A DNA stretch of 64,000 nt from Schizochytrium sp. TIO01 (Eukaryota > Sar > Bigyra > Thraustochytrida > Thraustochytriidae), in assembly GCA_004764695.1 (NCBI GenBank), contig SMSO01000031.1, positions 8,556,761-8,620,760 on the forward strand, read 5' to 3'. Of the stretch, positions 1 through 64,000 are shown piece after piece. The notes beneath the pieces are model-generated. The model was not told where the DNA came from. It saw only the letters and a program-made list of their open reading frames with translations, and did no database searches. The translations under genes were made by a program, and so were the position numbers. Each line of letters opens with the position of its first letter. Within the stretch, counting starts at the first letter, position 1.

Positions 1-511
1 TGAGGAACTCGAAGGTTTCCATCTCGAAACCCACGCTTGCATCGATCACCAAAAGGACAAGGTCTGCGACTTTGGCCAAGTCAGTCATGGCGTTTACGTC
101 ATTCGGGCACTCGAAGATTGTCACACGACGCTTTTTGCCAGTCACCACTGTGATTGGGCCCTCAATGTTGGTTACCGTGTGCCGTGTCCATTTCTTAACA
201 AGAGACCTAATCAGAGTGGACTTTCCACATCCAGGAGGTCCTTGTACCACGATTGATACCGGAGGAGGCTGCTTGGCCTGCCTGTCCACGAGCTGCACAA
301 CGTGCTTATTGTGGGCCTTGTCAAGTCTGCGCTGCTGCTCGACCTTCTTGCGGTTCGTATGGGCCACAGTAAAGGCCTTGAAGTTAGACTGTTGGCTGTG
401 GCGAGCACCAACACCGCTGCTGGAGTCTTTTGCAAGCTTAGCGTGAGCCTTTTTGTGCGCCTTAGCACCAGTCTTGGACGCATGGTGCTTCTTCTTGGCA
501 GCGTCCTCCAT
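1..511 (-). CDS. BMS1: Ribosome biogenesis GTPase BMS1, N-terminal part (runs off the window)
   Basis: The reverse strand reads 170 codons from an ATG at 511-509 to the window edge with no stop. A Lys/His-rich basic N-terminus (residues 1-75) is followed by VVQGPPGCGKST (P-loop, about residues 88-99), then GPITVVTGKKRRVTIFECP, a stretch resembling the same part of Bms1, and LAKVADLVLLVIDASVGFEMET, where the usual G-domain motifs are modified as in this family. Bms1 is a nucleolar GTPase that acts with Rcl1 in the small-subunit processome during 18S rRNA maturation. The C-terminal majority (the family is about 1,100-1,280 aa) lies outside the window. No intron is needed in the visible part. 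Identification rests on the P-loop context and the DLAKVADLVL...FEMETFEF signature. Confidence 0.92.
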   Translation of the reverse strand, partial: MEDAAKKKHHASKTGAKAHKKAHAKLAKDSSSGVGARHSQQSNFKAFTVAHTNRKKVEQQRRLDKAHNKHVVQLVDRQAKQPPPVSIVVQGPPGCGKSTLIRSLVKKWTRHTVTNIEGPITVVTGKKRRVTIFECPNDVNAMTDLAKVADLVLLVIDASVGFEMETFEFL

Positions 512-1828
512 GATTCAGGTCGATGGAGAATTAACTACACCGAAGCAACTGGAGTTGGCAAGTCGAGAAATAACCTTGTGGGGCCGGAGATGATCCGGAT
601 CCACCAAGCTGAAGCGACCGCCAGCCCAGGCCTAGATTAGCCTGAAGACCGACCTTGACTCGAGCAGAACGCCTCGAGCCAATGGTCTCGGAATCGAGTC
701 TGTCAATCGGAGCCAACTATATTCCACTCTGCCGCCGGGAGCACCTAAAGTAGGCTATTCAGAACTTTACTGTCCAGAATAGCCATCACAAGTGACTTAT
801 ACTGATCTATAACCTATAGTGTCCACAATGTATATTTATCAACAACAGCCACCATTTATTACCTCTCTGCTATAATTGCTATCATTTAATACCGCGGCCT
901 GAAATAAAATACGCAAAATCGAAGAGTTTAAGACATGTGACATTCCACACTATTGTCACATGACATACTGATAGAGAGGCAATGGTTTGTTAAGGATGAT
1001 ATGAAGGACTCGGAGAACCAGCCAGCCAGGGGGAAATGGAACACACTGAAGAACGGCACTGCTTATGCTGTAGTAAATTTAATACAAGTAATGCGGTTCT
1101 ATGGATATAAAGGCAGGGGAGGCAGAGGACTTGGCGGGGAGAAGGCAGGAATTGGAGGTTACTCTCTCGCTTTTGATTAACAGCCGGTAAACAAACACGT
1201 GTGGCTTGCTTGTGTTTTACGGAGTGCCAAGATGATTTTCGCAAGGTATGTTGCCCACTGATGAATTCTTGAAGCGCAATGCAAAGCGCCACTTGCTCTG
1301 AAGGTCTGACTGACTGATGAGCTGTTTGTTTACTGGCCAGTGACAGTAAATTTACATATGTTCTCTAGAGCTAGACTTGTATTTTTCATTTAGTTAAAAT
1401 TAAATTTTAGTCACTGATAATTTGATCTTCACAATATGACTCACTGGAAATCATTAAATGAAAAAAAGAAGTTATAATGAGATTTAATTATTATTATTTT
1501 TTTAAGAAAAAGAAACTCATTGTTCATGAGTAGTCAGTAATAGTTGAAATACCATTAAAACGAATTCTAATAAGAAAAAGAGAAATATTTTAAATGGGGG
1601 GAGGCGTAACGAGTGGAGGCGCAATTGTGGAGGAGGGGCTTCGGTGGTGGCGAGACGAACTGCACTCGAGCCCAGACTCCGATTGGGCTTGCGCGCTGTG
1701 GCAGAGGCGTGCGGGCTGTTGGGGGGGTTTCTCCTAAAGGCCAAAAACTTGCAAGAGCTGTTTGCACTGTATTAGTTCGTGGTGGCAGCTTGAGAGACTA
1801 GGTTGGGCGGTTTTACAGCGTGCACGCG
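512..1828. other. Divergent intergenic region between BMS1 and RRP1
   Basis: About 1.3 kb separates two head-to-head ribosome-biogenesis genes and presumably holds both promoters. An AT-rich stretch lies at about 1375-1600. Short open frames here (for example 953-1180) have no recognisable protein character. I see no RNA gene. Confidence 0.5.
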
Positions 1829-3658
1829 ATGGTGGCCGCGAGAACGGCCAACAACAAGCGGTCCAAGCCTCAAATGGACGCTGTTAAAGCCAAGAAAGTA
1901 GCACGCAGTGAGGACTCCGAAATGATGGATCAGGACCACCAGGAGGATGCTGTGCCCAGCACCACGGAGGTCATTGAATTTGCGAAAAAGCTGGCCTCCA
2001 ACAAGAAGGAGGAGCGCGAGAAGACGCTCATGGGTCTTCGTGCATGGCTCAAAGTTCGTGAAAAGGCCGCTGGAACCTTCAAGGAGATTGAACTTCTCAA
2101 GCTCTGGAAGGGCCTCTTCTACTGTCTGTGGATGGCTGACAAGGTACCTGTGCAGCAGCAGCTTTCTGAGGACCTGGCTCAGTTGGTGCATGTGTTTAAG
2201 AAAAAGGCCAACGCCGCTATTTTTATTCGCACGTTCTACCAGACCATGCTTCGTGAGTGGCCAGGCCTTGACAAATGGCGCATTGACAAGTTTTACTCGC
2301 TGGTGCGTTACTTCTTCCGCGAGACTCTGTTGTGGATGCAGAAGAAGTCCTGTGTGGAACTTTGGGGCTGCGTCCTGCGCGATGATCTCCTCATGCACAA
2401 GCCAAATGGCATGCGTCTTCATGTGGCAGACATCTTCCTCGACGAGGTTCTCCGCACAGAAACCGACGCCAACCTCGACACTGAAAAGCTTCAGGAGATC
2501 CTCAGCCCGTTCTACTGTGTGTTAGGATCCTGCGACAGTGATTCTGTCGTGCGTCATGTTCTTAAGGTCGTCTTCAACCCCATCCCAACCGATAGGCCAT
2601 TGAAGAACCTCGACATCAAGGCCACTGCAAAGTCAATCTTTGCGCTTGCAGCTGACGCCGAAGATATCAGTGATGCCCAGCGCGAGATGCTCTACGATAC
2701 GTACGACCTTTACCGCCAGGCTTTGGGTGCCAGCGCTGAAAATGATCGAGACATTCTTATGGAAGAAAATGCTGAGGAAGCCGAAGATGACGAGATCGCA
2801 GAAGATCAAGACGAAGATGCCAACGGCGATGATGCTCATCGTGACCTGCGTGAGGAGTTTGAACAAATTGGCGAGGCTTCAAGTGATGAGGAAGAGGCTG
2901 CTGTTGAGCAGGCCAAGAAGCATGCTAAGGCCTCCACTCCGGGCAAGGGATCTGCAAAGAAGAAGGTCAAGGCCGTTGAAGAAGAAGAAGAGAATGTTGT
3001 GAAGACCACGACAGTAACGAGTGCAAAGAAGGTAAAGAAAAGTAAGAGCACACCGCAGAAACAGGAGATCGTGGTTGAGGAACTCGAAGAGAAAATTCAA
3101 GCCGCTGGCGACGAGGTGACAATTGAGGTGAAAAAGACCATCAAGAAGTCTCCGAAAGGGTCCGAGAAGAAGGCAGAGGCCAAACAGCTCAAGGCTATCG
3201 TTGAGGACGAACCTTTGAGTGAGGTCGAGGAAGAGATTGAGTCTGCTTCGGCAAAGAAGCTGAAGAAGTCTGCCAAAAAGGCGTCTGCTAAAAAATCAAA
3301 GGAGGCCAGTGACACCCTCCCTCCGCTTCCACCCAAGGCTTCCAAGTCTGCTCTTAAGAAGCGTATTCGTTTTTCTCTTGAGTCTACCCAGGCTCTTGAC
3401 CACCGCGTCAGCATGAAGCGCCTGAAAACCACACCAGTGAAGCCTGCTTCCAAGCAGATTGTGCCATCCACTGGCCTCCTCAAGGTGAAAAATACGCCTG
3501 AGCCGGAGGTTCGTGGCCAGGGCACTGCACAGTCAGAGCCTCGCAAGCGGACCACCCTCAAGCAAGGTCTTGCTGACGCACGAAAGAATACCATTCTCAA
3601 TTCCGCTGTCAAACCCCGCCGCCGGCAATCTCGTCCACGTGCTGAAGATTTCTTTTAA
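1829..3658 (+). CDS. RRP1: RRP1/Nop52 family nucleolar rRNA-processing protein
   Basis: The open frame encodes 609 aa from the ATG at 1829; an upstream GTG at 1820 is not a credible start. Residues about 40-250 form the Nop52/RRP1 domain, with EVIEFAKKLASNKKEER, LWKGLFYCLWMADK, LDKWRIDKFYSLVRYF and PNGMRLHVADIFLDEVL matching the family's order. The C-terminal half is acidic, then very Lys-rich (repeated SAKK-type and KKSAKK motifs, residues about 320-500), and ends in a basic segment, a common nucleolar tail. RRP1 proteins act in ITS2/27S pre-rRNA processing for the 60S subunit. The divergent neighbour BMS1 acts on the 40S side, so co-regulation is plausible. It is a single exon. Codons favour G/C in the third position compared with the kinases further on. 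Confidence 0.93.
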   Translation: MVAARTANNKRSKPQMDAVKAKKVARSEDSEMMDQDHQEDAVPSTTEVIEFAKKLASNKKEEREKTLMGLRAWLKVREKAAGTFKEIELLKLWKGLFYCLWMADKVPVQQQLSEDLAQLVHVFKKKANAAIFIRTFYQTMLREWPGLDKWRIDKFYSLVRYFFRETLLWMQKKSCVELWGCVLRDDLLMHKPNGMRLHVADIFLDEVLRTETDANLDTEKLQEILSPFYCVLGSCDSDSVVRHVLKVVFNPIPTDRPLKNLDIKATAKSIFALAADAEDISDAQREMLYDTYDLYRQALGASAENDRDILMEENAEEAEDDEIAEDQDEDANGDDAHRDLREEFEQIGEASSDEEEAAVEQAKKHAKASTPGKGSAKKKVKAVEEEEENVVKTTTVTSAKKVKKSKSTPQKQEIVVEELEEKIQAAGDEVTIEVKKTIKKSPKGSEKKAEAKQLKAIVEDEPLSEVEEEIESASAKKLKKSAKKASAKKSKEASDTLPPLPPKASKSALKKRIRFSLESTQALDHRVSMKRLKTTPVKPASKQIVPSTGLLKVKNTPEPEVRGQGTAQSEPRKRTTLKQGLADARKNTILNSAVKPRRRQSRPRAEDFF

Positions 3659-4767
3659 AACATCTATTAGTGCTGTGCGATCAGGTGCACTTTCCTTCTT
3701 CTTTCCACAGCTGCTAGTTAGAGGGAGAGATGATGCAAATGACACATCGAGTGACATCGCTCATTACAGTATTTCTTCTCGTCACATTGCAAGCATTTTG
3801 ACGTGCTAGCATGCCCATGTGCATCACTTCAGTAGAATTGATTGCGTAACATACAGACCTGGAGGAAATTAAGTTTGATTGATGCCATCAACTTGACTGC
3901 GCGCCTATTAAGAACAATCATAAAGATAGCGTGCAATATATAGAAAAAGATGTACTACAGACACACACCTGGCAATATCACGACCTACATAACAATACAG
4001 TCCATGTATGTTTTGATTTTGGATGAGATTAGGCAGGTACGTCAAACCACTAAACAAAGAGTACTACGCATAAACAAAAGATAAATACAAACACATTTTA
4101 TGATGTCATGAAACTTAATCTAAATTTACTGTATGGATTTCACATGGTCACGATGAGAAAACACAGACAAAAACAAAAAAACTTCTGCTTTGAGGCATCT
4201 CTGGCATTGTCAAATGATCAAATCAGCAAACATGCTCAAACAAGCAAATAGAAAACATTTTCAAATCTAGAGAAACAATTTGGTTGATAGCTTAATATTC
4301 TGTATCCTTGGATGTGTCTATTGGCAATTTCTAAAGTCGGGAAGCACGTCTGAGAATCAGATCTGCTATTTGTCTTCCCTCAGCCAACTCTAATGGGAAA
4401 AACTAAAAACTATTAAACAACAACTACCTACCTTTCAAGGTATACGTTCTCATAGAAATTAATTTTGTGTGTAAAGGAAGAATCGAAGAGAACAAAACAT
4501 ATACAGATCTCAGAATCTAGTATTAGTGTTACACACTTTTATGGAAGCAAACATACGATAGAACCCTTCGAAAGCGGTCATTTATAAAGCAAAGAAAGAA
4601 AAGAAAATATGTGCGTCTAAACAGATTGTTGATAAATGTGTGTACGTATAAGAAATGATGAGCATAAAAGTTGAAGAAATGGGAAGATGCAGAATGTTGT
4701 GCTTCGGAGCAAATTCAAGGGAGATTGATCGTTGCTGTTCATTTGATGGTTTGTTGTTTCTAGTGTT
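3659..4767. other. AT-rich spacer between convergent genes
   Basis: This 1.1 kb lies between the 3' ends of RRP1 (+) and the coiled-coil/RRM gene (-). It is AT-rich, with no coherent open frame, no strong repeat and no RNA gene that I can recognise. Confidence 0.5.
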
Positions 4768-6072
4768 TCAAGGTTGGTCGACGAGCATCGCCCGAAAGCC
4801 CTTTTCGCGCAATCCCTTTACGGCGGCCCGCGCAAATTTTGTGTCCAGGAATGTGACATATCCTTTGAGGATACCAGTAACAACATCACTTGTAACACGA
4901 AGCTGTGCAATAGCGCCATACTCCTGGCACATTGCCAAAAGTTTGTGTGAGTTCGTACCCTTCTCAAGCCCATCTACACGAATATAGTGAGAACTTGTAA
5001 CAGGTGACCTTTTGCCAGAAACAGGGCCATGGCGAAACCGCGGCACTTCACCAGGTGCCATGGTATAGCGCCGTGGCGCATCACGCAAGCTGCTGGCCGA
5101 TGTAGACTTGCTGAGCATTTTCTCGGCGTCGCCAAACTCCTCCTCCTCTTCTTGTTCCGGGGAGGCTCCGGTGCTGGCACCCGCAGGTACCGAATGTTGT
5201 GAAGAAGAATGACTCAGTGTACGGCGCTGGTTTGGCAAACTGCCAACCTTGGAGAGCAATTTCTTAATGGTATCGTCTTGCTCCTTGTTTTTCTGCTCTA
5301 GCCGGCGTTTACTCATCATCAACTGTTTGTTCTTCTTTTTCATCTCGTTCAGTTGGCGAATAAGATCATCCTTTTCTTTCTTCTGCTCACGGTACTTCGT
5401 CTGCAAGATATTATATTTTGACTGAGTCTCCTTAAGCTTAATGTCCATGCCGTTGAGTCGGTTTTGGCGAGTGAAATCAAGCTTTTCGCGTTTGCTAAGC
5501 TCCTCCTTTAAGTCGTTTACAAGATGGCTCTCTGAAGCATGGACGCCTCCATGCAAGGAGGAGGATGCAGACGATGGTGTGCTGCAGCCGCCAAATGACA
5601 CTCGCCTGGTGTTACTGCTTTTATTAGTGCCACCAAGGGACACACGTCGACGTCCTCCACGGGAGTGGGTCTCAAGACCCTCAGATGCGGCAAGCGTTTG
5701 TCGTCGCTGCTGTTCGCCAGTCAAGCCAGAGTGCTGCTTAAGCTTGTCGCGGCTGAATCGTTTATCAAGCTTGCTCAAATCACTAGTGAACTCCTCGTCG
5801 GCAACTTCTTCTTCGCGTACAGGTGAGCATGGCTGGCCGGGTTTCACTTTGAGGCTTTCTACGCGCGGGTTAAATGAAACGCCTGGACTTGCTGTTGCTG
5901 CGCTGCTGGGCGTTGACACATGTGGGTTCACGGTTTTCCAAGCTGCTTCATCTGGCTCTGGGGTCCCATCACTTGTCGCCAATGCTGCTCTTGGCGAGGA
6001 CTTCTTAGTCTGCACCGGCGTACTCACCTCAGGTGTGTTGTTCGCTGTGCCCAGGTCATTTTCCTTCATCAT
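4768..6072 (-). CDS. Coiled-coil protein with C-terminal RRM-like fold
   Basis: The protein is 434 aa from tandem ATGs at 6072. The first ~180 residues are low complexity and Ser/Thr/Pro-rich. A charged helical segment (about 185-275, rich in K/E/Q/L, including KKEKDDLIRQLNEMKKKNKQ) predicts a coiled coil. A Glu run (EEEEEFGDAE) follows, then a compact C-terminal domain (about 360-434) beginning SHYIRVDGLEKGTNSHKLL and containing GILKGYVTFLDTKFARAAVK, which fits the beta-alpha-beta pattern of an RRM though the RNP aromatics are weak. Two near-identical motifs RRRVSLGG and TRRVSFGG, plus RRYTMAPG, look like basophilic (PKA/AGC-type) phosphosites. I do not recognise an orthologue. A role in RNA or cytoskeletal scaffolding is only an inference. 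Confidence 0.75.
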   Translation of the reverse strand: MMKENDLGTANNTPEVSTPVQTKKSSPRAALATSDGTPEPDEAAWKTVNPHVSTPSSAATASPGVSFNPRVESLKVKPGQPCSPVREEEVADEEFTSDLSKLDKRFSRDKLKQHSGLTGEQQRRQTLAASEGLETHSRGGRRRVSLGGTNKSSNTRRVSFGGCSTPSSASSSLHGGVHASESHLVNDLKEELSKREKLDFTRQNRLNGMDIKLKETQSKYNILQTKYREQKKEKDDLIRQLNEMKKKNKQLMMSKRRLEQKNKEQDDTIKKLLSKVGSLPNQRRTLSHSSSQHSVPAGASTGASPEQEEEEEFGDAEKMLSKSTSASSLRDAPRRYTMAPGEVPRFRHGPVSGKRSPVTSSHYIRVDGLEKGTNSHKLLAMCQEYGAIAQLRVTSDVVTGILKGYVTFLDTKFARAAVKGLREKGFRAMLVDQP

Positions 6073-8017
6073 TGTGTTCCTTTCCAGCGATGTTATGCTT
6101 CACGAACCCCAATTCTGTAGTCCTTTGACGAAATAATTCTTTGTTTCTGATTCTTCTTTTGCGCCTTCTGAAGAAAAGTAGCACAGTCTCGTCGTTTTTA
6201 GTTTTCTACAAGAGTCTTTGACCTTCGCAAGCCTTAGCTTGCTTCAGATGACCCTTTCCTGGCAAAAGGATTGATTGAACTTCAGATGAACTAAGCAAGA
6301 TAGCTTAGCTTAGTAAGGCTTGTTTCAAGTATTGTCTAGTCTCCCCGTTCTCCTCTAGAACCTAGTTGGACCAAAGATCCTCTATCCCAAAAGTTTCACA
6401 CAAGAAACCTGCAAGCTAACTTGATAGCAAGCAAGAAGGATATGCAAACCTGACAACGTCAAAGGACTGAGACCGCAAAAACAAAAACAAAAAATCAAGA
6501 AAGCGAACACAAGTCAAAAGAACTAATCGCTGACCAGGTCCAAGAAAAGTGAATGAATGCCCAAGAAAACGCACGCCCCAGACCCACTGGACCACAGCAA
6601 CTGCCAGGCGGCCACCAAAGCTCAGCCCAACGTAACCCCGCGGTGCTCGGTGTCTTCTTCTGCTCGGCACACGGGCCGCAAAGGGCAAAAGGAAGTTAGA
6701 CGCTGAGCGGTGATTGGAGTTTTGCGACTATAAGGAAACGGGAGCTAAAGACCCTCTGCGCGTAAAACCGACAAGGCCCACCAATAATATACCTGACATG
6801 TGCAACAAAAGGTTCTATTATATGTATTATAACACGTTGTTTTATAATACACAATACTTTAATGGGGCATCCTTAATTAATGGGTTTTTTAAAGGTTAAA
6901 TGTATAGGCAGTTAAGGTGGGCCAGGAGGGACTTGGCTTAACGACGACATGGAGGCAACGTTTCTTTTGGTTTGGGTAAGTTTCGTTCGAGATTGATGAG
7001 AACATGGCTTAAAGCTGCCTGCGTCTCGCCTTGCAGGTCGAATTTGCTGAGCCAGCCGTGCATAAAACAAAGACACCAATCTGCCAGCGCTTTCTTGACT
7101 GGGATCTTGACATTCACAGCTGCTATCAAACAATGCGAGTGCAGAATTTGGGGAAGATGTCACATCCTTCTGTGAAGCAACCTTCTTAATTTCTCCTTTT
7201 TCATACTTGAACAATTCTTCCTTCCTTTTGCCAAACGGAGTTTCATCTGTGACTTTGATACTTCTCATACGTCGTCGATAAGTTTATACGAACTTCCAGG
7301 GAATTCCCTATCGCTTTGCCTGCTTGAATTTGCGCTTCGCTAGTGATGTTGCAAGGAAAGGGACATATCAAACAAGTCATAAGTTAAGTTTGTTGTCATA
7401 AGTTACCTTTGTTGGATATTCTAAAATCTGATTTGATGAATATTGGGGCTCCTTGCAAGTAGTGAAAGCAAGAAGAGTGACCGGAAATTCATTCTTAGAA
7501 ATGGCTATCGAAGCAAAAGGCTATGACAGAAGACACCGATTATTATTTGTTAGAGGCAAATGCTATTGAAAAATACGGAGTGCTTATTTCAAGCACGAGG
7601 TAGTTTAACCATTGAAAACAAATGATATCACGAATTTGCACTCTGGGTATCAGGATTTTATAAGCAAAACTCGTGTTCTACGCATGGTGTAATTCGGCAT
7701 AATTTGGGGGAGAAAGAGGGATCTTTCAATTTAATGTGCGAGGTAAAATGATCTATTTAATATAGATGAGAAGCAAAATAAGATTTCAGGCAGGCCCTGA
7801 GCTGCGAGAAATGTAGTCTAACTTCTCGTTCCAAACAACATGAGCAGAAGCGTGAAGACACCACATATGCCATTGAGAATGGGGAAAACACAAAGTGAAG
7901 TACATAGATTGATAAAGCACACGGTTTGGAGCACGAAAAACGGAATAAAGGTCATCGATCGACCTGTTCAGAGTCGTGAAAATGTATGATTTCGTTCTTC
8001 AGGAGAAACCCTGCCTC
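6073..8017. other. Intergenic region with one possible unassigned exon
   Basis: About 1.9 kb has no confident gene. On the minus strand at 6938-7268 two overlapping frames look protein-like. One frame gives GKRKEELFKYEKGEIKK near 7160-7220, and another gives ADWCLCFMHGWLSKFDLQGE followed by ALSHVLINLERNLPKPKE near 6940-7090. The second has the look of a terminal exon, but I could not find a donor/acceptor pair that joins them in phase. The rest is AT-rich with nothing recognisable. Confidence 0.3.
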
Positions 8018-8206
8018 TTAGCAGTCGCTGCCCTTGGACTCCTCTTTGTCTTCAACCTTTTTAGCAAAATGTTCGTAGGAGATGCGGTAGATTTCCGCAG
8101 CATTCGTAGGCTGCTGTCGAATGACCTCTTTTGCCCAGTCCTTCAAAACGCCTGCCATCTCGGGTTTGATGACGATTTGCTCAGCTTGAAAGATGCGAGT
8201 ATCCAT
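8018..8206 (-). CDS. RIIa-domain microprotein (PKA RII dimerisation/docking-like, ciliary type)
   Basis: The open frame is only 62 aa, from an ATG at 8206-8204 with a purine-rich upstream context. Almost the whole protein is one RIIa/DPY-30-like helical pair: residues 8-50 include AEQIVIKPEMAGVLKDWAKE and VIRQQPTNAAEIYRISYEHF. The QI.I.PEM..vLK...K..IR.QP pattern is that of ropporin/radial-spoke-protein-11-type RIIa domains, which dock amphipathic helices of AKAP-like partners such as RSP3 in cilia. A short acidic tail follows. The family members ROPN1L and RSP11 are about 200 aa, so this one is much shorter. The minimal size resembles RIIAD1-type proteins. A downstream exon cannot be excluded (an AAG-GTTGAAG donor-like site lies near the end), but none was found. 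Confidence 0.75.
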   Translation of the reverse strand: MDTRIFQAEQIVIKPEMAGVLKDWAKEVIRQQPTNAAEIYRISYEHFAKKVEDKEESKGSDC

Positions 8207-9774
8207 GGCGCTCTCTTGCTTCCGAGGTATTATTCTTCCCGCGCACCACCCTGCTGTCAGACGTGGGCTCAATCGCCAAGTAAATAACTTGCAACCACGC
8301 AGAAAAGTGGAATCTTATGAATTCAATATGACCAAACAAGCCTCTTCTTCGAGGCGCTGCACCAAAGTTCTGGCTTACTTCACTTAAGTTACACACGAAA
8401 GGAGCTCAGTCTAAACGGACATACCATAACGGACCAAGTGTATTCAAATACTAAGCTCGACAGAGAAAAGGGTGGTGCGAATGTGAGTAGATGGCGCAAC
8501 TATTAGCAGACTAACTCCTGGCTGTTTTCAATCGTCTTATTCTGAGGCTCGCGAGTTTCACTTTGTAACACCAGCTTTTGCAAGAGCTTTTATTAATTAG
8601 TTTTGGTGTGTACAATTGTATTTTGTCTTGAATGTAGCTAGAAATGGCTATATAAGTTATCATCACTTTTAAAACATGCACATCTCCTATTATTATCCTA
8701 TGACCACTTAGCTGCATAAATGCCGTGCTACGCCGGTTAGAGAAGCGCTATCTCTGGTGCTGCGGAAATATTGAAGTTCAATCTCATTAGTATCTGCAGC
8801 ACTGAATACAACATTTCAACAGTTATTTATTAGACTTCTGGCAACATGGAGTGGTGGTTCTGTTTTGTTCGAAGGTAGATCACAACAGGCTAGATACAGA
8901 GGCAAGTCATCCTTGCGAAATGAAAGTAACCAGTAATTCTAACCTTTTGGCCACAACTACAAGCTCAAAGATTACCAGAGGAGGATTCACGTGCTATACC
9001 CCGCGTTTACGCATTCAGCGTGTAGAGCTTCGAAAGCTTCTTGAGGAAATACTAAAATGCATCCACTCGTCCAAGCTGACTTCAACCTCTTCCACGATAC
9101 ATTAATCGACGAAACATTAATTGACGCCATAGGCATTTCGCAGACCCGTGAAGGCCACGAAACCTCCTGAAGACCATCGCTGGTAAACGGCAGTACCATG
9201 ACGTCTATTCACAAGATGTGTTATATAGACGAAGCCCAGAACATCAAAGAAACAACTGCTAAACACCTGCTTAGACACTTCTCAAGCTCTTGCTACCTGA
9301 AAAGACAAGAATAAGACTGCTGACTCGCTATTCCGCAGCCTCAGGGTTTCGTTCATAATGGTTGCTGTGTCTTCTTGTTAAGAGATGATTTGCGACGGCA
9401 TCTTGCAGTTTATCTCTACACGGCGAAGGGGTGGCTCATAGATGGTTCTAATTTTGATCGCACCATGAATTTTAAGTTCCTAGGTGTTATGGGAGAGTAT
9501 CATAACGTAGATGATATTCTTTTATCGTATAAATAAATATAAATCATCAAGTAAAAAACAAAACTAGTTATTTATAAATACTAAGAATGACTGAGTGAGT
9601 GCAATAGATAGAAAGATAAGAATAACAGGACTAAGTGAAACTTCATAATCAAATCAGCGCGTCGAAACAAGCGCAGCGTGCATTCGTAGAACCCTTGAGT
9701 CGATCAAAGGCTCATTCTTCCCTTCACGCGTCCATCCCCGGTCGTGGCTGCGGTGGCACATTTCCTCAGCTGCG
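8207..9774. other. Intergenic region, no gene recognised
   Basis: About 1.6 kb between the divergent RIIa gene and the kinase-cNBD gene. Short open frames at 8851-9199 lack family character. A small local duplication (ATTAATCGACGAAAC / ATTAATTGACG) sits near 9100. An AT-rich stretch at about 9520-9580 lies upstream of the kinase and may be part of its promoter. Confidence 0.4.
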
Positions 9775-12708
9775 ATGGCGCCCGCAAGGCTCTCCTGGGT
9801 GCCGCTAGCGGCGCTGGGAGTCCCTGCAAAGGCCTTGTTTTCCTGGAGGATGACAACCCGAGTCGCGAAAACGAAGTTTACGAGCACTACAATTCGATCC
9901 AAGACTACGCTCTCAAATCCAGTGCAGCCAGGGCCGATGTGGACAACCGAGGGAGCAAGTCTTGTGCTTGTAAGGAAGTCTACAGCAGCACTGCGGAATT
10001 TGGGACTCCATGGCAACGCAAGAGTTGGCAGAACACGATTCGATCGGTGTATGACCAAGCATCAAATGCAGCAGCATCGCCAAACTCATCATGGAAGAGC
10101 TGGCAGGGGACAACATCGATCTGGAAACCGAGAAAACCAAAGCCCTTACGCATGGCTGGAGACGCTGGGCGTAGGGCTGTCTACGCTAGCTTTCGTACCT
10201 TCAATTGACGTAGCCGAACTTGAGGATGTCTCACGTGAGTCACGCAGAATTCGAGCAAGACCTTCTAACGGGTCAGAGTCTGCAGCACTTGTAGGTGAAA
10301 CTGTCACCCTTGAAGAACTCAACTCGAGATATCAATTACAGGCAGTGTCAGCAAAGAGCGATGCGAAGGGTATCGCTCAGGCGGAATTTACCGCCAAAGG
10401 CCTCATTCCGACGCGGTTCGTGCTTGGATCCGGTGCATATGGTCAAGTTGCTAGGGCTAAAGATGTGGTAGGTCGTGATGTTGCAGTTAAAGTGGTGAAT
10501 CGACAAGCAATGGATATCGAGGGCTTGCAGAATGAGGTAGAAGCCCTCACGCTCGCGCGTCGCCACCCGAATGTGACGGAATTGATTGAGGTTCTCTTTT
10601 GTCCAGAGACAGACAAATACTACATCATCACAGAGTTTTGTGGAGGAGGTGAACTCTTTGACAGACTCATTGACAAAGGCCCTTACAAAGAAGCTGAAGC
10701 AGCAAGGCTCATTGAAAGAATCGCCAGCGCGCTGAACTATTTGCACTCTTGTGGTTTTGCGCACATGGACATTAAACCGGAAAACCTTATGTTCTCCGGT
10801 GAATCAAACCAACGAGACGGTGATATTCGTCTCATTGACTTTGGAATGTGCAAAAATTTGAACGAGTACAAGGAAAGCGGTATAACAAAGATGACAAGTA
10901 ATGTTGGCACAACACCGTACCTTCCCAGCGAGATTCTCAAGCACATTCCAGCTGATTACCTGATTCCAATTCATGAAAGCAGTCGCAGCGATGCCGCAAC
11001 CGGTGGGGAAACTGCAGCTCCCAAAATCAAACGCAAAGTCGACATTGAGCTTACTTCAGACCCACGAGCCTGCGATATGTGGGCACTGGGACTCATCATT
11101 TACATTCTCCTCCTTGGTTGTCATCCGTTTGACCGCACTGGAGATGCTACAGATGCTACTATTGCAACCCGTGCCCTTCAAGGAAGTGATACATCCAAAG
11201 ATGATCCAAATGAGAGCCCTGCACGATTTACTTTTAATGTTCATAAACGTTTGCAGCTTTCTGAAGAGGCTAAAGATCTCATTACTCGGTTGCTGGACCC
11301 TAATCCGGAGACACGCCTTAAATCTCATGAGGTAATCAAGCATCCGTGGCTTCAGCAGGCCCGGCGCCGTGCTCTTGCCCAACATCGTTCAGTCATGTCG
11401 AAATGGAGCCCACCCGACTCTAGCGAGGAGAATATGCAAAGCGACGAAGAACCAGAAGACACTCAAGACGCTCTTGAACACGAGACTGTGGCGCATCGCG
11501 CTATATCCTCCGCAATGTTGATTGCCTCTCTCGCAGCACGTGAGACCAGAGATAAAATGCCGAAAGATAGTACCCCAGAAGAGTACTTTCTCAAACAGGC
11601 TTATAGCGTTCTGAAGGCAGCAAGGTGGACTGAAATGGTAGAAGATGTCGAAGTCTCGAAATTATCCTTCCCGGATTTTGCCAAGCTCGTAGAGCAAAGT
11701 CACTCGTTCAAGTATGCCAAGGGCTCTACTATTTTTTCTGAAGGTGATGATGCTGAGGGTGTCTTTATTTTGCTGTCTGGAAATGTGCAGGTTGAGTATT
11801 CCACAGGAAGCCCGGACCTACCTCACCTTGGCTATGGGCACGCAGTTGCCAAACTTCAACCTGGTGACGTTTTCGGCGAGGCTGCAGTTCTTGACGGAAG
11901 AGACTTTCGCAATGCTACTACACGCTGCCTTACGCCTGTTCGTGTTCTGTTCTGGTCAAGGGATGACTTTGTTCGGGTTATCTGCGGTACCAATGCTCTT
12001 TGTATGGGTTTAGAGGAGCATCTCCGGAGCCGTCAAAATCTTAGGGCACGGCGTCTCCTGGAGCAACTAGAGGACGGTGCATTTGTGATGCGTACATTCG
12101 AGCCAGGCGAAAAACTCTATAACCAGGGCGACACCCCGGACATGCTCTATGTTATTCAAGAAGGCGTTGTTGTCACATCCTTTGATCCACAGGAGGCCGA
12201 AGCATCTGCAAACCTTCACCCTGCGGAGAAGGTGCGCAACACTGTTAAGAACTTCATCAGTCAAGTTAAAGGCAAGTTGTCAAACCGAGACGGCGGTTTC
12301 TTTACTGCAGATGCTGGCAAAGTCCCGCCTGAGGCAGGCCCCATGTCGCTGCGACAGTATCAGCCAGGGTCGTTGATTGGGACTGAGGCCATTTCGGGAT
12401 CCCACCGTATTGCGTCTGCTGTCTGCACCACAAAGGTTACAGTCGCAGGTGTTGATCGTTCACGCCTCCTTGGGCTTGCTGCACAAGAGTCTTCTTTATA
12501 CAACACCATTTTGAGGTTATTTCGAAGGGACAATGAAGAAAAGCTTGCTCGACTGCGTGCAGCTTCTGCTGGTGTATATAGAGATCAAGAAGCCTCGTCA
12601 AGTCAAACGAGTGACCTCAACGACCTCGTCAAAGCTGCCGAGCAACAATTATTGCGTCGTCAGAGTATGCATGTGCTGCCACGCACTCCATCTTCCCCAC
12701 GCTCATAA
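9775..12708 (+). CDS. Ser/Thr kinase (CAMK-like) with two C-terminal cyclic-nucleotide-binding domains
   Basis: The open frame encodes 977 aa. The kinase domain spans residues about 214-527: Gly-loop LGSGAYGQV (217-225), VAIK-type Lys239, alpha-C Glu254, DIKPEN, DFG (355-357) and HPW at the C-lobe end. The HRD motif reads HMD (330-332) and APE reads PSE. An insert of about 50 residues (395-430) precedes the F-helix. An acidic linker follows. cNBD1 is about 632-752, with a phosphate-binding cassette FGEAAVLDGRDFRNATT (700-716) that keeps the Gly-Glu and Arg. cNBD2 is about 753-910, with a weaker cassette (GSLIGTEAISGSHRIAS). PKG has the opposite order (cNBDs before kinase). Residues 1-150 are low quality, and overlapping frames at 9744-10210 also read open. 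The true start may therefore be spliced or lie inside; the ATG at 9775 is the first in frame. Confidence 0.85.
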   Translation: MAPARLSWVPLAALGVPAKALFSWRMTTRVAKTKFTSTTIRSKTTLSNPVQPGPMWTTEGASLVLVRKSTAALRNLGLHGNARVGRTRFDRCMTKHQMQQHRQTHHGRAGRGQHRSGNRENQSPYAWLETLGVGLSTLAFVPSIDVAELEDVSRESRRIRARPSNGSESAALVGETVTLEELNSRYQLQAVSAKSDAKGIAQAEFTAKGLIPTRFVLGSGAYGQVARAKDVVGRDVAVKVVNRQAMDIEGLQNEVEALTLARRHPNVTELIEVLFCPETDKYYIITEFCGGGELFDRLIDKGPYKEAEAARLIERIASALNYLHSCGFAHMDIKPENLMFSGESNQRDGDIRLIDFGMCKNLNEYKESGITKMTSNVGTTPYLPSEILKHIPADYLIPIHESSRSDAATGGETAAPKIKRKVDIELTSDPRACDMWALGLIIYILLLGCHPFDRTGDATDATIATRALQGSDTSKDDPNESPARFTFNVHKRLQLSEEAKDLITRLLDPNPETRLKSHEVIKHPWLQQARRRALAQHRSVMSKWSPPDSSEENMQSDEEPEDTQDALEHETVAHRAISSAMLIASLAARETRDKMPKDSTPEEYFLKQAYSVLKAARWTEMVEDVEVSKLSFPDFAKLVEQSHSFKYAKGSTIFSEGDDAEGVFILLSGNVQVEYSTGSPDLPHLGYGHAVAKLQPGDVFGEAAVLDGRDFRNATTRCLTPVRVLFWSRDDFVRVICGTNALCMGLEEHLRSRQNLRARRLLEQLEDGAFVMRTFEPGEKLYNQGDTPDMLYVIQEGVVVTSFDPQEAEASANLHPAEKVRNTVKNFISQVKGKLSNRDGGFFTADAGKVPPEAGPMSLRQYQPGSLIGTEAISGSHRIASAVCTTKVTVAGVDRSRLLGLAAQESSLYNTILRLFRRDNEEKLARLRAASAGVYRDQEASSSQTSDLNDLVKAAEQQLLRRQSMHVLPRTPSSPRS

Positions 12709-13321
12709 ATAGCTCCTTTGTTCAGCTTCTGAGCAAAATGCCAAAAGATCAAAACACTCACACACAAAGGCTCTTAGTGCATGGTGTATGTTTTATCTCC
12801 CTGAATTTTGGTGTGGTCTTTTTCCCAAATGATAAAACCATGTCTGTCTATGCAAACTCTTGCGCAAGCCCCACGTATATGTCTTTTAACTAATATAACT
12901 ATTACTTAGACTCCTCCTTCCAACAATTCACATACTTCACCAAGTCACTTCACTCTCATTTAGGATGTGGTGTATGCTTTGATGCCCAAATTCAGTTTTT
13001 ACTTTTTGCTTTTTTAAGTCTTTAAATCTCATTAATAAGAAAGAAACAAGATGTTGCTTCATTTAAAGATCCGTTGGTTAACTTTATTCATCTTTTTCAA
13101 GATAATATATAAAGATTGTAATGGTACTTTAAAATAAGATCAGAGACTATCACAATCAAAGAACGAAACGAAATATATATATAGATGAAAATGAAAGGTA
13201 GGGATAATAGACTCTAGCTATTGCCATGATCATCGGTAAACTAAAAGCTCTGACAGGTTTTACTTAACAAAACCAAAATTGCGATAGAAATAAGGGAAGA
13301 GCTTTCTTTGGGAAGAGCACG
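12709..13321. other. AT-rich spacer
   Basis: Six hundred bases between two same-strand genes hold the 3' flank of the kinase and the promoter of the EF-hand gene. I see no gene or notable repeat. A short TA run occurs near 13172. Confidence 0.4.
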
Positions 13322-14059
13322 ATGGACCTTGACTTGCTCGGTGGCGAGGAGCAGGTTGCAAAGTATAAGGCAGAGATCCGAGCAATTTTCAACCAGGTCG
13401 ATGTAGATGGTTCGGGATGGATGTCTAAGACAGAGTTTGTCGAGGCTGTCGAGAAAAATCCAAATGTGGCGCAAATGGTAGGACGGTCAAGGCTTTTGGC
13501 AGGGCTTGTGGCGGGAGGTGACCTCGGAGCTGCATTTGAAAGCTTTGACACCGATCGTAGTGACAGTGTTAGCTTTGAAGAGTTCTGGGAGTTCTGCCGC
13601 AAGGAAGCGGATGAAGAAAACATTCGTAAGATGTTCAATATGATCGATCGTGATGGCTCAAGGTATATTACCAAAGCAGAACTCGTGTACGCATTTACAA
13701 ATAACACGGAACTGCTAGAGCTTGTGAAAAACTCAAAGGTCTTTGGACGCCTGATCAAGCAGAGAGATTGGGACAAAGTTCTCGCTGAGATGGACACTGA
13801 CAAGAGTGGAGTTGGTGAGGACAAGGTTGATCTTCCTGAGTTTTGGAAATTTATCAAGAACCTTGCTGCTAGAGTGCAAATCGATATTTTGAAGGAGAAG
13901 GCTCGACAGCAGCGCGAAAAGTACGAGGCAGAAAAGTTTATCTTGCAAGCAGAAATTCGTTCACGTGTCAATACCCACATGAGTGTTGCTGGCGCAGGTC
14001 AGGGAGGGATTATGACCGTTGGTATCGCATATGACCCATTCTCCTACCCAGCAATCTAG
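13322..14059 (+). CDS. Four-EF-hand calcium-binding protein
   Basis: A single 245-aa frame from the ATG at 13322. EF-hand loops are at 27-38 (DVDGSGWMSKTE), 76-87 (DTDRSDSVSFEE), 109-120 (DRDGSRYITKAE) and 158-173 (DTDKSGVGEDKVDLPE). The first three have canonical D-x-D-x-S-x-x spacing with Glu at position 12. The fourth carries a four-residue insertion between positions 8 and 12, so its calcium binding is doubtful. A basic helical stretch (about 186-215, KEKARQQREKYEAEK) and a Gly-rich tail follow. It is a calmodulin-superfamily sensor of unknown target. Its downstream position next to a CAMK-like kinase is suggestive only. Confidence 0.88.
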   Translation: MDLDLLGGEEQVAKYKAEIRAIFNQVDVDGSGWMSKTEFVEAVEKNPNVAQMVGRSRLLAGLVAGGDLGAAFESFDTDRSDSVSFEEFWEFCRKEADEENIRKMFNMIDRDGSRYITKAELVYAFTNNTELLELVKNSKVFGRLIKQRDWDKVLAEMDTDKSGVGEDKVDLPEFWKFIKNLAARVQIDILKEKARQQREKYEAEKFILQAEIRSRVNTHMSVAGAGQGGIMTVGIAYDPFSYPAI

Positions 14060-14294
14060 GTTGCATGTTTTGGCTCTCATCTATCATTGGCTGCTCACCT
14101 GATAGGCTCGATTTTTGAAGCGCGCATATTAGTTTAGAAGAGTCTTCTATTCAGGGGAATTTTATACTCTTATTGTTTACGCTAATACAGGCTTGTAATT
14201 AAAATTGCACCAAGTTGATTTACCAACATGGATTGACACACAAAGTTGGATCAGGAAACCTTCAATTTGGGTCCAACATCGAACCTTTGGGAAG

Positions 14295-14752
14295 ATGGGT
14301 TCCTCCACTGTAGGTGAGACACGTGGCTCTGCTCGACGAGTGCCTCTTCCGTCGCCTTCGGAAACGGCTCGTGTAGGTGCAGAAGAGGATCACATGGATT
14401 CTGAGTTAGCCCATGATGAGCAAGGTTCGAGCTCTACGAGTGGCGGAGCTCTGGAGCTTATTCAAGATTACTGGCACTTTGGGTTCTTTGCGTACGGTGC
14501 GGTGTCTATCATAAGCAAGCAAGAATCAAGTTCCAAGCTCAAGTCTGTACAGATTGTTGCACTGGCCTTGCTTCTAGGCTTCATGTATAAGTTGGAGCGC
14601 TTGTTAAGTCGTAGTGTTTTTGGCCCACTATTTGCGAAATTTTTGGTAACAATGACGAACTCCGTGCCAAGATTGAGAAGGAGGAGGCAGAACTCAGGAA
14701 ACTTTTGCGGGAACACGGCAACAAAGGTGACCGTAAGGCCTTAACAGAGTAA
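14295..14752 (+). CDS. Small single-pass membrane protein, frame broken near 14645
   Basis: Starting at ATG 14295 the frame gives a Ser-rich N-terminus, an acidic stretch, then YWHFGFFAYGAVSII and a hydrophobic segment VQIVALALLLGFMYKLERLL. It then runs into an unnatural basic tail to 14744. A neighbouring frame takes over with a strongly coding-like charged helix, NNDELRAKIEKEEAELRKLL, ending at a TAA at 14750-14752. Either one T is missing from the T-run at 14640-14645, or the 26 nt at 14646-14671 (GTAACA...CCAAG) are a tiny phase-0 intron, giving 143 aa. I do not recognise the family. The hydrophobic segments suggest a membrane-anchored protein with a short charged tail. Confidence 0.55.
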
Positions 14753-15258
14753 ATTTTACTCAACTCACTCCAGCTCTAACAGGTCAAGTCCGATTGCGCA
14801 ATATGTAGATATGGATCAAGCTTTACCGTCCATCATTTGATGCCCATGCAAGATCAACATACCACGTTGTAAATGAGCAGGAGAAGAAAGACACGTTCTT
14901 TTAAAAACAAGACCTAACTGGGACTGCCACATATGATGCAGCGGACAAACGTCAGGTCGGACGCAAATTGTTTTCTTTTTTTTGTTTGGCTATAATTATT
15001 TTAATCGCGGAAACTTGTGTTGGAATAGGTACTTATGAAACTTGGACAAAATCATCGGGGGGGAAATGCGAGAGAATTTTCTGACCATGTTTGTCCACGT
15101 AAGAGACATTTGTTTCAATTGAGCGCCATGGTCCTGATCTTGCGACTGAACAATGGCTTGTTATTGATAGCTCCTTCAACCAATACCGACACTGATGTGA
15201 CTGGAGGCACAGAATTGCGATGACAAAATATTTGAGTTGTCACTGGTTGTAGCGATTT
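14753..15258. other. Spacer between convergent genes
   Basis: Five hundred bases of 3' flank shared by the small membrane protein (+) and the aldolase gene (-). No gene, repeat or RNA was recognised. Confidence 0.4.
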
Positions 15259-16586
15259 TTAGCGGTCCACAAGACGCTTGAGGGCAGACCACTCGTAACG
15301 TCCAGAGGGAATGATGGCTGTTTTTATTGGATTGCGTGTAACAAACACAAATGAGAATTTTAAACAAAAGTAACCGAATGTCATTAGTTTCGCAACTTGT
15401 TAGTTTTTTCCAACTCCATTTACAAAAGTGTTTAGAAGGGCACTATCTTTTTAAAGAGATTGCCTCTCTTGAAAACAAAGACTCTATCAGGATAACTTAC
15501 TCTCCATCTGTTGCTGGGCGTGTTGCAAAAGATCCGGGCTGCACTCGATGAGCTTGCTGCCGGTAGCCATGGCATCAAGCTGCACACGGCAGCAACGGTC
15601 CAAGTAATAGGTGCGCACAAAGGCCTCCTGGATGGAGCGGCCGACGATGGTTGCACCGTGGTTCTGCATGATCAATGCGATACCATCTTTGCCAAGGTTG
15701 CGGGCAATGCTCTCCTTCTCCTCATCGGTGCTGTGCATACCTTCGTACATGTGGTAGCCGATACGGTTGTAGAAGATAGCGGCATCCTGAACCAGAAAGC
15801 GGAAGGGCTCCTCGATGCAGGACATGGCCATGATTGCCGGAGTGTGGATGTGAATGATGCAGCGCACATCCGGGCGGGCGGCATAAATACCACTGTGGAT
15901 GACGTTTCCGGACTCCTGGATGGAGTCAAAGACAAAGTCGTACTCACGAACCTCGGAGAAGTGCATACCACCCGGGGTAATGAGGTAGGTGGAGGAGTCT
16001 ATCGAGCGAGAGATTAAATACGTAGAGAAGAAAATCAGAAGTTAGACACGGGGAAGAAATGCGACCCGCAACATAAGAAGAAGCCATTTGAACTGCGCTG
16101 TTAGCCAACCCTGTTAAAAATGTAACATTAATAAGTAGAGCATGAGAACTGCTCAACAATAACACACCTTCCGAAGAAGACGAAATGAAGCGTATACTAA
16201 TTTTCAAACGTACCAAGGTCGCAGCAGTCCTCCTCATCCTCCTCGCCACCACAGCGGCTTGAGATGTGGTTCCAGGTGAGATCATCCCAACCGTAGTGGG
16301 CCACAAGACGGTGAGCAGTCTTGAGGTCAGAGCGGATCTCGGACTCAGACTGAGCAGGCACAGCATAGAAGATGCGGTCAGCCATGCTCTTCTGGTTGGC
16401 TCCAAACGCAGAGGCATCAAGGGTGGCCTTCTTGATCATTTCACGCTGAGGGCCAGACATCATCCTGGGGATTCTGTCATCCTCAAAGCCAGAGCCGCCA
16501 GCAGCAGAGGCCAGGCCACGCTGCACCATCTTGGGCATGGGTCTGGCAGAGGCTTGGATGCCCTTGGAAATACCGTACATCATCAT
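15259..16586 (-). CDS. Class II aldolase/adducin-family protein, three exons
   Basis: Exons on the minus strand are 16214-16586, 15501-15998 and 15259-15317. The introns are 215 nt (donor GTACGT, acceptor CGATAG) and 183 nt (donor GTAAGT, acceptor AACAG). The joined frame gives 309 aa. Class II aldolase signatures are in order: WNHISSR, YLITPGGMHFSEV, SGIYAARPDVRCIIHIHTPA (zinc-binding HxH), the third His in NHGATIVG, and the final EWSALKRLVDR on exon 3. The fold binds a divalent metal and covers sugar-phosphate aldolases, epimerases and the adducin head; substrate cannot be assigned. Adducin neck and tail regions are absent. The N-terminus (GISKGIQASARPMPKMVQRG) is basic and free of acidic residues, so mitochondrial import is possible. 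Three ATGs stand in tandem at 16586-16578. Confidence 0.9.
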
Positions 16587-19500
16587 TGTGTTTTCTTGCA
16601 AATAAGTTCTAAAGCCTGCTTCAAGTATTGATATGAGAAGTGAGTGAAAACCCAGGTAAATCAAAATAACAAGGTACAGAGCCGGTTTTCGCAGTGCATC
16701 AATTGACAGCAACACATCAATATCCACGCCGGCAATTCCACCGCCCGAATTTATCGTTTGTTCGCCGCCGTTCAACACAGGTTAGTGCACGCACACGCAG
16801 CCAAGTTAGAAACCCGCTTCGTCAAAACCCTCTTCGTTAGCCTTCCTTAGTCACTCGAGCAACTTCAACTCCGCAGTCAAAAGCCGTGCCAATCGGCGAC
16901 TCCACCGCATGCCGTGTCCAGATGGACATACGGGCATACAACGACGTACCTAGCGAGTGGCTCTAGCAAGCTTTTCGCGCGCCTCTCCGAGCGCAACGTC
17001 TCCAGTCCCGCTGCTGTGCGGCACTTCAGAAGCGCTTCTGTTTGTCTCGATCCTCAAAGCAATTGCATCACCGGTGAAACCTGCAACTTCCTCAGATATC
17101 CCGAACCCCGAAAAGCTAGTTTCACCGAGCGTGCTCTGTCTTTTTTCTTTTTTGTTGATGGAATATTTTCTTTTTTTGACAATGATGTTGATGATGACGA
17201 TAATGACAGCTGATCAATATGATGACGATGGTGTTCTTCTCGCGCTTTTTATGGCTCTCACCGACATGCAAAGTTGAAGCGCATAAGCTAAAGAGTGTGA
17301 CTAAAGAGCCAAAGCGGTGCACGGCTCTAAGTTCCCCTGATGACTCTTAGGTGACAGCGCACTATTTTCTAATTGTTTTCCTCCCTTTCGACAGAAAGAA
17401 GAAATAATAAATAATAAATGAGTGCTTTTTTCTGCTTTGATTAATATTTCCGTGTCCGGCGCTTTTCCTTCGGGCTTCAAATAGCTTCAGTTAGAGCTGA
17501 TTCCTCGTGTGAGTAGTTAGGTGCCCATCGTTTCGCGACCAAGCCAATGGACATTCAAGGCCACTCGACACGATCACGTTTCTCGCCCTTTACAATTTCC
17601 TTTGGAGTGTTTCATAGCTAGTACAAAAGTCTGTTTCTAAGCTGGGTTAGTGCAATGTAATGTACACCTATATTGAAGTGCTTCAATTCGGATAACCGGC
17701 TCCGCAATCGGCGACATTTACATTTCGAAGAGTCTGCTTGCGAGGATAAACGCAAGTTGCGCAACTAAGTGGGACCGCGATGGAGCAATGGATTCCCACA
17801 GCAGTAATGCAACAACTCTCGTCCTCGGCGCCGAGGTTGAACAGAACTCGGGTTCGGCATTGCCGGTGCTGTGTTTTCGTCGATTGCCGAATTCCGAAGT
17901 GTCGCGAGTTTCATTCACCTCGAAATTGGGATTTCAAGCTGCGAGTCAGAGGCAAGCAATGCCAGTTCATGAGACTTTGCAGCATGATGTAGATGTCTAT
18001 TTATATCACAGTCTGGAGGCTGTGTTGCCATGTCAGTAGCTTAGTCATGCGTTGGCAAATTCATACATTCTTCTAAGTTGTGGTGAATCTATGGATGTAC
18101 CCGGGTGCTCCTGGTAACTCGTCTCTTTCGGAATAGAATGCTTCTCGAAGCTAGCAAACACCAACGTAGACATCAACGTAGACTCAGACATAGAGACTCG
18201 TTACGTTTCGATTCATCGCGTTTCGTTTCGTTCGCTGACTTATATTGGTTCACCACTACCAGAAGGAGAGTCACAACAAGATACACTAAGCAGTAGATGG
18301 TAGCATGTACCTACACGTCAATAGCAGCAACAACAAATTGCAGCACGACCGTTGTCTTCAACTTGTAATCTTCGCCGATGATGCTTAGACCTTGTGCAAA
18401 TTGTTTTGCTCATTCAAGAATTCCAGCGTCCATTTCTTTCTTGCCACACGAAGTAATTTGCTTAGAATAAATAGCTTAGATTTTCGGTTCGTAGTATAAT
18501 AGAGGAATTGTCACTTGTTTTCTTGCTCGCCCAAGTTTTAGTAGCCCAGAGATATGCTGACATGTGTGTAGAGTCACGACTAAGGAGATTTGGGAGCGGC
18601 AGCTCGGTATCAGGTAGCAGATGTCAATTGCGTACCTTCTATAACTGCTCGCGATTAGTGCGGGGCCTCCCTCATATTTACATTCATTGCACAATATATG
18701 ATTAACTTGCAAGAACTTCAGGTCATTTGTGTGGACCGCCGTCATCGACAAATTGCATCGCAACAGCACGTGACTGTAGAGATGGTTGGCATTGCGAACA
18801 TGTTCTACAACTATAGCCTCGTTTCTTGTGGAGGCTCGCTGGTTCTGCAGTTTTAGCTTTGTTCTTAAATAACCTATAAGCTATAGAGCTGGGTGGCATT
18901 CTGTATGAACATTTATATTTATTTATCTTGAGGGATTCAATCTTTTGTGGTGGTCATCAACCACCAAGGAAGTTCTTGGCGAGTTGAATGGAATTTGTGC
19001 ATGGCATCTGGGTCTACGTAGCGCAATCTGCCTTGCTTGCTTTTGCACACATTCTTTTATAGATCCAACTCTCCTTCACCAAGCGACGCTTACATCAAAC
19101 GATACCGCAGACGCATGGATAGAATCCACATCATCAATGGCAATAGGTGTGCCGGAAGAACTAGAAAATTTAAGGGAAGTTCTTCGTTACACTGTCAAAA
19201 GGTGCTAATCTTCATGCCTGTCATTGGACCTCTTGTCTAGCCTCTCCGAAGTCTTACTTTTGTATATGTCTAGCCCTTAGTCCACTCTCACTTTTTATAT
19301 CCTTGTCATCATTTCGTACTGCCCTGGGCCCTTTGTTACAGCTCTCCAAACTTGCGTGCTGCGCAGGCGGTCTCACGATTTTACCTAAGCAAAACTACAG
19401 CACACCCTTAGCTCGTCCGCGACGCTTGAAGAGTCCATGACTTCGAATGATCATGTTGTAACCCTTGTCCCAGAATACCGAGGACGTGGGTATGATACCT

Positions 19501-22251
19501 TACAACTGTGGCAGATAGGTATGCGTACACTCTATCTATCTAGATTGAGCCCCAGTTTGAAAGGGTGAGCTGGCCCTGCTCCCGGACGCAGGAAGAGCCT
19601 GATGCTATAAATGGGGTGTTCTGAGGACTTAAGAAATCGTTCATTCATCATCTCTTTTCCTTTCTTTTAATTTTAATTAAAAGAATAAATTAAATCACAT
19701 AGCATGGCATTGCTATTATTTAATCTAGGCTATCGCAAATTGAAAGCCACTCTCTATCAAACCTTAATTGCTACATAAACTCAAGTGATAATAGATTGCC
19801 ACTCAAAACATGTAGCATAACCTCTTCGAAATCTGTCAGTTCAACTTGAAGAGGCAGCATGATGACCCTACTATCTACCTAGCTAGGTGGTTATAGACCA
19901 AGCCGAAAACATAAGCGCGGCCGCACAAGATTTTAGATTTTAATAGTCGAGGCACTGGCCAAGTTTTATAGTTTTATAGTTTTTCTTTCAGTTTTCTTGT
20001 ATTTTTTCATTGAAGGAGGCGATCGACTTCTATCGTAGTAGGTAGTCACATACTAGCAGCTGCAGGGAGTGGCGTTCTATTGCGTTCTGTTTGCTGGTGC
20101 AACTAGGACGCACTACAAGAGCACTAAACGCCTATTTGTGTGGCTGCGATCAATGGTCCTTATGACCAAGTTTTCGTAGAAACTATTCTAAAGAAAAGAC
20201 TCTCCTCTCGAAGAGAGTGTTACTGAGGGGGCAACGACATGAAGAACTAAGCGAACTGTTTCATACTGCTGATTATCCTCTAGAGAGTACAGTGCACAAA
20301 GCACTGACAGTAATTCTGGCTGTCCGAGCTCTGGTTTTACCTAACCTGAACGAAGGACCCTGCGTACGAAGTAATCGATGCTCAAACCAGCGTGAAGAAG
20401 GTGAATTAGAGGTATTATCTTCAATTCGGGCAAGCTAAAGACGATCGACTTGTGAACTTGTGGAAATGAGATGCATGGTTAGATGCGGTGTAGTCCACGC
20501 AATGGTCGGCTTGTAATACTACATGTCTTCTGCTGTATATGACGGTGTGGTGATATGTATTTGGGTCAGCAACGATGAGAGAGTGATTGATCAGGTTATT
20601 CCATACTTAGATTTCATTGATTGATTTACAAATTGCGTGTTTGCTTGTCGTTTCGTTTGTCTGCAAGAGTGAGGTGCAGTGCACTCTAGATTGATGTGAG
20701 TTTTTGTCAATTGATCGCTACTCTCTGGCATATTTATGTCGAGGAGCATGACTCTCAGTCCCCCAAAGCACCTATTTTCACCTGTTTGCGTCCTTGCCCG
20801 CTTGGTTCTCATTGTCCGCAACCTCGAAGTCGAAAGTCTCGCTCAGCCTTCATTCTTCTCGACTTTTTGTCGTCGATTGCTTTTCTGTTCTTCAAAATAT
20901 TTTACTTTAACCAAAGTATCTTTTTTTTCCTTTTTTTTTAATTGAGTATTTTTTAATTCTACTGTATAGTGTATTTTTCATTAATTAAATTTACTAAATA
21001 GAACAAAAAACTTTAAAACAAAAAACTAATGAGTACAATTAAAATTCAACAGTATGCATTGTCTAACTAAGTCTTACGTCATCTCAGGGGATTGCAGAGT
21101 AAACAGAGCATAGTAAGTAAAGAAAACATGGAGCAAAGAAATCAACAAAAAACACAGTGAGTGAGTGATTGAGTGAGTGAATGATAAATGATTGATCTTC
21201 TCGCCTCTTTCCGATTCGCAAGAAGGGTGCGCCAGCGAGCGAGTGACCTCCTTCAATATGATTCACGATGCCCTGACGAGATCTGCAGCTGCAATGAGCT
21301 CTGATGATCCTTCGCCGCTTCCCTGAGCAGCCTCCTGTCCCGTACGTGAGGCAGGAGATGCAATGGCGCCAGGGCTTTCTTTCTTTGTGAGGCTACCTCT
21401 ATCGAGGTTTGTGTTTGCCGCTCGGAACCAAGTACGGCAGCCAGCCAAAGCGAAGCCAAAGAACGGGCTTCGCAGCGTACTATGGCAAGCAAAGCACTCT
21501 CCGCAGCAGACAGAGTCAATTTGCAAGGTTCTCAGAGCCTGAGTTTCCGTTCACGTGCTCCACCTTCGCAGGACTTCGTGGAGTCATGACATATATATTA
21601 TATATATATTGACATGCAAGAAGAATAATATGCGAAAACTATGATTTATTTCTTCGGCATCAACGACTGACTACCGCATGTGATTCGCCCGTTCGCGCTG
21701 AGCTGAGCTGGCCTGGACTGCAAGAGAGCTCTCGTGGCTGGAAGCCATGTGCCCGTCTCGAAGAGTTGCTCCGACGGCTTCTTCGTGCTGCATGAATGAA
21801 TCCCACTCAAGAAGATTGATTGATTGATGATCCCTGTCGAATTTACTTTCTTTCTTTTCGTCCATCCAGAGAAGCCAAAAGACCTTTTTGCAGTGCCGAG
21901 TGCTACGAATTGCGCTAAGGTTTCTCTACCTGGTTTGAGTGAGTGAGTGAGTGAGCGATCAGAGTTGAAGAGCACGAGACAAAGATCACGAGATAAAGAA
22001 CAAAGATCACGAATAAATGGCTGCCTACTGCTAATACAGGTCTTACCGATGGCTTAGTGGCGATGATTTGCGATTCCTAAGGATGGAGGACGTCCTCTGA
22101 CACAGTGTTTCATTGATAAGGTGTTTTCCATTCACAGTTTTTACTTCTTGACTAACTAAATTTTTTATTTTAATTTTGTTTGTTTTTAATTACAATCTGA
22201 AAGATGAGGATAGGGATATAAAAAAGGAATGGAAATTCTTAGTGATGATGC
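16587..22251. other. 5.7-kb region without a convincing gene
   Basis: No open frame above about 90 codons shows family character. Observed: a (GAT/GAC)-rich stretch near 17175-17235; a TATA-like CTATAAAT at about 19604 inside a possible decayed LTR (19440-19665); a fragment at 20217-20438 faintly like a retroelement RNase H; a hairpin with arms ACTCTC/GAGAGT near 20199-20219; AT-rich blocks at 19650-19700 and 20930-21050; and GAGT repeats near 21940. None is secure. Confidence 0.35.
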
Positions 22252-22348
22252 AAAGTAAAGTGATAAAGTAAAGTAAAGTAAAGTAAAGTAAAGGAAAGGA
22301 AAGTAAAGGAAAGGAAAGGAAAGTAAAGGAAAGGAAAGGAAAGTAAGG
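22252..22348. repeat. Pentanucleotide repeat (AAAGT/AAAGG)n
   Basis: About 19 near-perfect 5-bp units, first AAAGT then mixed with AAAGG, lie 230 bases upstream of the TPR gene's start. A palindromic AGCTAGCTAG cluster follows at 22395-22418. Confidence 0.9.
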
Positions 22349-22575
22349 CAACTTGCGAGGCAAAGTAAGACAACAAAGCAGTCGAGGGAAAGAAAAGCTA
22401 GCTAGAAAGCTAGCTAGCAAAACCCATCTGCGACCAGGAGGAAGTCCATTCTTGTCGCGCATCACAGCACAGCAGTTGAGGCGGCTGCGTTCTGGGATTT
22501 CATCTTGAGGTTGACTGATCTTGGTGTGTGTTGTCTTCCGAGCGATCTGTCTGATCCTTTTATTCACTTTGCACC

Positions 22576-23904
22576 ATGCCGCCGTCAGAAGAAGCCAAGC
22601 AGAAGGCCGAGGAGCTCAAGAATGATGGTAACAAGAACTTCGCCGAGGGAAAGCCCGAGGCTGCCGTCTCTTGCTACACCCGCGGTCTTGAGCTAGACCC
22701 CACCTCGCACGTTCTCATGTCCAACCGAGCTGCTGCGTATTTGCGGCTCAACAACTTGAAGGAGGCACTCAAGGACGCCAAGAACTGCGTCAAGACCGCT
22801 CCCGAATGGCCCAAGGGCTACACTCGTCTCGCCCAGGCGCTGTACCAATTGGGAATGTACGACGATTGCGAGGAAGCCATCAACAAGCTCGAGACTCTTG
22901 AGGAGGATAACCGCAACGTGGATCGTCTCCGCAGCCTCGTCAAGAAGAAGAGGGTCTTCATGCAGCTCGAAGGCAAGTGGTACGGCACTGTGAGCCCCGA
23001 GTTAGGTGGCTACATCCAAACATTTGACTTCAAGAGTGACACAGAGGTCATCGTTTCGGTCTTTGGCCGTGACATCACTGCCAAGTTGAACTTGAACTGC
23101 GCTTCAGAGCCCATGCACTTAGATCTGCTTGTGGAGCCTGCTCCCGGTACACCCCCTGCACCTGAGGTGAAGCACATTTTCTACATTGACCAAGACGACA
23201 CTCTTCACTTGTGCTCTCCGTACATGACCCCCCCTGAGGTCCGCCCGACCAAGTTTGAGGGCCCTGCGTATGTGAAGATGTTTCGAGGCTCACCTCCCAT
23301 GGACACTGGCAAGAAGGAGAAGAAGGCTGCCATCGATAAGCTCTCTGCAAACGACAAGTGCCTCGAGTTCGCCAAGGCAGTCACTGACATTTTGCCTGCG
23401 CAGAGAATCTCGCCTACCCAGAACGACGACGAGGCCACGCAAGCGCTCATGATGCAGCAGAACATTCAGTTCCAGACATCCTACTTTAACGTGAAGGAGC
23501 TCTACGGCGCTGAGGTTGAGTCTAACCTCCGCGAGTACCTTGAGCAGTCTGTGGCCTGCCCTACTGAGGATCTTAAGAAGCAGGTTGATGCCATGCGTAA
23601 GAAGATGCAGCTTGCAGGACTCTACCCCGAAGACGATCAGCTGCCAACACCTGCTGTGGAGTCTACCCCGGCAGCTGCTTCAACGCAGCAGGCACCTGCC
23701 CCGAAGCAGACTGCCGCTGCCAAGGACACCCCCACCCCAGGAAACGAGCCCGAGAAGAAGGCTCCCGCCAAGACCACCACTGCCAAGGCTGAGGCACCAG
23801 CCAAGGCCGCTGCCAAGGACAACTCCACCACCCTGATCGCCCTAGGCCTTGTAGCCATTGCTGCCACTGTCGCCGCTGTCTTTGCTTTCCGCAAGAGCAA
23901 GTAA
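22576..23904 (+). CDS. Tail-anchored TPR co-chaperone-like protein
   Basis: 442 aa from ATG 22576. Residues 8-115 form three TPR motifs of the Hop/STI1 type. All five carboxylate-clamp residues seen in Hop TPR1 are present (K15, N19, N50, K80, R84), so binding to the EEVD tail of Hsp70/Hsp90 is predicted. Residues 128-238 form a beta-rich domain starting LEGKWYGTVSPELGGYIQTF and ending EGPAYVKMFRG, lipocalin-like in pattern. A helical segment (250-350), an Ala/Pro/Lys-rich linker (355-415) and a terminal hydrophobic helix (418-437, LIALGLVAIAATVAAVFAF) with RKSK follow, which predicts tail anchoring in the ER or outer mitochondrial membrane. I do not know the full combination from a named family. 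Codons are strongly C/G-ending (CTC, AAG, GAG), suggesting high expression. Confidence 0.85.
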   Translation: MPPSEEAKQKAEELKNDGNKNFAEGKPEAAVSCYTRGLELDPTSHVLMSNRAAAYLRLNNLKEALKDAKNCVKTAPEWPKGYTRLAQALYQLGMYDDCEEAINKLETLEEDNRNVDRLRSLVKKKRVFMQLEGKWYGTVSPELGGYIQTFDFKSDTEVIVSVFGRDITAKLNLNCASEPMHLDLLVEPAPGTPPAPEVKHIFYIDQDDTLHLCSPYMTPPEVRPTKFEGPAYVKMFRGSPPMDTGKKEKKAAIDKLSANDKCLEFAKAVTDILPAQRISPTQNDDEATQALMMQQNIQFQTSYFNVKELYGAEVESNLREYLEQSVACPTEDLKKQVDAMRKKMQLAGLYPEDDQLPTPAVESTPAAASTQQAPAPKQTAAAKDTPTPGNEPEKKAPAKTTTAKAEAPAKAAAKDNSTTLIALGLVAIAATVAAVFAFRKSK

Positions 23905-24589
23905 AGTATAAACACGAATGAATCTTGAATTGGTTTTAGTGACCTCGTATAGTGGTGTCCTCTCCACCATTAACAGTGCAACCACCGCGATGCTGTGGGA
24001 CTGTGTTTTTAAATTGCTTGCCTTCTTTAATCCGTGCATACTCTGTCTAGCTTCCACTGTTTCTAATACAAGAGAGTCTGCTTCATTTGAGAGGTTGATA
24101 AAATATCATTGATGCTTTGTACATCTTATTTCAATCAAAATCGATACAGATCTTGAAGTGAGCATTCGATTTATCCTGAACAAACACCATTCAACTGCTA
24201 AACAATAGAGAATTGGATGCTGTAAATAAAAATCCTAGAAACAAAGTAGATTAAATTGAGTCAAAATCATAATCTAATACAATTCATGACAATTTCACAT
24301 TCTGCTGCACTTCTTCTTCATTTATTATGAAGAATGTTACTTACTTGGAACCTTCAATCTCTCTACTTCTGGATTTGCCTCATATGGTAAAGTATATAAA
24401 ACAAATGAGTCTGATGCTTGCAGAGCAGAACAAGATATACTACTTTCTAAAAATGCCAATTTTTATGAATCAGGGGAGTTGTGGCGAAATCCTTTCTTCT
24501 CGAGGCTTGTTGCTTCAAATACCGATATTTTTGATGCTGGGAATACCTTTCGAAAATACAGACTAAGATGTAGCGTCTGAAGTACTGGA
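23905..24589. other. AT-rich spacer between convergent genes
   Basis: About 690 bases hold the 3' flanks of the TPR gene (+) and the next gene (-). An open frame at 24327-24566 lacks any recognisable feature and is probably chance. Confidence 0.4.
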
Positions 24590-25588
24590 TTATGCTTCTA
24601 ATGGATTTCTTTTCGCGTCTTCTTTTTTGCTATCTCGTGCGCCTTTCACGCGAGCAATCAAACCTTGCTCCAAAAGAGGCTCAAGGAGATCCGAGATCCT
24701 GTCTTCTGCAATCGTATATCCCGATGCTGCATCTTTCAGCCGAATAATGCACGTCCACCCATCGCCACGATGTACCGCAAAGTGAGTAGCCATGATAGTC
24801 ACAGAGGTGCTTACACGTGATGTACATAACGACGTCCAAACTTGTGGGTACGCCTCACGAAATAAACTAATATTACCACTAGCACAAGCTGCAGAAAACA
24901 TTTGACTGAGACGCGACACCTCCACTGATTCCTCGAGGTAATCTTGAACAGTAGAGATCAAAACTGGTGAGTTGAAACTGTCTGTATTCAGTACAATAAC
25001 CCCACAAGCGACACCTGTTCCAAGATAGTCCTTGTGCATTGGTCCACCCATTCGAACCACCTTTTCCAGAGTCCAGTCTTGAAATCGAGCGAGCGAAGCC
25101 AAGCCAGCCCATGGATCATCCTGAATAGCAACTGCACTTGAAAAGTCATATGAATCGGATGAGCTTTTGTCTGTCTCAATCGATTTGCTAATTGCTCGTT
25201 GAAGTTCAACCCCAATTAAAGGGTCGTTGAGCACCAGTTTTTTTAATTCCATAATAGTTCTTGCAAAGCAGATAGCTGCAAATTGGTGTATTTGAGCTTC
25301 GGTAATAGATTCAACTCCTTGCGTTTGCTCTGGGCCATACACTAGGAGTAGGATGACACGCCCTTTACCAACTTCCTCCGAAGTCATATACAGACGATCA
25401 TTATTGGACAACTTCATTGCTACGGGATCAAGAATGTGCTTGCCCTCCTCTCCTTGCGTGAGGCATGCAGCAAGTCGACACGCACGCTGTAGCTTTCCGC
25501 CATCGACCCAGGACAGACCTACTGGTCTGCGGACTACATGTGCAAGTGGAGCACCGCTGGGCGTAGCAATTGCAATTGCAAGCCACAT
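24590..25588 (-). CDS. Unrecognised 332-aa protein, weakly longin/FUZ-like
   Basis: A single uninterrupted frame from ATG 25588. The N-terminus WLAIAIATPSGAPLAHVVRR, then a middle beta-strand RVILLLVYGP followed by helices, resembles the opening of the longin-type domains of FUZ/MON1-class proteins (beta-strand, SGxPL, later strand-helix). The resemblance is faint and covers only the first ~150 residues. The remainder (a SSDSYDF acidic loop, FRMG-like turns, and a C-terminal winged segment with AEDRISDLLEPLLEQGLIAR) is not recognised. FUZ acts in ciliogenesis, which would suit the ARMC2 neighbourhood, but this is an inference. That the gene is real is supported by its length and by conserved-looking amphipathic composition. 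Confidence 0.6.
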   Translation of the reverse strand: MWLAIAIATPSGAPLAHVVRRPVGLSWVDGGKLQRACRLAACLTQGEEGKHILDPVAMKLSNNDRLYMTSEEVGKGRVILLLVYGPEQTQGVESITEAQIHQFAAICFARTIMELKKLVLNDPLIGVELQRAISKSIETDKSSSDSYDFSSAVAIQDDPWAGLASLARFQDWTLEKVVRMGGPMHKDYLGTGVACGVIVLNTDSFNSPVLISTVQDYLEESVEVSRLSQMFSAACASGNISLFREAYPQVWTSLCTSRVSTSVTIMATHFAVHRGDGWTCIIRLKDAASGYTIAEDRISDLLEPLLEQGLIARVKGARDSKKEDAKRNPLEA

Positions 25589-26312
25589 GCAGTTGCTGTT
25601 TTTCCTACTTTCGCTGCTCTGCGTCAGCTACTTTTGCTACTTCTACTGTGTCTGCTGAGTTCGCAGTGCTGTTAATTCTCTTTGCGATTGCTTAATAAGC
25701 TAATGATATTTGCTTGCTCTCATACCACTCAACCCCAACCTCTGCCACCCAAAATTATATCACTTGTTACAACCCTCATAGTACCTTGGCTGCACTGAAG
25801 AAAAACCGTAGCGGCAAACTTACCTCTTATATCAAGCATGCCTTTCTGTATAAACTAATACAATCAACACTACTACAGTCGTTCTTTCGACTAAGAACTT
25901 TACATACTGCTAAACAACCTCACAAACACATTACAAAGGGATCTGGCCTAAAGAGCTGGCTTAATACACTGCTCCTTTCCTTGTCAGTGATTATTTGTCA
26001 GCGTCATTCGGTCGTACCTAATTTGCCTATTTTAATTTATTTTTAATACCCAACTTTCATATAATAAATAGGAAGATATACATTATCTGTTGTGACCGTT
26101 ACGAGTTTGTAGTACACACCTTGTTGTTATTTCATATGCTATACGGCAGAAGCCAAAATATGACAACAAACTCTTTGTCGAGGATATACTGGCGCCCAGG
26201 TTGTAAAAGCATATTGACAGTGATTTCGTGACTGCATGAAAAGGTCGTCCGCAGTGCTTGAAGAAGTAGAAGCCACAAGGAAATAAAAGGCTTTGATATA
26301 AATTGAAGAACA
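25589..26312. other. Divergent intergenic region, no gene recognised
   Basis: About 720 bases between the divergent 332-aa gene and ARMC2. A 110-codon open frame at 25714-26046 is Ser/Thr/Leu-rich without domain character and is probably chance. Confidence 0.4.
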
Positions 26313-28667
26313 ATGTCCAGTGACCTGCGTGAGCTGATTGCTCAAAGTCAGCCTTCTGTTGTTTTGTCGCGCGCTCGTGCTTCGCTTCTGAGTCCTTCAA
26401 GGCCTAATACACCTCTGTTGGCAACGAGAAGTTTTGCAGACTCCCCAGAATGGGAGGCTAGTGCTGCCTTCGCCGGGAGTCGTAAGTCAAACCTATTAGG
26501 AGGCAAACGCGTTAGTACGACTACAATCAACACAAAATTGTCTGAGTATTCTGCACTGACACCTGCAGAAACTCGAGCAGATATTCAATCTGGAGAAAAT
26601 GAGTCAGCATCAAAGCCTTCAAATAGGGCCTGTAATGCACAAAGACCAGACGTGGATGCCTCTGCAGTTGAGCAAAAGACCTTCTCAAGTCATCCCAGAG
26701 GCAGCAGCTATAGTACTTCTTCTGGTACTCTTATTGAAGATACAGGGCGCAACGCTCTTGCATCTTTAAAGAAGTCGGTCAATGACATGAAGCAGAATGC
26801 ATATCCACCTCCTTTAGACACATGGGACCAATTATCACAGGTATGTGCTCTTGCACGTACTAGCTCACAAGCGAAAGCGTTGGTAATGCTTTCTGTGGAA
26901 GAAATCTTACCTACTATTTTAGGATGTGTGAGCTCCCAAGACTTACCAGAGAGTGCACGGCTATGTGCTGCTCGAATGATTGCATGTGCCTGCGAGATTC
27001 CTTCTTTTGTGGAGTATTTTGTAAACTATGTTGAAGAGATGGCACGAATCGTCTGTGCTTTGGCTTTGGAAGCGACGCAAGATGATCTCTTTCGGACGAG
27101 CCAGCTGCTAGAAAGCCTTGTACAGTTCGTTGTACCAGCTTGTGCAGATAGGGTTCGCGACGACGAACAAGCTGCACAAACTCTTCGCTTTGTTGCGTGC
27201 ACTATGAAGAATATATGTTCCGAAAACGAAGAGAATAGAGCAGCTCTTGCTCAATATGGCTCAATTAGTCTCCTCTCTAAAGTTATTCAAATCGCCGGTG
27301 CAGCATTAGAAGATCATCAGCTTCACTCTGAACCTGAAGGAAAGTTTGGTTGTAAGGAAACTTCTAAAAACCCATCGTCTATAGACACATTGTGCCAAGT
27401 AATTACAGAAGCTACAGCAATATTACGTTGCCTCGTTGATGACAAACGTCGCTTACCGCAGTTTACCTCCTCTAAAGTAGCTGCAGGACTATGTAAGTGT
27501 TTGCAAAACAATCTAAGTTCGGATGCTCTTATCCTCAACTGTTCCAGAGTATTGTCCAGGTTATCAGTGTCAAAGCGAGCGAGAGAAACAATTGACGTGG
27601 GGTCACTTGTTTATGCTCTTGCAGATATTTATACGACACAGCTTCCAGCCTCCATCCGACTATGTTTTGCTTTAGGAAATCTTACTACAGATACACCTGG
27701 CGCAAGAACTCAAGTTGCATCTGCTCTTGACCATGGAGGTCTTATGGCAATCGTGAGAATCTTTGACTACCATACAAAGTTGTATTTGAAAATTACCCAT
27801 GAAACATCGACTAGTAAAGCCAAACGTGAGCAAAAGGAGTGTGAAGACCTACTCATTAAGATTGTACGACTTGTGGCTAACTTATCAATCGAGGAACCAC
27901 TTGGAAAACGCCTTATTGTGGATTGCAAGGTAAATCAAGCTGTTGTAACCCTCCTTCAAGCTTTGTTAAGAGACCACACACAGGAGTTATCAGTCAAGCA
28001 AGAGGAGCTCGCTCTTAATCTTGTAGCTTGCGCGACAAATCTGAGCTATTATTCCACCATTGTTAATGCATCGGAGCTTAAGACTCTTCCTTTGTTTGGC
28101 AAGGATATGATTCGATCATTCATACCATTTCTTTTTGCAGAAAACGCAGAGGCAGTGCATGAGGCCGTACGTGCATTTGCAAATTTTTCACGACTTGAAA
28201 TAATGCGCGAAGTCATGTTAGAGTGTCGAGCATGTGAAGCAATTATTTTGCTTTTAGGGCATAGTGACCGTGAAGTAGTCCTTTCAGCATGCGGAGCTCT
28301 CACAAATTTAGTCGCTGATAACCAAGTTTGTGAACTGTTAGAGGGCCTCGATGGTGCCTCAACACTTGTAGGAAGGCTGCGCCAAGGTGGAGTTTCAGAC
28401 CCAGAACTTTCACTACGTTGCGCAATGGTTTTGTACAACATTGGAAGATGTAACCCGAAGACAATACAATTGCAACAAAAACGTTTGCTAGAAACATTAG
28501 AGCAGCTTGTTGAAGTTGCGCGTGAGTTAGCTTTTGAAGCAAAGGATTTAAAGGAAGTTGGGTCATATGGCCGTGCTAATCGAGAGGGAAAACATCAGGA
28601 TGATGAGTTTTTGTTGGAGTTCGCCGAAGTTGGAGGTAATCTACACGCTCTTTGCAAGAGTTTCTAA
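26313..28667 (+). CDS. ARMC2: Armadillo repeat-containing protein 2 (radial spoke transport adaptor)
   Basis: 784 aa in a single exon from ATG 26313. The N-terminus has the ARMC2 signature SRARASLL..SRPNTPL (vertebrate form: SEARNAL...RPFTP). From about residue 150 to 750 the protein is armadillo-type helices. Several blocks match ARMC2 specifically: ATAILRCLVDDKRRLPQF, SRVLSRLSV, FALGNLTTDTPGARTQ, LLIKIVRLVANLSIEEPLG, ACATNLSYYS, EAVRAFANFSRLEIMREVM and SACGALTNLVADNQVCELL. In Chlamydomonas (PF27) and mammals, ARMC2 is the adaptor that lets intraflagellar transport carry radial spokes into the cilium. Its presence implies a motile 9+2 flagellum. It converges on the coiled-coil gene 28947-30377, with 279 bases between stops. 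Confidence 0.9.
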   Translation: MSSDLRELIAQSQPSVVLSRARASLLSPSRPNTPLLATRSFADSPEWEASAAFAGSRKSNLLGGKRVSTTTINTKLSEYSALTPAETRADIQSGENESASKPSNRACNAQRPDVDASAVEQKTFSSHPRGSSYSTSSGTLIEDTGRNALASLKKSVNDMKQNAYPPPLDTWDQLSQVCALARTSSQAKALVMLSVEEILPTILGCVSSQDLPESARLCAARMIACACEIPSFVEYFVNYVEEMARIVCALALEATQDDLFRTSQLLESLVQFVVPACADRVRDDEQAAQTLRFVACTMKNICSENEENRAALAQYGSISLLSKVIQIAGAALEDHQLHSEPEGKFGCKETSKNPSSIDTLCQVITEATAILRCLVDDKRRLPQFTSSKVAAGLCKCLQNNLSSDALILNCSRVLSRLSVSKRARETIDVGSLVYALADIYTTQLPASIRLCFALGNLTTDTPGARTQVASALDHGGLMAIVRIFDYHTKLYLKITHETSTSKAKREQKECEDLLIKIVRLVANLSIEEPLGKRLIVDCKVNQAVVTLLQALLRDHTQELSVKQEELALNLVACATNLSYYSTIVNASELKTLPLFGKDMIRSFIPFLFAENAEAVHEAVRAFANFSRLEIMREVMLECRACEAIILLLGHSDREVVLSACGALTNLVADNQVCELLEGLDGASTLVGRLRQGGVSDPELSLRCAMVLYNIGRCNPKTIQLQQKRLLETLEQLVEVARELAFEAKDLKEVGSYGRANREGKHQDDEFLLEFAEVGGNLHALCKSF

Positions 28668-28946
28668 TTCTGAACTGCTCGTTCTTTTAGTCTTCATTAT
28701 AAGTAAAGTATCATTTTGCGCACTTCGGTGATGTGACCCATTCCCTTTCTCTTCAACCTTTTGCTTCCTTTTTATTTTGAAAATATCAAAAAAATTAAAT
28801 AATAAATAATAAAACAGGAAATAATTCATCCGTGTGACGCCTTCCATAGCACTTGGTACGCTTCTTAAGTTAAATCCTAAATATTGCATTTCCGTCTTTT
28901 TTTTTTAAATAATCTGACTTTAGGTAGGTTGTCAAGGTCAAGTAAT

Positions 28947-30377
28947 TTAACCTTTTCCCTCATTCTCGCAAATTGACGTTGTGTATGTATCAGTATACGA
29001 GTTTTGGATTGCTTGAAACACATGCTGGGTTTGTATTGCAAACGATGCACGCTCCTCGTACGCTTTTTCAAACGAACCTCGCAGTAGAGCAAGCGTTTTC
29101 AGTTGATCCTGCACACATGCTTGCTGTCTAGCTAAACCCTGTGCTATGGCATCGCGTTCAACCTGTAACCAGTGAATCTCCTCTTGCATCGAAGATTCAT
29201 TTTTCTTATATTTATCAGTTTTGCTTCGTAAGACCTGGAGCTCTGTTAATAAAATTAGCTGCGCCTCATTAGTAGATGAGCTTTCCCTCCAGATTGAGCT
29301 CATATGATCAAATGAGTCTTTCAGTTTTTGTATTGTCACGGGATCATATAGACGCGCTGAATTTGCTTCAGGCAGCGTTAGAAATTTATCTAAGCGACGC
29401 TCAAGGCGTTTCGAGACACATTGTAGCTGCTTAATCTCTTCTGCGTGTAGCAATTCTTGTTGGTGCAAGCGTTGGCAGAGCTCGCCTCTCTCTACAACCC
29501 ATGACTTTCTTTCTTGGTCAATTTGCGTCTGAAGACGTGCCATTGCATCTCGATCTGCAGCGAGCATTCCACGCAGAAGATCATCAGATTTGCGAAGTGA
29601 TTCCACTTCTTCCGACCATTGACCATTTTCGTTTTCGACATCAACAAGAGTTCTAAAGTCTTGACTTCCATTATCTTGACGCGGGGTTTGTAAACCCAAG
29701 CCTAACGAAGCGGCTTCAGCTGCTTTCCCAACGTCCTCAAAGCAATTATGTACTTGGGCAATAAAATCTGAATGTTGCTGGAGTCTCCCTTGCAAAGCCG
29801 TCTCTGCAAACTTTAAAGACTTTCGAAGATCCGCAATAGTGTCTGATTTTTCACAGCAGTACTTACACAATGAAGAAATGGAGTTATTGTGAGAATTGCT
29901 GCCTCCTCGAAACGCATTTGAGGTACTCGATACAAGATTTTGGACACCGGACTCTAGGGCATCAAGCCGCGCTTGCCAAGAATCCTGTTTCGCAGACTCT
30001 TTTTGAACAAATGCTGCAAGTTGCTCCCGAAGGACGCTGCAGTGGGTTTCACTTTTTCTCAGAGCTGCACGTAAAGCTCGATTCTCTGTCTCCAGAGTGT
30101 CTAAACGCATATCTATCTCAGCCTCCAATACAACTTCTTGTGCTTTAAAACGTTGCCTCTGTGCTTGAATTTGATTTTGAGATCGTTTCGCATCTCGCTG
30201 AGCTGATTCCTTCATTATGTTAAGCCTATTGAGAGCATCTCGCTCGCGCGATTGGCTTGCCTCAACCATTGTAAGAACCTCCTTAAGAGACTCTTGGCTT
30301 TGTATCTCCTGCTTTGTGTTTAAGCGCATTTTGAGTTTTTCCTGCTGGCCAGAAAAGGCCTTTTTATTGTGTTTCAT
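28947..30377 (-). CDS. Long coiled-coil protein, family not recognised
   Basis: The first ATG in frame is at 30377-30375 (476 aa). The frame stays open upstream to a TAA near 30477 without another ATG, so a spliced 5' exon is possible. Nearly the whole protein is predicted coiled coil: residues about 1-150, 175-210 and 240-460, with heptad-like runs such as LETENRALRAALRKSETHCS and HAEEIKQLQCVSKRLERRLD. A Ser/Asn-rich break with a Cys cluster (CKYCCEKSD, about residue 175) interrupts it. The position next to ARMC2 and the composition would fit a centrosomal or axonemal protein, but nothing in the sequence is diagnostic. Confidence 0.75.
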   Translation of the reverse strand: MKHNKKAFSGQQEKLKMRLNTKQEIQSQESLKEVLTMVEASQSRERDALNRLNIMKESAQRDAKRSQNQIQAQRQRFKAQEVVLEAEIDMRLDTLETENRALRAALRKSETHCSVLREQLAAFVQKESAKQDSWQARLDALESGVQNLVSSTSNAFRGGSNSHNNSISSLCKYCCEKSDTIADLRKSLKFAETALQGRLQQHSDFIAQVHNCFEDVGKAAEAASLGLGLQTPRQDNGSQDFRTLVDVENENGQWSEEVESLRKSDDLLRGMLAADRDAMARLQTQIDQERKSWVVERGELCQRLHQQELLHAEEIKQLQCVSKRLERRLDKFLTLPEANSARLYDPVTIQKLKDSFDHMSSIWRESSSTNEAQLILLTELQVLRSKTDKYKKNESSMQEEIHWLQVERDAIAQGLARQQACVQDQLKTLALLRGSFEKAYEERASFAIQTQHVFQAIQNSYTDTYTTSICENEGKG

Positions 30378-33344
30378 GCTTTCAGCATGGTTTTGGAGAG
30401 ACAGTGAAGTCGCTATACCCCCTATGTATGCAAATGCTTCAAACCCGTGCAACAACTGGCTGCTTGCAACTCGAACTTAGAAGTTTTGTTTACTTTTATT
30501 GCATTCCCATCTCATACATTAGCAACAGGCATCATGTTTAATAGCTTAACGGTACCTTTTCTTAGCCCTTATAGCCTTTATAGCCCCCTTACTATACTTC
30601 CTAGGTACCTAGATACTACAAACAAAAATTATTTGCTGATCCTATTACGACTAGAAGAAAGTATGATTGACTACTTTAGAATTAGGATGACATCAGTTTG
30701 AAGAGGAGGCAAACGTCCTTCAAATACATTTGCAACCTACTATATCTCAAGTTGTTGAAAAGCAGTGCCCCGAATGATAAGATTTATAGCGAGAATAACT
30801 ACAGTGAGTCCTTCTACTAAGGGCGAGAAAAAAAAAGACATGTTTATATACTCCTCATTTGTGGAGGATCTGTATATGCTTAATAACGACAGCAATTCAA
30901 CAGATTTTGTTGCAATGGAATTTGAAGTGTTATCTTTGCAATATAAACAAGTTAGAAATTTTACTTAGAATATTAGAACAACCCAAAACAAACCTTTGCG
31001 TGAATTTGAAAGGCTTAGGCACTTCTCAGTGTTTATAGTCCTCACTAATCAGCAAAATGGGAGCTCGCACCGCATGGCCAACCCAATCAGACTCCCTGAT
31101 GTAAACTACTCTACTCTATCATATAGCGAAAATATCCTCTTCTTAGCGCCCTTTGCTCGATACCCAAATTCCATTAGTTACCTCATGATTATGTTTTATT
31201 TGATGTAGCAGAGTTACGCATATTCATGTTGAGTCCAACTTTTCGCCCTATGGAGGAATCTCGAAACTTGATTGTCTTCTTCTCTTAACTTTCCAAGACA
31301 CTTAGAGAAAACCTTTGTCTAATCAACAGAAAAAGGATAAGAGTGATTTCAAAGTAGATAAAGACAAAATGTCCTGGTCGGAGGTCAGCATTGCCCGAAA
31401 GTCCAGCCTTTTCTTATAGAAGCTTCTCAAATTGCTTCCTGTTGGAACTGCTTTTGTCACATGGTACTTAAGCCAAGCATCGGATTAAACTGGTCGAACT
31501 TGGAGCTATTGAGCCGAAACACGATGCTTGGAAACACAGCAGAAGGCTCACGCGAATACCATAATGTTACCTAAAAGAAGGTTTCATCGTCTCACGCCCT
31601 GGCACACGCGCAAACATTTTTCTTTTTCGCGTGAAAGCATTTGTTCTACCGGTTGTTCACAAGTCTTCCTGCAGCCTGGGAAAGTATTTGTTGGGTTTAC
31701 GAGTGTGGTTTGAGTCTTCTCGCTCATGGACTCATCAGATTGTAGATGCCTAGCAGCTCTTATATGATACCTTCCTTTTTGCATAAAATCCATTTTTTAT
31801 TTTTAAACAAACAAACAAACAAACAAATAAACAAACAAGCACATGAACATGATGTAGCGTGTAATATATTTTAGTGCAACTTTATGTGTTGCCGAAACCA
31901 TATGTTGTATATTAGTAAGGACTTGGAGAGTTTCCAAGTCTCTCAAATTAGATTGCTCGTTGAAGAATTCCTCATTCTTAGATGATGGCAACTTTTTTTC
32001 TTTGAAATTACGTCACTTGGAATTGCGACAGCTATTTGCAACCACTAGGTCAATTCATGTAAACACTTATAGTCAATTATAAAGAGTCGCCTACTTACGT
32101 GCATGACTAACAAAATATTTTTTTGTGCCTTTTGAAAGTCTTATTTATACCTCTAACCATAATATAGTGCTAGTATACAACATGGAGAAATCCTAAGAGA
32201 TCCGTTGAATGACAAACACGATTCTCGGTTTCCCGTCTGATGGATGACTAAATAGTATGAACGAACGTGAGGAGAACACGTGATGAGCTACTATATATAT
32301 TAAAAGCCCATCCAGCGTGGAGATATTGCTTCGTGAAATGCGTTGCTTTTGAAAGAACTTTCCCAGATGAACGAACGAATGAAGACACAATCAACTTTGT
32401 TCATCACAGAAAATAGATGTAGAATAAGAGTTAGTAGCCTTAATAGGAGTGCTCAAAATATGTTTGCAGCTGGCATGTTAAACAACTTATTGGCTATATA
32501 GAAGCAGATTCGCGGACTACTGCTTCTAGGAAAAGCAAACCAAAGCCATCCCCTCTGTTTCAGAGGTCTTATCGCAATGTTTTCAAAGCAAGAAACTAAC
32601 GCTATGAAGAAAGGTTGAATTTACAAGACCCTGTAAGGAAGCTTTTATGAAAGAGATAAACCTGTGAACCGTGGCAGCCCCACCAAAAAAATGGATTTTT
32701 ATTTCCTCTTATGAGAAGTTTAGCCGGCGTCTGTTATTTCCTAATGTACACAACATGTCGATTTTGATATAATTTGGTATTACTCTTTGCATATATACAG
32801 AGACCTTCCATACGACAAATCTGTCGGGCGCTTTTTGCCAAATATGTTTCTTCATTGCGGGCGTCTGGCTTTTCACCAGAAACCTGAATGGTAATCGAAT
32901 TCACAAACAAACTGCGATGACGACAATGCCCAGTGTACATTTAAGTGATCATGTGAAAAAGCTTCGTTGCTTCTAGATTCAGCCGTACGCTTCATGAGCG
33001 GAAATGAAGAGCCCGCCAAAATGGATTCCCAGGAAGAATGATGTCCTGGTCAAGCGTTTCACAAGTCTGACATTTTAGGGTATATATGTTTCCTCAGGAT
33101 TCCTTGCGACGATCATTTGCAGCAAACCCGAATTGTCAAGTATCTCAGAGACGACCTGAGAGTCATAAGCCGTTTTGGATTCTGCTAGGTTTTTGCTTGT
33201 ATAGGGTCCCAATACTGAAAGGTATCGAGATTACAAATATAGCAAGGAGTAGCTGGCTGTAGTTGGCTCTGGAGAGAGTTGACGAGACAAAGGCTGTTGT
33301 TTCACAGGCCTTAATTTTTGGTTGCATTTTTCGATCTAGTTGAA
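30378..33344. other. 3-kb AT-rich intergenic region, no gene recognised
   Basis: Contains only short open frames without family character. A tandem CCTTATAG/CCTTTATAG motif lies near 30565-30585. No RNA gene was recognised. Confidence 0.4.
31805..31839. repeat. Tetranucleotide repeat (AAAC)n
   Basis: About nine units of AAAC with one AAAT variant. Confidence 0.85.
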
Positions 33345-34211
33345 ATGGAGGTTCTTCAAGAGGGGCGTTTTGCCCGCGTGATTCGCTCCAAATCGCCAAA
33401 CTCTGGGGAAGTTGTTGCTGTGAAACTATACAATGAAAGTAAGCGTGCTCTTTCTGAAGCTGCTGTTGAGATCGAAGTTCTTGAGCGCCTGACTCATTCG
33501 GACATTGCGCCATGCCGTTTCATCATCCAGTTAAAATATGTTCGGAAACTCGAAGGTTCTTGCTCTTCTGCAGTAGCTCTTGAATTGTGCGATGGAGGTG
33601 ACTTGTACGACCTCATGCACACCGTTCAACTAGGACACCAAGATGCTCTTCGGTATTGTGCTGAAATTGCGATTGCCCTGGAACATTTGAGGCTTCATAA
33701 TATTATTCATGGCGACCTAAAGCCAGAAAACATTGGTGTAACTTCTCGCGGCCATCTTCGTTTGTTAGACTTTGGTTGCTCATCCATTGTTAGTGCTGAG
33801 AATCCTCGTGCCATGCAGACATCTGGTACATTAGAGTACACTTGCCCCGAAAAACTATTCCGTAAAGCTGCAAGCTTTGAAGCTGACTGGTGGAGTTTGG
33901 GTGTAATTCTATATGAAATGATATTTGATGCACAACCATGGACATCTCCTACTCCGCAACGTACAGCACAAAAAATATGTGAAGACCCAGTTCCATTTCC
34001 TCGTGCAGATGCGAATGACCATGTGAGCACTGGTATTATTCAAGCCATATCTCTTTTATTGCGAAAGAAACGTAAACATCGTTTAAGCTGTCTTGCCGAG
34101 CTCCGTTCGACTGCCGTCTTTGGACGTCTCCGGTGGGAGCAGCTATTACATGAGGATTGGATTCCCCCCGTATTTCATGGAGCTCGTGAGCACGAGGAAT
34201 CCAAGCAATGA
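33345..34211 (+). CDS. AGC-like protein kinase, HGD in place of HRD
   Basis: 288 aa from ATG 33345; the frame extends upstream only to a non-ATG codon. The Gly-loop is degenerate (LQEGRFARV, only the middle Gly kept). Lys27 (VVAVKL) and the alpha-C Glu (about 42) are present. The catalytic loop is IIHGDLKPENIG (HGD 122-124), followed by DFG (142-144), GTLEYTCPE replacing the APE box, and DWWSLGVILYEM typical of AGC kinases. The end RLRWEQLL..DWIPPVF matches the start of the AGC tail (FxxIDWxxL...PPF), but the hydrophobic motif is missing. Catalytic Lys, Asp and DFG are all present, so activity is likely despite the missing Arg. It closely resembles the genes at 36516 and 38894. Confidence 0.88.
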   Translation: MEVLQEGRFARVIRSKSPNSGEVVAVKLYNESKRALSEAAVEIEVLERLTHSDIAPCRFIIQLKYVRKLEGSCSSAVALELCDGGDLYDLMHTVQLGHQDALRYCAEIAIALEHLRLHNIIHGDLKPENIGVTSRGHLRLLDFGCSSIVSAENPRAMQTSGTLEYTCPEKLFRKAASFEADWWSLGVILYEMIFDAQPWTSPTPQRTAQKICEDPVPFPRADANDHVSTGIIQAISLLLRKKRKHRLSCLAELRSTAVFGRLRWEQLLHEDWIPPVFHGAREHEESKQ

Positions 34212-36515
34212 TTTTTGTTCTCGTATATTATATATAGATTGTTATAGGTTATTGTACATAAGATATGCTTAGATTTGAATTGAAAACGGAGTTGTACTTA
34301 TTTCTTTGCTTATACGAAGTTGTGGTTAAAAAAACGTTTACTCTTTGATAAGTACACAGAACGAGGGTTTAAAGTAAGAGACAACTTTAAGTTAAATTGG
34401 AAACGAAACTTGAAGAAGTTGAATATTTTATTAATTTCTTTCTAGAACGTTGATATTATTAGAAGGGTTCTTGATTCTTTGTAATAGTAGAATGATTTGT
34501 TTCAGCATGTACATGATATTTGGGAGGACTCAAGCTCCGAAGATTTGATTTCTCGAACGAAAATTTAAAGCATTTATCGAAGAAAAGTTTGCAATTGGAT
34601 CAATATTTGAATTTATTTTACGAAGCTTTTGTTTCAAAATGTATTTTCCATGTGCGAAAATGTCTCGAACGCAAAAAACAGGGAAGAAGAACATCGTACA
34701 GCATACAATCAAGCAAAAACTAATGTAGATAGCACCAGCTTTCGAATGGTGAGGGTCTCTCTAAAATGATGTTTTTATAGAGTCTACCACTAGACAAAAT
34801 TAGTGATTCAAATTAACGATTGCTACCACAATATTTCTTCCCTCTATCGTTGATCAAACTGCTTACTTGGACCAAATTGCTTTTTTGTTCAAAAGTAGCC
34901 TTGTGGTTGGATTTTACGTATTCAATATCAAAGAAAAGGAATTGGCATATGTATCAGCGCTGACAGTTATCGAGCATTGACAGAGACTTAGTTCGACTCA
35001 GTGTAATAGAACATGAATCATGAGGAGTGTGTTTGTTGATTTTGTTGGAAGCGCTGGCACTTCGCTGGAAGCGCGCTAAAGCCTGCGAAAGCTGGGAACG
35101 TATTTATATAGCGTGGCGTATACAGATTTTTAAGGATGTCATCTAGCCTCTAGTTCTCTTCTTCATGTCCTGCGTAAGAAAATAAGTTATTGATAAAACT
35201 AAAATACAAGATGTTATCGTGACAGATAGGATGGATTTGAAATGATCTTGTGAGCGACACTATAAACGTTATGACACTATGAAATATAACAGATCATCAT
35301 ATTGGATTTAGAATCCATACTCTTTAGAAATCATTAGCGCACAAACAATAAGGTTGAAAACCTGTTATCAATGCAGGTAAAATCGCTTTGGTCAGGATGC
35401 ATTTATTATGTAAAGTATTCAAGTTCCCAACCTTGCATAGACCGAAGTGGCGTTTCTAAACAATCCATCGGACCGAGAATAACCCCGTCCAGCTCCCGAA
35501 TACTTTATTCTTTTGAGCCTATTTTCTTTACAAGTCCAATTCCTCCCCACAACATCACAAACAGTGAAAGCAACCAGCCTTTCATTCACACTTAAAATGC
35601 TTTGTAAAACCATTAACAAGTACAGTAGATTTGCAACGGGGAAGCAACTTAGGGAGAATGTTGCTTCTCATCATTTCTCGTATCTGCTTTGGGTCGATGT
35701 AGTGTGGGCGTTTCACGCTGGCACTCAAATCCATTGATCTCGTAATATAAACCAACCAACCCACTATCTCACTCGTACTGAATCATCTTTTTTTAAAAAT
35801 AAAAAATTAAACGATAATAAATTTATAGTTGTAATACTTTTCTAGTTGATACCCTATCTACGTAAACAGCGTAACAGGCTAAACGAGATTTGAGGGCTGG
35901 TCGAGCAAGAAAGCTGTATGCTCTCGAATGGACTCAGCAGGTAAATCATCATCTGAAGGGGTGAACTAAGACATAAATCTTAATGATTCATCTAAGTGTC
36001 TCTCTATGTTTGGAGAAACAAAAATAGAATTCGAAACGAAACACTCAGGTTGAGGAAACTACTTTAGAGGCCTTCACTGTTGGGAGGTGCACAGGATTGT
36101 CAAGAAGCTTTTGCCAACAATTAGAGCAGCTCCTTGGGGAAATAAATTTCTGAAACTTTAACACTGTAGGGAGCACCCAATTTCAAATTTCCTGCAGGCA
36201 CTGGTCCTCCATCTTCTTGGCAGAACCACACATAAAGCACTTCACCACTTCGGTTCTCCTCTTTCAACCTCGCAGTGATTCTTTTGTTTTGTTTTCTTAA
36301 TTAATTATATATATTTTAGTTAATAGGGCGCCCTATGTTCCTCTTAGCCTAATCGCCGTGTTTCCTTGTAAACAATAGTGTTTTGCATAACATTCAACTT
36401 GAGAAAGCTTTTACATTGCAACAAGCAAAGCAAACCCGCATCCAAGCTCAGATAGGGTCCAGGCAAACCTTGCATAGCATAAGCTAGATCACGCGGCGTG
36501 CGATTTTGAGATTTT
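34212..36515. other. Intergenic region, no gene recognised
   Basis: About 2.3 kb, AT-rich, between two kinase paralogues on the same strand. I searched for an upstream exon carrying the missing N-lobe of the following pseudokinase and found none. No RNA gene or strong repeat was seen. Confidence 0.4.
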
Positions 36516-37358
36516 ATGGCAAACTTGAAGAATGCCGATGAGGTCTTGTACCCATGGGTTGGACGTTCAACTTTACGACGCCGTGTTGAAAGACGAGACT
36601 CTCTGATTGCCACAGAGATATCAATATTAAACTCCCTTCAAGCTGCACAAAATGAATGCCAGTTTTTAATTCATTTCGAGCTAGCAAAAGGCGGGGACGG
36701 TAATCACATCACTGCAATGGAAATATGCCATGGTGGAACGTTGGACTTACTTATGAGCCAAAAGAGTCTAAAAGAGCCTGAATGTCTTATGTACTTTGCA
36801 GAGCTAGTTTTGGCTCTTGACCATCTGCGAAAGCATAGAATTGTGCATTGTGACCTTCGGCCAGACACCATCGGTCTGACCTCAAATGGGCACATCCGGG
36901 TGATGGATTTTGAATATGCTGTTCTTTGCCCTAAAGAATGGTGTCAAATTCAAGGAGAACCAGCGACAAATTGCATGTATGCTAGTCCCGAATTACTTCG
37001 AGATGGGAAAGTATGTCTTGCCTCTGATTGGTGGAGCCTTGGCGTTATATTGTACGAAATGCTGTTTGATACTTTGCCTTGGTATGCTAAAGATGTGAAG
37101 GAGCTGACAACCAAAATTTGTAACGAACCTCCAACGGATGCTCGATCTGAAACTTTACGCACGACTTCCTCCAAGAAACTTGTGCGAGATCTACTCCGCA
37201 AAGATCCTCTAAGTCGTTTACAAGACCTTGAAGAAGTCACTTTCGTGAGCGTTTTTAAAAACTTAGACTGGAATGCAGTAAGAGAGGAAAGTTGGTCCCC
37301 TGCTACTCGTAGGAAGTCAAGAATGGGTACTAGCAAATATCAGAGCTCGACTTGCTAA
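36516..37358 (+). CDS. AGC-like pseudokinase (N-lobe truncated, HCD, DFE)
   Basis: 280 aa from ATG 36516. The C-lobe clearly aligns with the neighbour at 33345: RIVHCDLRPDTIGL for the catalytic loop, GHIRVMDFEYAV for the metal-binding loop, MYASPELL, ASDWWSLGVILYEML and FKNLDWNAV at the end. The N-lobe begins almost at the alpha-C helix. There is no Gly-loop and no VAIK Lys, though Glu34 in IATEISIL is kept. HRD reads HCD, the Asn of DLKPEN is replaced (DLRPDT) and DFG reads DFE. Loss of Lys, Asn and the DFG Gly predicts no ATP phosphotransfer. The frame is intact over 840 bases, so this is a maintained pseudokinase rather than a decayed gene. A missing upstream exon remains possible. Confidence 0.85.
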   Translation: MANLKNADEVLYPWVGRSTLRRRVERRDSLIATEISILNSLQAAQNECQFLIHFELAKGGDGNHITAMEICHGGTLDLLMSQKSLKEPECLMYFAELVLALDHLRKHRIVHCDLRPDTIGLTSNGHIRVMDFEYAVLCPKEWCQIQGEPATNCMYASPELLRDGKVCLASDWWSLGVILYEMLFDTLPWYAKDVKELTTKICNEPPTDARSETLRTTSSKKLVRDLLRKDPLSRLQDLEEVTFVSVFKNLDWNAVREESWSPATRRKSRMGTSKYQSSTC

Positions 37359-38893
37359 TAATGGGGGTAAAAATCATTACTTATAATCTATGGAAGAGGC
37401 TTCTCGAGAATACGTGTATGAGTAAAATCGATACTATTTTCTGAATACTCTTTCTGTATGTTGTTAAGGATTGACATACTATGCTGCCTGATCTTCACAT
37501 ATATTCCAACCATATGAATTTCTATGTACTTAAAAATCCAAACAGTTAAGTTAATACAATATAATAGAAGCTTTATTCGCAGAAATACATCACTTTTGTT
37601 GGTGACAGGAAGACTTATCAACATCAAGATATTCATTTTGATTTGTAAACAGAATGTCACCTTGAAAGTTTTAAAACCTGGATGTTCATGCCTCCATAAT
37701 GTAATTGCGGAAAGGTCATGGTTGAGAATCAAGGTATGCCGATTTTCAACAACCGCCCGATAATTACATTAGCTTTCTCGGAGAAGGATTGTAGCTGCGT
37801 TGTTTAATGACCATAGTTGTTAGGGAATGACTGCGTTGAAACCTTCATTGTTTTTGTGCAAATAGCGACAACGTTTGCCACTTACTATGGTAAAGTATAT
37901 TCGGATTTTTGTTTTGTTTGTGCATGTTTCAAACATGGAACATTTGATCAAACTGAAAATAGTGCCAACACCTCTGTATGCCATATTCAGTGTATATTTA
38001 TCCCATCTCCGATTGTCTGTTGTTGAGCAATTTCGAGCATGGGTTATGTCCTATTTCCTATGAATCGGGGAGCTTCCCCAAGGTCAGCAAATCATGAACT
38101 TGGCAAGGCTGAATATGCGATGCCTTCTTAAATTTTATCATGCATCTCAGCATCTTCCCAGTCAAGCTCTGGCTGATCAGGGGTTAGCTTTGAGTAGTAT
38201 TGAATGTACCCAGATGTACGCCTTCAGGGGATAAGGTATGTTAAGCGCTGAGGTTTGCGGTAAAATCAGCTGGAGAGTTAGTGACAAGATGAAGAACGTG
38301 TGTTTAACGCTTGAAGAAGATTTGGAAAGACTGTCGTTGGATTGTCTAAACTTGGGTTTTTAGCCCTAGCACTTTGCTGAACCTGCGAGGTAATTAGTAA
38401 TATGGAGTGATTCGTATCGTCTTTAGTACACGACGATCCCTTGCCCTATAGGCTATTTTTTTGTTGGATTGTTTATCTCTAGAGTCTTGCGAATAATTTA
38501 TCATTTAAAGTTTCTCCTAATTTTTAAATTCTTTTGGAGATTTCTATGAACTCTCGTAATCTTGTTTGGCTCCAGAAATTCTTCTTCGAGTGTTCTACAG
38601 TTCCGCGTAAGCATGTCTTTGTTGTCCTTCAGATGAGAGAGTGGCACACTAAGGAATATCACGATGCCAAGTATACCATCGATTGATTGTGACAATAGAC
38701 ACTGGAAGAAGGGTGGATGAATGATAAAAAATGAAAATAAATGGCGATTGAGGAAAATGTTAAACTGAAAATATATTACGTGCATATAAATGTAGTGATG
38801 TGTATGATAATAGTGTCACAGGAGTTTTACCTCAACAACAAGTGTTGGGAAGGTTAAATGGAATCATAATTATACACAACTAAGCACGAGGAT
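37359..38893. other. Intergenic region between convergent kinase genes
   Basis: About 1.5 kb, AT-rich. Several open frames under 115 codons occur on both strands, none with coding character. Confidence 0.4.
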
Positions 38894-40228
38894 TTACTCG
38901 GCCTGAAGTGAAAAGGGGGGGAGATAAGCTTGCTCGGAAAGACGGAACCAGTCAATACAGTTGAAAAATGGATGCTGGCGAACCTCGTCAAGGCCACTGA
39001 TGTATCCAAGCCGGAGAGTTCTTGACTTTGTCAGAAGTCTTCTTACAATATCCCAATCAATTGATTTGGTGCTGATATCATCAGCGCAAGGGAGCAACGG
39101 TGCACGGCATATAAGCTCGCAAGTTGCTTGTACATCGTCTTCAGCCCAAGGCCAGGTCCCATAAAGCATTTCGTAGAGCAGAACACCAAAGCTCCACCAG
39201 TCAGACTCTTTTCCGTGTGGTGCTCGGCACAAAATCTCGGGTGCGGAGTAGTAAATGGTACCTGCGCCCGTAGTGACCTCAAGACGGCCGTTGGATGGGT
39301 TTGGGGTACCTTCTTCATCCAGAAAGACAGACAAACCAAAATCGAGAAGACGAACATGTCCACTGGCCGTAATTCCAATATTTTCTGGCTTGAGATCTGC
39401 ATGAAGAATATTGAAGTTATGCATATGCTGAATTGCAAGTGCAATTTCCGCGGCATAAAAGGTCACATCGGTCAGTGACAAAAGGTCTTGATGTGCTAAA
39501 AGAGAAAATAAGTCACCTCCCTGGCAGTACTGCATACCAAGGGTAACTTGGGTTTCGTCCTCCATTGTAAAGTACAAGTCGACGATGAAAGGCGAAGCGG
39601 CAAGTTTGCGCATGACTCGCATTTCAGTTTCGATTTGTTGCACGTTCTGTTTGGAATTTTTCTGTCTGCTTTTAATAACAAATTCACCGCCCGATATATC
39701 CATGAGGCGAGTTACAAACTTCTCTTTGTTAATACCGTGAAGAATGAGGTCAACTTGTGGAGGCATATGTACATCATCCTTCGTTTGATGGGCTGGTACA
39801 GAGCAAGATTCCTCATTCATTAGAAGAATTTCCTCTTGTTCTCTTTTATGGCAGCCAGTGCTGTTAAAATCCTGTTGGTGGGACTGTAGTTGATGTTTAG
39901 TTTGAGCTTCGGAAGTTGTATACAAGCTAGTGCAGTAATGGTGCTTTGGATTTGTCTCTGTGTCGCTGATTTCTTTCACGTTATCGCAAGGGTTTTCCCA
40001 TTCTTTGCTGTTTGGTGTTTCGTCACTTAATGAAGCATCGATGCTACTGAAGTGTTCGTGTTGCTGCTGTTCTATTGACCTAACTGGAGGTAGGCAAGGA
40101 GGTTGCGATTTACCCAAGGTTGCACCAGTTTTTGCATCTGAAGCTATTATTGAATCTACAGTGAACGCATGGGCCACGAAACCAAACTTGTCTACTGAGA
40201 GCAGAGTTCGGATCTCAGCGTGTGGCAT
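38894..40228 (-). CDS. AGC-like protein kinase with long N-terminal extension, HAD in place of HRD
   Basis: 444 aa from ATG 40228-40226; the open frame upstream has no ATG. Residues 1-160 are low-complexity and His/Gln/Ser-rich. The kinase domain covers about 160-425. The Gly-loop is not recognisable (LHGINKEKFVTRL). FVIK gives Lys186 and the alpha-C Glu lies near 200-202. The catalytic loop is ILHADLKPENIGI (HAD 276-278), with DFG 296-298, GTIYYSAPE and SDWWSFGVLLYEML. The end, HPFFNCIDWFRLSEQAYLPPF, is the classic start of an AGC tail, then the protein stops before any hydrophobic motif. It is a paralogue of the kinases at 33345 and 36516 and points toward them, consistent with local duplication and inversion. 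Confidence 0.88.
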   Translation of the reverse strand: MPHAEIRTLLSVDKFGFVAHAFTVDSIIASDAKTGATLGKSQPPCLPPVRSIEQQQHEHFSSIDASLSDETPNSKEWENPCDNVKEISDTETNPKHHYCTSLYTTSEAQTKHQLQSHQQDFNSTGCHKREQEEILLMNEESCSVPAHQTKDDVHMPPQVDLILHGINKEKFVTRLMDISGGEFVIKSRQKNSKQNVQQIETEMRVMRKLAASPFIVDLYFTMEDETQVTLGMQYCQGGDLFSLLAHQDLLSLTDVTFYAAEIALAIQHMHNFNILHADLKPENIGITASGHVRLLDFGLSVFLDEEGTPNPSNGRLEVTTGAGTIYYSAPEILCRAPHGKESDWWSFGVLLYEMLYGTWPWAEDDVQATCELICRAPLLPCADDISTKSIDWDIVRRLLTKSRTLRLGYISGLDEVRQHPFFNCIDWFRLSEQAYLPPFSLQAE

Positions 40229-40770
40229 CTTGTCAAGCGAAACACGCCAAGCAAGCCAGGCAAGCCAATTTACTCTAAATCCCCGCACGTTCCGCAAGCG
40301 TCCAGCGATCCAGCCCAAGGCGTGCGCGGTTCAAGTTCAGGTAGGGCAGAGTGGAGTAGTATTCCTCTGGGGCTTATGGCTGTTGCTGGTCAGTGCAACT
40401 CGGACCCTGTTCTAAGCAGAGCTGCGTGCCTTCGTCTGAAAGGAAGGCTGGCGCCGCGAGCCCTCTCCCTCGCAGCTTGGCCTCCAGAGTCCTTGTCGTG
40501 TACAACAGCAGTTTGGGGTTTGCTTCTCCTTCCTTCTTCGTTCCATCTTTTTAAAATTCAAACTATTTTTTCAAACTATTTTTATGTTTAAATTTGAAAA
40601 TTAACAAGACCATTTGTTATTATGATGATTATGATTATTGGTTTTTAGAAGCTTCTCCCACGGTCTCTTCCTTGCGACCCCTACAGAAGTAGAATAGGTA
40701 GGAGTTATACTATTTTATAAAGGTGTTTATTGCTACTACACTCCTCTACAGAGCTTATACTCATAGCTGT

Positions 40771-40772
40771 AA

Positions 40773-40863
<91 letters not shown>

Positions 40864-40887
40864 GAAGAAAGAAAGAAAGAAAGAAGG
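40771..40887. repeat. Tetranucleotide repeat (GAAA)n
   Basis: About 29 units, almost perfect, with one GGAA interruption at 40862. Confidence 0.97.
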
Positions 40888-41009
40888 TTTTAGGTACAAG
40901 TGTCGTCTCAGTTTTCTTCACGGTAAAATCTTCCAACCGCGTATCATCAGAACAGACTCCTACGATCATTTCATATCACTGCAACACGAAAGAGAATCAT
41001 CATCAACCA

Positions 41010-41116
41010 TAAACAAAACCAAAACCAAACCAAAACCAAAACCAAAACCAAACCAAACCAAAACCAAAACCAAACCAAACCAAAACCAACCAAACAACCA
41101 ACAAACAAACAAACAG
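41010..41116. repeat. Degenerate (CCAAAA)/(CCAAA) repeat
   Basis: A pure A/C strand of mixed 5- and 6-bp units grading into CAAA units. A (AAAGA)n tract follows at 41219-41275. Confidence 0.9.
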
Positions 41117-42438
41117 CGCCCAGAGATCATTTTTGGAGCAAATACACCAAACTAACGTAAAATGGGGTCCACAGCCCTACCGACGAATGGATGGAATGCA
41201 CCTCTTTCTCCACCTTCATTGAAAGAAAAGAAAAGAAAAGAAACGAAAAGAAAAGAAGATAAGAGAAAAGAAGCCCAATCAAGCCGCTTTTCGAGCACGT
41301 CGGTCTCTCTCTTAGCGCCTCAAAGCCCCCTTCGCTGCACCAGCGCAGATCTGTACTCGTTATTCTTGTCCTCAGAGTCCCTTCTATCTCGAGCCGGAGC
41401 AAGAAACTTGAACACTCGAGCACTCGAATGCATCCCTAAAAAGCCTCAATTGTCTTCCTCTTCACGTGGATTGAAAGCGTAACGCGTATGTATGTATATA
41501 TGTATGCATATACATATGAAGTACGCGGACTTTCCAACTTTGCACAATAGTTACTCTCTTCAACTTCAACACTTGAATTTGGCATCATTAAATACAACTT
41601 TGTTTTGAAATAATTTTAATTTATATTAAATAAATTAATAAATTAATAAATTAATAAATAAATTAATAAACATTATTATTATGTATAAAGAATTGTAATT
41701 AATTAAAAGGTCGTGTTTATAAAAAGTAGAATGCATATAATGGCTAACGCAGGCTGCGTGCGCAGACCTTCCTGTTCATTTGTTTGTTAGTTAGCTACTT
41801 TTAAACCAACAAACCTTTTTTATTCTAAAAGTTAGATGAAATTAAAAGGCGAAAACGAACAGGAAGAGAAGAGTGAATGAATAAATGCCTTTCCCCTCAA
41901 GTTCTTTCTCCTTCACCCTCAAGTCTTCGCAATACGCCATAGGCAGATAAAGAGATAGATAGATACTTAGATCCCGGGCAGCCTGCACGCCGCTGCAATA
42001 CCCAACTTCTGTTTATTCGTTGTTTGTCTGTTCATCTGTATGTCTGATCGTTCGTTTGATCGTTCGTTTGTGGTGGCAGAGGCTCTTGGTTCCCTTTCTT
42101 TGAACATGCACGGCAGCTCAAACTGACGACCAGAAGTCACCTCAATCAGCCGATTTGGCACAGAAAGAATCCAACGCAATCAAGTACGGCCGAAGAACTT
42201 TGAAAGAAACGCTTTGTCTTGAGGCCTTTCTTCTTCTTGTCCTTCTTCTTTTTCTTTCTTCGTTTTCCAGCCCTCAACATCTCTGCAGGAAGTAAGCAAG
42301 CAGTAATAATTAATTAAGTATTTATAGTAAGCAAGTAACTAATTAAATAAAGTAATTAAAGTAAGCAAGCAATTAATGCAATTAATGAATGAATGTAATT
42401 AATGTAATTAGTTTAAGTAATGTAATTAATGTAATTAA

Positions 42439-42440
<2 letters not shown>

Positions 42441-42521
<81 letters not shown>
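42441..42521. repeat. Tetranucleotide repeat (TAAG)n
   Basis: About 20 perfect units. They are preceded by irregular GTAATTAAT-type units at 42310-42440, which look like the degenerate edge of the same array. Confidence 0.95.
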
Positions 42522-42599
42522 GTCAGTATAGTATAAGTTGGTTAGTTTTTTAGCTAGTTAGTCAGTATAGTATAAGTTGGTTATCTTTTTAGCTAGTTA
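42522..42599 (+). repeat. 39-bp tandem duplication
   Basis: Two adjacent 39-bp copies beginning GTCAGTATAGTATAAGTTGG and ending AGCTAGTTA differ at only two or three positions. They abut the TAAG array. Confidence 0.9.
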
Positions 42600-42713
42600 G
42601 TCATTTAGTCAGTTGGCTTCCGATAACTTTTACCCCACTGCATTTCAATGAATACTGTTTTAGATCTTCAAGCAAGATCAAGAATGATTGGCTTTTCAAC
42701 AGCTGAGATGAAA

Positions 42714-42721
<8 letters not shown>

Positions 42722-42744
<23 letters not shown>

Positions 42745-42965
42745 ACTCACGGGGGAAACCTTTAGCTCCGATCTCCTGAGGCCGCTCTATCGGCACCTGA
42801 GAAGCACTGCGCATCGCTCTCACGATCTCTCTTCAGCTTATTAGCTGCCCAAAGAGAAGCGAAGGCCTCTGTTATCTTAGGGGAAAGCGTCGCCACGGTG
42901 ATGCTTCCCCCATTATCCTGAAGAAGCTCGCTTGTTAGAGAATTAAAAATGGTGATATGGCCGCA
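42722..42965 (-). ncRNA. Candidate structured RNA locus ending in a long T-run (weak)
   Basis: Read on the minus strand, a GC-rich block of about 220 bases contains a strong hairpin (42880-42910), smaller helices such as GCCG/CGGC near 42790, and ends directly in a run of about 22 T (42722-42744 on the opposite strand), which would serve as a Pol III terminator. No A/B box or known RNA motif is evident. The same block also reads open for 64 codons (ELLQDNGGSITVATLSPKIT...), without an ATG. The two readings compete, and it may be neither. Confidence 0.2.
42880..42910. other. Hairpin, arms GGGGAAAGCGTCGC / GTGATGCTTCCCC
   Basis: The arms pair almost fully (one bulged A, G-T wobbles) around a CACG loop. 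The stem is about 13 bp and GC-rich. Confidence 0.85.
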
Positions 42966-44951
42966 AACGTTTTACTGCATATTTGAAATAAATAGTAAAC
43001 ACACTACAGCGAACAAACAGAAAACCTCGCGTTATGAAGACACATCACAGCTTTGTAGTAAAGACCGATAAAGAGGTGTCGAGTGAACAAAGCAAAGATC
43101 AGAGTCTCGAGTCTCGCCGGTTCGAAGGGGCGCCAACGGGAGACGCCCGGCCACTGATCAAGCGCAAGCGGAGGAGGGGAAAGGCCTGCTAGATGTACAT
43201 TACTTATTGATTTTATTTTATAAACGTTTGTTTTGCAGTACTATTAAAAAAGTATAATAATAATAATAATTACTTTTTTCTTTTTTTTTTAATTAAGTGA
43301 AAGAAAGGGAAGAGAGAGAGAATTTCCAGCGAGTGAAACCCACCAAAGAAGAGCACTTTCTGGTCCTCAGCTCTGTCGATGCGATGCACTGTCGTAGAAC
43401 ACAGGAATCTTCTGCTTCTATTTCTTCTATTTCTTCTTCTCTTTTGTCTCCCCGTTCCTCCAAGTCCCTCCTTCTTCCCTCCAGCTCACTGCAATGCAGC
43501 TGCTTTCGCATCAGCAGCCGATCGTTTGGCCATAATGGCGTCTTTGTTTTGAGGGCCGTCAAGAAACGAATAAAGAGAATAGCGTCGCTGGTCGCGCAGA
43601 ATATGAGTTTCTGTCTCTCTGTATGTCCCGAACAGCAGCGAATGAACTTACAGCAATGGCCTTTTAACGAAGGGGCTGAAATTTGATAATTGGCACTGGA
43701 AGGAATTGGACTTCACAGCGAAGGAGTGAACGAGCTCTCAGGAGTGAAGGAATAAACCTAGAACGAAGGAATGAAAGAGCTCATGGACATGAGTTTTTAG
43801 GAAGGAGTGAATCTACCCCGTAAGAAGGAACGAACCCAAACCAGCCAACCAACCAACCAACCAACCAAAACAAACGAACAAACAAATGAACAAACCAACG
43901 AATGAATGAATGAATGAATGAATGAATGAACTCCAAGAAATGAACCCATGAATGAATACCAGCTTCGCGGTCTTTCAAAAACAAGTAAGCACTATCTATC
44001 GCGCCTCCTCTCAATCGCTATTGTATCGTGGAGAACGAGGGACGGACGGGTGTCTGTCTGTCTGGCAACTAGCTCTCTCTCCCACAGCCAGGCCTTTCTG
44101 CCGAAGCTAGGAGCTTCTAGCGGGTACCTACACCTTCTGTCACGCGGACTCAAACAGACAGACAGACAGACACTCACTCACTCACCAGCCCCTCTTTCCG
44201 CTGTCTCTCGAACGTGCGTCCTTTCTCTCTCGTCTCTTTCCGGGCCCATCAGCCAACGAAATAACCAACCAACCAACCAACCAATCAATTCCTCCGCCCA
44301 TGAACCAGCCTCGAGCTGTTCGCTCAGGGATGCCACTGACCCGCTCGAGAAGCTCGGCGCCAGCGGAGAGAGACAGAGCAAGCAAGATTTGAAACGTTGA
44401 CTTCTTCTTCGCTTTTGCCCTTCTCTTATTTTGACTTCGCGCACTCTCACACACATACTTTCTCTCTCTCTCTCTTTCTCTCTCTCCCTTAAAAAGGAAT
44501 AAAACAGCCGACGCAAGCGCCTCTTTCCTCGACTTCGGAAAGTTTATTGAGTCCTGCTGTGCAAGTTTCTGAAAGCCTCCTCTGTCTCTGTGTCTGATCT
44601 CTCTGTGTGTTCGTGTGCGCGTCTTTGTGCCTCTTCTGGCGCCTCTCCTCTCGCCTGCTTCTTCGCAAGTTTCTTTCAACTCCTCCTCCATCCCTCTGTA
44701 CCGTCCGTCTCTCTGCCTATTGATTGCTTCAGAGCGTTCGTTTGGCCATAATGACCGCTGCGGTCTCAGCTCAGCTATACATATATGTATATATATATAT
44801 ATATATGTATACCACTTCGTGGCGACGGTTTTCCACAACAACGAGGACGACGACAACGACAACGACAACGACGACGGCGACGCTGATTGCGTGGTTGAGG
44901 GCACTTGTTTCGTTGTGGCCAATGGAATAGCTTTGGTTTATTCAAGTTGAG

Positions 44952-44975
44952 GTCGAGGTCCTTCGGGTCCTCGAC
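44952..44975 (+). other. UUCG-capped hairpin
   Basis: GTCGAGG at 44952-44958 pairs perfectly with CCTCGAC at 44969-44975. Inside, after a T-T mismatch, CC/GG closes a TTCG tetraloop (44962-44965). UUCG closed by C-G is an unusually stable RNA tetraloop. Confidence 0.8.
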
Positions 44976-47335
44976 GGCGCTGTTCCATCCGTGAGATATC
45001 TGCGCACCGCGAGAGAGAGGAAGTCCACGATTTACATCGATTAAAATTGTGCTGCGACTGAAGAGATTCTCTTCTCGTCTCATCTATTTCATCTCCTTTC
45101 GTCCGTTCGCTCTTCCGGTTCCGGAATGACTCAGGTTCGGGGAAAGAGACATCATAAGTGAACAAACATGCATCGTGATCATCGTCTTATGCAGTCGTTC
45201 TCCACGTCGTCGGCCAGCCGCGACTTGAAGATCTCTCTCTCTCTCTCTCTCAACGTTCGCGATCTCATCGATCTCATCTTTCACCAAACCAGCGCTTAAC
45301 GCTTCATCCTCTCAACTCGAGTCTCAGTTCAATCGTTGTTACTAAACTTTTGCCCTTTCCGCTTCATGAACGCTGAGATTGCGATCGCTGGAAAAGGAAC
45401 ATGACACACCCACCGACTTGGAGCACACCCACACTGAGAGGGACCCTCTTTCTGCTTACTATACACACATGGTACACATTAGATAGCGGATAATAAAGAA
45501 GTAACTTCAAATCATTAGAATTGGAAAAAATGAACTGTTTATTTATGACGTTAAAAATTATAGATTTTAAATTAACTTTTATGTGTATTATTTTGTTTGA
45601 ATAAAAATAAATATATATTAAAAAATAAAAATAAACTATTTAAGACTCTAACAAAATTATATATTGTTAAATTAATGTATGCAAAGTGCACGAAAGTCTT
45701 GACCCGGTACCAGCTTTCTCCAGACTAAAGATATATGTTAGAAGCGCCTCCTCAACCCTTCCCGAGACCGAACCCACCAGTACCTTGATCTGACTGCAGA
45801 CTCCCTCAGGCACCTTGTGGCGCAATAGTTTCAACAATCAACGAAAAAACAAACAAACAAATAAATCATTCATTCAGTTGTTATTTATTCATCGTCTCTC
45901 GCGATATTATCTGTACCAAGCAAGCTCTCGGGGATTTAGGCTCCAAGAAGAAAGAAGGAATTCAAAGCTGCAATTGCACTGTGGGTAGTGTGGGGATAGC
46001 TCCATCGACTACTATACAGCACACCGGTCCACGTCCGTCCCTAAGTGACAGTGGCGGTCGCCTTCAAGCAAAAGGAACTGTCCAGCCGCCCAATTTCCCG
46101 ATCGCGTACTTTGCCAAATACAGCGATCCGAGTGCTTGGACGCACAAAACCGCACAAAAAGGCGCCCGCACTCGAATGGGCGTTCAATTTGCTGTCTGTA
46201 ACTGACAGCGCCGTCTTTCTTCACTCACTTGCCACCTCAGTCAGGTAGGGACTACAAACAGACAAACAGACAGACAGACAGACAAATGGCTAAACTGCGA
46301 TTTTTTTCCCTTTGCGGATCGCGTGCGAGGCGCGGACGCTTCCAAAAGCTTCTTTCACCGCAGTGGCCTGAGATCTTATTTGGTATAGTAAGAAGCTGCT
46401 AGGTGCTTGTTTTTGAGCTACCTGCTTCTTTCTCGGAGCTACAGGCTTCTTTCCTCCTTGGCGGCGCGTGTGGTTAAAAGATTGGCGTGGGGGCGTCGGG
46501 AAATTGGAGCGAGTTTTGGAGATTCAAGGCCTTGTATTCAGGGGTGGCAGATTCCCTTTTGCTTGTTGGTCTGCTGCCTTTTCTGCTTTGGGCTGCAATC
46601 GTTGACCTCGTGATTGCTTCTTTTGCTTTCTTCCAGATCGCTTCGAAGCGCCATCGACTGCGCTGCCTTTTCGATGATGTCCAAAATCGACACGGTTTGG
46701 GAGTTTGGGCGCAAGGCCTAAGCAAGGGGACTGGGGCAGCTAGCTAGCATTAGGGGGTTGAGTTGAACTTTAGGCATCTTCCATCGCCTTTTGAGAGGGG
46801 CTGAGGTCTCCTTTTTTTCTTTCTTTCTTCCTTCCTTGCTTCTCTTTTTCGTTTGGTTCTGTTCAGGCAGGGCACTAAAGCATTTTTTGGCCTTTCCAAA
46901 TGAAGATAATAGACTTAAAAAAAAAAAACTTAAAAACTAAAAAAAATTAAAAAACAAAACATTCTTATTTATTTGAACAATTTAAAGAAAAATAGAATAA
47001 AAAATGGAACTATCAAACGTGTTTTTTTGTTTGCTTTGAAAAAAAATATTAAAAAAAATATATACATATATATGTTTTTAGTAAGTAGAAATAGATCGTA
47101 GTAGAAGGATCGAAAGCGAAGCAGCAGTGAAGAAAACGCTGCGAAAGGAAGAACAAGAATCCGACGAGGTTTCTTCGCGCCTGCTGTGCAGGATTGCCCC
47201 ATTCAATTGAGAAACGAATCAACAGATGAATCCCATTCTGTCGCAGCTACGGTTTGTAAACCCCACTGATCAGGCAGGTGAAGCGTACAGGTTGGTCGGA
47301 AATCGATAACTGAACAGGCAGGTCGATTGAGTCGC

Positions 47336-47390
47336 TCACTCATTCATTCATTCATTCATTCATTCATTCATTCATTCACTCACTCACTCG
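47336..47390. repeat. Tetranucleotide repeat (CATT)n passing into (CACT)n
   Basis: About ten CATT units flanked by CACT units. Shorter copies of the same motif or its complement occur at 43900-43932, 48800-48828 and 58889-58921. Confidence 0.92.
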
Positions 47391-47940
47391 CTCACTCACC
47401 CACGAAGAGTTTTTAATTCGATAGAGTAATAGTTTCGTATTTAAGTTAATTCTTATTTTATTTTATTTTGAATATGAAATTTCCGAAAATTATAAAATTA
47501 CATGCACCTTCTCACAAAACAATCAATGCTCTTTCTTAAGACGAAAGTCAGATTGAGAGATCGCGGAATCAAAAGAGCAAATAGAATCAAACTATCGCGG
47601 GCCAACAAGCTTGGAACTGCTGTTGAGTCTCCGCTGTTTATCACACCTACCTACCACTTACGCCGATACCTTCGATCGCGATGAAGCGCCGGTCTATGGT
47701 CTCCTTTTGCTCTGCCTTTCGCCTCGTTGGAGACACACGTTGGACCTGCACTTGAGGCTGTTTCGAGACGAGTGCCACAGAAATCCGGGCAACGCGATAT
47801 GATCAGTTTTGTGATTTTACTGCCACTACCCTCAATTGGCGCTTGCTCTTGCAAAGGGAGAGGAAGAGCCAATAACGAAGGAGAAACGAAGAAGCCGCTC
47901 GCTCTTTAACGTCTTCATCATAAAACAGGGCAAATTCGAA

Positions 47941-47963
47941 AGAACATCGATCATCGATGTTCT
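47941..47963. other. Perfect 23-bp palindrome
   Basis: AGAACATCGAT and ATCGATGTTCT are exact complements around a single C (47952). The arms are 11 bp. The geometry is that of a dimeric binding site or a cruciform centre. There is no gene nearby. Confidence 0.8.
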
Positions 47964-48905
47964 CCATTCCAGCGTATTCTTTGCGATGGAGTACATACTC
48001 ACTCACTAACTTAGTTACTTAGTTTCCGCTGGTCGTCCGCGTTTTGTTTCGACGGAAAAGATCTTCAGGGCCGAAGAAGAAGTAGATATACAAACGGCAA
48101 AAAGGTGCAAATGACTCGAGTTTGCTTTGCTTTGCTTTACTTTGCTTTGTTTCGCTACGAGATGATGCGACCTGAACACGCTCGTTTCTGCTTAATTTCG
48201 ACTGTTGATTTTTAAAAGCGTATATGCATGTATCTAGTAGCTCCATCATTTTAATCCTTTAAAGGTCTGAAGAGAGAGAGAGAGAGAGAGTACTCGCAAG
48301 ATTTCAGAAACTTTTAAGTTTGCTCAAAATGGTCCAAAGAAATGCTGTCGTACAGTCCACTTCAATGGAATGTCCGGTTTCATAAGCGATTGCTTGGTTC
48401 ATGAACCCTCTCACTCCTCAACAGCCGACATAAAGAAAGTTTGAGGTCGGTAGCCCATCGCAGATGTATTCAGAGGTGTCATAGGCGGGCGAGGCAAGTT
48501 CCTGCGCGTAGACTCGTTTCTTAATTTCAAGTACTCTACACTTGCAAAGGATGAAACTTCCCCATCTCAGTCTAAGTTAAATCCACCGTACGGCACAGCA
48601 AGTCCAGTTTTGATTCGGGGCCCTAAACTTCGATGCCGTCCGGGTTTTAGGAATTGTCTGACATATTGAGCAAAACCGTTGTTGTGGCTCGACGTCTTAT
48701 ATAACGACAGCCTTTACTTCGCAAGTGCGCTGTTGAATCAATCAAGTAATCGCATTTAATCATACCCAATCATATTCAATATGCAATCGTATTTAATCAC
48801 ATCCAATCAATCAATCAATCAATCATTTTTTTTACTTTCAAAACAAAAGAAGTCTGGCTAAGGCATCTCAACGAGCAACCTTGGATATGTAGCAGGATTC
48901 GATCT

Positions 48906-48956
48906 GTCTTCAAAGCTCGCGATTCTATAAACCCAATCGCGAGCCTGTTCGAAGAC
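48906..48956. other. Two-tier inverted repeat with 10-bp inner stem and 10-nt loop
   Basis: The inner arms GCTCGCGATT (48915-48924) and AATCGCGAGC (48935-48944) are perfect complements around the loop CTATAAACCC. The outer arms GTCTTC (48906-48911) and GAAGAC (48951-48956) also match. Confidence 0.9.
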
Positions 48957-49124
48957 CGTATTATCCTTACAGGTGGAACTCTCCAAGTGTCCCGAACCGA
49001 CAACACCTTTCGCTCAAGTTCCTGTCCACGCTTCTACGCATCCACTGTGTCGCGAGAGCAAATGTGACACTGGGTATTCACGCAAACCTATCTTCAGCAT
49101 CTCTCTTGTTTGGCATCGTGTGGG

Positions 49125-49304
<180 letters not shown>

Positions 49305-49837
49305 GAGCATCATAAACGAGTTGAACCTTGATTCTGCGAAGGAGAGCGTAAGAGTAGCAATGAGCTAGGTAACTAAGAACGCAAGTACGCTGGCTTAAGT
49401 TCTTGAGTCGCGGTGTCGTTCATAGTCAGAGCCGCACTGATTCTCCACTCCGTTCCTGAGTGCGATGCGCGTACTGTGCAAAGATTGCAGACCAAATAAA
49501 GAAGCGTGCGCCAAGCTCGCCGGAGGGTCTTTCACGTGCCTACAGTTAACTTGATTAAACTAATTATTATGATGTGGTTTTATCATCTTTGTGTATGCTA
49601 AACATTTCGTGGAAATTACACATACTCCTCTTGAAAATGCAAAAGCGAAATATGAGACAAAAAAAGCGGTAGGAAAATGAGTGCTCACGCGCACAATGCA
49701 CTACTTCCTAAGCAGGTAACTCTGTCTCGATCTTTGACATTATCCGAAACCTCGTAGGTACCTACTTTTAAAGAAATCTACTTCGAGCTACGTAGGTGCC
49801 CTGTCTCAGCTTTATCATACGTGAAAAAAATAAAATT

Positions 49838-49839
49838 AA

Positions 49840-49872
<33 letters not shown>
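49838..49872. repeat. Trinucleotide repeat (AAT)n
   Basis: About 11 units in an AT-rich island. Confidence 0.9.
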
Positions 49873-49873
<1 letters not shown>

Positions 49874-50543
49874 TAACGACGCGGCGGTGATAAAACTATT
49901 TCTACGGCGCATTCTCTATCCTCACCAAAGAAATGAATGCTCTGTCGACGCGACGAAGTGTTCGAGAGGCTCTTCCTTTGTGCGGTACCTCAGTATTTTC
50001 ATATCGTATCCTGCCTGAGCGAATAAGCTTAGCCTCATCATCATATCATCCCCATCATTCGTGGAGTTTCTTTCTCTCTCTCTCCCTCTGGACTCTCTTT
50101 TCTTGCAGGATTTGAAAAAGACGACGGAGAAGAAGGCCGCAGAACAAAAGCCATCGGCGCAAAGGCGCCACCAAGAAGCTAAAGGCTCAGAGCTGAGGTG
50201 CCCTGAGCCACCTCTGCTGATGAGTCCATGCGCCAAAAGAGTCAAAGAAAGCAGCAGAGAAGTACAGAAGTACAGAAGTAAAGAAATTAATTAGAGAAGT
50301 AGAGAAATTAATTAAAGACGTAGAGAAGTAAAGCTCTGCGCAGATCTGCAATGACTGACGGCCATGGCCATACGGAAATGATGAGCAGCCGAACACGGCC
50401 TTTGGCGATCCAGAGGCGTCTGCAGAGAGAGGCCCTGAGGCGTAAAGACGTGTACCGGAGCGCCTACTGAGCTTCTTCAGCACCTTACTCCCTTCTTACA
50501 TTCTTATAGGCCCTACTAATTGGTCCTTATAAAATGACCTTCG

Positions 50544-50581
<38 letters not shown>

Positions 50582-51717
50582 GCGATGCTTCTAAAGGTGT
50601 TGCAGAGGAATTGACTGATGAAGTGAGTGTACGTGAGATATGGATGGTCCGCAACAGCAGAGAGGCAGGGAATGATGGCCGACTTCGTCGCGTGCGCGGC
50701 TCGAGAGGCTCGAGGGCCCTTCGAAGCAGAGTGTTCATTGGCATGTATGTATGTCCTTCCGAGTTGGTCAAAGAAAGCTTTGTTTTTCTTTCTTCTAATT
50801 GATGAAGAGCCCAAATAAGGTTTCAATGAATGATGATTGTATTTTTAGATATTAATTTTAAATTTTTAAATTTTCAATTATCGAACATTACTTTTAATTA
50901 ATTAATGAATTAAAAAATGATGGAAAAGACGAAATACACAATACAAAGTTGTGGGTTTGCTAAATAAACTCTGACGTCGCCGGTGGGGCTTTCAAGTTGA
51001 GCCGCGGCGATTTAGCATCCGCCTCGAAAGCCGAGCTGTAGCTAGAAAAGAGAAAAGACATGCAATCAATCAGACCGAGCGAAGAGAGCATAGTCCAGAC
51101 GCATATCTCTAGGCGCCTCTGCAGCCCGACCAATCAACCAATCAACCAATCAATCAATCAATCCATCCATCAATCCATCCATTCATCCATCGTGTACCAG
51201 CAATGAAAGACAGCGGTCTTTCTTAGTGCCTCTCTCTCTCTCTGTGTGTGTGTCTGTGAGTGTGTGTCCGTCTGTTTGGTAACTGTAACAGTAGCAGAGG
51301 CAGAAGGTCGAGTTTGGCAATCCTGTCTACTTCGAATTTTGCCGCCGCCGCGCCCTCATTAGTGTTGGGCGGTGTCCAAAGGTGCAGCGGCCGCGCTCAA
51401 AGGCTGCTCTGGCGCTCTTCTTTCTCCGCCAATCCCTGAGCGAGTGAGCTCTGTTCTTGAACGTGCTTCTTCTGTCAACAGTTTTCGTTTCTTTCAATAA
51501 AAAACATCATTTAAACAAACAAACAAACAAAAAAAGTACTTTAATTAAAATAGATAGATAATTAAATAAAATGAGGCAGGTGCTGTTTAGCGCTGTTTAC
51601 TCTTCTGATCTCCGTTGGATATTCGCTTATTTGATCGCCGTTTGATTGTCGATTGATTGATCTTGGTTTGCTGTTGGTTTATACGTGGCTGGCTTTCGTC
51701 CAGTTTGGGTGGCCCGC

Positions 51718-51807
51718 CTTTCTTGTCTTTCTTGTCTTTCATGCCTTTCATGCCTTTCATGCCTTTCAAGCCTTTCAAGCCTTTCAAGCCTTTCAAGCCT
51801 TTCAAGC

Positions 51808-51843
<36 letters not shown>
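51718..51843. repeat. 9-bp minisatellite grading into (TTTC)n
   Basis: Ordered variant units: two CTTTCTTGT, three CTTTCATGC, five CTTTCAAGC, then a pure TTTC tract. The gradient shows stepwise spread of point variants through the array. Confidence 0.95.
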
Positions 51844-51910
51844 TGCGAAGGGTACCAAAGCCGTCCGAAAGAAGTGCTCTGCTGAACTGGCCGGGCCCTG
51901 CAATGGAGCG

Positions 51911-51940
51911 GCGCCCAAAGGCTGTGTGGACTTTGGGCGC
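51911..51940. other. Perfect hairpin, 10-bp stem and 10-nt loop
   Basis: GCGCCCAAAG (51911-51920) and CTTTGGGCGC (51931-51940) are exact complements around the loop GCTGTGTGGA. The geometry matches the inner hairpin at 48915-48944. Confidence 0.92.
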
Positions 51941-53239
51941 TTCGAGGGAGCCTTCCTTCGGCGTAGTGGCTGCTGATCGGCTACTGGCCCGAAGGTGGTG
52001 AGGTGCGTGCTCTCTTTAGCCTCCTTCGTTGCTTTCTTCGTTGCCCCGCTCCAGAGTAAGAGGGAGAAGAAGAAGGAGAAGGAAAAGATGGCCGCCTCAG
52101 TTTTCATTTCACCCGAAGAAAGCGATTTCTGCAACGGTGGGTTTTGGAAGGTCTCTGCGACGCCCTCTCTTACGAGTGTGATGGTGAAATTCGTTATTAT
52201 AACTTAATTTAAAACAAAATATTCATGTACGAATAATTCGCATTAGCATGGCGAAAAAGGATATGCGTAGGTAGGTAGCACTTATTCTTCAGATATTTTA
52301 AAATGTTATTTTTTAAATAGATTAACACATCATTGATATGTATACGCATTAACATGTATACGGTAACCTTGAAAGGGGGAATGAATGAATGGGATTTAGA
52401 AGCACAAGTAACTCTGTGCGTCCATGTCTTTCCAAAGAACCGTTCCGAACTCGCGTAAAGTGAAGAAACAACATCGAAAGAGCAGGCGCGTTCTTTTTTA
52501 GGTGGCCTCGAAGATTCAAGAATGCCTACCGTAAGCGTGCCAAGCGAAGAGCCAGAGACATACCATCCATGAAGTGATGGTTTTGACTCTCGAGGTTTTT
52601 ACCCAAGCTAAAAAATAAAATGAAAAACATTTTTAACAACTCATTCTATCAAAGTAATGCTATTTACTCTCTCTTTCTTTCTTACCGCTTTCTTTCGTTG
52701 TCGTGAAGAGCAGTGTCGTCAGGCATATCATATAGCCGTATAGGTCCCAACTCGCGGGTGGAAGAGAAGAAGGCGCCCTTTGCTTTGAGCCGCCTTTCGA
52801 CATGTGCTGGCGCATTCGCAGTGCCCAAAGTCAAAGCCGCTGCGCATTCATTCAGACCTAAGAGTAACACCTTTCGAAGCCTCTGGCAGAAAATAAAAAC
52901 CACCAATCTTTGGTGGAATCACCGATCTTGGACTTGGAGAACCTGTATTTGCAGAACCTAACCAGTGGAATTCAGAAGAAGATGCATGGATAGACGCGTG
53001 AAGGAATCAGCCAGAGAATCGCCGCTTTATCTTTTTTTAATCGTCGCTCGTTGTTGATAATAATAATAACAACAAGTGAGCCAGCAAGTTAGACTGACTT
53101 GTTTGGCAATGCTTTCGAGTAATCGTTTACAAACCTTGAGGTCGTAGAGATCGATCTCGGGGATCAAATCGGTTTGACCTGGAACCTCGATTAAAACTAA
53201 TCTGTTTGTACCTCCCCAAAGCCACTACAGCAGACTCAC

Positions 53240-53292
53240 CTAACAATCAATCAATCAATTTCAAACCAAGTGACTGACTGAATGAATGAATG

Positions 53293-53327
<35 letters not shown>

Positions 53328-53388
53328 TTCAAACCAAGTGAATGAATGAATGAATCAATCAATCAATCAATCAATCAATGAATGAATG

Positions 53389-53420
<32 letters not shown>
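53240..53420. repeat. Higher-order array of (CAAT)n and (GAAT)n blocks
   Basis: CAAT runs alternate with GAAT runs. Two copies of the unique spacer CAATTTCAAACCAAGTGA (53256 and 53324) are 68 bases apart, so a composite unit has itself been duplicated. Confidence 0.92.
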
Positions 53421-53423
<3 letters not shown>

Positions 53424-53723
53424 CAAACAACAAAAGGCCGCCTGAAACAGCTTCGTTTGTTTTATCTCCTCTTTCCCTCGGACTTGACCTCCTTTGTTTC
53501 GCTTTCCATTTATTCAGTCATTTAGTTATTAAAAGCTGATGTTTTCATAATTTAAGAGTTAAAGTAAAGAATAACAAGTATAAAAGGCAGTAAGTAAGAC
53601 AAATCACCTCACTGAGATTGTACTTTGCTGCGCATACTACATACATACACATATATATACATATTCTATATATTATATGCTGCCTGAAGAGTTCCATGAA
53701 CAGTAAGTTCGACGCAGCGGCCC

Positions 53724-53753
53724 CTTCGGAAGCAGAGGAGAGCGCTTCCGAGG
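53724..53753. other. Hairpin, 10-bp stem (one G-T wobble) and 10-nt loop
   Basis: CTTCGGAAGC (53724-53733) pairs with GCTTCCGAGG (53744-53753) with one wobble (T53725 with G53752), around the loop AGAGGAGAGC. This is the third example of the 10-10-10 geometry. Confidence 0.85.
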
Positions 53754-54254
53754 ATGCGATTGATGTCACCAATCAGTCAGTCAGTCAGTCAGTCAGTCAG
53801 TCAGACCTCCTTCCCTCGCTCTTCTCTCTTGCTTGCTTGCTCTCTTCATTGCTCTCTGTCCTGTCTGCTTAGCGAAGGTCGGCGCAGCGAGCAAAGATTC
53901 GAAAGGCATAGAAGGCGCTAGAAAGCGCTGTTTCGCACTATGGAGAAAGGAGTTCTTTCTTTTCTTGTTTGTTTGTTTCTTTCTTTCTTTTTAGAACTTT
54001 GAATTGACTTGAAAAGCAGAACTAATCTTTTATGAAGTAAAAATAAACATTGTGATTGTTCGAATTATTCATTCATTCGGGGATACGTACCAAAATTGGG
54101 GATAGGGGCCATAGAGGAAGAAGCCACTCTCTTTGTAAGGCCGCTTGCTTGGACAGGCGGACTCTAGTCTTTGCCGTTGGGGGCTGTGTGCTGGTTTATT
54201 GCAGAGTGCAGATCAGACTTAGCTTGATCTCTCTGTGGATGAGTGTGTACATTG

Positions 54255-54379
<125 letters not shown>

Positions 54380-54959
54380 CCTCTCTCTCTCTCTCTCACG
54401 ATCGTATTGCTGGAGTGGAATCTTTCGTTCGTTTAAAGAAGAAAGACCCCTTCGTTCACCTTTTGTACTTTGAAAAGGGTGGCTGCGCGTGCTCCTCGAA
54501 GTTAAAAGAGCAGCCAAAGGGAAGTACGTGCATACGTATCAGCAGAAGAAGAAGAAGAAGAAGAAGAAGAAGAAGAAGAGGAAAGAGAAAACGTGAAACA
54601 GCTCGGAACTCTGATATAGATCATCCCAACAGCCACGAATACTCGTGAGCCGATTACGCGCAGCCAGAAGGAGGGAGGGAGGCACCTGCGTAGTAACCAG
54701 AGCACAGTTTCGCCCAAACGGTTTGATTCGGTGGATAGAACCAAACAGGAATCCATCAAAACGAAAGCTCGATGCTATTTTCACACGATTAGAAACATGA
54801 CGAGAAATTATTTGTGAAAAAAAAAAAAGAAAAGATAAAAAGATAAAAAGATCAAACACTTCTACTTAGTTTGTTGTTATAAAGCTTGCTTTAATTAATT
54901 AAACTTAATATTAATAAAATATAAGAGCAAGTAAGTGTCTTTCGCGGGGGGGGGGGGAG

Positions 54960-55038
54960 CACTGGCTAAGGCCCCGCTACCCCGAAGGGTACCCACAGTG
55001 GAGCGATCCCGAATCAAGGACTCAAGAGTCGTCGCTCC
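54960..55038. other. Two adjacent nested hairpins after a G-run
   Basis: A run of about 12 G (54946-54957) precedes hairpin 1, where CACTG (54960-54964) pairs with CAGTG (54996-55000) and encloses TACCC-CGAA-GGGTA (54978-54991). Hairpin 2 begins on the last base of hairpin 1: GGAGCGA (55000-55006) pairs with TCGCTCC (55032-55038) and encloses GACTC-AA-GAGTC (55019-55030). Confidence 0.75.
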
Positions 55039-55066
55039 GCCTTTCGTTTTATGACCTGTAGATCTC

Positions 55067-55125
55067 AGTAGGACTCGCTATCGCTCAGCTGTGCATCACT
55101 AGCATAAGCGGTAGCAAGTCCTACT
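55067..55125. other. 19-bp imperfect inverted repeat
   Basis: AGTAGGACTCGCTATCGCT (55067-55085) matches the complement of AGCGGTAGCAAGTCCTACT (55107-55125) at 17 of 19 positions, with one of the two mismatches a wobble. The loop is 21 bases. It directly follows the two nested hairpins. Confidence 0.88.
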
Positions 55126-55572
55126 AGAATCTGACCTGAACACATGAATTCGATGTTTCGTAGCTGTTAGAAAGAAGGATCGTTATGGATCTGCTTTCAC
55201 TAAAAGGTTTCTAAAAAGATGTCTGAGCGAGTGAGTGAGTTTATCATTACAACGACAGAGAATTTAGAGTCTGCGAAGAAGAAGAAGAAGAAGATGATGA
55301 TGACGAAGATGAAGAAGCAACGCGCAATGCTTCGAAATAGGCGCACTCGAACGAGTGAAGCGCAAGCACTGAAAGAGCGTCGGTTGACGAGTGATCCAAA
55401 CGCTAGTCTCTTCAGCGAAGAAGCGGATCTACGATTCCTTGGCTTCGATTTGAGGTTATATATATATATATATATGTACATACGCGTACGTATGTTTGTT
55501 GGTTTGCATGTTTGCTTTTGCTTTCGTTCCTCACCGCGTCAACCAACGCAATTGCGATGCTGGCCTATAAAC

Positions 55573-55627
55573 TGCCGGTTTATTGCTGGTCTATTGCTGG
55601 TTTATTGCTGGTTTATTGCTGGCTTAT
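55573..55627. repeat. 11-bp minisatellite TTTATTGCTGG
   Basis: Five tandem units with one T-to-C change in two of them. GTGC-type tetranucleotide tracts follow at 55815-55835 and 55957-55987, and a short GGCAGCCA repeat lies at about 56078-56100. Confidence 0.88.
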
Positions 55628-55956
55628 TGTCCGCAAGCTTGGACGCGTAGCTTGAGCTATGGTGGTCTACGATCCACAGAGCGCCACAGCTACGTCTGCA
55701 GAAGACTACACAAACCCTACAAACAGGCACTTCAGCGGCGCCACTTGGTCGCAGACGCTGCGGCGGGGAAGTTTAGGGCCAACGTAGTGGACGAACTGAG
55801 GCGGCTGTTGCTGTAGCGGCGTGCGTGCGTGCGTGCTCTGCTTTGCTCTGCGGCAGAATTCCAACAGCACTTGCGCAGCTTCGGCAGTAGTGGTGCACGG
55901 AGGCGCAATGAGCATGGAGCTCTGGCCTACCTGAGCCGGCGGTCCGGTCGCCCGCC

Positions 55957-55987
<31 letters not shown>

Positions 55988-57322
55988 TCCAGTCCAGGCT
56001 CGCCTCACCTCACCTTCGGCTTGTGCCACACAGGTCCCTGAAACCGAGCTCCATGGGGCAGGCCATGCGTGCGTGCAGGCAGCCAGGCAGCCAGGCAGCC
56101 AGACGGGTGTGCTAGCGCCTGACGAGGCTCGGGCTGTGAGACAGGAGGATCTGAGGAGACCGCAGAGCACAGGCCTGGAGATGGTGGTGTCCTTGGATGG
56201 CCGGTACAGCGATGAGCGCAGAGTCGTCCTTCGATCCAACGCAGACATCGTACGAGCTCATCCGTGTGCTTGGTAGGTAAGCGGACTTAGGCTAAGTCAC
56301 CTAGGAACGAGCTGCACATCAGACAGAAGCATGGGCGTAGGTACGTAGGCAGCAGAGCGCCTGGCAACGAGTCGCGGCGATGAGGAAGACTCTGCCCAAG
56401 ACCCGAACCAAACCAAGATGTAAGCTGAGATGTTTTGATAGCGCAGACCAAATGATTGAACGGATGCGAGAATCTACAACTGTCCGTCTCAAAAAACACC
56501 CACAATAATGAAGACGGCTTGCTGTGTGTGGAATAACTCAACCATTCATACCAACCGATCTGAATGTATTTAGCTACTTCTCTACCCGAAGGAAACGAGT
56601 GATTGATGGAAACCAGGATACATGCACACACTCTCACACCCACTAATACTTTTAGCCTACTTCCCTGCCTGACCTTGAACATTGCCAAGAAGAGTGACAT
56701 TTTACCTGGATAGCGGGCGGCTCATCGTCTGATCCAGGCAACGCTTTAAGAGTCCGTTGCAACCGGACTTACTCGCGCAGCTTTTAGTCAAGGATTATAG
56801 GCCAAGATTTAATTAGCTCTGCTGCTGGCAACTTTAGACCAGTATTAAAAAGAATAAAATTGTACCATATCACTATCCAACTTTAGTGTTGAGAAGGAGA
56901 TGAAGAAAATCAGTCATAGTGTACCGTCGAAACGGTCGCTGTCCAGAGGGCAGAAAGGACCTACCTCGAAAGTGCTGTTCTGATGCTCTGCGTATACGCG
57001 ATCTGAGGAGTACTTCTTTGACCGCTGGGACACTCGCTCGCTTGTTCACCCATCGCTCGAACGACACCGACCCTTTTGATCTTGCTCTGAACTGGTTTAA
57101 CTTCCTGCTGACCACATTGTTGTGCACAAATCAGCCCTGAGATCTCACATCTTACAGAGAGGTGCCTACCTACATAGCGGTAACAAGCATACGCACGCGA
57201 TTGGTTTTGAATATTTCACTGATTGAAGATGCGCGTGATCCATGACGTGCTACTTTGATGACCCAGACACCATGTAAACAAGATTAGCTCAACAGCTCAA
57301 AGTTATTTTCTTCCTTATCGAA

Positions 57323-58381
57323 CTATGTATCGAAGAGTCGTTGGCATGATTTGCTAGGAGGTAACTTTGTTGTTACATCTTTTTGATTCAGCAATTCATT
57401 ACCTTTAATGCGAGCAAACATTGCGTGGAAGTGGCGCATCTTTTTTATATAAATGTCTTCCATGACTGCGTCGATGTATTCGTCGAAGTCACCACCATAG
57501 GCTACACTGATGATGTTCTTCAAAAACTCGTCAAAATGATCATGACGAGTACCAAACTTATTCCTGTTAAATGATGTGTTTTGCCATCTCAAAATTGTGG
57601 TAAGGGGATCTGGTTGAGCATTAAGTGGTAGAATGGAATCAAATTTGGAAACAGATTCGAAGAAAGTATTAATCGTACAATAAGCATGGGCTGCTAACTT
57701 CAAGCTCAATTCCATTTCATTAACAATCAGCGAGTTTTCAATATTTGAATGTCCTAATTCCTCTTCCGTATGGTCTTTTGCGATTGCCCAAATAACAAAC
57801 GTAACTTCAATGTGTTGTAGCTCGTTTAGAATGGATTGGATACTAACATTCGTTGGCATTCTTCCGTCGTTGTCATCATGTTGGAGATCAAATAAGGTGT
57901 AAAAAATAACATTGCGGACCTCCCCAAATTCCGCGGCTATTAAATCCTGCAGCAGCATTTGTGAAAACTGATTTGGAAAGTAAAATTTGGGTAACAAGCT
58001 TCTAAATGCATGTAGGTACCATTTTTAGGAGCATGTAATGTGAACTTGTGATGTTTTTTCAGTGAACGCCACTGTCTCAAAGGCATGGTCAAAATACAGT
58101 AGTACAGAGACAGGTTAAATTCCTTTCCTGTATTGTGGGCATAGAGGCACACAGTTGTATCATTACTTTTACAAGACTCATCTGCTTCGCAATACAAATC
58201 GTGTGATATCTGCAAAATGCTCTCTCTTGGAATCCACCCTAAAGAGGGCTTGTAGAAGGTACTAAATTGAGCTAACAATGTACTTCGTCACTTGGAACCA
58301 TCGAAGTGTATCTGCTATTAGATACAATTCTGACCGCTCGGATTGTATCTGTCGTAAAACTATTGCTGTAAGTACTCGCAT
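57323..58381 (-). CDS. Unrecognised protein; reads as 330 aa with two very short introns, or is frameshifted
   Basis: Three long open stretches lie in different minus-strand frames. A model with exons 58284-58381, 58046-58261 and 57323-58001 joins them in phase. It uses GT-AG introns of 22 nt (58262-58283) and 44 nt (58002-58045) and starts at ATG 58381. The product begins MRVLTAIVLRQIQSERSELY and contains FYKPSLGWIPRES, LLPKFYFPNQFSQMLLQDLI and a long helical C-terminal half (MELSLKLAAHAYCTINTFFE, DFDEYIDAVMEDIYIKKM). Composition is that of a soluble alpha-helical protein. I recognise no domain. The alternative is a pseudogene with two indels. Codon use is A/T-ending, like ARMC2 and the AGC kinases. 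Confidence 0.45.
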
Positions 58382-59331
58382 CAAGAGACCCAAAACTTAA
58401 ATAATGCACCAAATAAAGCAAACACCACATCATTCACAAACTATCTAACAATAAATAATCTCATTGGTTTTACTATATATTGACAGCGTCAGATAATATG
58501 ACCATAGGTGCAAACATATTCACTCAACTAAATGCTGATTGTGAATAACTCCCATTTGTTCAAATGAATTAAAAAAGTTAAAATGAAAAACGAATCCTAA
58601 AAATAAATCGAAGAAGCGAAGTATGAAACAAACGAAGGAGGCAGGTGCTCCTTAGGACAAACCATAGCCTTCATAACTACACAGTCTTACTATTTTAAAA
58701 CTAAAATCTAAGCTGCTAAATAAAGAAGTTAAGAAGTTAAGAAGTTAAGAAGTTCAAGGCAGCCTTGAAAACCTGGATTCTCGTCCGCCTCTCGGCCGCT
58801 CACGATGCCTACGGAGCTGTAAGCTGCGCTTCAAAATGCGAGGCGGACCCCGGCCTACAGCCAATTTATGTGGCCTTGGCATTGGATCCATTCATTCATT
58901 CATTCATTCATTCATTCATTGTCAGGCACTCATGAAAAACATTCGATGGAATGTGTATATATATATTATGGAGATACATCATCGAAACAGACCTCCTCCA
59001 CTGGAGGGGACAGCTGTTTTGGGTCTCCGATAAAGGAACACACGCACCGCTGAGAAGCGCGAGATCTCCTATCTTCTTTGGCAGGAAGCGGGCAGAGAGA
59101 TTGCGGTCACGGGCAGGGACGGGGCCTTGAATTCTGGTGAGAGCGCGCCTTGTGCTGCCTGCAGTGGCCTCTGCTTCCTCTTCATGCCTGACCCGACGCC
59201 ATCACGCCGGCGGCATTTATTTATTGCCAAACAGACAAATTCGTCGATGGAGTGGAGATGAAATTCACCAGGTAGCATTAGATTTTCCAGTCTGCCGTTC
59301 TCCTTTCTATTTATTCTATTCTGTTTTTAGT
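58382..59331. other. Spacer with a (CATT)n tract
   Basis: About 950 bases without a gene. A tandem AAGTTAAG repeat occurs at 58724-58752 and (CATT)n at 58889-58921. The minus-strand frame at 59069-59278 has no recognisable character. Confidence 0.45.
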
Positions 59332-60502
59332 TTAACCAGGAAAGAGCCAATTAATGAGGCATCGTTTAAAGAGCTTTCTATAGCGCTCCGCTTTGAAAAC
59401 ATAGTTCTCCAGGCAAACTTTTACAGCCTTCCATTCACTCAAATGAAGATTGACAAGAAATGCAGTGTCTTGCGGATCTATCGGTTCCCTCTTAGGCTCT
59501 AATTCAACCTTGAAAAGCTTGAACACAGGCGCTAGCATATCATAACAAGGGTTCGTCGAGTCCTGACGGGAATGCAAGTCGAAATGAAACTGTATGCATT
59601 GCCCTCAAGATCCTTGCGTACTCCACCTTCGAATAAAGATTCTTCGGACGAATGTCGCTCAAGCCAGAGGCGCTCAGTCGATCAGAATAAACCACAACGG
59701 GCTTCGGTCGCACGCGAGGTCTGCCCAGACTCTTGGTACCTTCCTTCTTACGCACCAAACCAAGACGAACAGAGCGTCTTTGGACAATTGTAGGATTCAA
59801 GGAATCATCGTTAAAATCTCTAAGAACTCCCACCCAACCCACTTCAGAAAGAATTTGGTAATTTCTGTATCCCTGGCCTTCGCTGGCTATGGTGTGCTTG
59901 CGTACAAGCTCCCCCAGTTTCAGGTCTTCGCTTAATTTCCACCGAAGTGTAGAATTCCACTTGGTTTGAAGTGAACTCTCGGCACGATCACAGCCGCCTG
60001 TGAGCTCATTGAAGCGCTTCGAAACCTCTGTCCAAGCAATACAGCGATCGTGGCTTCTTTGTAATACCGCTGTGCGTCACGCGGCACCTCCCTCTTCTCG
60101 CATAATCAACACTAGAGCATTCTCTTCTTCCTTGGTAAAAGGCTTCGGTTTGTACGAAAGCGCTGAAGCGCGCTGCTCACTGCGAATTTTCTGTGATTTT
60201 GAAAAGCTGCTTCGGTTCAATAACTTCGAAAAGCTATCATAGCACCGATTACGGCCTCCGGTCGCGTTCTTCAACTCCTCGCGCTTAAGGCGTTTAGAAA
60301 AATCAATGAAGCGCGGGTCGCCTAACAGGATGACGAAATATTCCACGCGCTCCCAGGGTGTTTTCTTTGAAAGCGAGGTTCCTTTGTGGGTGTATGTATT
60401 TTCGGTTGAACTTCTCTGGCACCTCTGGAGTGTCTCCCTGTCATCGTCGTGGTATCTCTGCCTTAGCTCCCAGATTGGGACCGTCGCCGCTGAGTCTGCG
60501 CG

Positions 60503-60572
<70 letters not shown>

Positions 60573-60690
60573 CTGCTGCTTCTGCTGCTGCTGCTGCCAC
60601 TTCTTCTTTGTTCAGGTGAGAGCGGCTGCGCAGAAAAGCTAGTGATTCTGGGCTGTGCATGACTGATCCTCCATCTTCCCTCTCTTCAAT
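59332..60690 (-). CDS. Probable Myb/SANT-like DNA-binding protein, with in-frame TGA or 18-nt intron and a poly-Ser tract
   Basis: One minus-strand frame is open from about 60690 to 59540 except for a TGA at 60079-60077. Upstream of it the frame gives a Ser run, then KKTPWERVEYFVILLGDPRF and KPFTKEEENALVLIMREEG. Downstream it gives CIAWTEVSKRFNELTGG and SSLQTKWNSTLRWK. Together the last pieces form one Myb/SANT-like (trihelix) domain split by the TGA. An 18-nt GT-AG segment (60070-60087) contains the TGA and keeps phase. A 37-nt GT-AG intron (59590-59626) joins the frame to its last exon (FHFDLHSRQD...), ending at 59332. No ATG is seen at the 5' end, so a first exon is missing. Nuclear DNA binding is inferred from the domain. 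A recent pseudogene is the alternative. Confidence 0.5.
60504..60597. repeat. (CTG/CAG)n repeat, about 31 units with two TTC interruptions
   Basis: It lies inside the candidate Myb/SANT-like gene, where the long open frame reads it as poly-Ser (AGC). The other two minus-strand frames read Ala or Gln. The interruptions are at 60571 and 60580. Confidence 0.95.
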
Positions 60691-60892
60691 CTCTTTTCTT
60701 CATAACACAGAGATGAAGAGATAACGGGCGGATGTAAGGGTGGGGGTGGGCGGGCAGAACCACCGCCCGCTCGTCCCAGCTGCGCCTGCGCAGTACCGTG
60801 CGTCTTGTGCCGCTGCCAGGGCAGCACCCAGTTTATTTTGACTTTAAAAATCTGGGATATTTTCCTTAACCAAGGTTAAGCTGTAAAACATA

Positions 60893-61235
60893 AGTTGAAG
60901 AAGAACAGTATTTAGGTAAAGCATAAAAAGTGTAAGAAGAACAGTGTTTAAGTAAGCATAAATTTTGGGAAGCTAAGAGTGTTCTTTTTAAAATAAATAG
61001 CCTTCAAATTAAGAACAGTGAATAACACTAAGTAAAGCAATAAGATGAGGTTAAACATAAAGTTTGAGAAGAACAGTATGAATAACACTAAGAAAAGAAT
61101 AAAGTTTGAGAAGAACAGTACTAGTACATAAAGTTAAAGAAGAACAGTATCAATAGCACTAAGTAAAGCATAAAGTTTGAGAAGAACAGTATGAATAACA
61201 CTAATGCAATAACTGTTCTTTTAGAAAGTTTGAAC
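60893..61235. repeat. Degenerate tandem repeat, unit about 42 bp
   Basis: Seven copies of AGAACAGT recur, most within a longer unit of the form CATAAAGTTTGAGAAGAACAG followed by TATGAATAACACTAAGTAAAG. Spacing is about 40-75 bases. The final element, AACTGTTCTTTT (about 61209), is an inverted copy. No coding potential. Confidence 0.88.
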
Positions 61236-61901
61236 GTATCGACTAAACCTAGAATAGTGTACTATATGACTTTACCACCACAGTGTTTTGCGCAAAATAG
61301 CATTAAGTTTTAATATACTCCCCAATATCCCCAATAGACTTCTTCAATGCCCCAGATGAGAAATTTGTATATGCTATTGCTCTAAGAACGAACATAACAA
61401 TTTTGAAGGGGGTATATTAATGAGTTTATTATACCACATACTTCAGTCAACTCTCGCCTTAAGTTACAGAGTACATCCCCCTTGTTCTTTTGACATTTAG
61501 AGTAAAGTACATATTACTACTACCATCTCCTTCACCCAATTGATGTTGACGTTTAAGATGCCCCCTTCATATATTGTTAGATATTGTTTCGTAGAGGTTT
61601 TTCTCCCTCAAATTAATTGATCAGCAACATATGCAGCAACAGCAACAACTCTTGAAAGGTCGAGCAAGTGAGGCTTACAATTGCTTAAAGACTCCGAGGT
61701 TGGAAACTTTGCAGCAGGTGCAACATTCGTGTCTGCTGCAGAAGGTGTCTTGGCTGCGCTCGGAAGAAGCTCCAAAGAGAATTTCTGCGTTCTCGAGCCC
61801 ATCGTCGGATCCCGTTGGCGAGTGCCAGAGCGTCAACTCCAAAGCACAAACCTCGTGGAAACGTCTGAGGAGCACGGCGTAAACCTCACGCTCAACACAC
61901 A
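61236..61901. other. 5' flank of the La-family gene
   Basis: AT-rich to about 61620, then GC-balanced. A plus-strand open frame at 61631-61882 begins with a Gln run but has no domain. It could be a short 5' exon or upstream ORF. Confidence 0.35.
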
Positions 61902-63413
61902 ATGCTGGCCGAGGAGCAAGATGCTCGGTGCGCGTTGTACAGCCTCAGCACAGTAGTGGCGCGTCGCGACGGACTTTTGCGGCAGCTCGAGTATTATTTC
62001 GGCGATGAGAATCTCCCCAAGGATCACTTCCTGCTCCATAAACAGCTTCGTGGAAACCCTCGAAACTGGTGCACTATCAAGGTCCTTCTTACATTTCCTA
62101 AACTCAAGCGTCAGGGTATCAAAGCTCGCGAAGTCGTACGCGCCGTCAAGCACGCTTCGCAAAATGCCAAGAGCAACAATAAAAACGCTGACAAACCGCT
62201 CCTCGAAGTCAGCAAAGACGGAAGAGCAATCCGGCGCACCCGCGCGATGGCGATTGAATCGGGTGCCTTGGGGGGGACCCAAGATGATAATCGTGATGCT
62301 GAGAAGCATGTAGAGGAAGAAGATTTGGAGAAGATTGCTCGCACGGTGCGAGTGACGAGTTTAGCAAGCATGCAGGACCTTAGGGATAGGAGCCCGATCT
62401 CGGAGACCAAAGTTCGTGCGTACTTCGAGGAGCAGATTAAGAAGTTGCCAAAGATTATTGGCGGCGCTGGAGAACAGCAGTCTGCGGCAGCAGTGAAAGA
62501 TATGGTCAAGAGTGTGCGCCTCGAGAATATGCAGCAGCCCAATCAAAAGGAAGCCTTCGCGAGAAAACCGCAACCGTATGCACTGGTGGAACTTGCATCG
62601 CAACAACTCGCTGCAGCGATGGTCGAAGCACATGCATCGACAGATTGGCGCCGCGGGGTTCAGGTGAAACGCGAGCGCCCCACCAAGAAACACAATAAGC
62701 AGAACAATGCCAACATCGCTCATGAAGCCGACCAAACTCCGCAGCAGCAACAACAGCAGCAGCAGATTAAAAAACAGAACAAAAAACAGCAAAATAAGTC
62801 GAAAACCAATGAAGATGCACAAGCATGCTCTACTACCCCGCAGGAAGAAACTGTCTCGCCTGCTGCTCCTGCAGCCGTAGCTGTAGAACCCGAGGCTATG
62901 GTCGATGCTGCTGAAGAAGACCAGGTAGACACCGCTTCGGCCCAAGCTAACCGGCGAAAGGGCAAGGTCCGCACACTCGACAGAGACAACCTTGAAGGTT
63001 TTATTGCGGACTTTCCGAGCAAAATAAAGATGCAACGCAAAAAGGGACCGCGCTCCTACTTCTTCAGGCTTGCTGATAAGCCTGAGGAATTCCGTAAGCT
63101 CCGTGTTGGCTCTGTTGTTTCCTACATTGCAGATGCAAATGGTAATGCTATGCATGTAGAACTAGACCAAGAGGCAGAGGAAAAGCACCGTGTGGAGACT
63201 TTTGAAGCTGAAGCAGCGGAGGCTGGTACCTCCATGCCCACACCCCCACGCCGCAAGCCCAAGCCCAAAGCAGGCACCGCGGCTAGTTCTTTTGTTTCGG
63301 GCGCTCAGGGATCATTTGCACGCGGACCTCCAAACGAACAAAGCAAGTACCGCGGATTTGGGCACCGGGAGTGGCGCGGACTACGTGGGGTGGCGCAAAC
63401 TGCCTCTGCGTAA
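61902..63413 (+). CDS. La-related protein, LARP6-like (La motif, RRM, extra C-terminal beta domain, SUZ-C-like tail)
   Basis: 503 aa from ATG 61902. The La motif is at about 24-105, with the family core LLRQLEYYFGDENLPKDHFL and VLLTFPKLKR. An RRM-like domain spans about 147-258 (RTVRVTSL as RNP2-like strand, KPQPYALVELASQQLAAAMV, WRRGVQVKRE). A poly-Gln run (281-288) and a low-complexity linker follow. Residues about 360-422 form a compact beta-rich unit, LEGFIADFPSK...RSYFFRLADKPEEFRKLRVG...MHVELD, with cold-shock-domain-like spacing. The tail ARGPPNEQSKYRGFGHREWRG resembles the SUZ-C motif that marks LARP6 proteins. LARP6 proteins bind structured mRNA ends and regulate translation. Assignment to LARP6 rather than genuine La/LARP7 rests on that tail. 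Confidence 0.82.
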   Translation: MLAEEQDARCALYSLSTVVARRDGLLRQLEYYFGDENLPKDHFLLHKQLRGNPRNWCTIKVLLTFPKLKRQGIKAREVVRAVKHASQNAKSNNKNADKPLLEVSKDGRAIRRTRAMAIESGALGGTQDDNRDAEKHVEEEDLEKIARTVRVTSLASMQDLRDRSPISETKVRAYFEEQIKKLPKIIGGAGEQQSAAAVKDMVKSVRLENMQQPNQKEAFARKPQPYALVELASQQLAAAMVEAHASTDWRRGVQVKRERPTKKHNKQNNANIAHEADQTPQQQQQQQQIKKQNKKQQNKSKTNEDAQACSTTPQEETVSPAAPAAVAVEPEAMVDAAEEDQVDTASAQANRRKGKVRTLDRDNLEGFIADFPSKIKMQRKKGPRSYFFRLADKPEEFRKLRVGSVVSYIADANGNAMHVELDQEAEEKHRVETFEAEAAEAGTSMPTPPRRKPKPKAGTAASSFVSGAQGSFARGPPNEQSKYRGFGHREWRGLRGVAQTASA

Positions 63414-64000
63414 CTCAAAATCTATTCTTATTTTTTTTTTCCAAATTCGACAGAAATCAGAACTTCTACATAGCATAATAGTCCTTCATCGCACACACAA
63501 AGTTTTTAGTACATAATCATCTCGCTGTGCCATCATTTAGTCAACCAGTTTGTAAATTTGTTTACAAGAGGTGAAGTAGTGACACGCGCACTCTGCAGTT
63601 ACCCTTTCTTTCTTGCACTTAGGCAGAGGAAAAAGAAATCAGGCTGAACTGCTGAGAACACATAATTTCCACTCACATGCCCTACACACGTGCTCGTTTA
63701 CGTTCGAGGATGGTACTGCAAGCATGTAACGTGGATGTAGTTGCCAATTCATATTAACCCATTTCCTTTCTTAGTTTCACCCTCTTTTGCTGACATCGAC
63801 AGCTTTGCTCGCCGCCATCAAGAACTAAGCATGCGGATATAGTATACGCGAACTCAACCTTGAGAGTTTTTCAATCAGTTGGATGCTACTTTTAGCAGAG
63901 AAAAGTGCAAAAGCTTATGCTTGAATTACAAACAACATAAAGTCAAAGGTTAATGTGCATGGAAACAAAAATTAAAGTAAAATAAAAACATAACTCCTTT
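63414..64000. other. 3' flank of the La-family gene
   Basis: About 590 bases to the window end without a recognisable gene or repeat beyond short T- and A-runs. Confidence 0.45.

Follow-up and report, generated by a model that had tools for sequence, protein, structure and literature searches.

Four kinase genes in the window lack the HRD arginine

The window (the whole 64,000-nucleotide stretch of DNA analysed, positions 8556761-8620760 of contig C30 in a genome of 64 Mb and 37 contigs) contains four kinase genes, named here by their lowest coordinate, whose translated catalytic loops read HMDIKPEN, HGDLKPEN, HCDLRPDT and HADLKPEN. By its genes the genome is eukaryotic, and its size, two small contigs of low GC and long frames with few introns suggest a thraustochytrid, perhaps akin to Aurantiochytrium. 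The 9775 gene (9775-12708, forward strand, 977 aa) encodes a kinase of the CAMK/CDPK type, followed towards the C-terminus by a pair of cyclic-nucleotide-binding domains (the second assigned by eye), and has its loop HMDIKPEN, with Met for the HRD Arg, at 10762..10785 of the same strand (residues 330-337). The remaining genes are AGC-like. The 33345 gene (33345-34211, forward strand) carries HGDLKPEN at 33708..33731, keeps DFG and has Gln at the position of the activation-loop Thr, while the 38894 gene (38894-40228, reverse strand) carries HADLKPEN at 39380..39403, keeps both DFG and the activation-loop Thr and has an N-terminal extension of about 180 residues; neither shows the AGC C-terminal tail. 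The 36516 gene (36516-37358, forward strand) is a putative pseudokinase of the same clade, with the degenerate loop HCDLRPDT at 36846..36869 and DFE in place of DFG.

Both the translations and the codons at the Arg position, hereafter x (ATG in 9775, GGC in 33345, TGT in 36516 and GCA in 38894), bear out the original prediction that the HRD Arg is missing from all four kinases of the window (HMD, HGD, HCD and HAD). All four are non-RD kinases in that no Arg precedes the catalytic Asp of subdomain VIb and the Asp itself is kept. When all six frames of the window were scanned for motifs resembling the catalytic loop or APE/DWW, no fifth kinase was found, though a loop split by an intron could escape such a scan.

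The 9775 protein matches the kinase profile PF00069 (2.9e-53) and the cyclic-nucleotide-binding profile PF00027 (5.4e-28), with one stretch passing for the latter. This first domain lies at 11710..11982 of the forward strand and its phosphate-binding cassette, FGEAAVLDGRDFRNAT, appears intact by eye; the second, further downstream, lacks FGE, also as read by eye. In the PDB the protein is best matched by calmodulin-domain protein kinases, which we take to be apicomplexan, and the alignment falls into two pieces separated by an insertion after the activation segment. No EF-hand was matched in 9775 at E 0.001, and the C-terminal EF-hands that characterise a CDPK are thus not among its recognised domains. 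A single close paralogue was found at E 1e-20 (C31:3490671, 49% identical), which has the same architecture, reads HLD and shows weak EF-hand matches between its kinase and cyclic-nucleotide-binding domains; the hits that follow share less than 45% identity along half the domain. The pair is starred in our tree, among CAMK-like kinases. The combination of a kinase with cyclic-nucleotide-binding domains is shared with CDPK/CaMK and oomycete cyclic-nucleotide-binding kinases, but HMD or HLD for HRD in the two paralogues and the insertion in 9775 set them apart. Cyclic-nucleotide-binding AGC and CAMK kinases and clustered kinase genes are among the features described for the Phytophthora infestans kinome, of which 9% are predicted inactive kinases (PMC3019232). 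Most simply, 9775 would be controlled by cyclic-nucleotide binding to its own domains.

An AGC-like non-RD clade of 18 genes

The three other kinases of the window belong to an AGC-like clade of 18 genes, of which 15 read HGD, two HAD and one HCD. Nine of the 18 are clustered on C30 within 244 kb around the window (at 8457533, 8479372, 8545587, 8590105, 8593351, 8595672, 8633004, 8696684 and 8701025), the others lying at C35 1390479 and 1394447, C31 2728529, 3799054 and 6821684, C32 1032684, C34 2322185, C33 595668 and C13 6742920. One of these, L074 (C31:3799054), has a broken frame and Gly at x, and is counted as the eighteenth member by similarity only. When the 33345 protein was searched against the genome (135 of 321 candidates scored), the 13 best matches after itself were all non-RD members of the clade, with the FRD gene C4:1764618, YRD AGC genes and the remaining clade members interspersed at lower ranks. 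The 38894 protein, the one of the three AGC-like proteins covered by the PDB comparison, has ribosomal protein S6 kinase alpha-3 as its best match (E 5.4e-45), and is closest in sequence within the genome to the dispersed HAD gene C31:6821684 (48%).

Relationships were examined with a tree of 57 of the 60 domains extracted from a hand-picked sample of the kinome, the residue at x being masked; L074 (broken frame), L047 (wrong loop extracted) and L006 (same gene as L025) were left out. All 17 AGC-like non-RD rows fell on one side of a branch that is not starred (71/86) and that recurs in 68% of bootstrap trees, and adding the FRD gene L070 gives a starred branch (98/90). Within the clade, a sub-clade of seven genes, drawn from the C30 cluster only and including 33345 and 36516, is starred (97/96), as is a wider AGC branch (97/94) whose 23 rows comprise the 17 non-RD rows, five YRD or FRD AGC genes and one other. 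Together with the PDB match of 38894, the tree places the domains closest to the PKA/PKG/PKC/RSK group. The tree favours a single origin of the AGC-like non-RD clade, and L070 may lie inside it.

The original prediction had made much of four different substitutions in four kinases of two groups. The four letters and the two families stand, but four independent losses are not supported. One loss from Arg to Gly, followed by single-base steps from Gly to Ala and from Gly to Cys, would suffice to explain the three AGC-like letters of the window, and hence four letters need not mean four losses; the Ala (GCA, GCT) and Cys (TGT) codons are each one base away from a Gly codon, and parsimony calls for four letter changes on the tree when the RD AGC genes are included. 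A single clade uniting all four window kinases is rejected by the AU test (p-AU 3e-55). Since the four genes represent two families, they are not four independent draws, and given a non-RD share of 43% across the genome (93 of 216 loops, see below), four of four in the window is not improbable: by our own arithmetic the chance is roughly 0.43 squared, or near 0.2.

Non-RD loops across the genome

The genome was searched at the DNA level with the pattern [H/Y]xD[LIVMF]KPxN, all pattern counts missing loops that are split by an intron. CGN codons at x gave 108 matches (control 0), A/G/T-first codons 99 (control 2) and CHN codons 9 (control 1). Among the 108 non-CGN matches, 15 carry the AGR codons for Arg and 93 do not encode Arg, giving a non-RD share of 93 in 216 HxDxKPxN loops (43%), with about three of these expected by chance from the controls (2 and 1); at least one such chance match, C13:1080614 in a frame of 72 aa, is among the 93. 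By family, with the protein sequence read for part of the 93, these loops divide into 38 from kinases followed by a Cys-rich domain, 13 from the AGC-like clade and a mixed rest of 42, so that two expanded families supply 51 of the 93. The mixed rest includes a DYRK-like HCD kinase and several TKL-like HFD, HMD and HGD kinases (labels assigned by reading the sequence), and four of its loops come from C1 and C2, two small contigs. Non-RD loops are ordinary in DYRK, CLK, MLCK/DAPK and Wee1 kinases.

The 38 loops of the first family read HCDIKP[EADS]N, and each has a Cys-rich C-terminal domain on its own strand, no more than 1.5 kb further downstream; a family search for such genes returned 61 matches. 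In the three members compared with Pfam, neither RING nor IBR rose above the cut-off in the Cys-rich C-terminus, the one zf-RING_5 match having an E of 9.3. The non-RD excess is mainly the work of this 38-gene family and the AGC-like clade. Beyond the KPxN form there was no excess of non-RD loops in a search that covered A/G/T-first codons both at x and after the Lys: its 79 matches, which include Arg written AGR, compare with 83 for the reversed-pattern control; three members of the AGC-like clade are among the 79 (C13:6743055, C30:8457872 and C30:8697134).

Conserved kinases present a different picture. A PF00069 profile search scored 127 of 468 candidates (132 rows), the kinases of the window not being among the 127, and among the matches listed for these best-scoring domains at least 93 have an RD loop and at least 8 a non-RD loop (seven of the KPxN form and one HMDVKLDN), while 26 of the 127 show neither. 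Conserved kinases mostly keep the Arg, and non-RD loops occur mainly in divergent families.

These counts bear on the proposal that the whole lineage has relaxed its selection on the HRD Arg, across the kinome at large. The share of 93 in 216 lies far above the minority of non-RD kinases that is usual in kinomes, and parsimony counts seven changes between RD and non-RD on the 57-row tree, both of which are what such relaxation would produce. However, the RD loops of the best-scoring domains (at least 93, against at least 8 non-RD among the matches listed), the supply of 51 of the 93 non-RD loops by two expanded families, and the conservation of the replacing Gly itself in the AGC-like clade (below) all speak against it, and we regard relaxation as highly improbable. 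Nor do the non-RD kinases form one clade, a single clade of all 38 non-RD rows of the tree being rejected (AU test, p-AU 3e-21). The suggested non-RD expansion fared better: three of the four window kinases fall in the 18-gene clade, but the fourth is unrelated to it, and the expansions are plural. What is seen in the window is thus put down to the expansion of families, not to kinase control having loosened throughout the genome. More generally, a raw non-RD fraction, such as 93 in 216 here, can stem largely from a few expansions without any kinome-wide relaxation.

Conservation and decay in the AGC-like clade

The clade resembles AGC kinases such as the RSK N-terminal domain, S6K and PKA in the sequence of its C-lobe, with GTxxYxAPE closing the activation segment, DWWSxG, and IDW...PPF closing the domain. 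It departs from them in reading H-G/A/C-D for Y-R-D, in its degenerate glycine loop and in the absence of a C-tail or hydrophobic motif. The AGC-typical Y/F-R-D loop is absent from all 17 aligned members, in each of which His replaces the Tyr and x is Gly (14), Ala (2) or Cys (1). In the glycine loop, Gly50 and Gly55 are found in none of the 17 (two rows being gapped) and Gly52 in eight. A further departure concerns the positions that we assign by PKA numbering to His87 and Lys189, which share the activation-loop phosphate in PKA, and to Thr197. The His87 position is His in two of 17 members and the Lys189 position Lys or Arg in five, these partners thus being lost in most of the clade, whereas each of the two positions is kept in three of the four YRD genes. 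The Thr197 equivalent has been lost in the seven-gene sub-clade, which reads Y, H, H, H, H, Q and E there (the E, of 36516, being doubtfully aligned); the ten members outside it have T or S. With Thr or Ser kept in ten of 17, Lys or Arg at Lys189 in five and His at His87 in two, some members could still hold a loop phosphate.

Of the 18 clade genes, 16 have their stop within the fetched stretch. They finish where the kinase domain does, 94-122 aa past the DWW motif, whereas RD AGC genes continue for 167-185 aa in the three cases whose stop was located; two clade genes and L070 ran off the fetched stretch. Reading the genomic DNA of these 16, we found no AGC C-terminal tail with a hydrophobic motif. 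From these stops we take the tail to be absent, barring an overlooked spliced exon, and on DNA alone such an exon may exist; beyond the stop of 36516 there is an in-frame FSEYSF, itself surrounded by further stops. L070, though RD, lacks the three loop glycines and the His87 and Lys189 residues, and those losses are therefore not tied to the loss of Arg. The order may have been glycine loop and pocket first, and Arg later.

Could the loss of Arg in the three AGC-like genes of the window simply be a symptom of pseudogenisation among decaying copies in a local cluster? Several catalytic residues are indeed gone from 36516: the Lys of the catalytic loop has become Arg, the Asn Thr and DFG DFE, and neither a glycine loop nor the VAIK Lys could be recognised in the gene or, over the 400 bases before it, in any of the three frames. 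With these losses its HCD belongs to what is, on sequence grounds, a pseudokinase. Other degenerate members point the same way, namely L067 (NFD), L072 (N to H, DFA) and L073 (DFD), which with 36516 are the members altered at a catalytic residue or DFG, as does a TAG within the match of the cluster copy C30:8696684, yet there a 299-aa open frame spans the kinase domain. Most members, on the other hand, retain the catalytic Lys, Glu, Asp, Lys, Asn and Asp (the Lys column of our residue table being misaligned for 38894 and possibly for L073). Both 33345 and 38894 do so in open frames, with the VAIK Lys (FVIK in 38894), the alphaC Glu, the HxD Asp, the Asn and the DFG Asp all present.

The age of the clade also tells against decay. 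Synonymous sites were saturated in all ten AGC pairs tested, a saturation that precludes computing dN/dS, while nonsynonymous differences stood at 0.25-0.50, the pattern of an old divergence in which protein sequence has been held back. Mean pairwise identity across the clade is 33%, yet at x Gly has a share (14 of 17) that only 45 columns out of 268 attain. This Gly is written GGT, GGC and GGA, and its bearers are spread across seven contigs. Such conservation is unlike drift: the substitution is old and has been maintained, and is no sign of relaxation still under way. Decay, as an account of the missing Arg, seems to us quite unlikely. The structure model of 33345, built on a three-row alignment, had a mean pLDDT of 66.6 and was too poor for use.

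Possible meaning for kinase control

Non-RD status also marks the immune-type signalling repertoires of plant and animal pattern recognition, in which IRAK and RIPK are non-RD kinases, and the window could conceivably belong to a repertoire of this sort. Both expanded families exist in many copies, some of them clustered, as that would lead one to expect. However, no receptor or ectodomain was seen in the AGC-like frames and the clade is of the AGC group and not of the IRAK/RLK type; in the four window frames we found neither an ectodomain or transmembrane segment nor an IRAK/RIPK-type kinase. We consider an immune repertoire very unlikely.

The closest likeness to plant and animal non-RD kinases such as EFR and the LRR-XII group is in the small Cys or Gly that replaces the HRD Arg and in locally expanded families; the clade differs in being AGC-like and in having no ectodomain that we could see. 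Expansions of non-RD kinases that carry Cys or Gly have been reported in plants (PMC4982124, PMC4295470), and for Citrus LRR-XII non-RD members a share of over 95% with C or G is given (PMC4982124). EFR is itself described as a non-RD kinase regulated through activation-loop phosphorylation (PMC8463890), which counsels caution in inferring that the clade is free of such control. Among the matches listed in literature searches of limited coverage there was no thraustochytrid kinome and no AGC non-RD kinase. Nor was a tail-less HGD AGC clade among them, which is weak evidence. It is a larger and unlikely speculation that the 18-gene AGC clade has shed its entire phospho-switch (the HRD Arg, the glycine loop, the phosphate pocket, the tail with its hydrophobic motif and, in one branch, the acceptor Thr) while remaining under selection, and that it and the independent, approximately 38-gene kinase family with a RING-like domain together form a repertoire of kinases and pseudokinases that are not phospho-switched, possibly sensing self, virus or microbe and convergent with the non-RD kinases of plant immunity.

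Our preferred reading is that two unrelated non-RD families meet in the window and that the AGC-like one has left PDK1-type phospho-switch control, which we hold to be probable. The activation core of AGC kinases usually consists of PDK1 docking on the hydrophobic motif and a loop phosphate held by the HRD Arg. In the ancestor of the clade, Y/F-R-D would have become H-G-D, the glycine loop would have degenerated, most of the remaining basic partners of the activation-loop phosphate would have gone, and the C-terminal tail with its hydrophobic motif would have been lost. The clade would then have radiated, partly as the nine-gene cluster around the window, with the seven-gene sub-clade losing the phospho-acceptor Thr as well. 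Its kinases would not be switched by PDK1-type docking or activation-loop phosphorylation, and those with catalytic residues would be constitutive or partner-driven, probably with weaker activity.

An old, constrained clade that has lost the tail, the Arg and in part the acceptor Thr offers a natural experiment on how far these parts depend on one another. Gly tolerates the strained left-handed region of the backbone, and at x it may let the HRD loop stay in that conformation with no phosphate contact; the conserved Gly is in this respect a testable structural substitute for the Arg. Some members, among them 36516 and C30:8457533, would have gone on to become pseudokinases able to act only as binding or scaffold proteins.

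Non-RD kinases elsewhere in the genome

Approximately 38 genes genome-wide constitute a single non-RD family, separate from the AGC-like clade, in which a kinase domain with the loop HCDIKPEN is followed by a Cys-rich C-terminus (examples are L046, L053 at C13:13302-19325, and L056), and no member of this family lies within the window. Most of the open frames are of about 900 aa, and DFG is changed to DFD in those members whose sequence was read. The DNA is identical at 18 of the family's catalytic loops, and three close pairs gave dN/dS values of 0.17-0.21. By eye, the Cys-rich C-terminus looks RING/RBR-like; Pfam returned nothing above cut-off for this region in the three members scanned.

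Another non-RD kinase, L058 (C13:1701980; 1403-aa frame), carries the loop HCDIKPQN and, judged from its sequence, looks like an IRE1-type kinase-RNase. Among entries L009-L014 and L039-L042, which come from two small contigs, C1 of 289 kb and C2 of 275 kb, there are four non-RD kinase loops, read as single frames. GC is 0.31-0.40 across the parts fetched from the two contigs, which may be viral or episomal.

The kinase domain of L074 (C31:3799000-3800000), an AGC-like clade member with an HGD loop, is spread over two frames that break directly after this loop, and the break is therefore an intron or frameshift.

The cNBD kinase (at 9775-9950 of the window) and its paralogue L076 both begin with an Arg-rich, acid-poor N-terminus, which by inspection looks like a mitochondrial presequence; in the cNBD kinase the coordinates are those of this N-terminal stretch.
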